NCBI RefSeq assembly: GCF_900143055.1 | Contig: NZ_FRCW01000008.1 | Location: 1 to 64,000 of the forward strand | Direction of reading: 5' to 3' | Length of the DNA: 64,000 nt | Origin: Fibrobacter sp. UWR3 | Lineage (GTDB): Bacteria > Fibrobacterota > Fibrobacteria > Fibrobacterales > Fibrobacteraceae | Shown: in pieces, positions 1 through 64,000 of the stretch | How positions within the stretch are numbered: the first letter of the stretch is position 1 | How the letters are laid out: every line of letters begins with the position of its first letter | Translations under genes and position numbers: made by a program | Notes under the pieces: generated by a model | Database searches by the model: none | What the model was told of the DNA's origin: nothing | What the model saw: only the letters and a program-made list of their open reading frames with translations

Positions 1-3
1 AAA

Positions 4-35
4 AGCAAATTTTTCCCATAAAAGAAAAATTTGCT
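4..35 (-). terminator. Intrinsic-type terminator of the Cys-repeat lipoprotein gene
   Basis: Perfect 12-bp inverted repeat (AGCAAATTTTTC at 4-15, its complement at 24-35, 8-nt loop). Read on the minus strand it follows the stop codon at 85-87 by about 50 nt and ends in a short T run. The stem is AT-rich, so it is weaker than a GC-rich terminator. Confidence 0.6.
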
Positions 36-84
36 ACAACGCCTTATAAATCAAAGGGTTACGAGAAATTTAGGTACCCAAATG

Positions 85-3000
85 TCATATAGGCCCTCTG
101 TTGCAAATCTGGTTGAGAGCAATGTCTGTGGAGGCGTCAACCCACTTACCATAGTCATTTACGACTTCTTTAGCTATAGAGCACTTGAAACTGTGGCTTT
201 CACCATCCTTGAGGGTTTCGCTCTTAATGTCTGCAATGTTTTTAGTATCACCTCTATCGGTATCGCAATAACCAAACTTGACGTTAAGGTACTCATTTTC
301 TTCAATTTCTAGCCAATCTGTGGAGGAAGAACTTGCGGGGATTCCTTCTGCGTTACCATTATTAAGACATTCATAGTATGCGTCACCGACTATAGCGGCA
401 TCTTTTTTTCGATTTCTCGTGCAAATTCCAAGCGTAGCGTCTTCATCCAAAACACTTGCTTTAACCCAAGAGTATCCGCCGGAATAGCCTCCAGAAATGT
501 AGTTACACTTGTATTTTTTCCCTTCGTAAACAGCTACTTCGGTTTGATTCTTCATCTTATCTTCATCGCACTTGCCATAGATATCCTCAAAGGTAAGTTC
601 ACGCCATTCATGGATATGGTTGCCCCAGTTGTCTGTATATTCAGAATTTTCTTCACAAACATATTCATAACCGGATTCAGTAACCACTTTTTCATTGACA
701 TTGCCATAATGGCAAGCTTTATCTAAATACGAGTCACGCCAATCAGTAGCGATCCATTTGTATTTGTTCTCGTTATCAAGGTAATCGCACTTATAAAATT
801 CGGAACCAGAAACTGCCTTGACTTCGCCCTTTTCCATCACGGTTTTTGTACATATTCCATATTCCTCGTCATAATCATCTTTCTTTCTCCATTTGGAGCC
901 ATCGCATACAAAGGTTGTTTTGCTCGTTGCCGTGGCAAGTTCCGCATTCTTGGTGTCGAGCAGCTTTTCTTTGCCTTCGTTTACAGTAGCGCTGCATTCA
1001 CCGAGGTAAAGCTTGGATTCCGGATTGTTGGCCTGTTCTTCCGGGGTTATGCCGTCCTGTTCAGAATATTCACCGGAAGAACCCGAAGAGCTCGGAGCAC
1101 TAGGCACTAGTCCAAGATTATCGCAAGAAGAAGCGGACAGATTACATTCCTCTTTGACGCACTCATACTCTTTAATTTCCCCGTCAAAGAACGCCGATCC
1201 CTTATCGCCTTCACTACGGCCCAAGCATACATTGTCCGTATATTGCCAGCCACAGTTTTTATCGTTGCATACACAAACGGCATTTTCATCAAGACCTTCA
1301 AAGCTATAGAAGAAGGTCGAATTAACTGCGTTTTCATCGCAATCTTTTTCCACCGTTGCAACACCTACAGCCCAAAGTGTTACAGGATACCAAACTTGTT
1401 CGTTTTCGATATATTCAAAGTAATGGAAATATCCCCCTTTGACATCAGACTTATATACCTTGCTGCTATAGCCAGACGGATCATTGAAATCCTTTGCGTC
1501 TTCGACTTTAAGCTTATAGGCTTCCACAAATCCATTCTGCAAAATCTTGTAATAGACGGCATCCGTACCACTCCAGACATTCGTTTCTGCAGTAGAGTCG
1601 CCATGCTGCATTTGGTTCCACTTGAAGAAGTTTGCGTCAATAAGCAAAGCGAGGTAGTCTACAAAGAACATGCTGTGTTCCTTGCCTGCGTAAGTCGTAT
1701 TGACGGCGGTGTTAAAGTTGCCGTTTTCGGCAAAGACATTGCGGAAAGCGTTATAGACCGGGTTAAAGCCCGGAGTCTTGTCCTTTTGGTCAATGAGGGC
1801 CATTACCCACACGATGCTGTTGAAGTTTTCGGCCAGGCCAATCTGATCGGGGGCATAATGTTCGAAAGACGGATATTCTTCGCTGTTTTCCAAATAAAGG
1901 GCGTGGGCAAGGTCCTTGTTTGCCTGCTCGTTTGCAACACCAAAACCGTTACCATCGTCAACCAACTTCTTTACGCGGGCAGCCTTGTAGTCGGTCAAGA
2001 AGTCGATGACAACCATATCGGACGCATCGGACAAGTCTGCATAGGCGTTGTAAATGACATCCGTTGCGTTCGAGCCAAATCCGCCAAAGGCGCCGAAAGC
2101 GTTGTTACTCAAGTTCAGCTTGACGCGGAGCTTCACAACCGGGGTCGTAAGGTTCGTGATGTCGAGATCCCCTTCGAGGCGTGCAACCTTGTATTCCACC
2201 GCCTTTTCGTTAGTTTCTTCGATTGTCACAAAGGATTTATTGACAGCGGCGAACAGGTCCTGCATAAACACCTTGCCGCTCGGGGCGAACTTTTCGTCAA
2301 GGTCCGTCACGGTAAGTTCTGCATTGTCGCCACCCTTGAGGTTCTTCCAGATTTCTTCGTAGATGTCATTGGTTTTTGTTTCCTTATTGGCCTGCACCGG
2401 GAAACGCACGACAACATGCTTCTTGTACACCTTGCCGAGATTCTCGTTCACGGGCGTGAACGGGATTTCCATCGTGGTTTCGGCTTCGCCGCAACGGATT
2501 GTCACGGTGATGATAGCCGTTTCGTCGTTGCGTTCCGTATTGACGATTTCGCATTTTTTGTCTTCAAGTTCAGCACTCAAGCTGCTGTAAGCATCGTTGA
2601 ACTTGCTGTCGATATCTTCGTCGAGTTTGCTAGAGGCGCTGCTCAAGTTCTGGATTGCCGCATCCACATCCTTCTGGCTCTTTGCGGAAGCTTCGCTTAT
2701 TGCTTCTTGAATGGACTTGTTGATTGCCTCAGTATCGACGCTTTCGCCATCATGACCGTTGGTGCCGTTGCTTCCGTCCTTGCCGTCGGTGCCGTTTATC
2801 CCGTTCTTGATTGTGCCGATGGTATCCCCATCGCATATAATCGCAAAGCCAGACTTGTCATCCAGTTCCTTTGATGTGCAACGGTACTGAATTGCTTCGT
2901 GGTCGTTCATGGCGACCCATTCGCCTTCAGAACACGCGTACATCGTGGCTTCGGACTTCACGAAGTTCAAGTTTCCTTCGGTTTTGTCGTTGCAATTATC

Positions 3001-3123
3001 CGGATCCAGCTTGCTGACAATACTATAGATGTCGTTGGATGCTGGGTCTTCGTTGCTACAGGATGTTGTACAAATAGCAAAAGCAGCACATAAAGCTGCA
3101 GTAGATAGGTGCTTGATATTCAC
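85..3123 (-). CDS. Large secreted lipoprotein with collagen-like stretch and Cys-pair repeats
   Basis: 1,012 aa. The N-terminus is a lipoprotein signal with lipobox TTSC at Cys22, so the product should be lipid-anchored. Around residues 102-127 lies a short collagen-like Gly-X-X stretch (NGTDGKDGSNGTNG), followed by an Ala/Ser-rich predicted coiled coil to about residue 190. The last 300 residues hold about six imperfect units of about 55 aa of the form C-x-G-x-(Y/F)-x-C-x-W-x-D-x-C, which look like paired-disulfide modules; a related unit follows the signal peptide. The start is GTG at 3121-3123 with AGGAG at 3131-3135, 7 nt away. I do not recognise an enzyme domain. It stands alone and divergent from the EamA transporter. 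A role in surface attachment is inference. Confidence 0.75.
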   Translation of the reverse strand: MNIKHLSTAALCAAFAICTTSCSNEDPASNDIYSIVSKLDPDNCNDKTEGNLNFVKSEATMYACSEGEWVAMNDHEAIQYRCTSKELDDKSGFAIICDGDTIGTIKNGINGTDGKDGSNGTNGHDGESVDTEAINKSIQEAISEASAKSQKDVDAAIQNLSSASSKLDEDIDSKFNDAYSSLSAELEDKKCEIVNTERNDETAIITVTIRCGEAETTMEIPFTPVNENLGKVYKKHVVVRFPVQANKETKTNDIYEEIWKNLKGGDNAELTVTDLDEKFAPSGKVFMQDLFAAVNKSFVTIEETNEKAVEYKVARLEGDLDITNLTTPVVKLRVKLNLSNNAFGAFGGFGSNATDVIYNAYADLSDASDMVVIDFLTDYKAARVKKLVDDGNGFGVANEQANKDLAHALYLENSEEYPSFEHYAPDQIGLAENFNSIVWVMALIDQKDKTPGFNPVYNAFRNVFAENGNFNTAVNTTYAGKEHSMFFVDYLALLIDANFFKWNQMQHGDSTAETNVWSGTDAVYYKILQNGFVEAYKLKVEDAKDFNDPSGYSSKVYKSDVKGGYFHYFEYIENEQVWYPVTLWAVGVATVEKDCDENAVNSTFFYSFEGLDENAVCVCNDKNCGWQYTDNVCLGRSEGDKGSAFFDGEIKEYECVKEECNLSASSCDNLGLVPSAPSSSGSSGEYSEQDGITPEEQANNPESKLYLGECSATVNEGKEKLLDTKNAELATATSKTTFVCDGSKWRKKDDYDEEYGICTKTVMEKGEVKAVSGSEFYKCDYLDNENKYKWIATDWRDSYLDKACHYGNVNEKVVTESGYEYVCEENSEYTDNWGNHIHEWRELTFEDIYGKCDEDKMKNQTEVAVYEGKKYKCNYISGGYSGGYSWVKASVLDEDATLGICTRNRKKDAAIVGDAYYECLNNGNAEGIPASSSSTDWLEIEENEYLNVKFGYCDTDRGDTKNIADIKSETLKDGESHSFKCSIAKEVVNDYGKWVDASTDIALNQICNRGPI

Positions 3124-3202
3124 CGAACATCTCCTTTTTTTTTAATTTTGACGGCAAAATTAGAAAATTTTGTTTACAATAGGGTTCTTTCTAGTATTTT
3201 GT

Positions 3203-4084
3203 ATGAAAAAAAACAACTTTGTAATGAAAGGCTTTGCCTTCGCCGCCCTTTCTGCCATTTGCTATGGCACGAACCCGCTGGGCGCATTGCATTTGTACGC
3301 TCAAAATTACTCGCCGGAGACGGTTCTCTTTTACCGTTTCTTCACGGCAGCACTTCTCCTTTTTGTGGTGATTCTTGCGAAGGGCTCGCACTTTAAAATT
3401 TCATTCCGCGAATTCGGAGCGCTTGTCGCGTTCGGATTCCTCTTTGCGGTGAGTTCGCTTACATATTATGCTTCGTTCAAGTACATGGACGCGGGGCTTG
3501 CTTCAACGCTATTGTTCCTTTATCCGCTAGAAGTCTCAGTGCTCATGGCAGTGTTCTTCAAGGAGAAAATCAAGACCTGGACCATCGTTTCGATTGCGGT
3601 CTCTATGGCTGGCGTGGCTCTCCTCTATCGCGGTGGTGATGGCGTGCCGCTCAGTACAGTGGGTCTTATGCTTGCTTTCGCCTCTTCGATTTCTTACGCG
3701 ATATACATGGTGATGGCGAACCGCATCAAACTGCAGATGGGCTCCGTGAAAATGACGTTCTACGCCATCTGTTTCTGCCTTGTGTTTTTATTGCTTTATT
3801 CGGTAACGCTCGGTTCGGGCCTCCCGCCGGTGTTTACGCAGGCAAGTTCGTGGGGGTGGGGATTCATGCTCGGGCTCGTGCCGACGGTGCTTTCGCTCAT
3901 ATTCATGGTGAAAGCGGTCAAGATTATCGGGTCTACGCCTACGGCGATTCTCGGGGCGCTTGAACCCGTGACTGCGGTAACGATAGGCGTGCTTGTCTTT
4001 GGGGAAGTCCTTACGGGCAGGCTCATCGCGGGCATTCTCCTGATTCTCGGGTCCACCGTGCTTATCGCCGCCAAGCGGAAATAA
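3203..4084 (+). CDS. EamA/DMT-family membrane transporter
   Basis: About 293 aa if translation begins at MKKNNFVMKG; an upstream in-frame ATG at 3170 would add 11 residues and cannot be excluded. The chain is almost wholly hydrophobic and fits the 10-helix, two-fold EamA design. The first EamA half carries YRFFTAALLL and the second half carries VPTVLSLIFMVKAVKIIGSTPTAILGALEPV, the usual loop and helix before the conserved Glu-Pro. Family members export or import small metabolites such as amino acids; the substrate cannot be read from sequence. It is divergent from the Cys-repeat lipoprotein, with only about 80 nt between the two starts. Confidence 0.85.
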   Translation: MKKNNFVMKGFAFAALSAICYGTNPLGALHLYAQNYSPETVLFYRFFTAALLLFVVILAKGSHFKISFREFGALVAFGFLFAVSSLTYYASFKYMDAGLASTLLFLYPLEVSVLMAVFFKEKIKTWTIVSIAVSMAGVALLYRGGDGVPLSTVGLMLAFASSISYAIYMVMANRIKLQMGSVKMTFYAICFCLVFLLLYSVTLGSGLPPVFTQASSWGWGFMLGLVPTVLSLIFMVKAVKIIGSTPTAILGALEPVTAVTIGVLVFGEVLTGRLIAGILLILGSTVLIAAKRK

Positions 4085-4127
4085 CCTGCCATCTGCCCTC
4101 TGCCAACTAATTACTATATTCACAGGC

Positions 4128-4394
4128 ATGCAGGCAATTTGTTCTAAATGCAATAAGGAATTCAACGACAAGGTGGGAATGTCCCCCTTGCAGAGCAACA
4201 TGGCTATTCGCGTGCGCAACAAGGTGGGCAACATCTGCCCCGAGTGTCGCGCCGAAATAAGCAAGACTCGCCGTGGGTGGTGGAAAATGTGGTTCTATGA
4301 CTTGAAGATAGGTTTTTACTGCTTCTGGTTCCTGGTTCCCGTGGTGCTCTTCTTTGCGGCGTTTACGGTGTTCCTTGCCTTGTATGTTCTTTAA
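4128..4394 (+). CDS. Small zinc-ribbon membrane protein, unknown function
   Basis: 88 aa. The N-terminal half has two Cys pairs, C5-x2-C8 and C37-x2-C40, the layout of a zinc ribbon. A basic patch (KTRRGWWK) comes next, and then one long hydrophobic segment (about residues 59-87) that should anchor the C-terminus in the membrane. The next gene begins 13 nt after the stop and may be cotranscribed. No precise family recognised. Confidence 0.65.
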   Translation: MQAICSKCNKEFNDKVGMSPLQSNMAIRVRNKVGNICPECRAEISKTRRGWWKMWFYDLKIGFYCFWFLVPVVLFFAAFTVFLALYVL

Positions 4395-4407
4395 AGGGGG
4401 GGCTATT

Positions 4408-5412
4408 TTGTCTAGGATTACGCTGGTTTGCTTGCCCTTGCTGGCTTTGCTTGCGGGCTGTGCTTCATCTGAGAAGGCGGTTTCTAAAAAGGATGCTTCT
4501 GCAGAAGGAACGAATGAAAATGCCGTTTTTGAGGATGCAGTTTCCGAAGAAGAACTTTTGACGAGATACCAGCGCGCAAGGCACATGCTCTGGCAGGTTT
4601 CGGATTCCAATTCCAGCGTTTACCTGCTGGGGAGCGTCCATTTTGCAGACTCCACGTTCTACCCGCTGGATTCGGCGATTACGAATGCTTTCGACCGCTC
4701 CGATGAGCTTGCGGTGGAACTCGATATGACCGATACTGCTGTGTTTATGGAAATTGCCCGTCAGTCGGAACTGCGGGGCAAACTGCCCGCGGGGCAGTCC
4801 TTGGCGCAGGTCTTGCCCAAGGATGTCAAGAAGCAACTCGATAGCGTCTGCGCTTCGTGGTATCTTGCCCCGGAAGTCCTCGATGGCTTCAAACCTTGGT
4901 CTGCGGCAATGACGCTCAGTTCCATTGCCATAATGCGGCTCGGTTTCGACCCGAATCTCGGGATAGATTTCTACTTCTTGCGTAGTGCGCAGGAATCCAA
5001 GAAGAAGGTTGTTTCTCTCGAGTCGGCTGCAGACCAGATTGCCGTGCTTGTGGGTGAGGGCCTCCCGGATTCGCTCGGCATTTACTACCTCAAGAGCACG
5101 TTAAGCCAACTGCAGGTGATGGATTCCTCCATCACGCTGATGATGGGTGCCTGGGTAAAGGGCGATGATTCGCTTTTCCGGGAAGCCATGTACATGGAAC
5201 CTGAAGGTAGCGCTACGGATTCCCTGCTGGAAGCGCAAATCGAGGATCTCGTCTACATTGCCCGCAACAGGACGATGGCGGATTCCGTTGCGGCCTTCCT
5301 TGCGCAGGACCGTAAAGTGTTTGTCGTAGTGGGGGCCGCTCACATGGCGGGGAAGGGCGATAACGTGCTCAAGCTCCTGCGCGACAAGGGCCTGACGGTA
5401 GTACAGCGCTAG
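4408..5412 (+). CDS. TraB/GumN (TIKI-like) family lipoprotein
   Basis: About 334 aa. I place the start at TTG 4408, preceded by a strong purine run (AAAGGGGGGG), because this gives a clean lipoprotein signal with lipobox LLAGC; an ATG at 4384 is an alternative. Two hallmark GxxH motifs of the family are present: LGSVHFADS near the N-terminus and VGAAHMAGKGD near the C-terminus. The family is related to the TIKI metalloproteases and to bacterial GumN and TraB proteins; a metal-dependent hydrolase fold is expected but activity is unproven for most bacterial members. Confidence 0.8.
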   Translation: MSRITLVCLPLLALLAGCASSEKAVSKKDASAEGTNENAVFEDAVSEEELLTRYQRARHMLWQVSDSNSSVYLLGSVHFADSTFYPLDSAITNAFDRSDELAVELDMTDTAVFMEIARQSELRGKLPAGQSLAQVLPKDVKKQLDSVCASWYLAPEVLDGFKPWSAAMTLSSIAIMRLGFDPNLGIDFYFLRSAQESKKKVVSLESAADQIAVLVGEGLPDSLGIYYLKSTLSQLQVMDSSITLMMGAWVKGDDSLFREAMYMEPEGSATDSLLEAQIEDLVYIARNRTMADSVAAFLAQDRKVFVVVGAAHMAGKGDNVLKLLRDKGLTVVQR

Positions 5413-5545
5413 TTTTGCGGCATCTTGCGCCGTTTTTGCCGTTGTCTATGGACAACTTGTAAAAGCAATTTTTGCTGAAGTCGCCCTTTTTGCGTGAAAA
5501 AAGAATAGATTTATAAAAAAGTTGGTTGTACAAGGAGTATGCGGG

Positions 5546-7282
5546 ATGTTTGAAGTTCCTTCCAAAGTTATTGCCGTCTTGTGCGGGCTCGCGGTATGCG
5601 CGTCTGCCGCGGTGGACCAGTGCAAGCCCATTGGCTGGGCGACCCGTTCGGGCCGTACGTCGACCCCCTTCGAGGTGACGGGAGGCGGTAACGCGACCCC
5701 CATTACGGTAACAACATTCGCCGACCTGCAAAAGTATGCGAAGGATTCCTCGCCGCGGGTCATCTACATTGACGGTACCCTCGGCAGCGGCTGGAGCGGC
5801 ACGACCGGCGACCGCCTGAACATCACCGGCTCCAACAAGACGATTATCGGCCTCAGGCCGGGTACGCTCCTGAAGGCTCCCATCCACATCAGCAAGGCAT
5901 CGAACATCATTGTCCGTAACATCGTCATCCAGGGCCCGGGCAGCAATGCCGACCAGGCGTGGGACAACCTCACCATCGAAAACGACGGCTCCAAGAACAT
6001 CTGGATTGACCACTGCGAATTCTGGGACGGCCAGGACGGCAACGCCGACGTGGTGAAGGGTGCAGACAACGTAACGTTTACGTGGTGCATCTTCGGCTAC
6101 AAGAAAAAGAGCACGCACAACCTCTCGAACCTCATCGGCAGTTCCGACAACGAGCCCGTGAGCGAAGGCAAGCTGAACGTGACCTACATGTTCAACTGGT
6201 GGAAAGCGGCGAACCAGCGCAAGCCGCGCTGCCGTTACGGCAACGTGCATGTGGTGAACAACCTCCTCACTGGCGATGCAAGCGTCACGGGCGGTACAGA
6301 CGTGCTGGGCGTTTCGGCGGGCCACATGTGCACGGTGCGTACCGAGCGTAACGTGTTCATCAACGAGGCTAACCCGATTTACACCGGGAACGCGAATGGC
6401 ACCGGCGTGAACGAGGTAATCGACAACATCTTTACGAACTGCTCGGGCAACACGAAGGGCACGGGAAAGTCGTTTACGCCGCCCTACGACTATACGGGCT
6501 TCATGCTGCCGGCAAGCGAGGTGGAAGCCGCCGTGAAGGCGAATGCGGGCGCGACACTCAAGAGCCCCACGGAATGCGACGCGAACTATGTGGAGCCGCC
6601 ACCCCCGACTCCCGACAGGCAGTACCAGGCGGACAAGGGCACGGCGACCAACAGCTTTATCGAAACTTCGAATGCAGGCTACCATGGCGATGCCTACGTG
6701 AACTTTGACAAGGGCGGAAGCGTGGTCGTGCCCGTGAAGGTCGACGTGGCGGGCGAATACAAGTTCGAAATCGATTTCGCTAACGGTTCTAGCGAGGACC
6801 GCAGCCTGGTGATTTCTTCTGCAATAGACACGGCGACGAGCGTGTTCGAGAAGACGGGCGCCTGGAGCACTTGGAAAACGCAGGAAGTCTCGCTCAAGCT
6901 TACGGCGGGCGAGAACAGCGTGAAGTTTGCGACGCTTGCCGAAAAGGATGGCCCGAATATCGACCAGTTCGACGTGACGCTCGTGAAGGAGATTGCCGCG
7001 CCGGATACCACGAAGAAGGATACGGCTGTCGGCGACACGAGCTCGGGCGATACCTCGAAGCCGGATGCGATTCCGCTGCTTTCGGGCTTGTCGCTCCAGC
7101 AGGGTGCATACAGCGTGAGTGTCTATGCGACTGACGGCAGGTTTATCCGCAAGGTGGAAAATGTCTCGCAGGCGATGCTCCGCGACACGCGTGAACTGAC
7201 CGCAGGTCTCCCCGCGGGCGTGTACCTGGTACGCGTTACCGCACCGGGCGTAAGCAGGAACTACTTTACCGCAGTGAAATAG
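5546..7282 (+). CDS. Secreted pectate lyase (PL1) with CBM35-like module and sorting-like tail
   Basis: 578 aa from ATG 5546, chosen because AAGGAG lies 8 nt upstream and a signal peptide ending near ASA follows at once. The catalytic right-handed beta-helix spans about residues 30-350 and shows the PL1 signatures WIDHCEFWDG (from W153) and RKPRCRYGNVHVVNNL (from R225), which carry the calcium-site Asp and the catalytic Arg region. After a Pro-rich linker, residues about 362-485 resemble a CBM35/CBM6-like sugar-binding module (start YQADKGTATNS, end GPNIDQFDVTLV). An Asp/Thr/Ser linker leads to a C-terminal domain of about 70 aa (YSVSVYATDGRFIRKV, LPAGVYLVRV) like type-A sorting domains. It should cleave polygalacturonate outside the cell. 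Confidence 0.9.
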   Translation: MFEVPSKVIAVLCGLAVCASAAVDQCKPIGWATRSGRTSTPFEVTGGGNATPITVTTFADLQKYAKDSSPRVIYIDGTLGSGWSGTTGDRLNITGSNKTIIGLRPGTLLKAPIHISKASNIIVRNIVIQGPGSNADQAWDNLTIENDGSKNIWIDHCEFWDGQDGNADVVKGADNVTFTWCIFGYKKKSTHNLSNLIGSSDNEPVSEGKLNVTYMFNWWKAANQRKPRCRYGNVHVVNNLLTGDASVTGGTDVLGVSAGHMCTVRTERNVFINEANPIYTGNANGTGVNEVIDNIFTNCSGNTKGTGKSFTPPYDYTGFMLPASEVEAAVKANAGATLKSPTECDANYVEPPPPTPDRQYQADKGTATNSFIETSNAGYHGDAYVNFDKGGSVVVPVKVDVAGEYKFEIDFANGSSEDRSLVISSAIDTATSVFEKTGAWSTWKTQEVSLKLTAGENSVKFATLAEKDGPNIDQFDVTLVKEIAAPDTTKKDTAVGDTSSGDTSKPDAIPLLSGLSLQQGAYSVSVYATDGRFIRKVENVSQAMLRDTRELTAGLPAGVYLVRVTAPGVSRNYFTAVK

Positions 7283-7325
7283 ACTCGAATGTAGATGCGA
7301 ATAGTTTCAGTATGCAAAAGAAACA

Positions 7326-7343
7326 GCCCCGAAATCTCGGGGC
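7326..7343 (+). terminator. Intrinsic terminator after pectate lyase
   Basis: GCCCCGA / TCGGGGC stem with loop AATC, followed by a short T-containing tail, about 45 nt past the pectate lyase stop. Confidence 0.7.
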
Positions 7344-7393
7344 CATTTTCATATCTTGCGCAGGGCTTGCGAAGTTTAACGCGCGCGGTTTAA

Positions 7394-7556
7394 AACGAGC
7401 GGTCGCTTCTGTGAGCAACAAAGCCCCTAGTATTAACTAGGGGCGGTTGCGACCTTTGGACACTTGCGCTTTAGCGCTTAGTGTACATGGCCACCTTTAG
7501 GTGGGAGCGAGTGAGGAACCGGAGGTTTCGCACCCGAGACGACGAACGAGCGGTCG
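7394..7556. repeat. Intergenic block flanked by 12-bp direct repeats, containing a hairpin
   Basis: AACGAGCGGTCG occurs at 7394-7405 and again at 7545-7556, just beyond the metK stop. Between them is a perfect inverted repeat (GCCCCTAG at 7423-7430, CTAGGGGC at 7437-7444) that could terminate metK on the minus strand. The 13-mer GACGAACGAGCGG at 7541-7553 recurs in reverse complement at 56,226-56,238, which suggests a dispersed intergenic element. Confidence 0.45.
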
Positions 7557-8747
7557 TTATATTTTTGCAGCTTTTTTCAACGCTGCGGCCTTGTCCGTCT
7601 TTTCCCACGTGAAGCGAGCACCCGTGCGGCCGAAGTGGCCGAGCGCGGCGGTCGCCACGTAGCCGGGCTTCCTCAGGTCGAGCATCTTCTCGATGCCGGC
7701 CGGGGAAAGGTCGAAGTTCTTCGCGACGATTTCTTCAATCTTGCGGTCGTCAATCTTGCCGGTACCGAAGGTGTTCACGAGCACGGACACGGGCTTGCTG
7801 TAACCGATGGCGTAGGCGAGCTGGACTTCGCAACGGTAGGCGAGGCCTGCAGCCACGATGTTCTTGGCTACGTAGCGGGCAGCGTATGCTGCGCTGCGGT
7901 CCACCTTGGAGGGGTCCTTGCCGCTGAATGCGCCACCGCCATGGCGGCCCATGCCGCCGTAGGTGTCCACGATAATCTTGCGTCCGGTGAGGCCGCAGTC
8001 GCCGTGCGGGCCGCCCACGACGAACTTGCCGGTCGGGTTCACGAGGTAGCGGGTATTCTTGTCGAGGAGCTTGGCCGGGATGACCTTCTTGATGAGCTTC
8101 TCGATGATTTCCTTTTCGATCACGGCGTGCTTGAGTTCCTTGCCCTTCACGAATTCGTCGTGCTGGGTAGAAATCACGACAGTGTCCACGCGCACGGGCT
8201 TGTCGTTTTCGTCGTATTCCACCGTCACCTGGGACTTGGCATCCGGACGGAGCCACTTGATGGCGCCGGATTCGCGGAGTTCCTGGATCTTTTCCATGAG
8301 CTTGTGGGCTAGGCTGATCGGGAGCGGCATCAGTTCCGGCGTCTCGTTCACGGCGTAACCGAACATCATGCCCTGGTCACCGGCGCCCTGCTTGTCATCC
8401 TTCTTGCCGTCGGCGGCCTTGGCATCCACGCCCTGGGCAATGTCGGGGGACTGCTTGTCCATCGCGACGAGCACGGCGCAGCCCTTGTAGTCGAACTGCA
8501 GGTCGGGGTTCACGTAGCCGATATTCTTGATGGTGTTGCGGGCGACTTCCTGGAAATCGACGTTCGCCTTGGTGGTGATTTCGCCGGAAATCACGACGAG
8601 GCCCGTGTTCACGAGCGTTTCGCAGGCCACGCGGCTCTTCGGGTCCTGTGCGAGGCAGGCGTCGAGGATGGAGTCGGAAATCTGGTCGGCGACCTTGTCG
8701 GGGTGGCCCTTGGACACAGATTCAGAGGTAAAAAGATAATGTGCCAT
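7557..8747 (-). CDS. metK: S-adenosylmethionine synthetase
   Basis: 396 aa, the usual length for MetK. It makes S-adenosylmethionine from methionine and ATP in the cytoplasm. The ATP-binding [12 protein letters not shown] (residues 14-25), the [12 protein letters not shown] motif and the phosphate-binding [22 protein letters not shown] segment are all intact, as is the ending typical of the family. ATG at 8745-8747 is preceded by AAAGGAG; the open frame runs 14 codons further upstream but has no ribosome site there. Single gene, divergent from the FISUMP lipoprotein; no SAM riboswitch was recognised upstream. Confidence 0.97.
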
Positions 8748-8859
8748 TATGGCTCCTTTGTGCTTCCAGCACCGAAAAGAATGTCGCATTTTTGAGCATT
8801 CCCAAGCGCTGAAAAAACGTGTTCATTTTTATGCATAAATGTACAAAAACGCATAAGGT

Positions 8860-8888
8860 TTGACAACTCCGGACAGGCGGGGTAGGTT
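8860..8888 (+). promoter_or_regulatory. Candidate sigma-70-type promoter
   Basis: TTGACA at 8860-8865 and TAGGTT at 8883-8888 with a 17-nt spacer, pointing toward the FISUMP gene at 9011. Sequence match only. Confidence 0.5.
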
Positions 8889-8929
8889 CAATTTGTCGTC
8901 ATCTCTAGAATGTTTTTGGGCGGTTTATC

Positions 8930-8956
8930 GGCCTTTTGTGCAAAAGGGCCTTTTTT
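8930..8956 (+). terminator. Terminator-like hairpin in the leader of the FISUMP gene
   Basis: GGCCTTTT, loop GTGC, AAAAGGGCC (one bulged G) and six T residues. It sits between the candidate promoter at 8860 and the start codon at 9011, so it would end a transcript of about 60 nt unless read through. It could be an attenuator or the end of a small RNA. Confidence 0.5.
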
Positions 8957-9010
8957 GACGTTGTTGTGGAGTCTATTTTGTTACCTTTTTGAATAGGTCT
9001 GGGGTAACTC

Positions 9011-10450
9011 ATGTTTTTTCGAATTTTTGCGCTTACCGCATTGGTTTCATCGGGGTTGATTGTTACAGCCTGTGGTGACGACAATTCCGTTGTACGCGAT
9101 AACCTTCCGGGGAGTGTGCCGGAAGGGGTTGAATTTGGATCGTTTGTCGATAACCGCGACGGGGAATTCTATGCAACCGTCGTTATAGGTGACCAGGAAT
9201 GGATGGCAGAGAACCTCCGCTATATCCCGCCGAAGGGAGGGAGTTTCTGTTACGATGACGACCCGAAGAACTGCAAGAAGTACGGCCGTCTTTACACCTG
9301 GGGCTCCGTCATGGATACCACCGGGGTCACCTGCGACAGCGATGACCCGGAGTGCTTCAACTGTGCGTCGAACCGCCGTTGCTACCAGTGCGGCATGGGG
9401 ACTCTCTGCTTTGTCCATACGACGTTCCGGGGAATCTGTCCGGAACACTGGCACGTTCCCTCGCGTGAGGAGTGGCAGCGCCTGCTCGGCCTTTATGCAA
9501 CCCAGGTAAAGACGAACTATAGCGAATATATGGATTACGAAGGGGTTAGCAATAGTTTCAAGGATATCCGTTCCTGGGACAAAGGGACAAACCTGTACGG
9601 ATTCTCCGTGATGCCTGCGGGAGTCTGGATCCAGCGCAGGGTCTTTGACGATACTGACGACCCTAACGGCTACATAAAGTGGGATTATTTCGACAAGGGG
9701 TCCGAAACCTATTTCTGGACATCCAGCGAAAGACATTTCGAGTATGCAAATGCGGTACGCTTCTACGAGTACGATGTTGTCAATCTCCTTTACGAAGACA
9801 AGTACAACGGTTACTCCCTGCGTTGCGTGCGCGATGTGGAACCGGGGAGGGTCTATTCCCTGGATTCTTCCGCTTATAGCGATTTTGATGAGAATGCAGC
9901 AAAACTGGTCGATCCACGTGATTCATCCGAATACAGGGTGACTGCAGTAGGGCCGCAATTCTGGCTTGCCCGCAATGTCGATATTGAACCCGAGGTTGGC
10001 GAGAGTTCTTGCTACGGAGACAGTACAGAGAATTGCAAAATTTACGGGAAACTCTACGACTGGGAGGCGGCTCAGTCGGTCTGCCCGCCTGGGACGCACC
10101 TGCCGTCCTCCGATGAATGGAACTCGATGCGGCAGTATCTCGAAAATCTCCGGGAAGGTTCCAGCTATGTCGCTTCGTGGCTCAGGTCCAGGGATTCCCT
10201 CTGGTCCAATTCCAGCTCCGCGCGCGATGACTTTTTCCGGTTTACCGCGAAGCCCGCGGGCTACATGAACGAGGAGGGCGTCTACAAGGATAAGGGTGCG
10301 GGTGCCTATTTCTGGAGTTCCACGTTGACAGATGGTGCTGTCGGTATGTATCATTTAGGTGATGGCTGCTGTATTGACTTGGGCCAGAAATTTTCTCCCG
10401 CGGCTCAGGCCTCCGTCCGGTGTGTCGTGGATGCTCATAAGGACGAATAG
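9011..10450 (+). CDS. FISUMP-domain lipoprotein, two domains
   Basis: 479 aa. Signal peptide with Cys21 in a lipobox-like VTAC, then two copies of the Fibrobacter succinogenes major paralogous domain. Copy one (about residues 45-280) has WMAENLRY, SFCYDDDPKNCKKYGRLYTW, GICPEHWHVPSREEW, YFWTSSE and YSLRCVRD; copy two (about 290-477) has FWLARNV, SSCYGDSTENCKIYGKLYDW, CPPGTHLPSSDEW, AYFWSS and SVRCVVD. The fold resembles C-type-lectin-like formylglycine-generating-enzyme families; the molecular role of FISUMP proteins is not known. Copy two lacks the stretch between the TW and CP motifs that is Cys-rich in copy one. Confidence 0.85.
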   Translation: MFFRIFALTALVSSGLIVTACGDDNSVVRDNLPGSVPEGVEFGSFVDNRDGEFYATVVIGDQEWMAENLRYIPPKGGSFCYDDDPKNCKKYGRLYTWGSVMDTTGVTCDSDDPECFNCASNRRCYQCGMGTLCFVHTTFRGICPEHWHVPSREEWQRLLGLYATQVKTNYSEYMDYEGVSNSFKDIRSWDKGTNLYGFSVMPAGVWIQRRVFDDTDDPNGYIKWDYFDKGSETYFWTSSERHFEYANAVRFYEYDVVNLLYEDKYNGYSLRCVRDVEPGRVYSLDSSAYSDFDENAAKLVDPRDSSEYRVTAVGPQFWLARNVDIEPEVGESSCYGDSTENCKIYGKLYDWEAAQSVCPPGTHLPSSDEWNSMRQYLENLREGSSYVASWLRSRDSLWSNSSSARDDFFRFTAKPAGYMNEEGVYKDKGAGAYFWSSTLTDGAVGMYHLGDGCCIDLGQKFSPAAQASVRCVVDAHKDE

Positions 10451-10459
10451 CGAGGTCTC

Positions 10460-11221
10460 ATGCGAATTTCTGATTTTTCCGGCTGGCTGAACGACCTTCT
10501 TGAACCGCACGCGTTCAAGGACTACTGTGTGGATGGCCTCTGCGTGGAGGCGTCCGACAAGGTGACCCGCGTCGTGACGGGAGTATCTTTCCGTGACAGG
10601 CTTATCGATGCGGCAATCGAGGAACATGCGGATTGCATTATCGTCCACCACCCGAATGGCTTTTGGCAGGGTGAGAACCGCGTGCTCGTGGGCAAGTTCG
10701 GCGAGCGTATGCGCCGCCTGATGCAAAACGGCATCTCGCTTTACGGCTACCACCTGCCGCTCGACGGCCACATGGAAATCGGCAACAACGTGCAGATTGC
10801 CCGTGCGCTCGGCCTGGAAAAGATTGATGGGTTTATGCGTGAGGGCGAACGCACCGTTGGCGTCGTGGGGGAGTTTGCCGAGCCTGTTTCGCGCGAGGGC
10901 TTTGTGGACCTTGCCTGCGGAGTTTTCGAGCACGGGGTTCAGCACAGCCTCCTGTACGGCAGCGAGATGGTCCGGAAGGTTGCCATCTGCAGCGGTTCCG
11001 GCGCAAGCGGCATCGAGGAGGCCAAGTCCCTCGGTTGCGACACGTTTATTACCGGCGAAATCAAGGAGGCCGTGCCCATCGCCGTGGAAGAACTCGGGTT
11101 CAACCTGGTTTCTGCGGGGCACCACCGCACCGAGATTTTTGGCGTGCGCGCCCTTGCCCGGAAAATCGAGAACGACCTCAAGATACCCGCCAAGTTCGTG
11201 GATATCGACAACCCGGTCTAG
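10460..11221 (+). CDS. Nif3-like dinuclear metal centre protein
   Basis: 253 aa. Conserved Nif3/YbgI metal ligands are visible: VHHPNGFW, GYHLPLDGH and, near the end, TGEIKE followed by SAGHHRTEIFGVRAL. Members form hexameric rings with two metals per subunit. They have been linked to GTP cyclohydrolase-like or hydrolase activity, but the role in most bacteria is unsettled. It begins 9 nt after the FISUMP gene stop and is probably cotranscribed. Confidence 0.9.
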   Translation: MRISDFSGWLNDLLEPHAFKDYCVDGLCVEASDKVTRVVTGVSFRDRLIDAAIEEHADCIIVHHPNGFWQGENRVLVGKFGERMRRLMQNGISLYGYHLPLDGHMEIGNNVQIARALGLEKIDGFMREGERTVGVVGEFAEPVSREGFVDLACGVFEHGVQHSLLYGSEMVRKVAICSGSGASGIEEAKSLGCDTFITGEIKEAVPIAVEELGFNLVSAGHHRTEIFGVRALARKIENDLKIPAKFVDIDNPV

Positions 11222-11229
11222 TGAACAGT

Positions 11230-11263
11230 GCCGCCCGCGTGGCGGCCTCTTACTTTTTTCTTA
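11230..11263 (+). terminator. Intrinsic terminator after the Nif3-like gene
   Basis: GCCGCC, loop CGCGT, GGCGGC, then a T-rich tail (TTACTTTTTTC). Confidence 0.75.
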
Positions 11264-11312
11264 TTTTGGTGCCGTTTTTTGCGAAATTTAAGCAAAAATG
11301 CGGATTTTACAA

Positions 11313-11318
11313 TATAAT
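11313..11318 (+). promoter_or_regulatory. Candidate -10 box (TATAAT) for the M23 peptidase gene
   Basis: A consensus TATAAT about 45 nt upstream of the TTG start. No convincing -35 box is seen 16-18 nt upstream, so this stays weak. Confidence 0.35.
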
Positions 11319-11360
11319 AGAGGTTTTTACTTTTCTTTTTAGGGGTGTTTTTCTATCTTC

Positions 11361-12287
11361 TTGCCCGTGAAATTCGTAAAGGCCAACATCCATTACCAGA
11401 ATTCATCGAAGTCGGTGACCCTCAACTTGCCGGAATTCCTTTTCCGCGGGCACTGGGCGGTCCGCGCCTTCGTCGTCGTTGGCCTCCTCCTTCTCGTAGT
11501 CCAGTTTTCCGCTACCTTCGTGCACGATGCCGTGCTGAAGCATGTCATCAAGTCGCGCCAGTACCTTGACCGCCAGATGGTGCAGATCGAGGGTACGCTC
11601 GACTACCTGGACGGGACTTCCGGCGTATTTTTCAAGGACGAACAGCGCGTGCATTCCAAGTTCGCGCTTACCCCGCCCGATGCTCAGGCCCGTGAACTGG
11701 GAACCGGTGGCTTTATCGGCCCCGAGTCGCTCCTGGTGCGCGGAACCTCCCCGGTATTTGAACGCATGGCGCTCCTTCGCGAGAATGCAGCGCGCATCCA
11801 GAACAAGCTCGATATGAACAACGCTGCGTTCTCCTCGCTCTCCGAATACGTGGGGCAGCAGCAGTCCCGCTGGCGTTATATACCTTCTATCGCTCCCACG
11901 CGAGGCAGGCTCGGTTCTGGGTTCGGCCCGCGCGTCCACCCGGTAACCGGCGAAGTCGGCCGCATGCACCAGGGTGTGGATATTGCGAACGAGCGCTGGA
12001 CCCCGATTTTTGCGACGGCGGACGGCGTGGTGGAAAACGCCATGTACAATCCGTCGTTCGGTAACTTTGTGGCGATAAGCCACGGAAACGGGATTCGTAC
12101 CCGTTATGGTCACATGCAGATGCTCCTCGTCAAGCCTGGACAGCTGGTCCACCGCTACGAGATCATCGGCTATATGGGTTCTACCGGCATGTCTACCGGC
12201 TCGCACCTCCACTACGAGGTCTGGGTCGGCGACCGTCCTGTAAACCCCGTTGCCTATATTCTTCCAGGCGACTACTCGGTCGACTGA
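11361..12287 (+). CDS. M23-family peptidoglycan endopeptidase, membrane-anchored
   Basis: 308 aa. One N-terminal membrane segment (about residues 32-52, FVVVGLLLLVVQFSA), a periplasmic linker with helical stretches, then a LytM/M23 domain from about residue 175: GSGFGPRVHPVTG, MHQGVDIAN (first zinc His and Asp), YGHM and SHLHYEVW (the HxH motif). All zinc ligands are present, so it should be an active cross-link-cleaving endopeptidase acting on the cell wall. The start codon is TTG 11361 or GTG 11367; neither has a good ribosome site. The gene stands alone between two candidate regulatory sites. Confidence 0.88.
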   Translation: MPVKFVKANIHYQNSSKSVTLNLPEFLFRGHWAVRAFVVVGLLLLVVQFSATFVHDAVLKHVIKSRQYLDRQMVQIEGTLDYLDGTSGVFFKDEQRVHSKFALTPPDAQARELGTGGFIGPESLLVRGTSPVFERMALLRENAARIQNKLDMNNAAFSSLSEYVGQQQSRWRYIPSIAPTRGRLGSGFGPRVHPVTGEVGRMHQGVDIANERWTPIFATADGVVENAMYNPSFGNFVAISHGNGIRTRYGHMQMLLVKPGQLVHRYEIIGYMGSTGMSTGSHLHYEVWVGDRPVNPVAYILPGDYSVD

Positions 12288-12342
12288 TATCCTGGCTTGC
12301 TCCAGTTAGGTGGCGTTCCTTCGGGACGGCGGGCGGGATAAA

Positions 12343-12354
12343 CCCCTTCGGGGG
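12343..12354 (+). promoter_or_regulatory. UUCG-capped hairpin next to a start codon
   Basis: CCCC TTCG GGGG ends 5 nt before the ATG at 12360 and contains the only purine run that could serve as ribosome site. A hairpin with this very stable tetraloop would mask that site. Confidence 0.35.
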
Positions 12355-12359
12355 ACTAC

Positions 12360-13778
12360 ATGAAATTATTGCCCTGGCTTGCGGTAACCATTCCCGCATG
12401 CCCAATGCTTGTGGAGGTGTTTCCGGACCCGACGGACGTACCTGACCAGGACGGGGAGTTTGTCGAGGTGCGCCTGGATGCTACGTTCCGGGCGGACACG
12501 TTAACGCTGCTCATGGACGGGAAGGCGGCTGTCCGGGTGCCGTACCCGGAGGGGAACCGCCTGGTGCTGGTACACGACAGCGCATTTTGCCCCGTGCGTG
12601 AGAATGTCGCCTGCGCGGTATTCAAGGAATCGCTCCCGAATTCGCGGGAAAGTCTGTGGAAACTCGAGGCGGGCACGTGCACGGATTCCGTGCTGGTGCC
12701 GGCCTCGAAGGCGGGGAAGGCGTACCAGCGGCGCGGTGGTACCGACGACTGGGAGTTTACCGCCGCCACGCCGGGTTTCGCGAATGCAGGTTACGAGCAG
12801 GGAATCGCAGACTGCGGGATTGGCGCACTGCGGGTCGTGCCCGGGGAGGTTTCCGCGGGCGTGTTTGAATTCCGGGTGGAGGGCGTTCTCGATGGTTGCG
12901 ACAGTGCGCAGGTTCATGCGGGCTGGCTCGACCTGATGGCGGGTGTAGCGCAATCCGGACGGCTCGATACGCTCGCCGTTTCGGGCCGGTTCGGATTCGT
13001 GTTTACCGCCCGAGGGAGCGTGCTGCTGCAGGTCTCGCTCCCGGAAGACGAGTACCCGCTGAATGACAAAATCGATACGCTTCTCGTGGTACCGGGCAAG
13101 GCCCCGCTCGTGATATCGGAGGTGCACCACTGCCCGCAGGAGCCCGTTCCCGAGTGGGTGGAGGTGTTCAACGCGTCGCGCTCGGCGGTGCCGCTGTCGC
13201 AGGTGGGTTTCTGCGGCAGGGGCGGCGTGCTGGGCGGTAGCGGGGATTCCCTACACCCCCTGCAGGCGCTTCTCGTGACACGCGATTCGCTCGAGTTGAG
13301 GAGGCAGGTCGGGTTTCCCGACGTGCGGATTGCGCAGGTGGCGCTCGGGTACCTGAACAACACCGGCGGGTCGCTCGCCCTGTGTTACGGAGGGCAGGTT
13401 ATAGACTCGGTTAGCTGGGGCAAGGGGACTGCGGTCTGCCCCGCAGGTTTCAGCCCGCTTTCGGGTGCTACCGACGATTCGCCCGGGTTTGTGCGCAAGG
13501 CGGGCAAAAAGACCGAGGCCCCGTTCACGCTGACGCTTTCCAGCCGGGTGGTGCGTGCGCGCGGCGTGCCCCTGCGGGTTCGGGTCGAGGGGGAGGGCGA
13601 GGTGAAGGTGCGCCTGCTTGATTCGGCTAGCAGGGAGGTGTGGAACGCCGTCGCGCAGGCGAGTTCCCCGCAGTGGATGGACGTACCCGTGCAGAGCCTG
13701 GGGAGCCGCGGCGTGAACTACGTGGCGGCGAGGCAGGGCGATTATGAAAAGGTGGTGGGAATTGTACTGCGTCCTTAG
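12360..13778 (+). CDS. Secreted protein with two lamin-tail-like domains
   Basis: 472 aa. A short hydrophobic N-terminus serves as export signal. Two stretches look like lamin-tail domains, the immunoglobulin-like fold common in bacterial exported proteins: one right after the signal (VEVFPDPTD, GEFVEVRLDA, LVLVHD) and one at about residues 240-385 (LVISEVHHCPQEPVPEWVEVFN, LLVTRD, GGSLALCYGGQVIDSVSW). A beta-rich C-terminal region (SRVVRARGVPLRVRVEG) follows. Function unknown; such domains often accompany surface nucleases or adhesins, but no catalytic motif is seen here. The following gene overlaps its 3' end. Confidence 0.65.
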   Translation: MKLLPWLAVTIPACPMLVEVFPDPTDVPDQDGEFVEVRLDATFRADTLTLLMDGKAAVRVPYPEGNRLVLVHDSAFCPVRENVACAVFKESLPNSRESLWKLEAGTCTDSVLVPASKAGKAYQRRGGTDDWEFTAATPGFANAGYEQGIADCGIGALRVVPGEVSAGVFEFRVEGVLDGCDSAQVHAGWLDLMAGVAQSGRLDTLAVSGRFGFVFTARGSVLLQVSLPEDEYPLNDKIDTLLVVPGKAPLVISEVHHCPQEPVPEWVEVFNASRSAVPLSQVGFCGRGGVLGGSGDSLHPLQALLVTRDSLELRRQVGFPDVRIAQVALGYLNNTGGSLALCYGGQVIDSVSWGKGTAVCPAGFSPLSGATDDSPGFVRKAGKKTEAPFTLTLSSRVVRARGVPLRVRVEGEGEVKVRLLDSASREVWNAVAQASSPQWMDVPVQSLGSRGVNYVAARQGDYEKVVGIVLRP

Positions 13779-14622
13779 TTTGTCTAAAATCGCGGGCCGT
13801 TTAGTTCAGGGCCGTTTAATCGCGCGCGGCTTGCTCCCGTGCTGTCAAAACTCCTGTCTTGAACTGCGTCGCCTTGCCACCATCATCTTCCTTGTTGGCT
13901 TTCTTTCGGGTTTCATCTCGCAGGCCTTCTGCTTCGATGCTCCTGTCGCCTTTGTCGGCGACTTCGGTTGCGCTCCCGAGGGGCTTTCGGGCTGGAACTC
14001 CACTCCGGCGCGCAGGGCAGCTCCCGCTTTCGGCATTTCGGGCTACATGCGTTCGGATTCTCCCGAGGAATGGGTGCTCTCTGCCGCGGGGGAGTGGGGC
14101 AACCCGCATTACCGTGTCGCGTTCCTTTACAGCTACTACGCGCTCGATTCCCTGTTCCGAGAGTCGGGTGCGTCCATCGAGGCGTCGTTTTCCCGCTGGT
14201 TCCTTGTGGCGGGTCTCGGGTTCGGCGGTATAACGCAGTGGGTTCCGGGCGATGCCGCCTGGCTCCGCTACAGGCTCAAGTTCGGAATCTCCGCGCAGGC
14301 GAGGGGCTTCACGCTTGCTTCCTGGTGGCAGGGCTTTACTGACGAATGGCGGGAGTACCCGCGTGTGGGCGTGTTCTGGGACGCCTCGCAATCCTTCCGT
14401 GCCTATGTCGCGACGGACATGCAGGCTGTTTTCGTCGGCACAAGCCTTCGCTTTGCGTGGGGGAGTATCGAAACCTCGTACAGTTTTCCGGGCTTTTCGC
14501 TTGCGTTCGGGATTTCGTTCGCCTTCTCCGGGTATGGAATCGGGGCAAAATACGGTACGGGCGGCGCTCTTGGCCCGTGGGAAGGGCTCTGGGTGTCCAA
14601 ATCGCTAAAAAAGGGAACTTAA
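13744..14622 (+). CDS. Predicted outer-membrane barrel-like protein, unknown
   Basis: Up to 292 aa from the ATG at 13,744, which overlaps the upstream gene by 35 nt; TTG at 13,780 or 13,831 are plausible alternatives and would remove the overlap. A signal-peptide-like segment (LATIIFLVGFLSGFISQAFC) is followed by alternating hydrophobic/polar strands rich in Phe, Trp, Tyr and Gly (FGISGYMRS, VAFLYSYYAL, LRYRLKFGIS, SFRAYVATDMQAVFVGTSLRFAW), consistent with an outer-membrane beta-barrel of PorV/OmpA size. No named family recognised. Coupling to the lamin-tail protein suggests a pair at the cell surface. Confidence 0.6.
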   Translation: MKRWWELYCVLSLSKIAGRLVQGRLIARGLLPCCQNSCLELRRLATIIFLVGFLSGFISQAFCFDAPVAFVGDFGCAPEGLSGWNSTPARRAAPAFGISGYMRSDSPEEWVLSAAGEWGNPHYRVAFLYSYYALDSLFRESGASIEASFSRWFLVAGLGFGGITQWVPGDAAWLRYRLKFGISAQARGFTLASWWQGFTDEWREYPRVGVFWDASQSFRAYVATDMQAVFVGTSLRFAWGSIETSYSFPGFSLAFGISFAFSGYGIGAKYGTGGALGPWEGLWVSKSLKKGT

Positions 14623-14634
14623 TTACAGGAATAG

Positions 14635-15963
14635 ATGTTCCCGGCGCGATATTTTGTTTATCTTGTAGGTATGGATTCTGCGATTTCCGTTGCCGGACTC
14701 GGAATAAACTGGGTCATTGTGCTTGCCTTTACGTGCGTCATCCTTTTGGTGGCGTGCTGTATTTTCGTGTTCCTGCTGCGCGAGGGCATTCACAAGCAGA
14801 GGCTTTACGACAAGTTCCAGGGCAGTGTCAACGAGTTTATTGTCGTACTGTCGCGCAGGCTCGAGTTCCTGTACGGGCTTCCGATGTACACGTCAGACCC
14901 GCTGTTTGCGAGGCTCTCTTCGGGCAATATTTTCCAGGACCTGCTTCGCTCGAAGGACTGGTCCCGAATGAAGCTGTACTTTGACGAGGTGGAAAAACAC
15001 CAGAACATGTCGTTTGTATTTTCCGTGGAAATAGACCCGACAAATGCGAATTCCGACCAGAGCCGTGTGCAGTGGTACGAAATGAAGACGGTGCTCGATT
15101 ATGTATCCGTGCAGGAATACCGCTACATCTGCTTTATCAAGAACTTTACCCGCGAAAACGAGAACAGGAAGGAACGCGAGCGCATTCAGGTGCGGCTCGA
15201 TAACCTGTTGCAGAATACCGGCGACTTCCTCTGGAATTTTGAGGTCGATGACCGAAGGTTCAGGCTCCTTACCCCGCTTATGGACGAGGAACATCGCGTT
15301 ATCCCGCAATCTACGGGCTATGTGGATATCCGCAAGATGATGCCGGAATCCGACTACAACCTTCTCGATGCCGTGGTGAATGCGCGCGTCAAGGATTTCC
15401 ATACCTACGGTTCCAGGGGCGATCCGTTCGAGACAATCAAGCTGCGTCTGTATGGTGCCGACAGGGCTATGGTGTGGTACTGCTTCCGCTGCAGGCTCGT
15501 AAACGACGAGGACAACCGCCTTGTGCTGCAGGGCTCGGCACGCCGCATGGATATGGTACTCGACAACCCTGTTTCGGACGATGACGACAAGGAAGCCATG
15601 CTTTCGGCGGTGCTCTCGTTCCCCGATGTGCGCGTGCTGTGGGCTGACAGGAACTTTACCATCCAGGGTTGCAACCAGGCTTTTGCGACCGACTTCCAGA
15701 TTGTGAACCCGAAGGACATTTACGGGAAGAACTTGGATGCGGTTCTTACGAGCAGAATCCTGCCGCACGTGTCGAAAATCTTTTCGGAAGTGTTCGATAC
15801 CGGAAGGAGCGTTGCCTGGAAGGGCGGGTTCTTGAAGGAAAACAGCCTGCTCATGTTCAACGCCGTTCCGCTCAAGTCGAAGGACAATGTGCTCCATTCC
15901 GTTTTGGGCGTGTACATAGTGCTTGACAAGAGCGACTTTGTAGAAGACGAAGAAAACGTTTAA
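14635..15963 (+). CDS. Membrane-anchored PAS-like sensory protein without output domain
   Basis: 442 aa from ATG 14,635 (AGGA 4 nt upstream); ATG 14,671 is an alternative. One membrane helix (about residues 25-47) is followed by a cytoplasmic coiled coil and three regions that look like PAS folds: about 60-165, 185-310 (NLLQNTGDFLWNFEVDDRRFRLL) and 320-435 (VRVLWADRNFTIQGCNQAFATDF, IYGKNLDAVL). The last is the clearest. No kinase, GGDEF, EAL or HTH domain follows, so it may signal through a partner. It is 12 nt downstream of the barrel-like gene and followed by the rhodanese lipoprotein 15 nt later. Confidence 0.6.
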   Translation: MFPARYFVYLVGMDSAISVAGLGINWVIVLAFTCVILLVACCIFVFLLREGIHKQRLYDKFQGSVNEFIVVLSRRLEFLYGLPMYTSDPLFARLSSGNIFQDLLRSKDWSRMKLYFDEVEKHQNMSFVFSVEIDPTNANSDQSRVQWYEMKTVLDYVSVQEYRYICFIKNFTRENENRKERERIQVRLDNLLQNTGDFLWNFEVDDRRFRLLTPLMDEEHRVIPQSTGYVDIRKMMPESDYNLLDAVVNARVKDFHTYGSRGDPFETIKLRLYGADRAMVWYCFRCRLVNDEDNRLVLQGSARRMDMVLDNPVSDDDDKEAMLSAVLSFPDVRVLWADRNFTIQGCNQAFATDFQIVNPKDIYGKNLDAVLTSRILPHVSKIFSEVFDTGRSVAWKGGFLKENSLLMFNAVPLKSKDNVLHSVLGVYIVLDKSDFVEDEENV

Positions 15964-15978
15964 TCAAAAGGAGATATT

Positions 15979-16443
15979 ATGAAAAAGTTATTCGGTCTTG
16001 TGATTTGTTCTGCGTTTATGCTTTGTGCCTGCAATGAAGCGAACGCCGAGAAGTCTGCAACTGCGAAGGGAGCCCCCGCCGCACAGCCTGCGGCTGCGGT
16101 CGCGGCGCCCAAGCCTGCAGAATCTGCTCCGGCTCCGGAAGCCCCGAAGGCGCAGATTACCAACATCGACTGGGCGAAGGCTCTCGAGATGCAGAAGGCC
16201 GGTGGCGTGCTGATTGACGTGCGCACTCCGGGCGAGGTTGCCGAGGGTACTGCCCCGGGTTCCATCAATATTCCGCTCCAGGAAGCCGAACAGCGCCTCG
16301 CTGAATTCCCGAAGGACAAGGACCTGCTTATCTTCTGCCGTAGCGGCAAGCGCAGCATGGCTGTTTCGAACATCCTTATCCAGAACGGGTACGAGCGCGT
16401 GTTCAACGTGGTCGGCGGTTTCATGGCCTTCCCGAAGAACTAG
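15979..16443 (+). CDS. Rhodanese-domain lipoprotein
   Basis: 154 aa. Lipobox-type signal (FMLCAC), then an Ala/Pro-rich linker of about 35 residues, then a single rhodanese domain with the active-site loop CRSGKR (Cys120) in full. It should act in the periplasm as a sulfurtransferase or persulfide carrier. The start has an excellent ribosome site (AAAAGGAGATATT). Its stop codon shares its last base with the GTG start of ribD, so the two are translationally coupled, although no functional link is obvious. Confidence 0.88.
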   Translation: MKKLFGLVICSAFMLCACNEANAEKSATAKGAPAAQPAAAVAAPKPAESAPAPEAPKAQITNIDWAKALEMQKAGGVLIDVRTPGEVAEGTAPGSINIPLQEAEQRLAEFPKDKDLLIFCRSGKRSMAVSNILIQNGYERVFNVVGGFMAFPKN

Positions 16444-17756
16444 TGAATTACTTACAGCTCGCACTTGAAGAATCGTTTTTCTCCATCGGGGTTAGCCGTC
16501 CTAATCCTGCTGTGGGGGCTGTTGTCGTTAAAGACGGGATTGTGGTGGGGAAGGGGCGTACGCAGCGCCCCGGGAGCGCCCATGCCGAAGTGATGGCGCT
16601 GCGTGACGCGGGCGAACTCGCCCGCGGCGCGGCCATATACGTGACGCTCGAGCCCTGTTGCCACTATGGCCGCACGCCCCCCTGCACCAAGGCTATCATC
16701 GATGCAGGAATCAAGGAAGTTTATTTCGCGCACGCCGACCCGAATCCGGTAGTGCGCGGCAACAGCCGCAAGGTTCTCGAGGAGGCGGGAGTCCGCGTTT
16801 TCGAGGGTGTTGAAGCCTGCATTGCCGCCTGCTTTGAAGATACGGATGAAGGTGATTGCGGGAGCGGCTGCCGCGTGTTCGGGTACGATGCTTCCGGGCG
16901 TGCTGCCGGCAATCCCGTGCCTATTTCGGGTGCTGGGATGCGCGCGCCTTCAGAAGCAGAAATCGAGGGGCGCAGCGTATTTGCAGAAATCGAGCGCTAC
17001 TTCGAGGCGTATGATTACTTTGTGCGCAACAAGAAGACGTTTGTCGAAGTAAAGTGCGCCGTGTCGGAATCGGGATTCATGGGGATCGCACGGCCCGATG
17101 GCTCGCATGCCCCGCTTTGCATAACGGGTCAGGGTGCGAACTGCTGGAACCATGAACTGCGCGCGATGAGCGATGCAATTCTTGTGGGTGCCGGGACGCT
17201 CCTTGCGGACAATCCCTCGCTTGACGTGAGGTATGCCCGCGGGAACAATCCTGTGAAGGTCCTCTGGGCGGGGCACCGCGTTTTTACCTGCGAAGAAGCG
17301 GATACCTTGAAGGTTTTCCAGGCGGGAGAGACGCTCGTGTTTTCGTATGTCCCGCAACAGGCCCTTGCTGCTCGTGACGGGATTGAGGTTTTTGTGCTGG
17401 CTTCCGGCGATTTTGGTTCGGGATGGTGCGAGATGCTTGCGGAACTTTCCCGCCGCGGGATGCACCGCCTGATGGTCGAACCCGGCGCGACGCTTGCGCA
17501 TCTTCTTTTTGAGAATTCTGCCGGCGACGTCTCTGATGGCGATGCGCACGAAAGTCGCCCCCTCTGGAACCGACTGGACCTGTGGCATTCCACAGACCCG
17601 CATGTCGAGGAAGTTCTTGATGGCTTTACCCCGCAAGACGGGGCCCGCAAAAACGTGCTCGCCCCGCTTTCCTTTCCTGGGTTTCCCTCGGGTGCAATTG
17701 CCCGCGAGTCGGCAATGCTCGGCCCCGACGTGCTGACCGTCTATTACCCGGGATAA
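16443..17756 (+). CDS. ribD: Bifunctional riboflavin biosynthesis deaminase/reductase
   Basis: 437 aa, longer than the usual 360-380. The N-terminal deaminase has the zinc site HAE and PCCHYGRTPPC; the C-terminal reductase begins near VEVKCAVSESGFMGI and contains AILVGAGTLLADNPSLDVR and MVEPGATLAHLLF. It converts diaminohydroxyphosphoribosylaminopyrimidine to the ribityl-aminouracil phosphate of riboflavin synthesis. The extra length comes from an insert of about 55 aa between the domains and an acidic insert near the end. GTG start overlaps the rhodanese stop. No other rib gene and no FMN riboswitch was recognised nearby. Confidence 0.92.
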   Translation: MNYLQLALEESFFSIGVSRPNPAVGAVVVKDGIVVGKGRTQRPGSAHAEVMALRDAGELARGAAIYVTLEPCCHYGRTPPCTKAIIDAGIKEVYFAHADPNPVVRGNSRKVLEEAGVRVFEGVEACIAACFEDTDEGDCGSGCRVFGYDASGRAAGNPVPISGAGMRAPSEAEIEGRSVFAEIERYFEAYDYFVRNKKTFVEVKCAVSESGFMGIARPDGSHAPLCITGQGANCWNHELRAMSDAILVGAGTLLADNPSLDVRYARGNNPVKVLWAGHRVFTCEEADTLKVFQAGETLVFSYVPQQALAARDGIEVFVLASGDFGSGWCEMLAELSRRGMHRLMVEPGATLAHLLFENSAGDVSDGDAHESRPLWNRLDLWHSTDPHVEEVLDGFTPQDGARKNVLAPLSFPGFPSGAIARESAMLGPDVLTVYYPG

Positions 17757-17766
17757 CGTTATCCCG
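17749..17766. terminator. 18-bp perfect palindrome at the end of ribD
   Basis: CGGGATAACGTTATCCCG spans the ribD stop codon. It could form a hairpin at the convergent end of ribD and the TPR protein gene. There is no T run, so a protein-binding site is also possible. Confidence 0.35.
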
Positions 17767-17832
17767 CGGGCATTTCGTTTTGGAGCGAAGCCTGCGGGCA
17801 TATTTCAACCAGAGCGGAACCCGCGGGCATCT
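17765..17832. repeat. Three spaced GCGGGCAT repeats
   Basis: GCGGGCAT occurs three times between the convergent ends of ribD and the TPR protein gene, spaced by about 26-28 nt, each followed by T/C-rich sequence. Meaning unknown. Confidence 0.4.
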
Positions 17833-17838
17833 CGCCAT

Positions 17839-20800
17839 CTATTTCACAATCACCATCGGGCTCGTTTCGCTCAGCAGGTAGTCCCATTCCTCGCGAATCT
17901 TGTTGTATTCGCTCGGGTCGGCGTACAGCGCGAACGTCGTCCAGTTGATGGAGGCTTGGGCCCCTGCGCTCACGCCCTTCTCGAAGCTTACATAGTCTGC
18001 GTCGCGGGCGAGTGCCTTCGGGCCGACAACGTTCACGCTCTTGCCGTCGGCAGCCTTCACGGTGAGGCTGTAGTGGAACTGCGTCTCGTGCGGCATGCGG
18101 ATGGGGTGGTAGCGCTTTGCGACCTTGGGCATCTTGAACAGGCTGCGCTCCCACACGTTGGGGAACCGCCCCTTCATTTCGCCGCCCTGCCCGAAGTATG
18201 CCTTGGACCCGTAGGTGGTCACGAGAACGAGAGGCTTGTTGAACTCGTCGAGGTTCTTGATTTCGACCTTCGAAATGTTCACGTCGGGCACGCCCTGCGC
18301 CATGAAGTCTTCCATGAGCTTTTCCTGCTCCTTGACTTCGCGTCCGTAGAACTTGTTGCGGATGGCGCTGGCGAACTTGCCTTCCAGCGTCACGGAATCG
18401 CGGAACTCGCAGGTGCCGTCGTTCCCGATAAAGAGCCTGTGGTCAATCGCAATCTTGTGTTCCTGGTTGTCTTCGAGAATTGGCGTCTGCGTCACGCGGC
18501 TGTTCTCGCCGTCGATAATGAGGGCCACCTTGCCTTCCATGTCGAGCGGCACGGGGCGGTCGTTGCCCGTCTTGTCGGTCGCGTCAATCCACATTTCGCT
18601 TATGCGGTCCTGCTTGGGCACGTAGAGAATCATGTGGTTGAACTGCTGGATGGTCGGCAGCTGCGAGAAGCCCTCTTCCGTGAGGTGGATTGCGGTGAGG
18701 TAGCTCTTGACGCCGATGGTCGCGAGCATTTCTTTAAGCAATAGAGCCATGTCCTTACAGTCGCCACGACGCTCCTTGAGCGTCACTTCGGCGGTTTGCG
18801 GGATAAGGCTGTGGCCGCCGAAGCGGATATCGCGGTAGCGGATATCGTGGCGCACGAAGTTCGCGATTGCCTTCACGGCCTCGTTCCCAATCTTGTTGCC
18901 CTTCACCTCGAATGCCTTCTCGCGCACGCTCACAGCCTGCTTGAACTGGTGCTTGATGAGGTTCTGGTAGTCTTCGCCGACCTCCTTCCACTGTTGCTTG
19001 CCGGTGAGCATCAGGCCTGCGCCAAAATCGCGGTACACGGGCATGTAGAGTTCCTTGCGCGTAACGACCGGGCTCTCGATTTTCCATTCGCGCCCGCCCT
19101 TGATGTTTTCGCGCTCGAGCGGTCCGTATTCCTCGGTGGTGAACGCGTTCGTGTCGGCGTACACGCGGAATATGGACTGGCCCACGGGAACGTCCTTGCT
19201 GCTCACGAAGTCGGTGTAGGGTATCATGCCCTTCGCCTCGATGGCGGTGCGGCTGAACTGCAGATAAATGAAGTCGCCCGGCGCGAGTTCCGAGAGCGGG
19301 AAGTGCGCCATCTGGCTTTCGTTCTTGCCGCCGATTTCGGTCGCGTAGGTGATGTAGGCACCGTTCAGGCTAGCCTTCTGCTTCAAGTTCCAGTTGCTGT
19401 CGTACACTTCGAGCGCGTTGAGGAATATGCGGTCGTAACCCGGCAGAAAATCGAAGGTGAACTCGCGGTAGATGGCCGCGCCGCGCACGTCGAGGATTTC
19501 CATGAGCATCTCCTCGCTCCTGCTCCACGGCTGGTTCTTTTCGGCCTTCAGGCATTCCTTGCGGTAGTGCACCACGGCGGGGAAGTCGCCCTCGACGGCT
19601 TCCTGCTTGGCTTTTGCGCTCAGCAGGCTCTTGATGTTCGCGGTACGTTCTTCCACCGGCGTGATGGGCTTCTGCAGCGTGCGGTTGTCGGCCTTCCCGA
19701 GGAACGCCTTGGTGGCGCTGAGGAAGCTCTTCGCGTCTTCGTTGTCGGGCTTGAGCGAGAGCGCCTTGGTGAGCGCCTTTTCGGCGTCGCGGTAATTGTG
19801 GCTGTAGAAGAGAATCTTCCCGTGCATGGTCCAGAGCTTGTAATCGTTTTTTTCTTTTTGAAGGGTCTCTTCGCTGATGGCGCGTGCTTCCTCGTAGCGG
19901 CCCAGGAACATGAGGGCGTCCATGAGGGTTTCGCCCAAATCCTTGCTCATCCCGAACCGGCCTCGTACCCCATATAATATTTCGACGGCTTCGGCGTACT
20001 GGTCCAGGCCCATGTAGGTCTTCGCGAGGTAAACGCCCAGGCGGCTGCTCGGCTGCGTGTCGTAGAGGCGCTGCACCACAACGAGCGACTGGTGGCGCTG
20101 TCCGAGTCCCCAGAGCGCGTCGGAGAGGTTGATGACGTATTCTGGATTGTTCGGCGTGAATTGGAGCGCCGCTTCCGCACATTCGCGGGCGTGGCTGTAG
20201 TCGAACAGGACCTCGTACATTTCTCCGAGAATCGAGAGGAGCTTGCCGTTCTTGCGTACGAGCGGCATCTGGCTTGTAAAGTAGGCGATGCCCGGGCCGT
20301 AGAGTTCCTTCATCTGGTAGATAAACCCGCAGTTCACGAGGTAGAGCGGTTCCTCGGGGTCCATCTTGTTCGCGCGCTCGAAGTAGCTGAGCGCCACGAG
20401 CGGCTGGTCTTCCACAAGGCGGAGGATACCCACCTGGTTCATCACGGCGGCATTGAACTTGTTCTGCTTCCTGGTGCTTTCGGCGTCGGTCGCCTGCGCG
20501 GGCTTGGCCCCCACGGAGAGCCCTTCGATGGCGTTGTCTATTGCCTTCGCGTATTTCTTCTGCGTCGCGCCCTGCGTCCAGGCCGCAATCAAGATTCCGC
20601 GTCCGTTCTCGTAGAAGAACCGTCCCTTGTAGGCGAAATCGAAATTCCCGACCATGTGGGTGAGCGTGAATTCCTGGGCGTAGCGGTCGCCGACTTTCGT
20701 ACGGCGTGCATCGAGCGTGCGGTTGTTCGGGTCCACGCCCAGGCGGGTGAGGAGCACCTTGAACATATCCTGCTGGTTAATCACGTCGGGCGGGAGGATG

Positions 20801-21696
20801 GCGCCATATACAAATAGCGAGACTTCCTCGGAATTGTCGGTGAGCACCAGGTCGGGGTCGTTGTTCTGCTTCGCGATGCCGTTCCAGAAGTGCCAAAGCG
20901 TGTCCTTCGTGCTCCAGGTGTAGCCGAGCGCTGCGGAAGTGTGGCTCTGGATGCGTTCCGGAGAGAGTTCCGGGCCCTGTTCCTCGGCGATTTCGTTGAG
21001 GGTGAATCCCTTGAAGAATTCCTTCCATTCCTCCTTGAGCATGTCCTTTGCGGGCACGTTGTCGGTTGCGGTAAGCGTGAGGGTATAGACGCTGCGTCCG
21101 TTGCCCGTGACCATGCCCACTGCCTCGTACGGGGTCTCGTAGCGCTTGCCCGCGATGTCGAAGAACGCGCCGGTCGTCCCGAACGCTTCTTCGGGATTGA
21201 GCTCGCTCAAGGTCGCCTTCTTGCCGCTAGATTCCAGGCTCTGCATTTCCATGCGGGCGCGGTCCATGAGGTTCATGGGCTCGCCTTCGTCGAGCGCTAC
21301 CTCGCGTAGCACCGCGCGCCTGCCCGAATTCGCGTTGTAGAACTCGTAGGGGGCTCCGTCCTCGCCGCCGATGACCGTCCAGTCGCCGCCCGGGAACTTG
21401 AAGCTGAAGCCCGCGTTGCCGATGGTGCCGTCCGGGTTGCGGACCGCGCTTGCTTTCGCGCCCGAGCCCGCCGAAGCTGCGCTCGAATTATCGTAGTCGT
21501 AATAGCTCTGCGCCGCGGTAGCGGGGGCGCCGCTCTCGTCGGCCTTCGGTTCCGGGTTGGTCAACGGGTCGCCGTTTCCGGCGCAAGAAACCAGGGATGC
21601 GAAAAGGAACAGCGCAAACAGGCCCGCACTCTGCTGTGCGGGGCGGCCGCGAAAAGCGGCCACACGGGTAAATCTTTTAGACGTTGGAATCATCAT
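17839..21696 (-). CDS. Giant lipoprotein with TPR repeats and transglutaminase-like domain
   Basis: 1,285 aa. Lipobox-type signal near residue 38 (LVSC), then a Ser/Ala-rich linker and a beta-rich domain (residues about 90-230), a second similar region (240-400), TPR-type helical repeats at about 410-700 (ALSYFERANKMDPEEPLYLVNCG, AEKALTKALSLKPDNEDA), a DUF3857-like beta domain (about 730-930) and a transglutaminase-like core with GDCKDMALLLKEML (Cys about 979), a His in FNHMIL (about 1018) and an Asp in WIDATD (about 1036). The catalytic triad is present. A DUF3857-like C-terminal extension follows. DUF3857/transglutaminase lipoproteins are common in Bacteroidetes-like envelopes; substrate unknown. 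Convergent with ribD. Confidence 0.8.
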   Translation of the reverse strand: MMIPTSKRFTRVAAFRGRPAQQSAGLFALFLFASLVSCAGNGDPLTNPEPKADESGAPATAAQSYYDYDNSSAASAGSGAKASAVRNPDGTIGNAGFSFKFPGGDWTVIGGEDGAPYEFYNANSGRRAVLREVALDEGEPMNLMDRARMEMQSLESSGKKATLSELNPEEAFGTTGAFFDIAGKRYETPYEAVGMVTGNGRSVYTLTLTATDNVPAKDMLKEEWKEFFKGFTLNEIAEEQGPELSPERIQSHTSAALGYTWSTKDTLWHFWNGIAKQNNDPDLVLTDNSEEVSLFVYGAILPPDVINQQDMFKVLLTRLGVDPNNRTLDARRTKVGDRYAQEFTLTHMVGNFDFAYKGRFFYENGRGILIAAWTQGATQKKYAKAIDNAIEGLSVGAKPAQATDAESTRKQNKFNAAVMNQVGILRLVEDQPLVALSYFERANKMDPEEPLYLVNCGFIYQMKELYGPGIAYFTSQMPLVRKNGKLLSILGEMYEVLFDYSHARECAEAALQFTPNNPEYVINLSDALWGLGQRHQSLVVVQRLYDTQPSSRLGVYLAKTYMGLDQYAEAVEILYGVRGRFGMSKDLGETLMDALMFLGRYEEARAISEETLQKEKNDYKLWTMHGKILFYSHNYRDAEKALTKALSLKPDNEDAKSFLSATKAFLGKADNRTLQKPITPVEERTANIKSLLSAKAKQEAVEGDFPAVVHYRKECLKAEKNQPWSRSEEMLMEILDVRGAAIYREFTFDFLPGYDRIFLNALEVYDSNWNLKQKASLNGAYITYATEIGGKNESQMAHFPLSELAPGDFIYLQFSRTAIEAKGMIPYTDFVSSKDVPVGQSIFRVYADTNAFTTEEYGPLERENIKGGREWKIESPVVTRKELYMPVYRDFGAGLMLTGKQQWKEVGEDYQNLIKHQFKQAVSVREKAFEVKGNKIGNEAVKAIANFVRHDIRYRDIRFGGHSLIPQTAEVTLKERRGDCKDMALLLKEMLATIGVKSYLTAIHLTEEGFSQLPTIQQFNHMILYVPKQDRISEMWIDATDKTGNDRPVPLDMEGKVALIIDGENSRVTQTPILEDNQEHKIAIDHRLFIGNDGTCEFRDSVTLEGKFASAIRNKFYGREVKEQEKLMEDFMAQGVPDVNISKVEIKNLDEFNKPLVLVTTYGSKAYFGQGGEMKGRFPNVWERSLFKMPKVAKRYHPIRMPHETQFHYSLTVKAADGKSVNVVGPKALARDADYVSFEKGVSAGAQASINWTTFALYADPSEYNKIREEWDYLLSETSPMVIVK

Positions 21697-21835
21697 GAGA
21701 GCAAAGATACAAAAACGAAATGCGCCCGCCCTGCTTTGCTTAGTCCCAAGTGGAATATGGCAATTGGTGTGTAAAAATAAATTAAAGTGTTTGCTAAATG
21801 AACAAGGTAAAACAGGTCGGGATATGCTGCACCTG

Positions 21836-21943
21836 TTCGTAATTGTGTTTTTCGTCTTGTGCCCAGGTGTGGTAAAAAAGCTTATCGCCCTTGGCCGTTA
21901 GCATCTGAGCCACAAGATTCTCGTAAACGTAGCCCAAAATAGT
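21836..21943 (-). pseudogene. Remnant of a DUF4143-type AAA ATPase gene
   Basis: On the minus strand the translation ILGYVYENLVAQMLTAKG, then DKLFYHTW and EKHNYE, matches the conserved region near the end of the AAA-ATPase/DUF4143 family, where an EIDFLL-type nuclease-like motif would follow. Here the match breaks off after NYE, there is no ATPase part and no start. It fills part of the gap between the TPR lipoprotein and the GAF-HlyD gene. Confidence 0.55.
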
Positions 21944-21996
21944 CTTTCCCCGCAAATTTTTTTTCCAGAAAATAGCCTTTCCCCGTAAATTTTTTA
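21938..21996. repeat. 33-bp tandem duplication
   Basis: AATAGTCTTTCCCCGCAAAT (from 21,938) and AATAGCCTTTCCCCGTAAAT (from 21,971) are 33 nt apart and differ at two positions, each followed by T residues. The second copy overlaps the stop codon of the GAF-HlyD gene. The rest of 21,697-21,993 holds only the DUF4143 remnant. Confidence 0.6.
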
Positions 21997-23433
21997 CCAC
22001 CAGAGCTTTATGCGCAGGTAGTCAATGGCCTGGTGCGAAAGGATCCACCAGAGCGTGTGCTTTTCGGCGAAAATCTTCGCGATGCCCGTCATGCCGGGGC
22101 GGAACCATGCGGGAGTGCCGTACACGAACTCGCCGCGCACGGCGAACGTGTTTTCCTGCTCCTTGACTTCGGCGGTGGGGCTTACGCGCTTGGTCTCGAA
22201 ACGGTAGACGTAGTCGGGACGGCTCTTGACGGCGAGCAGGCCCTGGTTCCCGATGGTCACGTTGCGGAGTTCCTGTTCGGGGACGTTTATTTCGACGTAG
22301 ATGTTCTCGATGGATGACATCTGGAACAGTTCGGAACCCTGCTTCACGGGGGCGCCGAGCCTTTTTTGCAGGTCGCCTTCGATGATGATGGCGCTGTCGA
22401 CGTTCACGACCACTGTCGCCATCGAGAGCTTGTAGCGCACGGTCTTGAGCTTTGCCTGGGTCTGGGCGAGGCGCGCCTGGTGTATGCGCATCTCCGCGAG
22501 CTCGTGTGCGGCCTGCGCCTTCTGGATTTCGCGGCGGCTGTCCTGTTCCTGGGCCATGAGGTCGGCCTCTTCGAGCCGAAGCTCCGTCTGGTTGAGGCGC
22601 AGCAGGGGCGAACCCCTGTATACCACGTCGCCCGGCTTTACGAATACGGTGTCGATGTAGCCGTCGAACGGGGCCGTGGTGTAGATAATCTTGTCGGTCT
22701 TGAGGATTGCCGGTGCGCTTATTTTGTACGGAAGCGGGAAGAGCGTCGCGAAAAGGATGAACGCGATGGCGATGAGCCCGAGCAGCTTTGCCCAGGTGTG
22801 CTCGATCCCGAAAACCTTGGAAAGCCCCTTGCGTATAGCCCTTGCCATGCGCAGGCCGAACCAGCTGCTTTTGGTGTAGAGTTCAAGGAGGCGTGCGCTG
22901 CAGAGTGTGGACGTCAGGTACACCTGTTCGCTGTCGAGGTCGCTGAACGGTCTGGAATTGCGTTCGCAGCAGATTACGCCCACGATGTCTTCGCCGTTCC
23001 GGATGGGGACCGTCAGGATGTATTTTGTGTGGTAGGCCGCGCTGTAGAGCTCGTGTTCGCGTATCGAGAGAACGTTGTTTTCGGGAGCGGGGTAGACTAC
23101 CGCGGCATCCTGCTCGTAGGCCTCTTCCATGATGCCTTCGAGGTCGCTCACCACCTGCATCTTCTTTTCGAAATGGTCGGTATGGCTGAGCGCCTTCAGT
23201 ACAACGTAATCGTGCTTGACCCAGCCGAGGCTCACGCGTTCGGCGCCGTACTTGTCGCAGAGCCCGCTCGCGAGCGCGAGGCTTGCCGTCTTGAACTTGT
23301 CGCAGGCGAGTACGGTCTGTGCCACGTCGAACACCTGGGTCATCTGGGAAATCTTCGCGTTGGAACTGTTCAGCGCGCCCTGCATTGCCTTGAGTATCTT
23401 GGCCGGGTCGATCTGTGGCGTCGTCTTATTCAT
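21994..23433 (-). CDS. GAF-HlyD fusion: membrane fusion protein with sensory N-terminus
   Basis: 479 aa. Residues about 35-190 are a GAF-like domain (VSLGWVKHDYVVLKALSH, ILTVPIRNGEDIVGVICCER), which would lie in the cytoplasm. One membrane helix follows (about 213-233, LLGLIAIAFILFATLFPL). The periplasmic part is a HlyD/AcrA adaptor: a split lipoyl motif (APFDGYIDTVFVKPGDVVYRGSPLL, then VVVNVDSAIIIEGDLQKRLGAPVKQGSELF), a short coiled-coil hairpin, and a beta-barrel with PGMTGIAKI. It is the last gene of a four-gene operon and overlaps the TolC-like gene by 8 nt. GAF-HlyD fusions are known next to M50-HlyD proteins in loci for very large surface proteins, as here. It could couple export to a cytoplasmic signal. 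Confidence 0.85.
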   Translation of the reverse strand: MNKTTPQIDPAKILKAMQGALNSSNAKISQMTQVFDVAQTVLACDKFKTASLALASGLCDKYGAERVSLGWVKHDYVVLKALSHTDHFEKKMQVVSDLEGIMEEAYEQDAAVVYPAPENNVLSIREHELYSAAYHTKYILTVPIRNGEDIVGVICCERNSRPFSDLDSEQVYLTSTLCSARLLELYTKSSWFGLRMARAIRKGLSKVFGIEHTWAKLLGLIAIAFILFATLFPLPYKISAPAILKTDKIIYTTAPFDGYIDTVFVKPGDVVYRGSPLLRLNQTELRLEEADLMAQEQDSRREIQKAQAAHELAEMRIHQARLAQTQAKLKTVRYKLSMATVVVNVDSAIIIEGDLQKRLGAPVKQGSELFQMSSIENIYVEINVPEQELRNVTIGNQGLLAVKSRPDYVYRFETKRVSPTAEVKEQENTFAVRGEFVYGTPAWFRPGMTGIAKIFAEKHTLWWILSHQAIDYLRIKLWW

Positions 23434-24967
23434 TCAGCAGTTCCTTGCGTAGGGTGGGGGTACCCTGGTTCCATGTCTCGAGTCCGTTTTCGCGGAGGAG
23501 CGCGCCTTTGGCGAGCAGGAGCTTGACGTCGACAAGGTGCATGTCGCGGATGTTCTCGAGGTGGCGCTGCTCGGCTTTGCGCAGGTCCTCTTCCATGTCG
23601 AAAATCACGTGGTAGTTGCTCTTGCCGAGTTCCATCTTCTTGAATTCTTCTTGCAGTTCGGTTTCGTGGTAGGTGACCGCGATCTGGCTGAGCCTCGTCT
23701 GTTCGCGGATTTCGGTCGCCCTTTTCTGCAGGTTGCGGAGCTCTTCGGCAAGCTTGTCCTGGATGAGCGCGAGCCTCACGCGGGCGGCACGCACGTTTAT
23801 CTTTTCGGCGGCGGCCTGGTGGCGTTCGCCCATGTTCGCGAACAGGGGTATGTCGATTTCGATTCCGCCCGAAAGTACGGTCTGCCTGTTTTCGGCATGC
23901 TTGAAGTCGCGCACGGCGCGCCTTGCGTCGCTGTCGCGGCTGCGGATGCCGAAGTTCCCGACAAGGTCGAGCGTGGGGAGCGCCCTGGTGCGGTGCTGCT
24001 TTAGGCCCTCTTCGCGCAGGTCAAGTTCCGCAAGCTGCTGCAGGTAGGCGGGGTGCATGCGGCACGAATCCGCGCTCGAATCGCCCGCTGCGGGCGTAAT
24101 GGGGCCTGCAGCGGTATCGTTGTCGTTCGGGGGCCTTATGGCGAGGGGGCGGGAGTCCTGCACGTACTTGCTCGATGAGAGCGTGAGCAAAAGTTCGAGC
24201 CTCGCCCTTCTCAGCTGGTCGATTGCCGAGAGCCTCGCGCTTTCGCGGTCGGAATATTCGGCGACGGCCTTCTGCTGGTCGAGCGCCGAAAGCATGCCCA
24301 GCTGCTGCCGCTTGCTTGCGTCTTCGGCGATTTGCTTTGCGACCTGGGCGGATTTCGTGGCGAACTGGAGCGTCTGTTCGGCGTAGTAGTAGTTCCAGTA
24401 GGCTTCGTAGAACTTGTCGAGGATTTCGCCGAGCGCGCTGCGGTATTTCTGGTAGGCGATTTCCTGTTGCAGGCGGGCCAGCCGCAGGTTGCTCGTGGGC
24501 GCGAAGTAGAGCAGACCGTCCTTGAGCAGGTGCTGGCGCAGTTCGCCGCCGAAATAGAGCTCGGAGGTGTATTCGCTGTGGGTGTATGTCGCCTGGTTGA
24601 ACCCGATGTTGTATTCGGTGGCGGTGGGGAGCTTGCCCTGCACGCCAATCTTGTATTCGTCGCGCGTCTCGGTAAACAGCGCGCTAGGCTTGTCGGCGCG
24701 TTCCTTGTTGATGCGCCCCACGAGGTGCGGCTCGAATTCGCCGTACGTGCCCTTTGTCATTTCGGCCTGGGCAATCCAGTTGTATTTCGCCTCCTGCACG
24801 TCGGCGTTATTTTCGACCAGCACCTTGAGCGCCTCGTCGAGTTCGAGCACCAGCGAATCCCCTGGAGTCGCCGTGCCTGCCGAATCGGCCTCCGCCGCGG
24901 GCGATTGTGCCGCCACGAGGGCAAGCGCGAGGGCGAACGGGGGCAGGTATGCGGCGTGCATGGGCAT
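23426..24967 (-). CDS. TolC-like outer-membrane efflux protein
   Basis: 513 aa from ATG 24,965-24,967; the frame extends further upstream only inside the HlyD gene. A signal peptide (AYLPPFALALALVAAQ) is followed by two related helical/strand halves, as in TolC: LELDEALKVLVENNADVQEAKYN opens the first and a YLQQLAELDLREEGLKQHRTRALPTLDLVG segment opens the second. It should form the trimeric outer-membrane channel. Start overlaps the HlyD stop (TAATG), and its own end overlaps the GAF-HlyD start, so all three are coupled. Confidence 0.9.
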   Translation of the reverse strand: MPMHAAYLPPFALALALVAAQSPAAEADSAGTATPGDSLVLELDEALKVLVENNADVQEAKYNWIAQAEMTKGTYGEFEPHLVGRINKERADKPSALFTETRDEYKIGVQGKLPTATEYNIGFNQATYTHSEYTSELYFGGELRQHLLKDGLLYFAPTSNLRLARLQQEIAYQKYRSALGEILDKFYEAYWNYYYAEQTLQFATKSAQVAKQIAEDASKRQQLGMLSALDQQKAVAEYSDRESARLSAIDQLRRARLELLLTLSSSKYVQDSRPLAIRPPNDNDTAAGPITPAAGDSSADSCRMHPAYLQQLAELDLREEGLKQHRTRALPTLDLVGNFGIRSRDSDARRAVRDFKHAENRQTVLSGGIEIDIPLFANMGERHQAAAEKINVRAARVRLALIQDKLAEELRNLQKRATEIREQTRLSQIAVTYHETELQEEFKKMELGKSNYHVIFDMEEDLRKAEQRHLENIRDMHLVDVKLLLAKGALLRENGLETWNQGTPTLRKELLNE

Positions 24968-25761
24968 TATTGCAGGATAATCTTGCCGGTGACGCCGGGT
25001 TCTACGGAGCGGTTGGAATTGTCGAAGATGACCTTGACCGTACGGAGCAGGCTCGCCTTGTCGACCACGGGCGAGATGTATTCGACGGTTCCCTTCTTGT
25101 TGCGGGCCTGCGACGAGCCGTCGAGCAGGAGCTTCACCGTCTGGCCCACCTTGAGCCTGCTCGCCTTGTTCGCGATGATGTAGGCGGTCATGCGGCAGGT
25201 GCGGACGTCGGCGATTTCGACGATGGGTTCTAGCGCCTCCACGCTTTCGCTCCGGTTCTTGGATATGGAGACGATTTCGCCGTCGAACGGGGCGATGAGA
25301 TACTGCTTTTGCAGTTGCGCGCGGGCCATGCGGTGTTCCAGCGAATCCTTGGACTTGCTCACCTTGGCGGCTTCCCATTCGGCCTTCGCCACGCGGTAGT
25401 TCATCTCGCGTTCCCAGAGCTGTTCGGCGCTCACGGAATTCGAAGTTTCGTAGAGCTTCTTGGTTACCGTCCAGTCTTTTTCGTAGGTCTCCATCTTGAC
25501 CCGTGCCGAAACGACGCTCGAGGTGTCTTCGGCGCTTATCTTTGTGATGCGGGCGCGGAGTTCCTCCTCCGTCTTGACCAGGTTCACGAGCGTGTCGCCC
25601 TTGTGCACGAATGCGCCTTCCTTGACCCAGATGCGGTCAATCTTGCCGGGGACGGTGAATCCGATTTTTGCCTGGTCGATGGGTTCGGTCACGCCGTCGA
25701 AACCGGCCGCGAGGGCCGAACCGATGGCGAATAGGGCGGTTGTCAAAAACAGCGGTTTCAT
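24967..25761 (-). CDS. HlyD/AcrA-type periplasmic adaptor
   Basis: 264 aa. A cleavable signal peptide (LFLTTALFAIGSALA) rather than a membrane anchor, then the first half of a lipoyl motif (TVPGKIDRIWVKEGAFVHKGDTLV), a coiled-coil hairpin of about 90 residues, the second lipoyl half (LIAPFDGEIVSISKNRSESV) and an adaptor barrel ending in PGVTGKIIL. It is short for the family. It presumably bridges the TolC-like channel and the inner-membrane proteins. The ATG follows the TAA of the upstream lipoprotein with no gap. Confidence 0.88.
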   Translation of the reverse strand: MKPLFLTTALFAIGSALAAGFDGVTEPIDQAKIGFTVPGKIDRIWVKEGAFVHKGDTLVNLVKTEEELRARITKISAEDTSSVVSARVKMETYEKDWTVTKKLYETSNSVSAEQLWEREMNYRVAKAEWEAAKVSKSKDSLEHRMARAQLQKQYLIAPFDGEIVSISKNRSESVEALEPIVEIADVRTCRMTAYIIANKASRLKVGQTVKLLLDGSSQARNKKGTVEYISPVVDKASLLRTVKVIFDNSNRSVEPGVTGKIILQ

Positions 25762-27234
25762 TTAGGTCGACGAGCTGCTCGAACTGGACGCTGTTGCGGC
25801 TGAACTTGACGACTCGGGCACCCCGCTGCTGGAGCTTGCCGTGGAATCAGCCACGCTGGAAGAAGACGGCGGGACTTCGAGTTCGGTCATGATGAGCAGG
25901 TGTTCGAGGTAAAGCCCGTTCTCCGCGTAGACGGTGACGTCCATGCCCACGGAATCGCCCGGTGTCCTCGCGTCGAGAATCTTCTCGCGCATCTGCACGA
26001 AAAGCGTATCCTTGCTTATCCAGGCGTCCGCCGTGGCGAAACTCCCGTTGCACGAGATGGTTCTCGATGCCTTCGCGATAAAGTGCCACTGCACGCGTTC
26101 CACGTTCTTGCTCAGTTTTTCGGAGAACTTGACCCACAGCGTGTCGTCGATGGAGAAACTGGACCTGTATTTCTCGTTTTGCGGCCAGGCGTTGCTCGTG
26201 ACCGCGTAGAGCCCGCGGTCGGTGGTGAACGCGGAGGCCCCGTCGAGCGTGATTTCGATGCGCTCGTTCTTCTTCTTGGTGTAGGCGACTATCGTCGTCG
26301 AGAACTCGGTGCTTGCGGGGAGAGGCCTGTCGTGCTTGAGGAACAGCGTGTCACCCTTGACCTGCGGCGTCAGGATGAAGGCCGAGTCGCCGGTCATGCT
26401 CACACCCAGGTTGTTTTCGGTAATCGCCTCGTTGAAAACGTAGTAGGGGACCGCGAGGGGCGATACGTTCTTGTAGCCCTTCTGGTCGGTATCCATGACG
26501 TTGCTCGCCTTGATGCGGAACGGGACAGTGATGGAAGTGTCTTGCGGCAGGTAGGCACGGCCGATGTCCTTGCTCGATTCGGCGGCGAGCCTCGGGAGCA
26601 CCGTGGCGGGCAGGGTGAAGCGCAGGCCGTTGTGGGTGTAGGGGGCGATGTTCAGCAGTAGCCCCGAATCGGCGGGGAGCCCCTCGAACTCGAACTTGCC
26701 CAGGGAATCCGTCTTAGTGCTGAAGGAATCCTCGTCGAGGTTGATGTAGGAAGTGTCGGCGTGGGTTATCCAGACCTTTGCCTTTTGGACGGGGAGGGCG
26801 GCGCCCGTCTGCGGGTCATGTATGTAGTATTCGCCCGTGATTCCCGCGTTCAGGGGGCTGAGGCGAATTATGTTGCTCACGCTCGCCACTATCCCGTGCA
26901 TCGATGAGGATTCGTTGGTGGAACCCACCGTGCGCACCTTGGGGGCGTAATGGAGCGTGTCCTTGCCTTTTACCTTTGTGTAGCTGAACGAAAAGCTTAT
27001 CGAGCCGTAGGGGAGCCTGTCGATGAAGAAGGCCCCGTCCTCGTCGGTGGTGGCCATCAGCGTTTTGCCGTCGGCAACCTGGTAGCTAATGGTGGCTCCC
27101 TCTAGCCCCTTGCCGTTGCTGGCGTCGAGCACGTAGCCTGAAAATTCCCACTTGGAATAGTCGTCGCTTTCGGAATCCGTGACCGAGCATGCGGCCAGGA
27201 AAAGCGCAAAAAGAAGGGTGACTAGTTTGTTCAT
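25762..27234 (-). CDS. Lipoprotein with carboxypeptidase-regulatory-like domains and poly-Ser tail
   Basis: 490 aa. Lipobox LAAC at Cys16. Residues about 28-100 are a carboxypeptidase-regulatory-like/Cna-B-like domain (FSGYVLDASNGKGLEGATISY, TDEDGAFFIDRLPYGSISFSF); a second (about 130-215, AKVWITHAD, TDSLGKFEFEGLPADSG) follows. The middle and C-terminal parts are beta-rich with Ig-like strands, and the last 30 residues are Ser-rich. First gene of the operon with HlyD, TolC and GAF-HlyD, with zero spacing to HlyD. A role as a surface-retained partner of the secretion system is inference from context. Confidence 0.75.
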   Translation of the reverse strand: MNKLVTLLFALFLAACSVTDSESDDYSKWEFSGYVLDASNGKGLEGATISYQVADGKTLMATTDEDGAFFIDRLPYGSISFSFSYTKVKGKDTLHYAPKVRTVGSTNESSSMHGIVASVSNIIRLSPLNAGITGEYYIHDPQTGAALPVQKAKVWITHADTSYINLDEDSFSTKTDSLGKFEFEGLPADSGLLLNIAPYTHNGLRFTLPATVLPRLAAESSKDIGRAYLPQDTSITVPFRIKASNVMDTDQKGYKNVSPLAVPYYVFNEAITENNLGVSMTGDSAFILTPQVKGDTLFLKHDRPLPASTEFSTTIVAYTKKKNERIEITLDGASAFTTDRGLYAVTSNAWPQNEKYRSSFSIDDTLWVKFSEKLSKNVERVQWHFIAKASRTISCNGSFATADAWISKDTLFVQMREKILDARTPGDSVGMDVTVYAENGLYLEHLLIMTELEVPPSSSSVADSTASSSSGVPESSSSAATASSSSSSST

Positions 27235-27304
27235 CCTGTTTCCTTTGTTCGAGACTATTTAAAAATCTGAACATCCCAAAACGGGACGGAAAGATAGAAT
27301 ACTC

Positions 27305-27333
27305 TGACAAACTTGTCAATAACGGACAAAATA
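27305..27333. promoter_or_regulatory. Palindrome plus half-site upstream of the secretion operon
   Basis: TGACAA-AC-TTGTCA at 27,305-27,318 is a perfect dyad. Immediately next to it AATAACGGACAAAATA (27,318-27,333) matches, at 15 of 16 positions, one arm of the near-palindrome at 27,461. Confidence 0.45.
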
Positions 27334-27378
27334 GCGTTATGTTGTTTTTGTATTTGAGAACAACTTGCGTGGGTGTAT

Positions 27379-27401
27379 CTTGTAAAAGATAATTTTACAA
27401 G
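27379..27401. promoter_or_regulatory. 9-bp perfect inverted repeat in the divergent region
   Basis: CTTGTAAAA (27,379-27,387), 5-nt spacer, TTTTACAAG (27,393-27,401). It lies midway between the two divergent genes and has no T run, so it fits a regulator site better than a terminator. Confidence 0.45.
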
Positions 27402-27460
27402 GGTTGCTAAATGTTTGTCGGGGATAGAGATAGTAAGTGTTGTATACTTTTTGTAATAAA

Positions 27461-27493
27461 TATTTTGTCTGTTATTTAATAACGAACAAAATA
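27461..27493. promoter_or_regulatory. 33-nt near-palindromic candidate operator
   Basis: Arms TATTTTGTCTGTTATT (27,461-27,476) and AATAACGAACAAAATA (27,478-27,493) match as reverse complements at 14 of 16 positions around a central T. A third copy of the half-site is at 27,318. It lies about 50 nt before the DUF3467 start. The 308-nt region 27,235-27,542 contains no gene and is AT-rich. Confidence 0.55.
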
Positions 27494-27542
27494 ATTTACT
27501 AAAATTACAACAAAATAACAAAAACCATATTGGAGATTTTAT

Positions 27543-27854
27543 ATGCCCGAAAACAAGAAAGCCCAGAATGAACAGCCCGAAGTCGTGTGGAACGATTCCA
27601 ACATGAAGAGCCTTTACGTGAACGCCACCAACGTGGTGGGCGGCCGCGAAGAAATCATGATGCTCCTTGGCCTGAACCAGGCATGGAGCATGGGGCAGGG
27701 CAAGGTGAACGTGGATATCGCCGAACGCGTGGTGATGACCCCGTACACCGCAAAGAGGCTCGCCATCATGCTCGCCGCGACGCTCAAGGCCTACGAGGCC
27801 AAGTTCGGCCCGGTAGACATCGGCGTAGCCAAGGCAACGGCCAAGAAGGCCTAA
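27543..27854 (+). CDS. DUF3467 family protein
   Basis: 103 aa. The core (YVNATNVVGGREEIMMLLGL, VNVDIAERVVMTPYTAKRLAIMLAATLKAYEAKFG) matches the small DUF3467 family, including the PYTAKRL-type motif. Function of the family is unknown; the small basic, soluble protein is cytoplasmic. GGAG 7 nt before the ATG supports this start. It is divergent from the secretion operon across the dyad-rich intergenic region. Confidence 0.8.
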   Translation: MPENKKAQNEQPEVVWNDSNMKSLYVNATNVVGGREEIMMLLGLNQAWSMGQGKVNVDIAERVVMTPYTAKRLAIMLAATLKAYEAKFGPVDIGVAKATAKKA

Positions 27855-27879
27855 GTCTCTCTAGGATAACGAGTTTAGG

Positions 27880-27904
27880 CGGCTACCGGCGGCAGCCGTT
27901 TTTT
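27880..27904 (+). terminator. Intrinsic terminator after the DUF3467 gene
   Basis: CGGCT / AGCCG stem with a 9-nt GC-rich loop, then six T residues. Confidence 0.7.
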
Positions 27905-28024
27905 CTGCATCCGCTTGGAAAATATATTTTTACAGTGCGCGTTGCGGACAAATTCCTGGAAATAATTCTTTTGTACGAAATTTTTATTATATTTTCTTCG
28001 GTGCTTCAAAACAGGAGAACGAAA

Positions 28025-29191
28025 GTGAAAATGGTGAAAAAGATTGGTTCGATGAGTGTTTTTGCTCTCGCAATGCTTGCTTTTTCGGCGTGCGATGATA
28101 CCTCTTCGGCAAGTTCGGATGAAACGGATGCTTCTAGTTCGTCTGTAGAATCGTCGGATTCCGACGATTCTTCGTCTTCGGTCAGTGAAAAATCATCTAG
28201 CAGTGATGTGAAATATAGCAGTTCTGTAAAAGATAATCCTATTTCGGTTGATTCTAAAAGTTCTAGTTCTGTTAAATCATCCTCATCGATTTCGGTCGGG
28301 AGTTCGTCAAGTAGTAAGAAAATAGATTCTAGTTCGTCTGTAGTCTCGTCATCAAGCAAAATACAGAGTAGTAGTTCTAAAAGGTCGTCTTCTTCGAGTA
28401 TAGCCTCTAGTAGTAGTTCCGTAAAATCGTCGTCATCGAGTGTAAAATCTAGTAGTTCTGTTGTTTCGTCTTCCAGTAAGGATGTTGCGTCTAGCAGTAG
28501 TGAATATGTGCCGTTTGATCATACTGTGACTTTGGGGGAAATGAGGGATGAGTATAAAAAGTTTACGGATGAACGCAATGGCCGCAGTTACTACTACATT
28601 ACGATAAGGGGCAAGAACTCTAAGGGAGAGGCAGACTCCGTGACCGTAATGGCCGAGAACCTCAATATCGGCAAAATGATTACATATGTAAAGGATCAGG
28701 CTGACGATACGTTAATCGAGCGTTACTGCTACGATAGGGATACCACAAATTGTGACCGCTACGGGGGGCTCTACCAGTGGGCCGAGATGATGCAGTTGCC
28801 GAGCCGTTGCAATACTGAAAGTTGTGCTGACCTTATTCAGGAAAATCATCAAGGAATCTGTCCGGATGGCTGGCGGCTCTTGACCCAGGAAGATTTTTAC
28901 ATTGTGCTTCATGCCGACGGCAATACGCATGGAATTGCGGGGGTTCGATCCTCGTATGGATTTAACGGGTTCAATTCCACCGGCTATTCCCTCGTCGGCG
29001 CCGGGTACGTATGGGATCGCAGACTTTCTAGTATTAATGAGGGGACATATTGGTTTTATCCTGAGGAAAATGCAGAAAATCCAGATGCAAAAGCAGCAGC
29101 AGCAGCAGCAGGTGCTCAATTAAGCGATCTTATTGTAACTAAAGCTTCTAAGTTGAACGGCTTCTCTGTTCGCTGTGTAAAAATGGATTAA
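28025..29191 (+). CDS. FISUMP-domain lipoprotein with long poly-Ser linker
   Basis: 388 aa. The GTG at 28,025 has AGGAG 7 nt upstream; ATG 28,031 is a weaker alternative. Lipobox FSAC, then about 135 residues composed mostly of Ser with Lys, Asp and Val (SSSSVKSSSSSVKSSS type), then one FISUMP domain (ITIRGKNSKGEADSVTVMAENLNIG, YCYDRDTTNCDRYGGLYQW, GICPDGWRLLTQEDF, GFSVRCVKMD). Near the end is a run of Ala from GCA repeats. It lies directly before the giant RTX gene on the same strand. Confidence 0.85.
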   Translation: MKMVKKIGSMSVFALAMLAFSACDDTSSASSDETDASSSSVESSDSDDSSSSVSEKSSSSDVKYSSSVKDNPISVDSKSSSSVKSSSSISVGSSSSSKKIDSSSSVVSSSSKIQSSSSKRSSSSSIASSSSSVKSSSSSVKSSSSVVSSSSKDVASSSSEYVPFDHTVTLGEMRDEYKKFTDERNGRSYYYITIRGKNSKGEADSVTVMAENLNIGKMITYVKDQADDTLIERYCYDRDTTNCDRYGGLYQWAEMMQLPSRCNTESCADLIQENHQGICPDGWRLLTQEDFYIVLHADGNTHGIAGVRSSYGFNGFNSTGYSLVGAGYVWDRRLSSINEGTYWFYPEENAENPDAKAAAAAAGAQLSDLIVTKASKLNGFSVRCVKMD

Positions 29192-29220
29192 TCTAAACAA
29201 AGAATTTTAACAAAAAAATC

Positions 29221-29239
29221 GGGCTGTCTTGAACAGCTC
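29221..29239 (+). promoter_or_regulatory. Leader hairpin before the giant gene
   Basis: GGGCTGT, 5-nt loop, ACAGCTC (one G-U pair), 12 nt before the ATG at 29,252. Could affect translation of a very costly protein or be a weak terminator of the FISUMP gene; no T run. Confidence 0.3.
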
Positions 29240-29251
29240 GCTGGGGTTGAC

Positions 29252-32200
29252 ATGTCTAAAAAGATCAACAAGAAGAAAAATGCTCGCAACAACTTCAAAG
29301 TCGAGGCCCTCGAGCCGCGACTGATGATGGATGCCGAACCGCTGGACCCGGCGCTCGAATCGAACCTCGACATACAGCAGTTTGACTCGTATGTGGAGCA
29401 AATCGGGAGCCTCTCGGAAGACATTGGTGACAAGGCTGTCGCTTCTCTTGGACAGTTTGACAAGATTGATTTTACCCAGTTTCACCTGGCGGATAAGGCC
29501 AATGCTGCCATTGAATTTGTCGGCGATTCCGCGGAACAACTCAAGTCCGTTTTTGCAGACAAGGTAAACACTACTCTTGGAAACGCCCTCAAGGATCTTG
29601 AAAAGAAATACTACGTAGACGAAGTGACGCTCGAAGAAGGGAAAATCAAGCTTGCTGATTTTGTCCAGAATTATGTTGCCGAAAATGCAGAAGGCACCGG
29701 CCTGACTTTCGCAGTCGAAGGTTCCAAACTTGTCGTCAATTACGACATTGAATACGCCAAGAACATCACCGACATGGGCTTCGACTTGGCCGAAGGGAAA
29801 CTTGAACTTACAAGCGAGGGAACAGCCCTCAATACGTCGGCCAAGTTCAAGGCCGTTATCGATCTGGACAAGGGTGGAAACGGTATAATCCTGGACGAAA
29901 CTTCCGACGTCGGTGATTTTGCCGTATCCGTTGAAGAACTGAAGATCTCCGTGGACAACCTTGGCATGAAGGCAAAATTCATGAACGTTGTGCTTGAGGA
30001 GGTCGACAAGGAGGGCGAAGATGGCCCCGACCTGAGCATTAGCTACGCTTCCGGTTCAGATGTCAGCCAGAGTGTCAATCTGGAATTCGGACTTGCCAAT
30101 TCCGGTGAACTGCCGTTCGAATTCAAGGATGGAGAACTGTTGACTCTCGCAACTGTTGATGGGACACTTGAGGCGAGTATCCCGGATATCCAGATGAAGG
30201 AAGGGTCTGAGGTCTGGAAAGGAGTGTTCAACAACGGCTCCATCGGAAATCTCCCCTTTATTGGTGAATCGACCTTTGGTGTAGGCTCACAGAAATACAC
30301 TTTGCCGCAGTTGGTCGAAAAAGTCAATGACCTGTGGACCAAGGTCTCCATTGCATTGACCAGCACTGTCGAACCCGTGCAGTTCTACAAGGATAGAGTC
30401 CAGTTGAATTTGAGCTCACTAAGGGAAAATCTCCAGATTATCCTTGGTGACTCGTATGGGGAATGGACTGAACTCCTGGATAAATTGATGGTGAAGGCTG
30501 TTGGGAATGGCAACGAGTTCTATTCGCTTATCGGCGAACCGACAGAAGCCCTGCATTTGATGAATCTGAAGGATGAAGCTGTGCTTTCCTTCGTGATTGC
30601 TCCGAAAAGTCTCTCGTTGGAATCTCTTGATATCGGGCTCACATCACTCGAGGGCCTCTCTGCCGATATCGCCCTTGCATTTAATGTGAAGGTGAATGTC
30701 AAGGATGATTCTTCTATTTCTTTTGCGGAAGTATCCTTGGATGATTTTTCTCTGAAAATGGGTGCATCCTTGACCGATTCCAACTGGGGCCCGGTGCAAC
30801 TGAATGGCGTAAAATTCAACTATGACGTAAAGATTGATAGCGATAATGACCTGCAACAGAATGTCGCTTTCGATTATGAAAGTGTCGACCTGGTTGTCAA
30901 TGGCAATACTCTGTATAGTTCCGCTAGCGGCTCTATTACATGCGCTAATCCCGGCACGGATGAGCAAAAGTGGAGCCTGTATTTGGATAAGGGAATTGTC
31001 GGTGACCTGCCGTTTGTTTTTGAAGAAAGTGAGGTGACATTCTCCAAGGTGGATGGTGTTGTTACACCAAAACTGCCGGAATTTGACCTTAGAGAGTCGT
31101 TCTCGCTAGAGAATGCCGTAAGCCTTCTTTCTTCCGTGAAAATTCCGTTTATCAATAGTGATATTACGGAAAAAATAACGAGTTTATCTTCTTGCTGGAA
31201 TAAAATTGTTATGGCTATCCAGGGGGCAATGGAGCAGGGCAGTGATGTTGTCACAATCAGTTGCGAAAAGCTCTCTGCATTGCTTGCACAATTTGATAAA
31301 GACGAGACTGTAAAATCGGCGCTTCGTGAACTTGACCTGAAGTATGGTGAAAATTCGTTTAATTTGCTTGCCGACAATGATGACGATTTGACAATACAAC
31401 TGAAGGAAAATGCGGATAATGTGTTTGCCTTGGAATTCAAGGTTAATAGCGAGACCTTGAGTGATAGGCTCGATTTCGGAGTGCTCGAACTTGATGATGT
31501 CGCAATGGACATTGCTTTTTCGATGAATGTCAAGGTGCATGTGGCTAAGCCGGGAGATGAACTGCAGGCAAACATCTGTGAAGTTACTCTGGATGAAGCC
31601 TCTGTGCATCTCACAAAGTCCGATATTACACATGAACATGAACTTGAATTTGGAAAGTTCAAGGTAGATATTAAAGAAGGTAATCTTGATTTGGGTATCA
31701 AAATAGATTCCCAAATGAAGGTTTCCTTCGATGAAAATTCTGGGATTGATTTGGAGAACTTCAAAATTTCGTTCGAATCGTTTGAAGTAGATAATCTCAA
31801 TTCTAGTATTGTATGCAACGCAAGTGAAGACGGTTCACAGGTCTGGTCTCTTGACTTAAGTAGCATTAAAGGCGAATTAAATGATTGGCCTATTACAATA
31901 AGTGATTCTGCGCTGAAAGTGTGTTGTGATAAGGGTGAGTGGAAATTTGAAGTTCCGTCGTTTGAGTGGAATGACAGTTTCTCTATCGTTAACAGCTTAA
32001 ATACACTGTTGGATGGGCTGTTGGTAGAATTGCCGGAATCCTTCAATCTTGACATTCCGCTGGGGGGAGACTCCACTGTTAAGCTTTCTAATGTCGCTGA
32101 GGTGATAAATGAAAGCTTTTTGGACACGTTTGTTCTTATAAATAACGCTAATAGTGCTTTTGACGTTGATAAGCAATTGCTTACGTTGGACTTGAGTAGC

Positions 32201-34759
32201 TTGAAGCTGAACGAAAATCAGAAACAAATTCTTGACAAACAGAAACAAATTCTTTCTTCGCTGGAAATTTCTGTTGCTGGTGGGGAGGTTGCTAATCTTT
32301 TAGATAATGATTCTGCGGATAAACCAGTCGAATTGCCCCCTGACAAACATACAATTTTGTTGAGTTTTGTTCCAAATTTCGGACAAATTTATGAACTTGA
32401 TTTAGGATTTACAAAACTGAAAGAGATCGACATCTCCGCGAAATTTAATGTTGAGATTACTTTAACGATTGACGATGAGGGAAATTGTACTTATGAAGTT
32501 GATGTTCCTGATTATGCGCTAGATTTCTACTTCTCGCAAGGAGATATAAAGTTCGGCATTATTGGTGGAAGCTTCAATTGGGGTTCGTTTAGCTCTATCC
32601 AAGATTTTTCGATGAAAAGTGTGCTAGAGGCGATAGGTGCTATTCCGTTTGTCAATGATTTTGTTAATAAAGAAATTCAAGTTGCGGATGCTCGCCTTAG
32701 TTTGAATGACGCACTGGACAAAGTGAACGATTCCCGGAAATTGATTGCCTTTGTGCTGGGGGATGCCCTTACGTTCGGTGAAGGCGATTCCCTGACTTTG
32801 AATGTCGAAGCCTTAAAAAACAACCATTTTTTAAATGATAAAATTAATGATATTAAGTCGTTCTTTGCTTCTGTAGAATTGGTCTATGGAACGGGAGATG
32901 AAGATATAATTGATCTTCTTGAACTTAATGAAATTGCAGAATCGCCGATAGCCTTGAATGGGACTGATTTGCATGTCGCCTTCAAATTGAGTCTTGGTAA
33001 CCAAACTCTTGATTTGAAGCTTTTCAAGTTGGACCAAACGGAGTTTGGACTTACTCTTGATTGCTCGCTGGAAATTGAAAACAAAGAAAACAAGGCGTTC
33101 ATCAAAAAGATAGATGTGAGCAGTGTTGGACTGGATGCTGAGTGCGATGAAATATCTCTGAATGTCGGTGCAGCTTCTGCGACGTTGAGTGGTTGCAACT
33201 TTAACGTCTCGGCGAGTCTTGAAGATGAAAGCGTTTCGCCTGAGATTAAACTTGCTTATGGTTCGGCGGATGTTGAAATCTTGTCTGAAACTCATAATAT
33301 TGTAGATCCCGGTGAATTTTTCTATAGTAACGGTGGATGGAATATTCCTGATGCCATAACCGGCCTTGTTGAAGGGTTCAATATAGGTGTAGATTTTTCT
33401 TTGGAATCGGCTCTCTCCGCACTGAAGAATATTTCAAACCTTCCGCTTGTAGAGGAAAAAATTCCGAATGTGTCGCAAATTGTCAAAAGTTTGGATGAAA
33501 AATGGAACCCCATACTTCAGAGTATTCGTTCTGCGGTTAATGAGGGAGAACTGAAACTTGAGGAGTTGCGGGGAAAGATTACAGTTATTTCGGGTATAGG
33601 GGATGTCCTGAGTGGATTGGTTGTGAACGGCAATGATCTGTTGTCGGGTGCCGGTTCCGATGAAGGGCTTGATTTGTCTGGTTTGGGTGGAAAACTTGAA
33701 GTAACATTGGTGCCGAATATTGATTTGGCTGGGAACGACTTCACTTTTGACTTCTTGGGCAAAGATATTTGTTTGAAGCTTGATGCAAGCCTTGAAATTA
33801 CCCTTGAACTTGGTTTCGAAATCACAGAAGACAACAAGCCTTCGTTCGAAAGCCTCTCGCTTAAAAAGGCGACATTGAGTGTGACGGGATCTTTGGACGA
33901 AGGGGTAGAATTCTCTTTAGGCCTAGTTGGAGTGTCTTTTGCAGAAGCTTCGCTCGAGGTTAAACTTGAAGTCGGTGACTCTCCGGTAAAGGTTCCTGAG
34001 GTTTCTTTTGACTTGACAGGCACCGAACTCAAAGTTGGCGGTGTGGCAATAAAGCAATTTGAAAATTTAGAGTTTGGATACAAGCAGGGGACTGGAGAAT
34101 GGGAGATTCCCGATGAATTGAAACAATTCATGTCTTTCTCCGGCGAAAACATGGTGCAGCAAGTGCACATGTATTTGAATACATTGCAGACGGCTTTGCG
34201 CAATCTTGTCGAAAGCAAGACGAAACTCGACTTTTTGGATGGCTCGATTGATAAAGTTGTCGATATCTGTGATAAAGTCGAACAACTCGTATATGGATTT
34301 AGTGAAGGGACGGATGAATACGGTTTGTTGAAATGCGACGAAGGTCGTTATGTTGCCAATTTTGAAGGTGTCGACGACTTTGTGACAAAGTTTAATGATG
34401 CATGGGCGGAATTGTTCTTTCAAGGAGCGGAGGATGCTCCGACTGTTTGCTCCATGAGTTATGTTTATAAGGTTGATGGAGAGGAACCGATAGAGGTGGC
34501 ATTAAAGGAGGATGGTTCCTTTGATGGCTTGCCGGATGGAGCGGAGTTTATTGGCAATAGGCTGGTATTTAATCTGTCCTTCAATCTCGGTAAAGAATTC
34601 GAACTGAATTTCGCCAAGTCTCTTTCCAGTTTCGATGTGGCGAGCGTCTTGACTAGCGGCTACTTTCTGTCACAGGTGGAGCAGGCATTAAATTTACTGT
34701 CGATGTCAACTTTGCGTCTCCTGCAATACAGCCAGAAGAGAAAGCAAAGGGTGTTTTGA
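29252..34759 (+). CDS. Giant LEPR-XLL surface protein, N-terminal part (frame broken)
   Basis: 1,835 aa as it stands. A basic N-terminus (KKINKKKNARNN) leads into ALEPRLMMDA, the LEPR-XLL motif found at the start of many giant repetitive surface proteins; no classical signal peptide follows. The remainder is acidic and built from degenerate units of about 200-300 aa, each with beta-rich stretches (LDLGFTKLKEIDISAKFNVEITLTI) and a helical motif such as IPFINSDITEKITSLSSCWNKI. The last about 30 residues (LSQVEQALNLLSMSTLRLLQ onward) look foreign. The neighbouring frame carries the natural continuation, SVTGGAGIKFTVDVNFASP, so the real gene continues to 50,769 through one lost base near 34,664-34,667. 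Start: ATG 29,252 after GGGG. Confidence 0.85.
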   Translation: MSKKINKKKNARNNFKVEALEPRLMMDAEPLDPALESNLDIQQFDSYVEQIGSLSEDIGDKAVASLGQFDKIDFTQFHLADKANAAIEFVGDSAEQLKSVFADKVNTTLGNALKDLEKKYYVDEVTLEEGKIKLADFVQNYVAENAEGTGLTFAVEGSKLVVNYDIEYAKNITDMGFDLAEGKLELTSEGTALNTSAKFKAVIDLDKGGNGIILDETSDVGDFAVSVEELKISVDNLGMKAKFMNVVLEEVDKEGEDGPDLSISYASGSDVSQSVNLEFGLANSGELPFEFKDGELLTLATVDGTLEASIPDIQMKEGSEVWKGVFNNGSIGNLPFIGESTFGVGSQKYTLPQLVEKVNDLWTKVSIALTSTVEPVQFYKDRVQLNLSSLRENLQIILGDSYGEWTELLDKLMVKAVGNGNEFYSLIGEPTEALHLMNLKDEAVLSFVIAPKSLSLESLDIGLTSLEGLSADIALAFNVKVNVKDDSSISFAEVSLDDFSLKMGASLTDSNWGPVQLNGVKFNYDVKIDSDNDLQQNVAFDYESVDLVVNGNTLYSSASGSITCANPGTDEQKWSLYLDKGIVGDLPFVFEESEVTFSKVDGVVTPKLPEFDLRESFSLENAVSLLSSVKIPFINSDITEKITSLSSCWNKIVMAIQGAMEQGSDVVTISCEKLSALLAQFDKDETVKSALRELDLKYGENSFNLLADNDDDLTIQLKENADNVFALEFKVNSETLSDRLDFGVLELDDVAMDIAFSMNVKVHVAKPGDELQANICEVTLDEASVHLTKSDITHEHELEFGKFKVDIKEGNLDLGIKIDSQMKVSFDENSGIDLENFKISFESFEVDNLNSSIVCNASEDGSQVWSLDLSSIKGELNDWPITISDSALKVCCDKGEWKFEVPSFEWNDSFSIVNSLNTLLDGLLVELPESFNLDIPLGGDSTVKLSNVAEVINESFLDTFVLINNANSAFDVDKQLLTLDLSSLKLNENQKQILDKQKQILSSLEISVAGGEVANLLDNDSADKPVELPPDKHTILLSFVPNFGQIYELDLGFTKLKEIDISAKFNVEITLTIDDEGNCTYEVDVPDYALDFYFSQGDIKFGIIGGSFNWGSFSSIQDFSMKSVLEAIGAIPFVNDFVNKEIQVADARLSLNDALDKVNDSRKLIAFVLGDALTFGEGDSLTLNVEALKNNHFLNDKINDIKSFFASVELVYGTGDEDIIDLLELNEIAESPIALNGTDLHVAFKLSLGNQTLDLKLFKLDQTEFGLTLDCSLEIENKENKAFIKKIDVSSVGLDAECDEISLNVGAASATLSGCNFNVSASLEDESVSPEIKLAYGSADVEILSETHNIVDPGEFFYSNGGWNIPDAITGLVEGFNIGVDFSLESALSALKNISNLPLVEEKIPNVSQIVKSLDEKWNPILQSIRSAVNEGELKLEELRGKITVISGIGDVLSGLVVNGNDLLSGAGSDEGLDLSGLGGKLEVTLVPNIDLAGNDFTFDFLGKDICLKLDASLEITLELGFEITEDNKPSFESLSLKKATLSVTGSLDEGVEFSLGLVGVSFAEASLEVKLEVGDSPVKVPEVSFDLTGTELKVGGVAIKQFENLEFGYKQGTGEWEIPDELKQFMSFSGENMVQQVHMYLNTLQTALRNLVESKTKLDFLDGSIDKVVDICDKVEQLVYGFSEGTDEYGLLKCDEGRYVANFEGVDDFVTKFNDAWAELFFQGAEDAPTVCSMSYVYKVDGEEPIEVALKEDGSFDGLPDGAEFIGNRLVFNLSFNLGKEFELNFAKSLSSFDVASVLTSGYFLSQVEQALNLLSMSTLRLLQYSQKRKQRVF

Positions 34760-37700
34760 CTGCGTTGCCGGATGAGAATAAAAAATATACCGTATTTGCG
34801 CTTGATGATTCAAAAGTCAACATTGAATCGGAATTGAATATCGAGGTTGTCAAGCAGGGTGAAGGTTCGGAATTGGCGACTGTGAATGTTAAAGCCGGAC
34901 CGTTGACTGATGGACAGCTTTCCTCGTCTAAAGAAAATGATTTAAAAGCTGAGCTGACAAGTACCAATCGCATTTGTTTGACCAGTGAACAAAAATTTGA
35001 ATTTGCGTCGTCCGCCGACGCAAAGGCGTTTGCTGAACTGAAACTTTCTAGCGCAAATCTACAGACCTGTTTCGAAGCCAAAGTTTCTGATAATAAGGTT
35101 GTGCTGTATCTTGTCGGTAGAGAAGATTCTAGTGAAGACAAAGCCGCTTTGACAATAAACCTGTCTGTAATGGACGGCTTTGATAATGCTGAAGATAAAA
35201 TTGCGTTTGTCAATGAATGCTTCTCGCTTCAGAGCAACAACGATAAGCCGTTGAATTTTAGCAACGACGATAACCCGTTGAATTTTATATCCTTAACAGG
35301 TTCAGAAGTCTCCATTGCTGCCGGAAATTCCATAATGAATAAGTTCGGCCTGTACGTGGTCGACGTGATTATGGATGAGGATGGAAAATCTGTAACGTCC
35401 ATAAAGTTCGGTTGTGATGCGAGACGCCTGCAAAACTACGATGCATCTAAAAAAGACGAACAGGGCTTTAAGTTAACGAATGAAGGTGGCGCAACAACGT
35501 ATATGCGTATTTCCGAGGAATTGCGCGGAAATGGACTGGAAGGCTACAATGCGGGTGTTTCGCAGAAAGTTCTCTTGACGTTTAGTAAGGGAGGTGAATC
35601 AAAACAAGTTGAAACGAAGGTCGAAGCCTATACGTTAGAGGATTTGGCGGAAAAGCGTGTTCAAGAGCTGGAAGGTGAATTGAAGGACGTGGATGGCTCG
35701 GATTTAAGCGATTATTTCAAGGCCACATATACCAAGGTTACGGATGACCGCGATCAGTTTTTCCAGGTTATGATTGCTCCGATTAATGAAGCGGAAAATG
35801 TATTGGCTAACACCTTGAAAATTTTTGAAGGCTATCTAGAAGAAGATGATCTTAATGCTTGGAATGCAGAATATGAAAGCAAACCGGAAGAGGATGTTAT
35901 TAGTCGTCTTCAAAAAGTGCTAGATGATGATGTTTTGCAAGATAATAAAGGCTTGCTACATATTGTTGCTAAAGAAGGAAGTAATCATAAATATAAATTG
36001 GCCATTGAAGTTGTCCCCTTTACCAATACGGTCAAGGTGATTAACCGCGAGATAACGGTCAGTGTCGGTTCTACTAGCGTATCCGTTAATGTCGGTGATT
36101 GCGCGACGGTGTCGAGTGTCGCGAATGCGATAGAAGATGCTATCAAGGAAAATGTTTCCCTCGAGGGAAATGATATCTCCGTGTCGGTTGTCGGCAAGAA
36201 TATCGTGTTTACGAGTAATAACGATGTCAAGATTACTTGCGATGCATTAGGACGGTCGGAAGAGAAGCTGACAGACTTTGTCGTAAAGAGTTCTGACACT
36301 CCTATTGAAATCGATTTCGAAAGTGATGTGGGAACTATTGACGATAATACGACCATTGGTAGTGTAATTGGTAAAATTAATGAAAAGTTGAAAGATTGTG
36401 ATTTGTCTATTTGCTATAACGAAGAAGGTGCTGATGATAAGTATCTAGACCATCTTGAATTAGTCGGTGATAATCCGTTCAGCATTGAAAACATCGGAAC
36501 CAGCATTATTTTAAAGCAACTCGGTTTTTCGGATGCCGTGGCGGTGAAGGGGGCCGACGGTAAATACCGGATTTTCGGCTCTGCCTTGTCGGGCATGGAT
36601 TTTTCCAAGGCATTCTCGTTGAAGGGAGTTTCTGTCTATGCGAATATGAATCTGTCGTTGGGGACCCAGATCGAAGAGCTAAAGAATAATATTTCTTTTG
36701 TAGATAACGAAACAAAGAATGAACTTAAACTTGAATTTACTGACACTAATGTAAGGAATTACAATGTCGGCGGCTTCCTTGAAGTTGGGGATAAACATTA
36801 TAGAATTACCGATGTGCAAAATGGATATATTGCAGTTTCAAGAACATCTTATGAAGGTGAGGAACTGAGCGATGAAACCCCCAAGTCGTCGGATTTCTGG
36901 AAAAATGCTACATATGTAGCCAGTGCCAGCGCGTCGCTTGGTTTTGTCGGGATGGATGTTTTTGCATCGGGTAAAATTGGATTGAACGCTAATTTTGAGC
37001 TGGAAAAAACAGACGATCCTGAGGATGATAATTTCTTTGGTTTTAAAATCAAGGATACATCAAAAATTAATGTGACAGCCGGTGAAACCGAGGTTATTGC
37101 TGGTGAAATCGACGAACCGACTGGCGAAACAGAAGGTGATGCGGGTGGGGCGGAAGATGAAACCCCTAAAATGTTTGAATTGAATGCCTATGCCGATGTA
37201 TTTGGTTCTGCAACTAAACTTGCTACGGGAGAAATTGCTGTAATATCCGAGAACAAAAGTCTTCGCGTAAGTCCGGAGTTTGTGGTAACTGATGGTTATA
37301 AAGAAATTGTTGACCAGTTCAAGAACTTCTCTGTGGAACAATTGCTTGCCGTTTTGGACGGCCTTGTTACGCGACTTGCTTCGATTACGGAAAAAACGGA
37401 TGTCAAAATTCCTGTTATTAACAAATCGGTTAGTGACTTGGTCGATGTCACCAAAGATTTGCAGAAGGTGATTGCCGAAATGCGACAACAAAAGGTGACT
37501 TCTGTTCAGCAGTTTGTCAACTACATGAACAAGCACCTTGTTGATAGCAATTTTAGTAACGAAGATGGAGACCTGATCAAATTGCGGTATGAAAATGGGA
37601 ATCTTCTTTTCGATTTTAATATTGTGAAGGCGTTCTCTGTTAGGCATCGCTTTGATTTTGGAAGCTCAGCGATGGGCATTAATGGCAATACCAACCTGAA

Positions 37701-40700
37701 TGTTGATGGCAAGTTTTGGTTCACGCTTTCGGCTAAGTTGCTGACAAATGGCGAATTTGATTTGCTGATTGATTGTACAAGTGAAGATGCTAAGGGGTTA
37801 GAATTTGGCGCCGAAGTCGAAATTGTCGGTGACGGAATTCGGTTCGATCTCGGAATCTGTGGGGCTGAAGGTGAAAATGAAGGCTTGCTGAAGAATCTGA
37901 TTAAGGTTGGGGAGAACGGAGATAACGCGTTTGTTTATGGCAAGGCGTGCCTGAAGGGCTCTTTGGGCAAGAACTCGGATATTTCGCTGAAGAATTTTGA
38001 CGCCAGTACGCTTGAGCCGGAGTTTAGGTTCCCTATTGCCGTTTATGGTAAATTACCCATAACGGTGCTTGATGTATCTATGGGTGATATTATACTAGGC
38101 AAGTGGAACGGGACGGGGGTCCATTTTGATAAAGGAAATGTCAGTGAATGTAGGGCTGATGTTGATTTGGCCTTGAATGCCTTGTTTAATAATTCTGAAA
38201 ATGAAGCGGATTATGCCGGTCTTTATGTTCTGGATAAAAAGGAAATACCTTCGTTCCAGTTGATTCTTGATAAAGAACCAAAATCGGGAGAAACCCCCTT
38301 TGTCGCCGATCTCAGTTCTGTAAGGCAAGGAATTATTGATTTGGCAAACGGCAATGTGAGCTGGTTCGATAAAATCAAACTTGGCATCACGGCGCTCAAT
38401 ACGCTTTTCGAAACACTTGAAGCTGGCATCAATACCAATCTCGGGAAAACTATAACGTCGGTTCCTGTGGTGGGCCCCACTTTGGGAGCCGGTGTTGATT
38501 TCCTCAGCGTCTTGAAGGACAAGGTCCTTGAGCCGTTCTCTAATTTTGTCTATGAATCGAGCGGTCTTACGGTAGAAATGGTCGCCGAAAAGATGAACGA
38601 CTTGTTCGACGCCTATTTCCGGGAAAATGCAGCATTGCTCGATTCGTTATTGTTGCCGGAAGGTGATTCGGAGTCCGAAATTAGCGAATGGAAGCGTGTT
38701 GGCGGAGCGGGGACCTGGTATCGTTCGACAAATAACTCTGCCGAATGGTTCTTCCAGTTGGGGGGCTCTTACGATTGGGGCACATCGCTCGGGCTCGATT
38801 TCGGGTTTCCGGGGCTTGGGCTTAAAGCCGATGGCGGCCTTGACCTCAAGTTGGATTGGAGCCTCGACTTTGGTTTTGGTATATCCGAGACGGACGGTTT
38901 CTACTTCATATTCAATGAAGGTAACGAAATCAATGTGACCGCATCGGCGGAATTGAATGCCGATATCAATGGCGCGCTTGCCGGGCTCGGCCTTTCACTG
39001 CAAACCCAAGGCGGTGACAACCATGCTGCCGTTGGGCTTGGCTTCGGCTTGAACCTTGCTGATTTTGACGAAGGAAAAGTATTGGGAAAGTTGGAATTGA
39101 AGGGCTCGGAACTTGAACGGCTGAAGGTCTCGAACGATTTAAGTTTGAGTGGTTCTGACGAAAAAACGCTTGATAGGGGGATTGGAAAGGTCGCGTTCTC
39201 CAGTGCGCTTTCTAAGCTTGAGTTCTCCTATGCGGCGTCTGTAGATGTCTTTGCCAGCATGCTGGTTGGGTTTGGGCGCGATGTGGAACACCCCAATACG
39301 CCTGCAAAGTTCCCCAATATTTCCGGTGCGTTCGAGTTCGTGTGGTCAAAGACGAACGGTAGTTCGGGCGATGGATTGACGACGCTTGGCTTTAGCAACC
39401 TTTCGCTTGACCTGGGTTCGTTTATCGATGGCGTGCTTGGCCCTATCGTATCGAAAATCCAGAAGGTCGTGGAACCCATGGAACCGCTTATCGACTTCTT
39501 GACGACTCCGTTCCCGGTGCTCAAGGATGTCGGAATTTCCATTACGCCGCTCGAACTTGCCAAAAAATATGGCGGCGGCAACTTCGACGATTCCATGATC
39601 AAGGCCATCAATAGCCTGATTTCGATGACCAAGCAGATTTCTGCCATGAAGAAGAATGGCCTGAATATTGACCTTGGCGATTTCATGCTGGTTGGTGGAG
39701 ATGGTGACGAATTTAAAGCAAAAAGTTTCCTTGAGGGGTCTTCGTCAAGTAAGTCTCTTGATTCCTCATTGTCTACTTATGCGAAAAAATTGGAGAAGTC
39801 CTCCGAAATCACCGCTCAGGCGTCGAATGCCCTTGGCGGGCAGGGCCTGAATGTCGGCGAAGGTGGGTGGGACTTTATCTGGAACCATCCGACGGACATC
39901 TTCAAGATGCTGATGGGCCAGGACATCGATTTGGTGTATTATGACATGCCCAAACTCTCGTTCAACTTTGACTGGGATACTTTCGTGAGCATCTGGGGAC
40001 CGCTCGGTGCGCGCCTGGGGGTCACGTTCAGCGCTTCCATCGACCTGTCGTTCGGCTACGATACGCTCGGCATCCATCAGTGGATTGAAAGCGACCGCAA
40101 GGATTACGGTAGCCTGGTGAACGGGTTCTATGTGGGTGACCGCGACAAGGACGGAAACGACATCAACGAACTCTCGTTTTATGGTGGCCTTACGGCTGCG
40201 GCAGAAATCAATGCCGGTGTCAAGGCCGGTGTCGGTGGCGGTGTCGGTATCAATGTCGCGTTCGACCTTTTTGACCCGAACAAGGATGGCAAAATCCGCT
40301 TGAACGAAATGTCTCAAATTGTCAAGGCCGATGGCCTTCAGGGCCTGTTCGAAATCAGCGGAAAGATTACGGCAAAACTTTATGCATACGTTGATTTGTG
40401 GTTGACGAAGAAGAAGTGGAACATTACTGGCGATATTACGCTTTTCAGTTTTGAACTGACGCGGAATACAAGTCCGATTTTGGTATCAAAAAATGAAAAT
40501 GGTGATGTGATTGCCCATGTTGGCGACAATTCCAGCAGCAGGCTCTATACCGACGATAAAAACATTTCGCTTGAAGATGGCGATGAAATCCTCGATTTGA
40601 CATTGGACAAAAATTCAGTTGGCAGCCTCGATATTGAATCCGGGAAAACATTCTTTATTAATTCAAAAGAGGGTGTGGATAAATTAACGCTGTCTAGTGA

Positions 40701-43700
40701 TGTTCCTGTAGAATATAATCTTGAAATACGTGGTGGCGAAGGTGATGACGTAATCGACCTGTCGGGTTTAAAGATTGCGGATGGTTATTATGTCGTCATC
40801 TGGGGCGGTGCCGGAAATGATAGAATCAAGGCGGCCGAAGGCCTGAATATCATCTTTGGTGACGATGGCGTGTATACGCCGCTTGACAAGGATGATAAAG
40901 AGAAGGATAAAGGAGCGAAGCTAGATGATGGTGATAGATTTGTCGTGGAAGGCAAATTTAATGCAGGTGTTTCCGGTGACGATATCATCTTGGGCAACAA
41001 GGGTAGCCAGGTTATTATTGGTGGCGTAGGATCTGATAAGATTCGCGGCAAGGAAGGCGATAATATTATTCTGGGCGATGCCGGACATGTCGAATTCGTG
41101 GTCAACGATAATGGTTCCATTGACATGGAAAGTGTCTCGACTGCCCGCACGGATACCGACTTGGATGGCGGTAATGATTACCTATTTGGTGGTGCTGGTG
41201 TAGACTATATTGTGGGTGGTGCCGGTAGCGATTTTATCGACGGTGAAGAAGGGAGCGATACCATCAAGGGCGAACGTGGCGACGACTATATCTTCGGTGG
41301 CCTAGGTGATGATACGATTGGCGGCGGAAGCGGCTCCGATATTATTTTCGGTGACGGATTCTGGTCCGATTCATTTGATGTCAGTAAGTCTTTCGATTTA
41401 GATGTGTTCAATGACGATTTCAAGAAGGCTCATGAAGGCAAGTTTGATGGTGGACTTTCTTTGAAACGTTGGCTTGATTTGGATGACGATGGCTTTGACT
41501 TCCTAGATATAGAGAAAGAAATTTCTGAACCAGAAAACATTCCTGAATATGGTGAAGATACAATCAACGGAGACGAAGGTGATGACCTTATCTTTGGCGA
41601 TGCCGGTGACAAGGAAGGAAAAAAGGACACAATTAAGGGCGGTATCGGAAACGATGTCATTGACGGCGACGGTGGCGGCGACATTATTAGTGGCGGAATC
41701 GACAACGATGTCATCTATGGTGGTAGCGGAAGCGATATTATAGATGGTGGCGCCGGAAATGATACGATTTATGGTGACGATGGCGCTAAGGTTTATACGA
41801 CCAATGAGGAGGTGTTCGAAAAAGACCCCGTTGTCTTTGGCGAAAACTTTGGCCTGAACGAAAAGATATACAAAGACGCTAAGTCGACAAGTGAAGGTGC
41901 TGGTGACGATGTGATTACCAGTGGCCTGGGCATGGACTTTGTTGACGGCCAAGAGGGAAACGATACTGTTATTGTTAACCTTTCGGGTGGCCACGATGTG
42001 AATTACACCAATGTAATCGATTCGGGCGACGAAAATGAAAATAACGTCCTCACCATTGAAGGAACCGAACTTGACGATAAGCTGCTGATGCGAATGAATA
42101 ACGATAAATCGCTCGGGTTTGTCGCTCTGTTGCCGGAGGGAAATAACAAAAATATCGAAAGGGTGAACTTCAATAAGGGAATCAATGAAGTCAACCTGAA
42201 CGCAAATGGTGGTAACGATTCTATTACCATCGACGGAACGGCTAAATCGACTAATGTCGATGCTGGCGCGGGTAATGACACTATTCGGGTGGGGCAGCTT
42301 TATAATGCCGACATGGGTGAGGCGAATGCGACGACGAACGTAAAGAATGATGACTTGTTCAACACCGTTGCCGTAAATACGGACCATGGAGTTAAGTACT
42401 TAAGCGACGGTGTTTCTGCTGGCTCTACATTGAATATTGAGGGCGCAGCTGGTGACGATACCTTTGCTTTGCTGCATAATGCTGGCGAAGAATTGAAGGT
42501 GTCTGGCGGAAATGGAAATGACGGCTTTTCCATGTATGCGTTCTCGGATAAAAATGGGTTAGCGATCGAGAATGGGGTCATATCAATGGATGGTGGCAGG
42601 GGCATCGATTCCTTGTTGGTCCGTGGCTCCGAAAGCAACGATCTTGTCGTTGTGTCTAAAGATGGCCTGTTGAGTTCTTTTGGCGCTGTTCAGGTCGCCG
42701 GTGTGGAAACGAAGGATTTCGATGCTGCTGGTGGTGAAGACATATTCAATGTTGTCGGTAGCAGCGAAAAGGAAACTATCGTTCTCAATGGTGGCAATGG
42801 AAGCGATACCGTTGTTGTCGGTGGTGGCTTGACCGAATCGGAAATCCTGCGCGGTTCAAATAACCAGGGCCAGAACGCTTCCTTGAAATACGAAATCATG
42901 GACGACGAAGGCCTAGCGGATGATGAAAAGGATCGGTACGATATCAGTGCTGCTGGAAAGACTTTCGAAGAGAAGTATTCCATTATCAATACTTCTAGTG
43001 TTCCCTCTGTATTTGTTTCTTCTTCGGATACTTCTATTCTTCCGGTGAAGGCTAAATATGTGACAGAAGGGGATGAGAATGGTGTGCTTGCCTTCTATGT
43101 TGGTTGCTCTGGAGATTTGAAATCGGGAACTGTCTCGGTTAAATTGAGGGCCCCCAAACTGACCACCTCGGAATTGCAGAGTGGAGATGCTGGCATTCTG
43201 ATTTGCTACGAAGACGAAACAGGTCGAACTGAATATTCTGATTCATGTGATATTCAATTCAAAACAAGTGGTAAATCCGTAAAAGTGTATGTCCGGGCTA
43301 TTTCTGACGGACTTTGCGAAGGCAACCTTTTGAAGTCGATTACGATTTCGAGTACCTGGTACAAGGGAGATGGGTCGGATCCGGTTAATCTTGAGGATTC
43401 GGCCAAGTCTGCCAGTGTCATAGTGAAAGATAGCACCGATCCTAGCACGAAAAATAAGAATCTGTTTAGCTGGTCTGAGGTGTTCAAAATTGATGCCTCC
43501 ACAAGTGAGATTTCTTTGGAGTCCATCGGTTCTGATTTTGCCAAAGAAAATATTCACGCTTACTATATAGATGTGGATGCTGAACCTGAATTGCACTTTA
43601 ACACTGAGACTGAAAAGTGGGAAGTTGTCGGTCTGAGCGAAGGCACGCTAGTTGTCAATTATCGTTCAAACAAGGCGCAAATCGATAGTTCCAAGATTCG

Positions 43701-46700
43701 CATTGCATACGATAATATCGAGTCTTTGGATAGGGTTAAATTGGACGAGAAGATTATCCTTAGCAAAACGGATTACGAGAATCCGCAAAAAAGGAAAGGG
43801 GCGAATGTCGATACGAGCGTGTATTATGAACTGGCTGGCAACATGCTTGTGTTCTTCAATAGTTCTACTCGCCAGCTTGTGACATTGCATGGCGTGTTGT
43901 CTGTTGATAGCAAAATGGGGCCGAACATCGAAAACGATGAAGTTCTTGAACAACACGAAGATAAATGTGACTTCCTTACGATTAAGGAACATACTCATAC
44001 CTTAGTGGAGGCTACGAAAAACGCTTCGGAAGCTACTCCAGAAGTGTTCACCTATACAGAATTTACCGTGGAGTATAATGGAACGATTGCCGATAACAAA
44101 AAGATGCGTATCAAGATAACGGTTGAAGATGCGTTGCGTTCGATTGGGGGGGATAAATCCGCAGAGGATTTGTACCTCAAGTATGAAGATCAGGAAGGTG
44201 ATACCGTTATCGTTACGCTTGAAAATGGATCCACGAGTTCGACAATTAGATTGGTAGCCAAATGTGATACTGTAAACGAAGAGTATGGTCTCGTAGATGC
44301 CAAATCGTCGGGTAGTGGAAATAAACTTGATGATGTTAAGGGGGCCATATATGCATACGGAAAGGGCGAATCTATAGAGGTTGATTACGACAATCTGGTT
44401 ATGCTTAAGTATAATCATTTTGTCGATAAAGATGGCAAGGTAATAAATTCTTATAATGAGTCTAGTGGAACTGAGGAGGAAGAATCTCCAGCTCCAATGA
44501 CCGACTCTGATACAGATGATCTTAATTCGGTCGACCGAATCATGGTGAACAACTATGACTCTGATGCTGCTGCGACATCTCAATTAAGGTCGTTAGACGG
44601 AAGAGACCTCTATTACGCTACTCGTGATTATGAAGGCTTGTACGACCTCTACAAGGGTATTGAATCTTCGATGCTGAAGCAAGATTATGCGCTCAGATTT
44701 ACATTGAGGAATCCGTCTACCACAACGCTTCTGACTTACTTTGGTGTTTCTATGTCTGAGTTTGAATTTGGTGAATTCAACCTTGGAACGGGAGCCGATA
44801 AAGTCGTTGTCTCCAAGACTCTTCATCGTGATGATGGCTTCCAGACATTCACGGTCGTGAACACCGGCGACGGAAATGATGTGAGCGACGACGAAATTAC
44901 CGTCAATAGGTATGATAGCGAAAATGATGGTCAGCTGGTAATCAATGCCCAGGGCGGAAAAGACAAAATCACCGCAACGGGAAGCAAGATAACCAAGGAT
45001 GGCATGGTTGTTTTGGGCGGTGCCGGAGCAGATGAAATTAAGGTTGATTCTGGAGTGATTGCTTTTGGTGACAAGGGTAACATCCAGTACAAGGATGGCG
45101 ATACGGTCGTTACAGAACTCGGTTATTATGGGGAAGATGTCGGTGAGCATAAGGCTGGCGATATTATCCGGACCGAGACTGGAAAACTGCAGACTGATGG
45201 TGTTGTCCGTGGTGCTTCATCTATTGCGTCCGTAATGCCTAGCGAAGGTGATGCTGATGATATTACCGCCAGCGGACAGAACAGTGTTGTTATCGGCGGT
45301 TCTGGTAGCGACAAAATCACGGTAACCGGTGAAAAGAACGTTGTTCTTGGCGACAATGGTGTGGTGAACTTCCATAACGAAGGTTCTGCTGAATCTTGGC
45401 GCGAAAACAATATCACGACGAGTCTGGAAAAGGTTCAGACGATAAATAATTCTGTTGGTGAAACAGATACCATTAATATTGCCGGCAGCCATAACGTTGT
45501 CATGGGCGGAAATGGTGGTGACAAAATCACCATCGGCGAATCCGGCAAGGAAAACGGTATAGACAATGTTGTCCTTGGCGATGGTGGTGTCGCTGAATTC
45601 ACTCAGGGCGTTGCTACGACCGATAATTTCATGGTCAATGCCGCTATCAAGTCTGTGAAAACGGAAGATGATAGCGATGGAGCGCGTGACGAGATTAAAA
45701 TCTATGGCGGTTTGAATACCGTTATGGGTGGTGCCGGAAACGACGATATTACTATTGGCGACGAAGGCAAGGACGAAGATCATCAAAATGGCAATGAAAA
45801 CGTCGTCCTTGGCGATGGCGGCTCTTATGTTGTCGACAAGGATAATGGCGAGGTGACTGTTAAAACATCTCGAGAAGAGATTGATGACGCGGTCGTTATC
45901 CATGGCGGTGAAGATACCATCAAGATTTATGGCGGTCAGAATACGGTCATGGGCGGTGCCGAAGGCGATACAATCGACATCTTCGGAGCCGACAACATCG
46001 TTCTCGGCGATGGTGGCGAATCCATCCGCGAATGGAATGCGGATAATGAGGTCTACGATTCCATCAAGTCTGTAATGACGACTGACGACGATAATGGCGG
46101 TGTTGATACCGTAAACATCCATGGCGGCAAGAACGCTGTGATGGGTGGTGCCGATGGGGATACGATTACTATTGGCGACGGAAAAACCAGTGATGGCGAT
46201 GAAAACGCTGAAGATGATAATGAAAATCAGAATGGTAATGAAAACGTCGTCCTTGGCGATGGTGGCTCGTATGTAGTCAATAAGACGACTGGCGAGGTGA
46301 CTGTTAAAACATCTCGAGAAGAGATTGATGACACCGTCGTTATCCATGGCGGTGAAGATACCATCGCAATCCATGGCGGTCAGAATACGGTCATGGGTGG
46401 TGCCGAAGGCGATACAATCGACATCTTCGGAGCCGACAACATCGTTCTCGGCGATGGTGGCGAATCCATCCGCGAATGGAATGCGGATAATGAGGTCTAC
46501 GATTCCATCAAGTCTGTAATGACGACCGACGACGATAATGGCGGTGTTGATACCATAAACATCCATGGTGGCAAGAACACCGTGATGGGTGGTGCCGATG
46601 GCGACAAGATTAATATCGGTGACGAAAGTCAGGATAACGGTCGTGAAAACGTCGTCCTTGGTGATGGCGGCTCCTATGTTGTCGATGAAGAGAACGGCGA

Positions 46701-49700
46701 GGTGACTGTTCAGACTTCTCGTGATGTCGATGACGAAGGAAATGTCGTTATTCATGGCGGTCACGACATCATCGATATTCAAGGCGGCCAGAATACGGTC
46801 ATGGGCGGTGCTGAAGACGATGAAATCGATATTTATGGTGCCGACAACATCGTTCTCGGTGACGGTGGTATCGCTACCCGTGAGTGGAATGATAATCAAA
46901 AGATCTTCGAGGATATTAAGTCCGTCGAGACGACCGATGACGATAATGGCGGTATCGATACCATCAACATCTATGGCGGTAAGAACGCCGTAATGGGTGG
47001 CTTTGCTGGTGATATCATTACTATCGGTGAAGAGGACGGAAACGTCAGTGACCATAACATCGTATTGGGTGATGGCGGCGAGTATAATAACGAGGCTTCT
47101 GATTCTGCCTATATCAAGACCCAGAGCGATGGCATTGGTGGCGAAGACCACATAACGGTCTATGGCGGCCACAATGTCGCTATGGGTGGCTTCGCTGGCG
47201 ATGAAATCGAAATTCACGGTGGCGAAAATGTTGTTCTCGGTGATGGCGGCATTGCCAATTACAATAAGAATCCTAAAGCGGAAACGGTGAATGAATTCAT
47301 CAACTCCGGACTTCGTGATGTTGCAACCACGAGCGATGGTATCGGTGGCCATGACGATATCGATATTTTTGGCGACAAGAACGTCGTGATGAGCGGTGCC
47401 GATGGTGATATAATCGATATTGCCGGTAATGACAACGTTGTCGTTGGCGACGGCGGCCGCTATGACATCTATGAAGACTACAGGACGGTCAAAACCAAGT
47501 CTGAACAGGACGGTGGCCACGATGTTATTCATACCAACGACGGCAAGAATATTGTGATGGGCGGTATGGACGCCGACGAAATCACCACGGGCGACGGAAA
47601 CGATATCATTCTTGGCGATGGTGGCTTTGCTAAGGTCGATAATGACTTTAATGCGCTCTTTGTCACTAATGAGAATATCGACGTCGGTGAAGATCTCGGA
47701 ACGGCCGGTGCCGATACGATCATTGCGGGCAATGGTGACAACGTTGTCTTTGGCGGTCTCGGTAACGACGATATCACGACGGGCAACGGCCAGGATGTGG
47801 TGTTCGGCGATAACGCCTATGCGACATTCCGCGGCAATGCGAACGAGGCGTTCGAACAGGTGGGCGACCGCCAGAATGTCCCGGATGTATACGAAGAGGC
47901 TACGCTCAGTTTCAACTTCCAGGGCGCATCGCAGACGGGCCTCAACGCGACGGATTACGTCGGCGCTCCCGAATTTGAAAGCCGCAACTGGAACAACATC
48001 TCGGGTTCGCTCGCGGGTACTTACGGCAACGACGACCGTGAAGTCGTGAACATGGACAATCTCGATGTTACGGGCGAGAAGTCTGCCGACGAGACCCGCA
48101 CGCGTGCAAGCGGCGTGAGCGTGTCTTATGGTGGATACGAAAGCCATCGCAACACGAGTACGGACAACCGCATCAACCTGCAGGCCTACAACCTCGGCCT
48201 CTGGAATATGCAGGGCGACAAGAATGCTAAACTCATGAATTCGGGTCTGATGACGACGGCCCCGAACGCTCAATGTGGCAGCAAGTTCGAAGTGGCTGTG
48301 GACGGCCTCGCGCAGTATTTCACCAGCTATAAGGTGGTTGTCTATCTCGACATCCCGGATTCACATTCCGCATACGGTAGCAGTGTGCGCAAGGTGAGCC
48401 TGTTCGTGGGCGGTTCCGAAGAGCCGTATTCGGCCTATTACGTGAACGATGCAGAGGGACACAACTTTGACGGTTCCTTCGTGCAGGCGACTGCGACGAG
48501 CGCCGACACTGCCGAAGCCGCGAACTACGTGGTGTTCGATGTGCCCGCCGGTGCAATTGCCGACAACTTCCGCGTGGTTATCGAGGAAGCGTATCCGAAC
48601 AATGCCCAGAACGGCAAGAACCTCGCGGGCATCGCTGGCATCCAGGTCAGGGGCACGCTCCACAGGCAGGATGTCGCCGCCACCACGGACATCGACTTCG
48701 GCGGCGATGATATCATCAAGACTGGCCTCGGCGACGATATCGTAGTGGGCGGGACCGGCAGCGACGATATCACCACCTTCGGTGACGAACGCTACGGCAT
48801 CTATGACAACGACGTCGTCTTCGGCGACAACGCGAAGATCCTGCTTACCGACCGCGACAGCGACGAATCTACGGCTTCGACCATCTCGACCGCGGAATCT
48901 GTTGCCGTTACGAATATCGATACGGCGACCTACGACGACACCATCAATACCGGCGACGGTAACGATACCGTGGTGGGCGGCATCGGCGCGGACACGATCA
49001 ACGCGGGTGCAACGGAAGCTGCCGAGGCCATGCTCGACGGCGTTAAGGCCGCATCGGTCAACTTCACGCTCGAGAATGCCGACGCCTCGTTGAAGGTGGG
49101 AAATGGCGAGACTGCTGGTGTGGTTGCCGACACTGCCTGGTGCAATATGTACGTGAAGAACGGCGAACTGCATGATGTCGATAACTACTCTTCGCACAGC
49201 GTCAAGGGTATCAATGTGACAATCTCTTCGTATCAGCAGAACAGCGGCTGGTGGAACGAGATGTATGCGGGCAACTACGCGATGACGCACGAGAATAGTT
49301 CTGAACTTGACGGCGATACCGCGAATTCCAAGTTGTTCAACGGGTATCTCGCGTCGCAGCAGCACGACGAGATTAAGCTCACGCTCGACAGTATCGACCA
49401 GTTCCGTGCTCAGAGCGGGCTTGCCGCGGGCGACGCCTGTGACATCTATGTGTATCTCGGCGCTGACAATGGCGATACCGATACTTACAACTATATTTAC
49501 CAGGTTTCGCTGAACAATGGCGAGAAGCGGTTCTTGAATGACTGGACCGGCTACAACTTCGATGGCGACTACAGGGAGGCTACCTGTGATTCCTACGAAG
49601 ATGCGATGTCTGCCCTGCACGAAGGTTCCGCCGTCCGCATGGAGATTGTTGGTAATTATGTGGTGTTCCGCAACTTCACCGGGAACCGTGCCGAAATCCG

Positions 49701-50769
49701 CATAAGGAACGTATTCACGAGTAGCGGGCAGAACCCGAAGAACCTGCCCGTAATCAACGCGGTTCAGGTTGTTGCGGGCGCAGGCAAGGATGCTGCCGCC
49801 ATCGGTGGCGACCACGACAAGGACCTCGCCTATGGTGATGACGCGAAGCTCGTGTTCGACTTGGATGTGCCTTTCGATGCTGATGTCCCGAATGTCTCGG
49901 AATACAAGAACCGCGTTATCGAGGCCAAGTCTGTTGCCATCGAACACGATGCGGTGACTTCGATTTCGACCAATGACACCATCACCACGGGCAAGGACCG
50001 CGACGTTGTCGTGGGTGGCGAAGGTGCCGATGACATCACGATGGGCGCTGGCGACGATATCGCCCTCGGCGGTAGTGCGAACCTCGTGCTCGAGCACAAC
50101 AACCCGCTGGGCGTGTTCACTCCCAATACCGAGATTGCGCTCGACCAGCATACCATCAACACGACGCAGCACCAGAACTACCTTGACAACGACAACGCGA
50201 ACGTGTGGCAGTTCCAGAGCAGGCTCGACCAGAACCTCATCCAGGGTATCGATACTTTCGTGTCGAACGAAAACGACCGCAAGGATACCATCGATGTTGG
50301 CGAAGGCAGGAACCTCACGTCGCAGGGCTCCGACAGCACTGCGCAGCTTGTGGTGCCGAAACCCGTGATTGTCGATGACGACGGGCAAGAGGGCAGTGGA
50401 GAAGCCTCTACGCCGACGCCTCCGGTTGTGGCTCCAGACGACGGAACGGTGGTGATTGACCAGGAAGGAACTTCGACCTTGGTTGAAATTGCTGCCGGCG
50501 AGACTGTGGAAATCGTGATTACGGATTGGGACGAGGGCAACCAGTATTACCATCCGAACGTATTCCTGCAGTTGAACTGCTCCGACAACACGAGGCATAA
50601 GCTGTCTGTCACCTGGGATGGTCAGCAGACTGACCCGACGGTGTATTTGCAGAACTATGCAGAATTCGACATTCCTGATGTGGCAACTGTCGTGGGTGAA
50701 CACAAGATTGTCTTGAGAATCACTTCTAGAGACTCCATCTCGCTCATGGCAACTGTTGCTCATCGGTAA
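34756..50769 (+). CDS. Giant LEPR-XLL/RTX surface protein, main part (continuation)
   Basis: 5,337 aa in the open frame; the apparent TTG start overlaps the previous stop and is probably not a real start. The first 2,000 residues continue the beta-rich units with helical motifs (VKIPVINKSVSDLVDV, TSVPVVGPTLGAGVDF, FPVLKDVGISITPLELAKKYG). Two EF-hand-like loops lie near 40,140 (DRDKDGNDINE) and 40,270 (DPNKDGKIRLNE). From 40,720 come RTX-type Gly/Asp nonapeptides (GGAGVDYIVGGAGSDFIDGEEGSD), a spacer domain at about 43,000-44,800 and a second repeat array (44,930-47,830) of GGxNTVMGGAEGDTIDIFGADNIVLGDGG units. Two copies of a domain of about 250 aa (47,890-48,670 and 49,040-49,780) alternate with RTX runs. 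A beta-rich end of about 110 aa follows. Expected to be calcium-stabilised, secreted and cell-bound or released. Confidence 0.85.
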   Translation: MTALPDENKKYTVFALDDSKVNIESELNIEVVKQGEGSELATVNVKAGPLTDGQLSSSKENDLKAELTSTNRICLTSEQKFEFASSADAKAFAELKLSSANLQTCFEAKVSDNKVVLYLVGREDSSEDKAALTINLSVMDGFDNAEDKIAFVNECFSLQSNNDKPLNFSNDDNPLNFISLTGSEVSIAAGNSIMNKFGLYVVDVIMDEDGKSVTSIKFGCDARRLQNYDASKKDEQGFKLTNEGGATTYMRISEELRGNGLEGYNAGVSQKVLLTFSKGGESKQVETKVEAYTLEDLAEKRVQELEGELKDVDGSDLSDYFKATYTKVTDDRDQFFQVMIAPINEAENVLANTLKIFEGYLEEDDLNAWNAEYESKPEEDVISRLQKVLDDDVLQDNKGLLHIVAKEGSNHKYKLAIEVVPFTNTVKVINREITVSVGSTSVSVNVGDCATVSSVANAIEDAIKENVSLEGNDISVSVVGKNIVFTSNNDVKITCDALGRSEEKLTDFVVKSSDTPIEIDFESDVGTIDDNTTIGSVIGKINEKLKDCDLSICYNEEGADDKYLDHLELVGDNPFSIENIGTSIILKQLGFSDAVAVKGADGKYRIFGSALSGMDFSKAFSLKGVSVYANMNLSLGTQIEELKNNISFVDNETKNELKLEFTDTNVRNYNVGGFLEVGDKHYRITDVQNGYIAVSRTSYEGEELSDETPKSSDFWKNATYVASASASLGFVGMDVFASGKIGLNANFELEKTDDPEDDNFFGFKIKDTSKINVTAGETEVIAGEIDEPTGETEGDAGGAEDETPKMFELNAYADVFGSATKLATGEIAVISENKSLRVSPEFVVTDGYKEIVDQFKNFSVEQLLAVLDGLVTRLASITEKTDVKIPVINKSVSDLVDVTKDLQKVIAEMRQQKVTSVQQFVNYMNKHLVDSNFSNEDGDLIKLRYENGNLLFDFNIVKAFSVRHRFDFGSSAMGINGNTNLNVDGKFWFTLSAKLLTNGEFDLLIDCTSEDAKGLEFGAEVEIVGDGIRFDLGICGAEGENEGLLKNLIKVGENGDNAFVYGKACLKGSLGKNSDISLKNFDASTLEPEFRFPIAVYGKLPITVLDVSMGDIILGKWNGTGVHFDKGNVSECRADVDLALNALFNNSENEADYAGLYVLDKKEIPSFQLILDKEPKSGETPFVADLSSVRQGIIDLANGNVSWFDKIKLGITALNTLFETLEAGINTNLGKTITSVPVVGPTLGAGVDFLSVLKDKVLEPFSNFVYESSGLTVEMVAEKMNDLFDAYFRENAALLDSLLLPEGDSESEISEWKRVGGAGTWYRSTNNSAEWFFQLGGSYDWGTSLGLDFGFPGLGLKADGGLDLKLDWSLDFGFGISETDGFYFIFNEGNEINVTASAELNADINGALAGLGLSLQTQGGDNHAAVGLGFGLNLADFDEGKVLGKLELKGSELERLKVSNDLSLSGSDEKTLDRGIGKVAFSSALSKLEFSYAASVDVFASMLVGFGRDVEHPNTPAKFPNISGAFEFVWSKTNGSSGDGLTTLGFSNLSLDLGSFIDGVLGPIVSKIQKVVEPMEPLIDFLTTPFPVLKDVGISITPLELAKKYGGGNFDDSMIKAINSLISMTKQISAMKKNGLNIDLGDFMLVGGDGDEFKAKSFLEGSSSSKSLDSSLSTYAKKLEKSSEITAQASNALGGQGLNVGEGGWDFIWNHPTDIFKMLMGQDIDLVYYDMPKLSFNFDWDTFVSIWGPLGARLGVTFSASIDLSFGYDTLGIHQWIESDRKDYGSLVNGFYVGDRDKDGNDINELSFYGGLTAAAEINAGVKAGVGGGVGINVAFDLFDPNKDGKIRLNEMSQIVKADGLQGLFEISGKITAKLYAYVDLWLTKKKWNITGDITLFSFELTRNTSPILVSKNENGDVIAHVGDNSSSRLYTDDKNISLEDGDEILDLTLDKNSVGSLDIESGKTFFINSKEGVDKLTLSSDVPVEYNLEIRGGEGDDVIDLSGLKIADGYYVVIWGGAGNDRIKAAEGLNIIFGDDGVYTPLDKDDKEKDKGAKLDDGDRFVVEGKFNAGVSGDDIILGNKGSQVIIGGVGSDKIRGKEGDNIILGDAGHVEFVVNDNGSIDMESVSTARTDTDLDGGNDYLFGGAGVDYIVGGAGSDFIDGEEGSDTIKGERGDDYIFGGLGDDTIGGGSGSDIIFGDGFWSDSFDVSKSFDLDVFNDDFKKAHEGKFDGGLSLKRWLDLDDDGFDFLDIEKEISEPENIPEYGEDTINGDEGDDLIFGDAGDKEGKKDTIKGGIGNDVIDGDGGGDIISGGIDNDVIYGGSGSDIIDGGAGNDTIYGDDGAKVYTTNEEVFEKDPVVFGENFGLNEKIYKDAKSTSEGAGDDVITSGLGMDFVDGQEGNDTVIVNLSGGHDVNYTNVIDSGDENENNVLTIEGTELDDKLLMRMNNDKSLGFVALLPEGNNKNIERVNFNKGINEVNLNANGGNDSITIDGTAKSTNVDAGAGNDTIRVGQLYNADMGEANATTNVKNDDLFNTVAVNTDHGVKYLSDGVSAGSTLNIEGAAGDDTFALLHNAGEELKVSGGNGNDGFSMYAFSDKNGLAIENGVISMDGGRGIDSLLVRGSESNDLVVVSKDGLLSSFGAVQVAGVETKDFDAAGGEDIFNVVGSSEKETIVLNGGNGSDTVVVGGGLTESEILRGSNNQGQNASLKYEIMDDEGLADDEKDRYDISAAGKTFEEKYSIINTSSVPSVFVSSSDTSILPVKAKYVTEGDENGVLAFYVGCSGDLKSGTVSVKLRAPKLTTSELQSGDAGILICYEDETGRTEYSDSCDIQFKTSGKSVKVYVRAISDGLCEGNLLKSITISSTWYKGDGSDPVNLEDSAKSASVIVKDSTDPSTKNKNLFSWSEVFKIDASTSEISLESIGSDFAKENIHAYYIDVDAEPELHFNTETEKWEVVGLSEGTLVVNYRSNKAQIDSSKIRIAYDNIESLDRVKLDEKIILSKTDYENPQKRKGANVDTSVYYELAGNMLVFFNSSTRQLVTLHGVLSVDSKMGPNIENDEVLEQHEDKCDFLTIKEHTHTLVEATKNASEATPEVFTYTEFTVEYNGTIADNKKMRIKITVEDALRSIGGDKSAEDLYLKYEDQEGDTVIVTLENGSTSSTIRLVAKCDTVNEEYGLVDAKSSGSGNKLDDVKGAIYAYGKGESIEVDYDNLVMLKYNHFVDKDGKVINSYNESSGTEEEESPAPMTDSDTDDLNSVDRIMVNNYDSDAAATSQLRSLDGRDLYYATRDYEGLYDLYKGIESSMLKQDYALRFTLRNPSTTTLLTYFGVSMSEFEFGEFNLGTGADKVVVSKTLHRDDGFQTFTVVNTGDGNDVSDDEITVNRYDSENDGQLVINAQGGKDKITATGSKITKDGMVVLGGAGADEIKVDSGVIAFGDKGNIQYKDGDTVVTELGYYGEDVGEHKAGDIIRTETGKLQTDGVVRGASSIASVMPSEGDADDITASGQNSVVIGGSGSDKITVTGEKNVVLGDNGVVNFHNEGSAESWRENNITTSLEKVQTINNSVGETDTINIAGSHNVVMGGNGGDKITIGESGKENGIDNVVLGDGGVAEFTQGVATTDNFMVNAAIKSVKTEDDSDGARDEIKIYGGLNTVMGGAGNDDITIGDEGKDEDHQNGNENVVLGDGGSYVVDKDNGEVTVKTSREEIDDAVVIHGGEDTIKIYGGQNTVMGGAEGDTIDIFGADNIVLGDGGESIREWNADNEVYDSIKSVMTTDDDNGGVDTVNIHGGKNAVMGGADGDTITIGDGKTSDGDENAEDDNENQNGNENVVLGDGGSYVVNKTTGEVTVKTSREEIDDTVVIHGGEDTIAIHGGQNTVMGGAEGDTIDIFGADNIVLGDGGESIREWNADNEVYDSIKSVMTTDDDNGGVDTINIHGGKNTVMGGADGDKINIGDESQDNGRENVVLGDGGSYVVDEENGEVTVQTSRDVDDEGNVVIHGGHDIIDIQGGQNTVMGGAEDDEIDIYGADNIVLGDGGIATREWNDNQKIFEDIKSVETTDDDNGGIDTINIYGGKNAVMGGFAGDIITIGEEDGNVSDHNIVLGDGGEYNNEASDSAYIKTQSDGIGGEDHITVYGGHNVAMGGFAGDEIEIHGGENVVLGDGGIANYNKNPKAETVNEFINSGLRDVATTSDGIGGHDDIDIFGDKNVVMSGADGDIIDIAGNDNVVVGDGGRYDIYEDYRTVKTKSEQDGGHDVIHTNDGKNIVMGGMDADEITTGDGNDIILGDGGFAKVDNDFNALFVTNENIDVGEDLGTAGADTIIAGNGDNVVFGGLGNDDITTGNGQDVVFGDNAYATFRGNANEAFEQVGDRQNVPDVYEEATLSFNFQGASQTGLNATDYVGAPEFESRNWNNISGSLAGTYGNDDREVVNMDNLDVTGEKSADETRTRASGVSVSYGGYESHRNTSTDNRINLQAYNLGLWNMQGDKNAKLMNSGLMTTAPNAQCGSKFEVAVDGLAQYFTSYKVVVYLDIPDSHSAYGSSVRKVSLFVGGSEEPYSAYYVNDAEGHNFDGSFVQATATSADTAEAANYVVFDVPAGAIADNFRVVIEEAYPNNAQNGKNLAGIAGIQVRGTLHRQDVAATTDIDFGGDDIIKTGLGDDIVVGGTGSDDITTFGDERYGIYDNDVVFGDNAKILLTDRDSDESTASTISTAESVAVTNIDTATYDDTINTGDGNDTVVGGIGADTINAGATEAAEAMLDGVKAASVNFTLENADASLKVGNGETAGVVADTAWCNMYVKNGELHDVDNYSSHSVKGINVTISSYQQNSGWWNEMYAGNYAMTHENSSELDGDTANSKLFNGYLASQQHDEIKLTLDSIDQFRAQSGLAAGDACDIYVYLGADNGDTDTYNYIYQVSLNNGEKRFLNDWTGYNFDGDYREATCDSYEDAMSALHEGSAVRMEIVGNYVVFRNFTGNRAEIRIRNVFTSSGQNPKNLPVINAVQVVAGAGKDAAAIGGDHDKDLAYGDDAKLVFDLDVPFDADVPNVSEYKNRVIEAKSVAIEHDAVTSISTNDTITTGKDRDVVVGGEGADDITMGAGDDIALGGSANLVLEHNNPLGVFTPNTEIALDQHTINTTQHQNYLDNDNANVWQFQSRLDQNLIQGIDTFVSNENDRKDTIDVGEGRNLTSQGSDSTAQLVVPKPVIVDDDGQEGSGEASTPTPPVVAPDDGTVVIDQEGTSTLVEIAAGETVEIVITDWDEGNQYYHPNVFLQLNCSDNTRHKLSVTWDGQQTDPTVYLQNYAEFDIPDVATVVGEHKIVLRITSRDSISLMATVAHR
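40720..41790 (+). repeat. First RTX-type calcium-binding repeat array
   Basis: Gly/Asp-rich nonapeptide-like coding repeats, for example GGAGNDRI, GSDKIRGKEGDNIILGD, GGNDYLFGGAGVDYIVGG and GDDYIFGGLGDDTIGGG. These match the hemolysin-type calcium-binding motif GGxGxDxUx. Confidence 0.85.
45788..46660 (+). repeat. 444-bp near-identical tandem DNA repeat inside the giant gene
   Basis: The segment from 45,788 recurs from 46,232 (offset 444 nt) with near identity over about 310 nt (45,850-46,180 versus 46,294-46,624), including TCTCGAGAAGAGATTGATGA in both. A more diverged third unit follows from about 46,645. Confidence 0.8.
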
Positions 50770-50777
50770 TCTGTTCT

Positions 50778-52964
50778 ATGGTTCTCGATCAGCAGCGCAA
50801 GATATTCCATGAGTCGTGGTACCGCCTTGCGGGGAGCAAGATCTCCCTCAGGGCGAGTGTCCGCGTCCACAGGCAGACCTACCGCGGTGTACTTTGGTAC
50901 GTACTTTACGAACCGTTTACGAACCAGTATTACCGATTGCCTCGCGGGGCATACGACTTCGTGTCGCGCCTTTCGCCCGACAAGACGGTGGGTGAGGTGT
51001 GGAGCGCCATGCTCAAGGGTAGCGAAGGCGAGATGCCCGGCCAGGGCGAAGTCATCGAGATGCTTGCGCAGCTGTACCAGGCGAACATGCTCATGTACAC
51101 GGGCGTGGACGATGGCGCAAAGCTGTTCGAGCGCAACCGAAAGCAGAAGCAGAAGAAGGTCAAGGCCTCGCTCTTGAACATCTTCTTCTTGAAGGTGCCA
51201 CTGTTCGACCCCGATGCCCTGCTCAATAAGCTGCGCTGGCTTATCCGTTTCTTGCTGAGCAAGCCTTTCGCGCTCGTGTGGCTCGCGACAGTTATCGTCG
51301 CCGCGAAATACGGTGTCGAGAACTTCGATGCCCTCAAGGACCAGAGTTCGGGATTCCTTTCGCCGTCGAATATCGGCTGGGTCTACGTGTGTACCGTGTT
51401 CGTGAAGCTCTTGCACGAATTCGGCCACGCGAGCGTCGTCAAGCGCTACGGGGGCGAGGTGCACACGCTGGGCGTGATGTTCATGCTGCTCGTGCCTCTT
51501 CCGTATGTGGATGCGACGGTGAGCTGGTCGTTCCGCAAGAAGTCGAGGCGCGCTCTGGTGGGGGCCGCGGGCATGCTCACGGAATTCTTTATCGCCTCGG
51601 TCGCCCTGATTGTCTGGGCGAACCTTGGCGGTGGACTCGCCAAGAATCTTGCGTACAACGTTGTTATAATGGCCTCGGTTTCTACCGTGCTGTTCAATAT
51701 CAACCCGCTCATGCGATTCGACGGTTACTATATCCTGACCGATTTGCTGGACATGCCCAACCTGCAGCAGAATTCGGTACGCCACCTCAAGTACCTGCTG
51801 GAACGTTACGTGTTCTTCAAGCGCGATGCCGAGGCGGTTGCCGAGACCTGGCTCGAACGCGTAATTTATTTGGTTTACGGAGTCGCCTCGTCGATCTACA
51901 GGATTTTCCTGTTTACGGGGTTCATCGTCACCATCTCGCAGCACTACCTGATACTTTCGTTTATCATGGGAGCCCTCCTTTGCCTGACGATGGTGATTAT
52001 GCCGGTGGGCAAGTTCCTCAAGTACATCTTCGCAAGCCCGGGGCTTGCGCTGGTGCGTAACCGAGCCGTTTTCGTGACGGTTCTGGTGCTCGGCAGTGCC
52101 ATATCGCTGCTGTTCTACCTGCCCGTTCCCGACACGTTCAAGGCTCCCGGCGTTATAGAGGCGTCGCGGTACGAAAACACGACGGTGGGCGAGGGCGGCC
52201 TTGTTGCCGACGTGTTCCGCGGCGAAAAGGCGAAAGTCAAGAAGGGCGATACGCTGATGGTCCTCGAAAACCGCGAACTCGATTTTTCGATTGAGGAAAA
52301 GCGCGCTCAGGTGAGGGAGGCCGTGCAGGCCTACTACCAGGCGCTGGACCGCGCTCCCGAAAATATGCTGCCGCTCGAAAAGAGGCTGGGCGTGCTGAGG
52401 CAGGAGCTGGGCGACCTGCTGCGCTACCGCGACAAGTTGACGCTTGTGGCCCCGATGGACGGCATTTGGGACGTGAAGAACCCGGACGAGTACGTGGGCC
52501 GCTTTATGCAGCGAGGCGACTCGATGGGGATGGTGCTCGACACGACCGCATTCGACTTTTTGGCGGTGGTGAGCCAGGAGGAGGTCTCTCGCCTGTTCAC
52601 GGAAAAGCCGCGCAAGGTTTCGGTGCGGCTCAGTGGCGACGCCTTTACCGAAATCCCTGTCGATAGCGTTTCGGCTATTCCTGCGGCGCGTGACCGCTTG
52701 CCTTCCGCTGCGCTCGGGTGGCTTGGCGGTGGCGAAATCGAGACGCGTGCCTCGGGCGACGCGGGGGATGGGTATGGCGAACGTACTGCGGAACCCGTCT
52801 ACCTGGTGCGTGCGACAATCAACAGGGACGATGCGGCCCTGTCGGGCATTGACTGGGCGCACGGCCGTTCGGGCAAGATTCGTTTCCATTTGAAGGATAC
52901 TCCGCTTGCCCTGCAGGGAATCCGCAAGGCGCGCCAGGCCCTGCAAAAGTACTACAAGATGTAA
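50778..52964 (+). CDS. PqqD-like / M50 zinc metallopeptidase / HlyD fusion
   Basis: 728 aa. Residues about 10-110 resemble a PqqD-type winged-helix peptide-binding domain (YYRLPRGAYDFVSRLSPDKTVGEVWSAML). The central membrane part has the M50 (site-2-protease) motifs HEFGH (H213, E214, H217) and NPLMRFDGYY (from about residue 309, third zinc ligand Asp), with several hydrophobic helices on both sides. From about residue 450 a periplasmic HlyD-type part follows: a lipoyl motif (GGLVADVFRGEKAKVKKGDTLMVLENREL), a coiled coil and an adaptor barrel. Eight nt separate it from the giant gene and one nt from the SecA-like gene. It is expected to be the inner-membrane component or a processing protease of the export path. 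Confidence 0.88.
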   Translation: MVLDQQRKIFHESWYRLAGSKISLRASVRVHRQTYRGVLWYVLYEPFTNQYYRLPRGAYDFVSRLSPDKTVGEVWSAMLKGSEGEMPGQGEVIEMLAQLYQANMLMYTGVDDGAKLFERNRKQKQKKVKASLLNIFFLKVPLFDPDALLNKLRWLIRFLLSKPFALVWLATVIVAAKYGVENFDALKDQSSGFLSPSNIGWVYVCTVFVKLLHEFGHASVVKRYGGEVHTLGVMFMLLVPLPYVDATVSWSFRKKSRRALVGAAGMLTEFFIASVALIVWANLGGGLAKNLAYNVVIMASVSTVLFNINPLMRFDGYYILTDLLDMPNLQQNSVRHLKYLLERYVFFKRDAEAVAETWLERVIYLVYGVASSIYRIFLFTGFIVTISQHYLILSFIMGALLCLTMVIMPVGKFLKYIFASPGLALVRNRAVFVTVLVLGSAISLLFYLPVPDTFKAPGVIEASRYENTTVGEGGLVADVFRGEKAKVKKGDTLMVLENRELDFSIEEKRAQVREAVQAYYQALDRAPENMLPLEKRLGVLRQELGDLLRYRDKLTLVAPMDGIWDVKNPDEYVGRFMQRGDSMGMVLDTTAFDFLAVVSQEEVSRLFTEKPRKVSVRLSGDAFTEIPVDSVSAIPAARDRLPSAALGWLGGGEIETRASGDAGDGYGERTAEPVYLVRATINRDDAALSGIDWAHGRSGKIRFHLKDTPLALQGIRKARQALQKYYKM

Positions 52965-52965
52965 T

Positions 52966-54906
52966 ATGAACCTTACCGACAACTATCGACTGACATCTTG
53001 CAAGCAAGTGAAAAAGATCCCGACGGGCCTCGATGCCCTGATGTCGCGGATGGTCGGAAAGTTCAAGGGCCGCAGGGGAGTGCTGCGCGGGCTTTTGAAA
53101 GATGCCCGGAGTATCGACCTGTGGAGCCGTTCGTTTACGCAGCTCGACGATGCCTCCCTGAAAAAGCGCATGGCGGACATGCAGGCCGAACTCAAGCGCC
53201 CCTTCGCGAAGAGCGCTCTCCTGAAATCGTTTGCCCTGGTGCAGGAGGCCGTGTCGAGGACTCTCGGGTACCGGCCGTATATCGAGCAGTTGACGGGAGC
53301 GCTTGCGCTTTACCGCGGGTATGTCGCCGAAATGTCGACTGGCGAGGGCAAGACGGTTACGGCTGCCATGTGTGCCGCTGTGCGGGGCTGGAGCAAGCGC
53401 CCGTGCCACGTGATTACGGCGAACGACTACCTGGCTGCACGCGATGCCGAAATCATGAAGCCGCTGTATTCGTATTGCGGGGTGAGCGTCGGGGCGGTGA
53501 CGGGTACGATGAAGCCCGCGGAGCGGCGCGAGGGGTATTCGGCCGACGTGACTTATTCTACGGCGAAAGAAGTGTTGGCAGATTTTTTGCGCGACCGGAT
53601 TGCGATGGGGGATTTTCAGGATTTTGGCAAGCGGCTCGTTAGCGCCACGACCGTGAATATGGAACGCCTGAAGGCGAACCTGGTGCAGCGCGGGCTTTAT
53701 ACGGCCATAGTCGACGAGGCCGACAACGTGCTGATTGACGAGGCCGTGACCCCGCTGATTATTTCGCGCGAAAAGAAGAACGACGAGTTCAACGAGGCGT
53801 GCCGCCTTGCATACAAGGTATCCGAAAAGCTGAAGCGCCGTACGGATTACGAGGTGGACTACAAGAACCGCACCATACGCTTTGTTGTCGATATGGAATC
53901 CCGCCTGGACGATATCGGCGAAGAGATTTCGTTTGCCCGCGCCGGTTTTTTGAAGGATTTGGTGCGGCAGGCGCTTGTGGCCCGCGAACTGTTCGAGTGT
54001 GGCCGCCATTACGTTGTCGAGGAAGGCAAGGTGGTGATTGTCGACGAATCGACAGGCCGCAAGATGCCCATGCGCTCGTGGAACGGCGGGTTGCACCAGA
54101 TGATAGAAATCAAGGAAGGGCTCGAAATGAGCGGCCTCAAGGAGACGGAGGCGCGAATGAGCTTCCAGCGCTTCTTTAGGCTCTACAGGAATTTCTCGGG
54201 CATGACGGGTACCGGCAAGGAGGCCTCCGCCGAATTCTGGACAATCTATGGTGCTGCCGTGGTGTGCATCCCGAATCACCGCAAGAGCAAGCGAAAGGTA
54301 TCGCACCTGAAGACTTTTGCGAGCAAGGACGCCAAGCGCCGCGCCATCGTGAAGGAGGTCATCCGCATGCACGAGAAGGGCCGTCCCATCCTGATTGGCA
54401 CGAAGGACATTGACGAAAGCGAATACCTTGCGTCGGCCATCGAATCGAAGGGCCTGCATTGCCGAATTATCAATGCGGTTCGCTGCGAGGAAGAGGCTGC
54501 CATCGTGGCCGATGCGGGCAAGTTCGGGGCCATTACGGTCGCGACGAACATGGCCGGCCGCGGTACCGACATCAAGATTCCGGACAAGGTCAAGAAAATC
54601 GGCGGGCTCCATGTGATTGCGACGGAGTGCAACCCCTCTTCGCGCATTGACCGCCAGCTTTTCGGCCGTTCGGCGCGCCAGGGCGACCCGGGGAGCGTGA
54701 GCCACTACGCCTCGTTCGAAGACGATGTGCTGCGCCGTAACCTGCCGAACGCGCTTGCCGTGGCGTTCAGGCACCTTGGACCCTTTTCCGCCCTTTCGGT
54801 GCGCTGGGCGCAGCATCGGGCGGGCAGAAAGGCTTACCAGAGCCGGCTTTCGGTACAGCGCACCGATACGTGGCTTGAGGATTCGCTCGGGTTCAGCGGG
54901 AACTAG
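52966..54906 (+). CDS. SecA-like ATPase, shortened paralog
   Basis: 646 aa, against about 900 for SecA. Nucleotide-binding motifs are intact: MSTGEGKTV (residues 123-131, Walker A Lys129), HVITANDYLAARDAE, VDEAD (249-253), NFSGMTGT, TNMAGRGTDIKI and FGRSARQGDPGS (from F566). The segment between the DEAD motif and the second motor domain resembles a preprotein cross-linking region. After the last motif only about 75 residues remain, so the C-terminal helical wing/scaffold domains and the zinc finger of SecA are largely missing. Start ATG 52,966 lies one nt after the M50-HlyD stop. The context suggests a dedicated motor for the giant protein, in place of an ABC ATPase. Confidence 0.88.
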   Translation: MNLTDNYRLTSCKQVKKIPTGLDALMSRMVGKFKGRRGVLRGLLKDARSIDLWSRSFTQLDDASLKKRMADMQAELKRPFAKSALLKSFALVQEAVSRTLGYRPYIEQLTGALALYRGYVAEMSTGEGKTVTAAMCAAVRGWSKRPCHVITANDYLAARDAEIMKPLYSYCGVSVGAVTGTMKPAERREGYSADVTYSTAKEVLADFLRDRIAMGDFQDFGKRLVSATTVNMERLKANLVQRGLYTAIVDEADNVLIDEAVTPLIISREKKNDEFNEACRLAYKVSEKLKRRTDYEVDYKNRTIRFVVDMESRLDDIGEEISFARAGFLKDLVRQALVARELFECGRHYVVEEGKVVIVDESTGRKMPMRSWNGGLHQMIEIKEGLEMSGLKETEARMSFQRFFRLYRNFSGMTGTGKEASAEFWTIYGAAVVCIPNHRKSKRKVSHLKTFASKDAKRRAIVKEVIRMHEKGRPILIGTKDIDESEYLASAIESKGLHCRIINAVRCEEEAAIVADAGKFGAITVATNMAGRGTDIKIPDKVKKIGGLHVIATECNPSSRIDRQLFGRSARQGDPGSVSHYASFEDDVLRRNLPNALAVAFRHLGPFSALSVRWAQHRAGRKAYQSRLSVQRTDTWLEDSLGFSGN

Positions 54907-54945
54907 TCCCGAACCGCACCTGCCGGTCGGGGAGGGGGCAAACGG

Positions 54946-54961
54946 GGGAGTCCGTGCTCCC
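54946..54961 (+). terminator. Weak hairpin after the SecA-like gene
   Basis: GGGAG, 6-nt loop, CTCCC, then TTAAT. Weak terminator candidate at the end of the giant gene operon. Confidence 0.35.
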
Positions 54962-55038
54962 TTAATCACTAAATATCGGTCTTTTGTCTTTTTTTTACTC
55001 CAGAACTACACAAAGACCGCCTTTTTTTGTATCTTTGA

Positions 55039-56103
<1,065 letters not shown>

Positions 56104-56189
56104 TTGATTTCGGTAAAGCGCTAGTGGCGCGGACGTAACCGCCTTCGGGCAACCTGATTTCCGCGCCTCCGCTTGAAACTTTTACAAGA

Positions 56190-56222
56190 AGCCCCGCTCA
56201 ATCGAGCGGGGTTCTCTTTTTA
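56190..56222 (+). terminator. Intrinsic terminator of gap
   Basis: CCCCGCTC (56,192-56,199), loop AATC, GAGCGGGG (56,204-56,211), then TTCTCTTTTT. Confidence 0.85.
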
Positions 56223-56635
56223 ATACCGCTCGTTCGTCAGGCGGTGCGAATGTTGCGTTTTGGGCGGTGCAAATGCTGCTTTTGGGCGAAATAGCAGACT
56301 AAATGGGGCTTTTGTCGCTGTTAGGTCTGTAAGATTTTATACAAATTAAACGTTTTTTGGCAAAAAATATGCTGTTTGCTCCCGAAAATGAACTTTTGAG
56401 GATGCTTTCGGGGGCAAAAGTCCTGAAAAATGCCTGAAACAGTACGAATAAACTAAAAATCAGCAGACCAAATGCCGCTTGGAAGGCTATTTGGTCTGTA
56501 AAAATGCGAATCATTCGCAAATTGCCTTCGAAGAGCCCGCAAAAAGCCCGCTTCGCGCACCCCGCACCCCGCGCCCCGCAACAAGCCCGCTTCGCGCCCC
56601 GCAACAAGCCCGCTTCGCGCCCTCCCTAGTCTCAT
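56223..56635. other. Gene-free stretch with hairpins and short repeats
   Basis: No credible gene in about 410 nt. It holds the 13-mer CCGCTCGTTCGTC (56,226-56,238, inverted copy at 7,541), a weak inverted repeat (CAGACTAAA at about 56,295, TTAGGTCTG at about 56,320), a stronger perfect one (CAGACCAAAT at 56,464-56,473, ATTTGGTCTG at 56,489-56,498) and GC-rich tandem repeats after 56,543. Confidence 0.6.
56571..56616. repeat. Two perfect 23-bp tandem repeats
   Basis: The unit GCGCCCCGCAACAAGCCCGC plus TTC occurs twice back to back (56,571-56,593 and 56,594-56,616). A partial copy (AAAGCCCGCTTCGCGC) precedes it at about 56,544. Confidence 0.75.
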
Positions 56636-56666
56636 ACAAAAATCCCGAGGGCCGCAGCCCCCGGGA
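56636..56666 (-). terminator. Intrinsic terminator of the GH5 gene
   Basis: On the minus strand TCCCGGGGGCT, loop GCGG, CCCTCGGGA (GC-rich stem with one mismatch), followed by five T residues (A run at 56,638-56,642 on the plus strand). About 30 nt past the stop of the cellulase gene. Confidence 0.8.
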
Positions 56667-56694
56667 CTTCTCTCTCTTTTGGTGTAACTCTTGC

Positions 56695-58029
56695 TTATCG
56701 CACCTGCACGCGCATCGTCTTGCTGCCTTCCTTCGCGTTCACGCGCACGACGTACGAACCGGAGGGGAGGCTTGCGAGCGAGAGCGCGCCGCTCACGTTC
56801 TCGACAGCCATGAACTTGTTGCCCAGCAGGCTGTAGATTTCAACATTCGCGTTGCCGCCGGCGATATTCAGGGTCTTGCCCTCGAGGCTCACGCTGAACC
56901 CGCCCGCGATTGCGGGGGCCTTGATCCCGACTTCCTCTTCGGCCTTGCAGGCCTTGTAGCTCGTGGGGTTCGTGGCGAGGTAGCCCTTCACCAGGTTGCC
57001 CGATGTTGTGTACTGCAGCGAGTTCTTGTTCGAGCCATCCTGGAAGGCTGCGGTGCCTTCGTTAATGTAGGACGCAGACCAGTTTGCCCAGGAGAGCTTG
57101 TGTTTGTTCATGTAGTCCTGCCAGCTCTTGTTGCGGCTCTGGTCGGGATTTCCGTTACCATCTGAGTTGGCGGTGCCCCATTCCGAGACGAATACGGAGA
57201 GGCCCGCATTCATGGCCTTTTCGCCCTTGGAACCTTCACTTTCTCCACCCCAGTCGTAGTTGCCGCTCCAGTTATGGGAATTTGCATAGTAGTGCAGGGT
57301 GTAGGCCGTATTCTTCTTGGGGTCGTTCACCTCGTTACCGATGGCATCGGAGGGGTTCTGGTCCCAGGAGGGGTTGCCCACGAGAATCAGGTTGTCGGAA
57401 TACTGGCGGATGACCTGGATGACCTGGTTCGCGTAGTTCTTGACGTCGCTCCAGGAAATCTGTTCGGGTTCGTTGAAGACTTCGAAAATCACGTTGTCGT
57501 ACTGGCCGTAGGTTTCGGCCATTTCCTTGAAGAATTCCTTCGCGGAGTTGGTCTGCTGGTGTGCACTGTGGGAGTGCCAGTCGATAATCACATAGATGTC
57601 GTTCTTGATGGCGGCCTCGACCACGGTCTTCACGAAGTTCGTCTGGTTGGTCTTGTCGCCTTCCCAGCCCTTGAGCTTGATTCCGTTCCATTCGCCGTTC
57701 CAGTCATCAGTCGCCTTTGTAGCCATGGCTGCGCGCACAATCTGGATGTTCATGTCGCGAACCATGGTGGAAACACCTTCTTCGCTCCAGAATTCGACGG
57801 CCTGGGGCATAAGGCTCCAGTAGAGGCTCATGCCGCGCACCTGCACTTCGGCGCCATCCTTGACGCCTTCGCAGCTGCCGTAGATTTGCCCCTTGCCCTG
57901 CGAGTTCTTGCCGGTCATTAGCTGGCCGTACTGGCTCACGGGGCCCACGCGGGTGGGGGTGATTTGCGCGAATGCGGTTGTGGCCAGCGATGCCGCCAGA
58001 GCCAGGGATGCCGCCGTTGTGAATCTCAT
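56695..58029 (-). CDS. GH5 endoglucanase with sorting-like C-terminal domain
   Basis: 444 aa from ATG 58,027-58,029 (GGAGG 4 nt upstream). Signal peptide ending AFA, then a GH5 (subfamily-2-like) catalytic domain: VRGMSLYWS, RAAMAT, YVIIDWHSHSA, IFEVFNEP with the acid/base Glu at about residue 186, YTLHYYA and VFVSEWGTA with the nucleophile Glu at about 282. The last 70 residues form a small domain (VSLEGKTLNIAGGNANVEIYSLLGNK, LASLPSGSYVVRV) like that of the pectate lyase here and like type-A sorting domains. It should hydrolyse beta-1,4-glucans (cellulose) outside the cell. Single gene with its own terminator. Confidence 0.93.
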   Translation of the reverse strand: MRFTTAASLALAASLATTAFAQITPTRVGPVSQYGQLMTGKNSQGKGQIYGSCEGVKDGAEVQVRGMSLYWSLMPQAVEFWSEEGVSTMVRDMNIQIVRAAMATKATDDWNGEWNGIKLKGWEGDKTNQTNFVKTVVEAAIKNDIYVIIDWHSHSAHQQTNSAKEFFKEMAETYGQYDNVIFEVFNEPEQISWSDVKNYANQVIQVIRQYSDNLILVGNPSWDQNPSDAIGNEVNDPKKNTAYTLHYYANSHNWSGNYDWGGESEGSKGEKAMNAGLSVFVSEWGTANSDGNGNPDQSRNKSWQDYMNKHKLSWANWSASYINEGTAAFQDGSNKNSLQYTTSGNLVKGYLATNPTSYKACKAEEEVGIKAPAIAGGFSVSLEGKTLNIAGGNANVEIYSLLGNKFMAVENVSGALSLASLPSGSYVVRVNAKEGSKTMRVQVR

Positions 58030-58044
58030 AATACCTCCATACAC

Positions 58045-58054
58045 TGTCTAGACA
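58045..58054. promoter_or_regulatory. Palindrome upstream of the GH5 gene
   Basis: TGTCTAGACA, a perfect 10-bp palindrome 16 nt before the start codon. It overlaps the region where the transcript leader would lie, so it may be a regulator site or a leader hairpin. Confidence 0.3.
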
Positions 58055-58244
58055 ATGTAAAAACGTTCATACACTTTTCTTAATCTATATTCAAATTTCG
58101 CCATTTTTACGCTTTTAGGCGTATTTCGTGTTTACATCGGCAACCATTTGTGAGTATGGTCACTCATAATGGGAATTATTGCCGCATTTTTAATGCTAAA
58201 AGGGTGTTTTTTTTATTATTTTATCTCATACAAAAGGCTTCTCG

Positions 58245-59378
58245 ATGTCGCTCTATATAACTGTCAATACACTCTGCGCTGTCATCATGATTATCCTCAT
58301 GTTCATGGTTAAGCGTGGCGTGATGCACGAGTCCGACCAGAAGACGTTTTTTAACCTCTGCCTCAATTCGCTGCTCCTTTTTTCGTTCGACATTCTCTGG
58401 GTAGTGCTGGACGGGACTTCGTTTTCCCACGGCCCGCTGATAAACAAGATTGTAAACGCCGCCTATTTTGCGCAAAGTGGCGTCGTGTGCTATTGCTGGA
58501 GCCGCTATTCGCTGTTCCTTTCGGGGAACAGGCTCAAGCTGTGGAAATTCTACAGGGTGCTGTTCTTGCTGCCCATGATTGTGGTTGCCTTCATGGCGAT
58601 TGCCTCCATCTGGACAGGGTGGTTCTTCACCGTGGATGCCACGAACCACTACCAGCGTGGCGAATACCTCATTTTGCACGTGAGCCTCATCTTCGCGTAC
58701 CTGCTGTATTCCTTCTTTGTCGCGGTCTTTGCCATCAAGCGCAAGCGCGAGCTGGTGAACAAGAACAAGCTCTATGCCATCTCGGCGCTCGGCTTCTTGC
58801 CGTTTTTTGCAGAAATTGTCCAGATTGAGTACCCCGGACTCTCGGTTTTCTGCGTGGGTGCGACCCTCGGCCTCGTGGTGGTTTTCCTCGAAATCCAGCG
58901 CGAGATGATTTCGCTCGACCCGCTGACCCGCCTCAACAACCGCAACCAGGCGAGCATCTACCTGAGTTCGCGGTTCAAGCAAGAAATCCCGGGCAAGATG
59001 CTTTACCAGTTCGCGATGGACCTCGACAAGTTCAAGGGTATCAACGATACATACGGCCATATGGAGGGCGATAATGCGCTCATGATTGTTTCGATGGTGC
59101 TGAAACTCGTGTGTGGCCCGCGCGGGCACTTCATTTCGCGCTACGGGGGCGACGAGTTCGTGGTATTCGCGAACCTCCCGGACGACGATGCCGCGAATGA
59201 ACTCTGCGCCGCCATCGAGGAAAAACTGGAAAAGAGGTCCATCGGGCTTCCGTACGCACTCAAGATGAGCATCGGGTACGCAAGGCTCCGGAAGGGCGAA
59301 ACCGAGGAATCCCTTGGCCGCAGGGCGGACGAGTCCCTTTATGAAATCAAGAAGCGCAAGAAGGTGGATCGGGTATGA
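58245..59378 (+). CDS. Membrane diguanylate cyclase (GGDEF), first of tandem pair
   Basis: 377 aa. About six membrane helices fill residues 1-220 and form a putative sensor. The GGDEF domain (about 222-375) is complete: DPLTRLNNRN, MDLDKFKGINDTYGHMEGD, SRYGGDEF and a late GYA segment. The RxxD inhibitory site usual five residues before GGDEF is not seen (RGHFISRYGG instead), so product inhibition is probably absent. It should make cyclic di-GMP. It overlaps the next gene by 4 nt (ATGA). Confidence 0.9.
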   Translation: MSLYITVNTLCAVIMIILMFMVKRGVMHESDQKTFFNLCLNSLLLFSFDILWVVLDGTSFSHGPLINKIVNAAYFAQSGVVCYCWSRYSLFLSGNRLKLWKFYRVLFLLPMIVVAFMAIASIWTGWFFTVDATNHYQRGEYLILHVSLIFAYLLYSFFVAVFAIKRKRELVNKNKLYAISALGFLPFFAEIVQIEYPGLSVFCVGATLGLVVVFLEIQREMISLDPLTRLNNRNQASIYLSSRFKQEIPGKMLYQFAMDLDKFKGINDTYGHMEGDNALMIVSMVLKLVCGPRGHFISRYGGDEFVVFANLPDDDAANELCAAIEEKLEKRSIGLPYALKMSIGYARLRKGETEESLGRRADESLYEIKKRKKVDRV

Positions 59379-60508
59379 GCGAGTACTTGCTTGAATATGC
59401 CGAAATAAGCCTGTTCTGCATTGCGGTCCTCGCCGTGATGCTCAGGGCGCTCCGCACGAGCCTGAACAGGCTAGCCGACCAGACCATCCTCACGCACGTG
59501 TTCGTAATGATTATGATGCTTTTCGTCTTCGACCTCGTGTCGGAGATGGTCGAGGGACACGCTACCCCGGCCGCCATAGCCGTGAACCACGTCTGCTGCA
59601 TCGCGTTCCTCTCGCTGAACCTGTTCCTCGCGTTCCAGTGGCTTCGCTTTGTGGGCTACAACCTGCAGCTCCATTTTTGGCACCAGAAGCGGACCTTGCT
59701 CTATTTGCTGATTCCCTTGATGGTGGGCGTCTTGCTTATCGTGTGCTCCATATCGCAGGGCTGGATTTACCGCATTAGCCCCGACAACCACGCTATTCGC
59801 GGTAGCATTTACTTTGTCTATATTGCGATTTGCTGCTTCTACATGCTGGGCACGGGCTTTATTGCGGGCCGTCGCGTGTTCATTAGGCGCTACTACTCCG
59901 ACAAGCTTTTGTACCTGGCACTGGCGTCGTGTGGCGTGTTGCCCGCATTCTTCTTTGTTCTCGAGTATTTTACGGGCACGCATCCCTTCTCGGTTTACTC
60001 GATGGTGGTTGCCGTGCTTTGGGTATTCCTCGAACTGCAATCCCGCATGATTTCGACGGACCCGCTCACCAAGCTCAACAACAGGAACCAGCTGAACGTG
60101 TTTCTTGATTCCAAGATGGGGCAGAATTCGGCGAAGGGCTCGCTGTACCTGTTCGTGCTCGATGTGGACAAGTTCAAGGACATAAACGACAACTTCGGGC
60201 ATCACGAAGGCGACCGCGCGCTGATTACGGTTGCCGACGTGCTCAAGAAGGTTTGTGGCCCCCGCGGGCACTTCATTTCGCGCTTTGGCGGTGACGAGTT
60301 CAACCTGGTGGCGGAACTGCCCGATGCCTCTGCCGCGGAGGCCCTGAAAGATGCTATCAATGAAGAAATCGCCCTCAGGGACGAAACTCTCCCGTACCGC
60401 CTGTGCCTGAGCATCGGGTATGCCACTGGCCGCGGGAAGGGCGAAACCCTGAAAGACCTGTTTGAACGTGCCGACGAGGCGCTGTACAGGGAAAAGGCGA
60501 AGCGCTAG
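59375..60508 (+). CDS. Membrane diguanylate cyclase (GGDEF), second of tandem pair
   Basis: 377 aa, the same length and design as its upstream neighbour: several membrane helices, then DPLTKLNNRN, LDVDKFKDINDNFGHHEGD and SRFGGDEF. Like its neighbour it lacks the RxxD inhibitory site. The two C-terminal domains are clearly similar and the sensor halves are more diverged, as expected of an old tandem duplication with changed signal input. ATGA overlap with the first gene means shared transcription and coupled translation. Confidence 0.9.
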   Translation: MSEYLLEYAEISLFCIAVLAVMLRALRTSLNRLADQTILTHVFVMIMMLFVFDLVSEMVEGHATPAAIAVNHVCCIAFLSLNLFLAFQWLRFVGYNLQLHFWHQKRTLLYLLIPLMVGVLLIVCSISQGWIYRISPDNHAIRGSIYFVYIAICCFYMLGTGFIAGRRVFIRRYYSDKLLYLALASCGVLPAFFFVLEYFTGTHPFSVYSMVVAVLWVFLELQSRMISTDPLTKLNNRNQLNVFLDSKMGQNSAKGSLYLFVLDVDKFKDINDNFGHHEGDRALITVADVLKKVCGPRGHFISRFGGDEFNLVAELPDASAAEALKDAINEEIALRDETLPYRLCLSIGYATGRGKGETLKDLFERADEALYREKAKR

Positions 60509-60559
60509 CATGGACTTTCCGGTAAGTTTTTCTAAATTCTTTCTCGCTAGGATTTGGCT

Positions 60560-60973
60560 ATGCAGAATTTGAAGAAAGAAATAACTGTTGATTCCAAGAT
60601 TGAGAACATCGACGCCCTGACGGCGTTCGTGGAGAAGGAACTTGAACCGTTTGAACCTTCGATGAAGGCCCAGATGCAGATTAACGTTGCAATCGATGAA
60701 CTTTTTAGCAACGTGGTGCATTATTCCGGCTCGTCGAAGATGACGCTTGTTCTGGAAGTTGTGGAAGACGTTCTTTCGGCTAGCCTGACGTTTATCGATA
60801 ACGGCGTGGCGTACGACCCGCTTGCGAAGGCCGACCCGGATGTTACGCTCTCTGCCGACGACCGCGAGATTGGCGGGCTTGGCATTTTCCTGGTCAAGAA
60901 GACGATGGACCAGATGGAATACAAGCGCGACGGCGAGAAGAACATTCTCAAGATTACGAAGAAACTGGGCTAG
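60560..60973 (+). CDS. RsbW-like anti-sigma-type histidine-kinase-like ATPase
   Basis: 137 aa from ATG 60,560 with AGGA 7 nt upstream. GHKL fold motifs: the N box INVAIDELFSNVVHYS, the G1 box FIDNGVAYDP and the G2 box GGLGIFLVKKTMD. Such proteins bind and phosphorylate a STAS antagonist or hold a sigma factor. The STAS gene is 32 nt downstream, which fits a partner-switch pair. No sigma factor or phosphatase gene is in the window, so the output is not known. Confidence 0.88.
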   Translation: MQNLKKEITVDSKIENIDALTAFVEKELEPFEPSMKAQMQINVAIDELFSNVVHYSGSSKMTLVLEVVEDVLSASLTFIDNGVAYDPLAKADPDVTLSADDREIGGLGIFLVKKTMDQMEYKRDGEKNILKITKKLG

Positions 60974-61005
60974 GCCACAAGGAAAGTTTTAAAAAAGAGG
61001 TTAAT

Positions 61006-61302
61006 ATGCAGATTGAAAAGAAACTCGAAAACAACGTTTTGAGCTTTGCCCTGGAAGGGCGCTTGGATACCATGACCGCCCCGCAGCTCGAGGCTGAGGT
61101 CGTCGGAAAACTTGATGGCGTTACCGAATTGAATTTCGATTTCGCAAAGCTCTCTTACATTTCTTCTGCAGGCCTGCGCGTGCTGCTTTCTGCCCAGAAG
61201 GTCATGAACAAGCAGGGCAAGATGTTTATCCGCAACGTGTGCCCCGAAATCAAGGAAATCTTTGACGTGACGGGTTTCGCGGATATCCTTACCATCGTGT
61301 AA
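61006..61302 (+). CDS. STAS-domain anti-sigma-factor antagonist
   Basis: 98 aa. The SpoIIAA/RsbV-type fold is clear: LEGRLDTMTAPQLEAEV and the phosphorylation loop YISSAGLRVLLSAQK with Ser53/Ser54, then FDVTGFADILTIV. It should bind the RsbW-like kinase when unphosphorylated. The ribosome site AAAGAGGTTAAT is close to the start. Confidence 0.92.
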   Translation: MQIEKKLENNVLSFALEGRLDTMTAPQLEAEVVGKLDGVTELNFDFAKLSYISSAGLRVLLSAQKVMNKQGKMFIRNVCPEIKEIFDVTGFADILTIV

Positions 61303-61312
61303 GAATTCGCAA

Positions 61313-61341
61313 GCGAATAAATTATTTAATTTGTTATTCGC
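61313..61341 (+). terminator. Inverted repeat after the STAS gene
   Basis: GCGAATAA / TTATTCGC, 8 bp each, with a 13-nt AT-rich loop, 10 nt past the stop. Weak terminator or regulator site. Confidence 0.3.
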
Positions 61342-61354
61342 GCGATAATTTGTT

Positions 61355-61436
61355 ATCCCCGCTATACGATACTTGGCAACATGTTGCCATAGTAGAGTTA
61401 TCGTCTTTGGGGAGAAGGCGGGGATCTTTTGTTTTG
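61355..61436 (+). ncRNA. Nested three-helix RNA-like structure with U-rich end
   Basis: Three nested pairings: ATCCCCGC (61,355-61,362) with GCGGGGAT (61,418-61,425), ACGATA (61,366-61,371) with TATCGT (61,399-61,404), and GGCAAC-AT-GTTGCC (61,375-61,388). CTTTTGTTTTG follows. This could be a complex terminator or the body of a small structured RNA; no family recognised. Confidence 0.35.
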
Positions 61437-61454
61437 AATTTTATGTATAAAATA

Positions 61455-61472
61455 AGCCCGCTTTCGCGGGCT
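61455..61472 (-). terminator. Intrinsic terminator, mainly for thiC
   Basis: AGCCCGC, loop TTTC, GCGGGCT. Reading the minus strand a T-rich tail (TTATTTTATAC) follows; the hairpin could also stop plus-strand transcripts. Confidence 0.75.
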
Positions 61473-61543
61473 GTTTAAAGAATGCGTGCAAAGACAAAAA
61501 GATTCCATTAGGTTAGGTAGTCTTTGCTCGCCCTTCGCCTCGA

Positions 61544-61563
61544 CAACAGGTTTATACCTGTTG
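61544..61563 (-). terminator. Perfect hairpin 24 nt past thiC
   Basis: CAACAGGT, loop TTAT, ACCTGTTG. No T run follows on the minus strand, so it may protect the mRNA 3' end rather than terminate. Confidence 0.35.
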
Positions 61564-61587
61564 CCTCGTCTCGGCGCATGTGCGGCC

Positions 61588-64000
<2,413 letters not shown>

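Follow-up and report, generated by a model that had tools for sequence, protein, structure and literature searches.

We suggest that a locus in the genome of Fibrobacter, a gut bacterium, encodes a dedicated exporter for giant LEPR-XLL proteins that resembles type I secretion and dispenses with an ABC transporter. On balance we judge this the probable reading, though it is far from assured. The locus was analyzed within a window of 64 kb, by which we mean the whole stretch of DNA under study. Its genes form one conserved, co-inherited set that includes a short SecA-like ATPase. An earlier note on this DNA had proposed that the SecA-like motor and an M50 membrane protein stand in place of the ABC component, and our analysis supports this, the motor and path roles being putative.

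On the reverse strand, the locus encodes a GAF-HlyD membrane adaptor of 479 aa (21994-23433; PF01590, 36.1 bits against a cut-off of 22.4; HlyD_D23, 61.6 bits), a TolC-like outer-membrane channel of 513 aa (23426-24967, with its likely start at 24967; PF02321, 84.7 bits), a periplasmic HlyD adaptor of 264 aa (24967-25761; HlyD_3, 59.6 bits; HlyD_D23, 55.3 bits) and a lipoprotein of 490 aa with a carboxypeptidase-regulatory-like domain (25762-27234; PF13620, 54.4 bits), whose lipobox was read by eye. The forward strand carries the gene for the giant substrate, followed after 8 nt by the gene for a 728-aa fusion of an RRE/PqqD-like domain, an M50 intramembrane metalloprotease and HlyD (50778-52964; assigned by NF041824, motifs and structure) and, 1 nt further on, by the gene for the short SecA-like ATPase of 646 aa (52966-54906; assigned by PF07517, PF01043, PF21090, motifs and structure). 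All parts named in the earlier note are present, and the short spacing that it reported for the giant, M50 and SecA genes is borne out. Its inventory gains a FISUMP lipoprotein gene (28031-29191, forward strand; TIGR02145, 68.7 bits) directly 5' of the giant gene, and the SecA-like gene stands with its start corrected to a conserved ATG at 52966.

The giant gene was described earlier as a single gene with LEPR-XLL and RTX parts. Both parts are confirmed, and the single intact frame is not, since the UWR3 assembly breaks the gene into a frame of 1835 aa with an N-terminal LEPR-XLL domain (29252-34759; NF012209, 24.6 bits, over the curated cut-off of 17) and a frame of 5337 aa, counted from a TTG, with RTX repeats (34756-50769; PF00353, 1.8e-31). 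In a near relative (G103:C4), the giant is one open frame of 7262 aa from stop to stop. A FISUMP gene also lies 5' of giants at six other loci, and the C-termini of six Fibrobacter giants look alike by eye. LEPR frames of at least 600 aa that score over the cut-off occur in 22 Fibrobacterota genomes, 21 of which also encode the M50-HlyD protein. Long LEPR frames over the cut-off are lacking in 12 of the 33 M50-positive Fibrobacterota genomes, and the motif was absent at E 0.1 from three M50-positive genomes tested. The idea that LEPR matches in short frames are noise was rejected; many of them are leader-only mini-ORFs. The N-terminal motif was found in 17 of the 19 giant N-termini examined. 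The two that lack it were left out of the 17-sequence set: in G124C1 the LEPR match sits in a short frame just 5' of the giant frame, and the annotated start of the Azospirillum giant looks internal. The set combines the 13 motif-bearing sequences of the first 15 with four chosen for their LEPR matches, and its motif conservation is partly by construction because the motif was the anchor and those four were chosen by LEPR. There is no clear signal peptide at the 17 N-termini, where hydropathy peaks between -0.25 and 1.8; three controls peak between 1.9 and 2.8. The window giant shares its N-terminal domain with the LEPR-XLL domain proteins (NF012209), a family that is a domain name and for which we found no transport route in the literature searched. 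In that literature LEPR-XLL occurs in two papers: one describes a Vibrio giant of about 8000 aa (PMC10868602), and in the other LEPR-XLL appears as a name in a list (PMC9611531).

The SecA-like protein has the DEAD motor and the preprotein cross-linking domain of a SecA (PF07517, 293.9 bits; PF21090, 163.4 bits; PF01043, 76.1 bits) and no hydrophobic segment. With SecA and SecA2 it shares the fold, all of the ATPase motifs, which are invariant in ten sequences, and a conserved preprotein clamp. It differs from them in its length of 646 aa, against 811 aa or more for canonical SecAs, and in its linkage to HlyD and TolC. In addition, the short SecAs of three phyla form one clade apart from 12 canonical SecAs, with support of 100/100. 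The protein could be aligned as far as residue 592 of 646, which corresponds to chain residue 552 of 783. Because the chain stops about 50 residues past the aligned part, it lacks the C-terminal SecA parts, namely the scaffold, wing and two-helix finger. The short SecA ends ahead of the domains that SecA uses on SecY. Its model resembles SecA-N68, a laboratory truncation (5k9t; Z 24.6, rmsd 10.2, 500 aligned), and SecA2 structures are among its best matches (6sxh; Z 27.8, rmsd 12.5, 544 aligned). The mean pLDDT is 68.6 for this model and 72.8 for that of M50-HlyD; model quality is middling, and therefore only folds were used.

SecA is the motor of the SecYEG channel, and a number of accessory SecA2s cooperate with the SecY of the housekeeping system. 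The SecA2 matches are consistent with an accessory Sec route, in which the short SecA, as a SecA2-like ATPase, would pass the giant to SecYEG, and HlyD and TolC would act only from the periplasm outward. A SecY is available for this in each of the 12 genomes searched, 8 of them M50-positive. However, each holds a single SecY, with no second copy found in the 12 genomes or beside the gene set, the C-terminal parts named above are missing from the short SecA, and the 17 giant N-termini have no clear signal peptide. We consider this route unlikely, though it is the best of the alternatives.

The short SecA travels with the M50-HlyD protein. The latter occurs in 33 of 167 Fibrobacterota genomes, and a short SecA, intact or cut by a contig end, is found in 32 of these; in the remaining one the contig ends 16 nt past M50. 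A SecA-like gene without the other components would have spoken against the earlier proposal, and no intact case occurs in the 134 M50-negative Fibrobacterota genomes, one of which (G122) holds fragments only. In 34 of the 35 copies with downstream sequence, SecA directly follows M50, at -1 to +116 nt from its stop; in G015, SecA is not beside M50. The gene set recurs on alphaproteobacterial plasmids and in two spirochaetes. Both M50-positive genomes among the 392 Spirochaetota searched have the M50-SecA pairing, and they hold the two top-scoring short-SecA places among the matches listed. Two mid-length SecA frames of this phylum, in G314 and G374, are cut by contig ends. The matches listed also include other mid-length Spirochaetota frames, such as those of G382 (533 aa) and G487 (745 aa). 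Of 77 plasmid records, the 13 best include 12 with the pairing. A contig scan by two narrow peptide patterns gave 20 loci and speaks to presence only.

SecA-less loci also exist and speak against a strict need for SecA. A Thalassospira plasmid carries a LEPR giant and the set without SecA on the plasmid, and distant loci of Magnetospirillum, Variovorax and Azospirillum have M50-HlyD, HlyDs and TolC with no SecA nearby; the Variovorax locus has a related leader motif. These loci favor a reading in which the short SecA would hold the giant open for export as an unfoldase or holdase, and M50-HlyD, HlyD and TolC would form the exporter and draw on another energy source. The near-perfect co-inheritance of SecA with M50 and the invariance of its motifs argue against this, and the conserved set showed no further protein that converts energy. 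We regard it as improbable, a little more so than the route through SecYEG.

An ABC exporter was sought by profile. Four ABC ATPase domains from the UWR3 genome served to build this profile, which recovers them by construction; as an independent check, it found both annotated ABC ATPases of locus L046. It replaced a pattern search that was dropped after missing two of four known ABC proteins. It detects no ABC ATPase in the 64-kb window. The earlier proposal would also have suffered from an ABC exporter in linkage in related genomes, and none was recognised near 44 loci, each covered over a length between 5.6 and 64 kb (37 copies from Fibrobacterota, one from a spirochaete and six plasmid loci, without L122 to L128 and L136). 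ABC ATPases occur at two of the 44, as an annotated importer at L046 and as two frames about 9.5 to 17 kb away in G127. At L125, a sugar ABC importer is annotated about 4.7 kb past SecA.

The locus has in common with type I secretion (HlyB-HlyD-TolC and the exporters of giant RTX adhesins) its HlyD-type adaptors, its TolC-type channel and a giant RTX cargo. These parts, together with three ABC_membrane proteins in the 100%-complete UWR3 genome, could point to ordinary type I secretion through an unlinked ABC exporter. However, none of the three exceeds an NCBIfam type I secretion cut-off (the best reaches 299 of 725.6 bits for TIGR01846), and near the 44 loci neither a linked nor a dedicated exporter was found; SecA and M50 genes stand in its place. 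In addition, the conserved signal of the LEPR giants appears to be N-terminal, unlike the C-terminal signal that type I RTX cargoes bear (PMC8277102). We hold this explanation to be very unlikely.

The best family for the M50-HlyD protein is the daptide M50 family NF041824 (162.8 bits, below the equivalog cut-off of 300). PF02163 scores 23.0 bits, below its cut-off of 27.2, and exceeds it in several relatives. The HExxH and NPxxxFDG motifs of an M50 site-2 protease are both intact, as HExxH at 213 and NPLMRFDGYY at 309, and H213, E214, H217, N309, P310, D315 and G316 are invariant in 12 sequences. The modelled N-terminus appears to adopt the RRE/PqqD winged-helix fold and resembles a RiPP leader-binding domain; it matches a lasso leader-binding protein (6jx3_B) with Z 9.8 and rmsd 3.1 over 82 of 85 residues, a moderate Z for a predicted model. 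PqqD (PF05402) is over cut-off in three of seven SecA-linked or Thalassospira M50 proteins outside the window (L037, L123 and L127; below it in L044, L046, L049 and L047). Structure searches with the M50 model (Foldseek and a second look) returned lists filled by HlyD folds, with no match to the membrane part listed. The PqqD/RRE-like N-terminus and the HExxH membrane protease are shared with the M50 proteases of daptide and epipeptide maturation (NF041824, NF058609), which differ in having no fused HlyD domain and in being linked to small peptides and not to giant proteins. Though the family and fold would suit a RiPP-like locus in which a peptide is matured by RRE and M50, with the long gene beside them by chance, in 22 genomes the leader motif belongs to proteins thousands of residues long, and the loci always or often have linked HlyD and TolC parts, which leaves this the least credible explanation.

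By hydropathy, the GAF-HlyD protein has one hydrophobic segment (210-240) and the HlyD adaptor a signal-like one at its N-terminus (3-22). The carboxypeptidase-regulatory-like lipoprotein gene adjoins HlyD2 in related loci. GAF is over cut-off in all 11 SecA-bearing loci scanned and was seen in none of the four SecA-less loci scanned, where a diverged GAF may escape the profile; blastp aligns the Thalassospira adaptor across the GAF region. The co-occurrence of GAF and SecA may reflect kinship.

In the ABC-free export that we favor, the RRE/PqqD-like domain of M50-HlyD would bind the N-terminal LEPR-XLL leader of the giant in the cytoplasm. The short SecA, for which the GAF domain of GAF-HlyD may serve as a docking site, would grip the unfolded giant with its clamp, and ATP hydrolysis would drive the chain N-terminus first through the inner membrane, along a path of which the M50 protein is a part. 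The giant would then reach the surface by way of the HlyD parts and TolC, and its RTX repeats would fold there on calcium. Trimming of the leader may fall to the M50 site. We infer both the powering of export by the short SecA and the place of M50 within the membrane path; the motor role is counted as inferred because SecA-less loci, LEPR-less M50-positive genomes and the SecYEG route remain. More tentatively, and at somewhat less than an even chance, the system could be a secretion class of its own, in which RRE-M50-HlyD reads the LEPR leader and a minimal SecA docked on GAF-HlyD threads giants across both membranes without SecYEG or ABC.

We found no description of this gene set in the open-access PMC literature, preprints being outside the scope of the search. 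If our reading is true, a SecY-free SecA that takes over from an ABC exporter would add a new means of powering a conduit across the envelope. The exit of LEPR-XLL giants from the cell would also be explained, and leader recognition of the RiPP type would extend to very large proteins.

In the window, genes for a FISUMP lipoprotein, the giant LEPR-XLL/RTX protein, the M50-HlyD fusion and a short SecA-like ATPase of 646 aa follow one another on the + strand, and those for a lipoprotein, HlyD, TolC and the membrane adaptor GAF-HlyD lie divergently on the - strand. The tight spacing claimed in the earlier note is borne out by measurement, with gaps of 8 nt from giant to M50 and 1 nt from M50 to SecA. 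The claim that no ABC ATPase is encoded here also holds: an ABC profile search gave zero matches in the window, and no linked ABC exporter was recognised with this profile in 44 loci. Matches at two of the 44 are an annotated importer (L046) and two frames near the locus in genome G127. The genome itself (3.55 Mb, 100% complete) has 40 ABC_tran matches, and its three ABC_membrane proteins all fall under the type I secretion cut-offs.

The set is inherited together within Fibrobacterota. M50-HlyD, whose closest match to the window copy is from Fibrobacter sp. UBA7003 (99% identical), is found in 33 of 167 genomes, in 37 copies. With a score of at least 583 bits, the short-SecA profile hits 36 places in 32 of the 167 genomes; below these comes a canonical SecA at 513 bits. 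All 32 genomes are M50-positive, and the remaining M50-positive genome (G028) breaks off at a contig end 16 nt past M50. A SecA-like gene without the rest, which the earlier note had set against its own reading, was not found, as the 134 genomes without M50-HlyD contain no short SecA, whether intact or cut off by a contig end, that reaches 583 bits. One of them, G122, retains two short-SecA fragments (L140, G122:C9:32000-51999), likely a decayed copy of the system. The short SecA lies -1 to +116 nt from M50 in 34 of the 35 copies with downstream sequence. It is on a different contig from M50 in G015, and its frame contains one stop in G114. Among LEPR frames, 34 that span 600 aa or more score over the cut-off; they come from 22 genomes, and 21 of these genomes carry M50-HlyD. 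The one without an M50 match, G019 (88% complete), has a GAF-HlyD gene close to its giant. This giant frame continues past the 20 kb that were read of a contig of 21.4 kb, which puts the place of M50 outside the view. In 12 M50-positive genomes no such frame over the cut-off is seen, G009 being just under it, and a search at E 0.1 did not find the LEPR motif in three M50-positive genomes traced from L036, L037 and L038. Exact tests that ignore kinship give 2e-33 for SecA with M50 and 3e-17 for LEPR with M50.

The short SecA has the features of a motor. The Walker A, DEAD, SGMTGT, TNMAGRGTDI and RIDRQLFGRxARQGD motifs are invariant in ten short SecAs, and the preprotein cross-linking domain is retained. 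Its model matches SecA2 (6sxh; Z 27.8, rmsd 12.5, 544 aligned), SecA in complex with SecY (6itc; Z 27.7, rmsd 7.6, 532 aligned) and SecA-N68 (5k9t; Z 24.6, rmsd 10.2, 500 aligned). In canonical SecA, the parts that work in the SecY channel are the scaffold, the wing and the two-helix finger. Since the alignment to solved SecA stops at residue 592 (chain residue 552 of 783), the short SecA is without these parts; about 50 more residues close with a conserved DTWLxxSL stretch. In a tree, 22 short and 12 canonical SecAs form two separate groups (100/100 support). There is one SecY each in 12 of 12 genomes searched, and export via SecYEG is the less likely route.

Beyond the phylum, M50-HlyD occurs in 2 of 392 Spirochaetota genomes, one of which was the search centre and found beforehand; in both, GAF-HlyD, M50 and SecA follow one another. 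They also give the two highest short-SecA scores (1080 and 610 bits; the next among the matches listed is 558). M50 matches are found in 77 plasmid records. The best 13 of these (28 to 33% identity) are all alphaproteobacteria by name, and 12 of the 13 have a short SecA nearby on the same strand, eight rows being read directly and four by coordinates only. Methylosinus has the fullest row, with giant, DUF3467, GAF-HlyD, M50, SecA, HlyD and TolC; in Rhizobium johnstonii SecA is split over two frames. Alphaproteobacterial rows contain SapC (PF07277) and DUF3467 (PF11950) genes (L044:17251-18072, L123:12857-13138, L125:10496-10837), and in Pseudosulfitobacter SapC sits between M50 and SecA.

The short SecA may instead be an aid to export, as relatives without it exist. 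On the Thalassospira marina plasmid, a LEPR giant, DUF3467, adaptors, M50 and TolC are present and SecA is missing; in the M50 tree this locus falls among the SecA-bearing rows on a long and uncertain branch. Sister loci in Magnetospirillum, Variovorax and Azospirillum (L048:7938-14022, L126:7718-14100, L128:7402-14088) have TolC, two HlyDs and M50-HlyD with no SecA nearby, and very long genes adjoin those of Variovorax and Azospirillum (L126, L128). The M50 proteins of these three loci are set apart in the tree with 100/100 support. In a scan of the membrane adaptors of 15 loci, GAF (PF01590) passes the cut-off in all 11 loci that bear SecA, and no hit up to E 0.1 appears in any of the 4 SecA-less loci (exact test 0.0007). 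This pattern across sequences hints that SecA could dock on the GAF domain, but it may also reflect kinship or lost detectability of GAF.

The M50 protein retains the HExxH and NPLMRFDGYY motifs, and the HlyD part of its model resembles MacA (9qgy_G; Z 15.0, rmsd 4.3, 233 aligned). Residues 20-107 of the M50 protein, an RRE-like domain, align with 6jx3_B, a leader-bound lasso-peptide B1 protein (82/85 residues, Z 9.8, rmsd 3.1). By sequence, PqqD is over the cut-off in L037, L123 and L127 and below it in L044, L046, L049 and L047; a sequence scan did not see it in three distant SecA-less M50 proteins. RREs bind leader peptides, and the simplest reading is thus that the RRE-like domain would bind the LEPR leader. 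The window giant starts with this leader (NF012209, 24.6 bits, cut-off 17) and carries RTX repeats (PF00353). Between these parts, near 34.69 kb (34650-34790), the reading frame breaks, either by mutation or through an assembly error, and leaves frames of 1835 and 5337 aa; a near relative has a single open frame, and in LEPR-start relatives the gene is one unbroken frame, with a length of as much as 8,237 aa from stop to stop. Seventeen giant N-termini share the block E-x-L-E-P-R-x-[LM]-[LM]-[DS]-A after a weak basic and aromatic preference, and Variovorax has the related LEARYMFDAA. The hydropathy maxima of the 17 range from -0.25 to 1.8. Three signal-bearing controls have 1.94 to 2.79, and the highest giant thus comes close to the lowest control. 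The giant C-termini from the window, G005 (two), G009, G124 and G127 look similar over the last ~40 residues (IPD motif, beta-rich end), which may serve as a further signal for sorting or anchoring.

In Fibrobacter genomes, whether or not they carry the system, there are also FISUMP lipoprotein genes that precede LEPR mini-ORFs of about 19-41 aa, which encode the leader only. Tandem cassettes (L146, L163, L165, L167, L171, L175, L178, L179) run from FISUMP gene to mini-ORF, a nearly invariant ~100-nt stretch and the next FISUMP gene, and cassettes occur in the exporter-less genomes G125, G128 and G158. Among 44 short frames in 21 stretches chosen for short LEPR hits, a few being chance or giant remnants, 34 have FISUMP no more than 200 nt upstream, and a purine-rich stretch comes ahead of the start in 30. 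FAV-stop ends 13 stubs in seven genomes and two genera, leading into ~100 nearly identical nt that run to the next FISUMP start; six further stubs have AAV[EK] or AAIE as their last residues, and a shared end element follows. Since giant operons likewise start with FISUMP and then LEPR, our guess is that these units are silent donor cassettes that recombine at the LEPR codons into the giant-operon start.

The set is linked and co-inherited without a linked ABC exporter. It differs from type I secretion in having no such ABC component, and from accessory Sec in having neither a second SecY nor SecY-facing SecA domains; we therefore assign it to neither. Since it is patchy within the genus, it is accessory. 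We infer that in the genomes that carry it the short SecA would power export and the M50 protein would form the path.

Follow-up and report, generated by a model that had tools for sequence, protein, structure and literature searches.

A short SecA-like ATPase as candidate motor of a TolC-dependent exporter of giant LEPR-XLL proteins

Results

Organization of the locus

The window, by which we mean the whole analysed stretch of 64,000 nucleotides from Fibrobacter sp. UWR3 (contig NZ_FRCW01000008.1), carries the components of a putative secretion system in two groups. On the plus strand, a giant gene is followed by the gene of a composite protein of 728 aa, joining PqqD-like, M50 metalloprotease and membrane fusion (HlyD/MexA/MacA-like) parts (M50-HlyD, 50778..52964), and then by the gene of a short SecA-like ATPase of 646 aa (52966..54906). 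The minus strand carries, between 21994 and 27234, genes for a GAF-HlyD protein (21994..23433, 479 aa), a TolC-like outer membrane factor (23426..24967), a small periplasmic adaptor of the RND_mfp/HlyD type (24967..25761, 264 aa) and a carboxypeptidase-regulatory-like domain protein (25762..27234), the last of which adjoins the system in distant Fibrobacterota too. GAF-HlyD, HlyD and TolC are located about 25 kb away on the opposite strand and the two groups flank the giant gene; in other families of Fibrobacterota, most system genes lie side by side. A FISUMP-domain protein with a serine-rich linker is encoded between both halves of the locus (27587-29191). An ABC-type Walker A motif was found in none of the window frames of at least 150 aa.

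The short SecA keeps the motor and lacks the SecY-facing parts

The short SecA frame runs from ATG at 52966 to the stop codon ending at 54906 and is uninterrupted by stop codons. It consists of NBD1, the preprotein cross-linking domain and NBD2, as reflected by Pfam matches to SecA_DEAD (1.5e-87), SecA_PP_bind (4e-21) and P-loop_SecA (6.2e-48). The Walker A sequence GEGKT (residues 126-130, 53341..53355, plus strand) and the DEAD motif (residues 250-253, 53713..53724, plus strand) are intact; G126, G128, K129, D250, E251 and D253, together with R532, R568, R571 and further motor residues, are invariant among 49 short SecAs. An earlier note on this DNA, made from the letters alone, had stated that all motifs of the DEAD motor are present, and this is borne out.

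No match to the scaffold/wing domain (SecA_SW) appears in Pfam up to E=1. The tail of the short SecA, AQHRAGRKAYQSRLSVQRTDTWLEDSL (54799..54903, plus strand; Q616 and D634 invariant, n=49), corresponds in the alignment to the initial ~30 residues of the scaffold helix in canonical SecA (AQkrvEgrNFeiRKhLleYDdV); a stub of the scaffold is therefore retained. The protein ends there, about 30 residues into the helix, so that it lacks wing, two-helix finger and zinc finger and, in the alignment with long SecAs (one row of which, H_L001, was an off-strand frame and was disregarded), also the linker and the rest of the scaffold. The earlier note had thus judged the loss of wing and zinc finger correctly, both being gone and not just reduced, while the stub is a refinement; of its estimate of about 75 residues following GRSARQGDPGS, the shortness of the tail stands and the figure does not, the actual count being 69.

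Accessory SecA2 proteins of Gram-positive bacteria are likewise second, divergent SecAs residing beside a full-length one; they keep most of the scaffold and wing and work with SecY. The short SecA is far under the cut-off of every NCBIfam SecA and SecA2 model, with matches ending at or before residue ~600. For the SecA2 models, scores and cut-offs in bits are 424/930 (TIGR03714), 404/725 (TIGR04221), 471/1085 (TIGR04397) and 370/1100 (NF012136). With these scores and without wing and two-helix finger, SecA2 identity was rejected.

The closest solved relatives of the short SecA are SecA proteins. Its structure model is weak (mean pLDDT 63, from a 9-row alignment); the PDB matches of this model include SecA, the C-terminally truncated SecA-N68 and the isolated DEAD motor.

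The short SecA is distinct from housekeeping SecA

Full-length secA of the same genome lies on a different contig, inside a frame of 990 aa (G000:C1:43550-44863). Of the 27 system genomes examined, this one included, 24 have a short SecA frame beside a longer one; the remaining three, all of them metagenome-assembled genomes (MAGs), show one SecA frame each. A tree built from 49 short and 38 long SecAs, and no SecA2, separates both sets by a single fully supported branch, and all the short forms, coming from about a dozen phyla, are grouped apart from the long SecAs that those genomes encode. Housekeeping identity, which the earlier note had considered impossible, is ruled out by the second, longer SecA and the separate tree group. 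The split in the tree and the invariant residues of motor and tail further argue that the short SecA is one old and stable protein lineage under selection rather than a product of recent truncation. That it might be a truncated pseudogene or an assembly artefact of housekeeping secA, as its reduced size and a fragmented copy in one member of the genus could suggest, is refuted by a nearly constant length (mostly 640-750 aa) and a common conserved tail across about a dozen phyla, by invariant motor residues and by the position in the tree.

Two minor observations concern SecA diversity. The fragmented short SecA of the genus is found at 6019-6892 of locus L070 (G037:C9). Besides the full-length and short forms, another family of the phylum has one more SecA-like protein, of ~810 aa (L208 in G040:C84; G060:C349), which forms a long branch in the SecA tree.

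The M50-HlyD protein combines three modules

The structure model of M50-HlyD reaches pLDDT of 89.8. Its C-terminal part matches membrane fusion proteins of the MexA/MacA type in PDB, and among the best 50 PDB matches only this fusion-protein part is covered. The metalloprotease motif HEFGH is located at 51414..51428 (plus strand); H213, E214, H217 and also D315 (51720-51722) are invariant in 63 sequences. The nearest NCBIfam models are those of peptide-maturation metalloproteases, daptide_HExxH and LiaK/YydH. Similarly to them, M50-HlyD is a membrane protease of M50-type with HExxH motif, and its N-terminal 409 residues match daptide_HExxH with E of 1.3e-47; the match is nevertheless under the curated cut-off and, unlike these proteases, M50-HlyD is fused to a membrane fusion protein.

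Residues 41-105 (50898..51092, plus strand) form a PqqD-like domain, i.e. a RiPP recognition element fold, according to both profile and model. PqqD was matched in 27 of 41 members of the M50-HlyD family with the best E of 6.5e-9; because the window copy alone gives a marginal 0.068, the assignment is that of the family. This region of the model has the order beta-beta-beta-alpha-alpha-alpha, and a search of PDB sequences with the domain profile matched nothing. In RiPP pathways, the PqqD fold serves to bind leader peptides.

The gene set is conserved across phyla

Scanned with M50-HlyD, bacterial genomes yielded 80 loci, 72 of which, beyond the first eight, represent about a dozen phyla. Among these 72, the short SecA directly follows M50-HlyD on its 3' side in 49 of the 53 loci with enough DNA, and GAF-HlyD is present 5' of M50-HlyD in 54/56. 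Where at least 6.5 kb of upstream sequence was available, TolC was found in 32 and HlyD in 36 of 43 loci, the operon order being TolC-HlyD-GAF-HlyD-M50-HlyD-short SecA. A crude ABC signature was detected in only two of the loci L066-L150. This 3' adjacency argues for the proposal of the earlier note that the partner of this motor is M50-HlyD rather than SecYEG.

Giant LEPR-XLL proteins as candidate cargo

The giant protein of the window begins with a part of 1835 aa (29252..34759, plus strand), in which an LEPR-XLL motif (NCBIfam NF012209, E 5e-7; 29294..29359) is placed ~20 residues from the start. The flank of the motif is basic and a hydrophobic signal peptide is absent. The remainder, 5337 aa with RTX repeats (34756..50769, plus strand), continues in a different frame. 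As relatives have a single long frame, the split at 34650-34760 is a frameshift, either real or originating from assembly. Among LEPR-XLL proteins, the tag is found mostly 10-35 residues from the start and is often preceded by basic residues; the N-termini are mostly devoid of a hydrophobic stretch, and this argues against a Sec signal peptide.

When the window is compared with another genome (G004), the GAF-HlyD/TolC/HlyD region is 98% identical and the N-terminal part of the giant gene cannot be aligned at DNA level (27827-36500 versus L210); the presumed cargo thus looks hypervariable. Open LEPR-XLL frames of 18,984 to 20,466 aa are present in Verrucomicrobiota (G264:C142, G267:C1, G340:C1).

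Distribution of LEPR-XLL follows that of the system. In 195 genomes of Verrucomicrobiota, LEPR-XLL frames of at least 800 aa occur in 13 of the 14 genomes with M50-HlyD, whereas the 181 others have none (Fisher p 2e-19), M50-HlyD being called at E<=1e-150, a threshold fixed after the gap in scores had been seen. With a looser cut of E<=1e-60, comprising all 40 M50-like matches and counting weak short matches, the numbers are 14/40 versus 3/155. Among the searched genomes of the genus of the window, M50-HlyD is present in 20 of 21 with an LEPR-XLL frame of at least 3000 aa, the split giant gene of the window being included in this count, and 17 of 30 giant frames immediately precede M50-HlyD in the same orientation, touching it or within ~1.5 kb. 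Further afield, LEPR-XLL was found in 39 of 49 further system genomes; the ten in which it went undetected are mostly MAGs, and the profile is 24 residues long. Co-occurrence alone is no proof of transport; the evidence as a whole points to the LEPR-XLL giants as the likely cargo.

Discussion

Relation to known systems

Loci of this kind were described by Kamneva, Poudel and Ward (2015, PMC4452313) as "secondary SecA_DEAD" proteins with a type I secretion-related locus, for which the description of the locus names no cargo. According to that description, the secondary SecA_DEAD proteins have no SecA_SW, constitute a clade of their own and coexist with canonical SecA; their neighbours are GAF-HlyD, an M50-like transmembrane HlyD protein, HlyD and sometimes OEP, without an ABC transporter. 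The proteins include META1p2399-2402 of Methylobacterium extorquens AM1. The authors proposed SecA as the ATPase and M50 as the pore and, in the same description, regarded its wider role in biology as entirely unknown (PMC4452313).

The locus of the window agrees with all of these features: a SecA_DEAD protein without most of SecA_SW beside canonical SecA, a cross-phylum clade apart from canonical SecA (in our tree without SecA2), the M50/HlyD, GAF-HlyD, HlyD and OEP neighbours and no ABC transporter. It differs by the arrangement of genes in two groups on opposite strands around the giant gene. Compared with the account of the locus in the 2015 paper, the Fibrobacterota members, a phylum absent from those in its title, the link to LEPR-XLL cargo and the PqqD-like domain on M50-HlyD, which that account does not name, appear to be new. 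In the open-access literature, a search covering LEPR-XLL, PqqD-M50-HlyD and later work on secondary SecA_DEAD brought up no other paper on this system.

Membrane fusion proteins, TolC and RTX-repeat cargo without signal peptide are shared with type I secretion (HlyB-HlyD-TolC). The window locus differs from it by a putative N-terminal tag and an additional protease with PqqD-like domain, and above all by having no ABC transporter; as the latter defines type I secretion, we do not class the system there.

Proposed function

We propose that the short SecA serves as ATPase in a type I-like, TolC-dependent exporter of LEPR-XLL giants, where a SecA-derived motor replaces the ABC transporter, and give this reading a probability of about 60%. 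The giant RTX/LEPR-XLL protein would be synthesised without Sec signal peptide, and the PqqD-like domain of M50-HlyD would bind its N-terminal FxLE-LEPRxLLSAD tag. The core of the short SecA would then dock on M50-HlyD instead of SecYEG and push the unfolded chain through the membrane part of M50-HlyD, whose M50 active site may cut off the tag. Finally, the chain could reach the cell surface by way of the HlyD hairpin of M50-HlyD, GAF-HlyD, the small HlyD adaptor and TolC. All these steps, namely export, binding and cleavage of the tag and physical docking, are deduced from sequence and gene context.

The same components can be read with the protease in the centre. The short SecA would be an unfoldase feeding M50, acting as an intramembrane protease, with membrane or peptide substrates, HlyD and TolC would export the cleaved peptides, and the giants would only be regulated or matured. 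The invariant M50 residues, the PqqD-like domain and the similarity to daptide_HExxH and LiaK/YydH agree with such a role. We consider it unlikely, as the adjacent and co-occurring genes are giant ORFs and not small peptide genes, and the fused adaptor together with TolC suggests that larger material is exported.

Being SecA by sequence and fold, the short SecA might still act at SecYEG on a subset of proteins, in the manner of an accessory SecA2, with its neighbours working downstream in the periplasm; the relationship of the clade to actinobacterial SecA2, as described by Kamneva et al. (PMC4452313), is in line with this. The loss of wing, two-helix finger and most of the scaffold, scores far under every SecA2 cut-off, the tie of the gene to M50-HlyD and a likely cargo mostly lacking signal peptides make this explanation quite improbable. 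A role of the SecA locus in transport of some other cargo, merely co-travelling with LEPR-XLL giants that exit via an ordinary ABC type I system encoded elsewhere, is in our opinion very unlikely. RTX repeats are indeed typical of ABC type I substrates, and a few genomes (G011, G204) encode HlyB-like ABC proteins of nearly full length; yet none of 21 system genomes has a match above the cut-off of the HlyB model, a narrow one, and LEPR-XLL in Verrucomicrobiota is almost never found without the SecA system.

A bolder extension of the proposed SecA-driven export, to which we give somewhat less than even odds, is that the system could represent a secretion class of its own, where a motor derived from SecA and a tag-reading and tag-cutting PqqD-M50-HlyD protein thread proteins of up to ~20,000 residues through TolC, with LEPR-XLL as the export signal. 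If a SecA motor works without SecYEG, the parts of SecA that push would be separated from those needed only for the Sec channel. Through the cargo link, a secretion locus and a sequence tag, both orphans so far, become a single testable system; the link also suggests a possible export route for some of the largest bacterial proteins, with frames of up to 20,466 aa.
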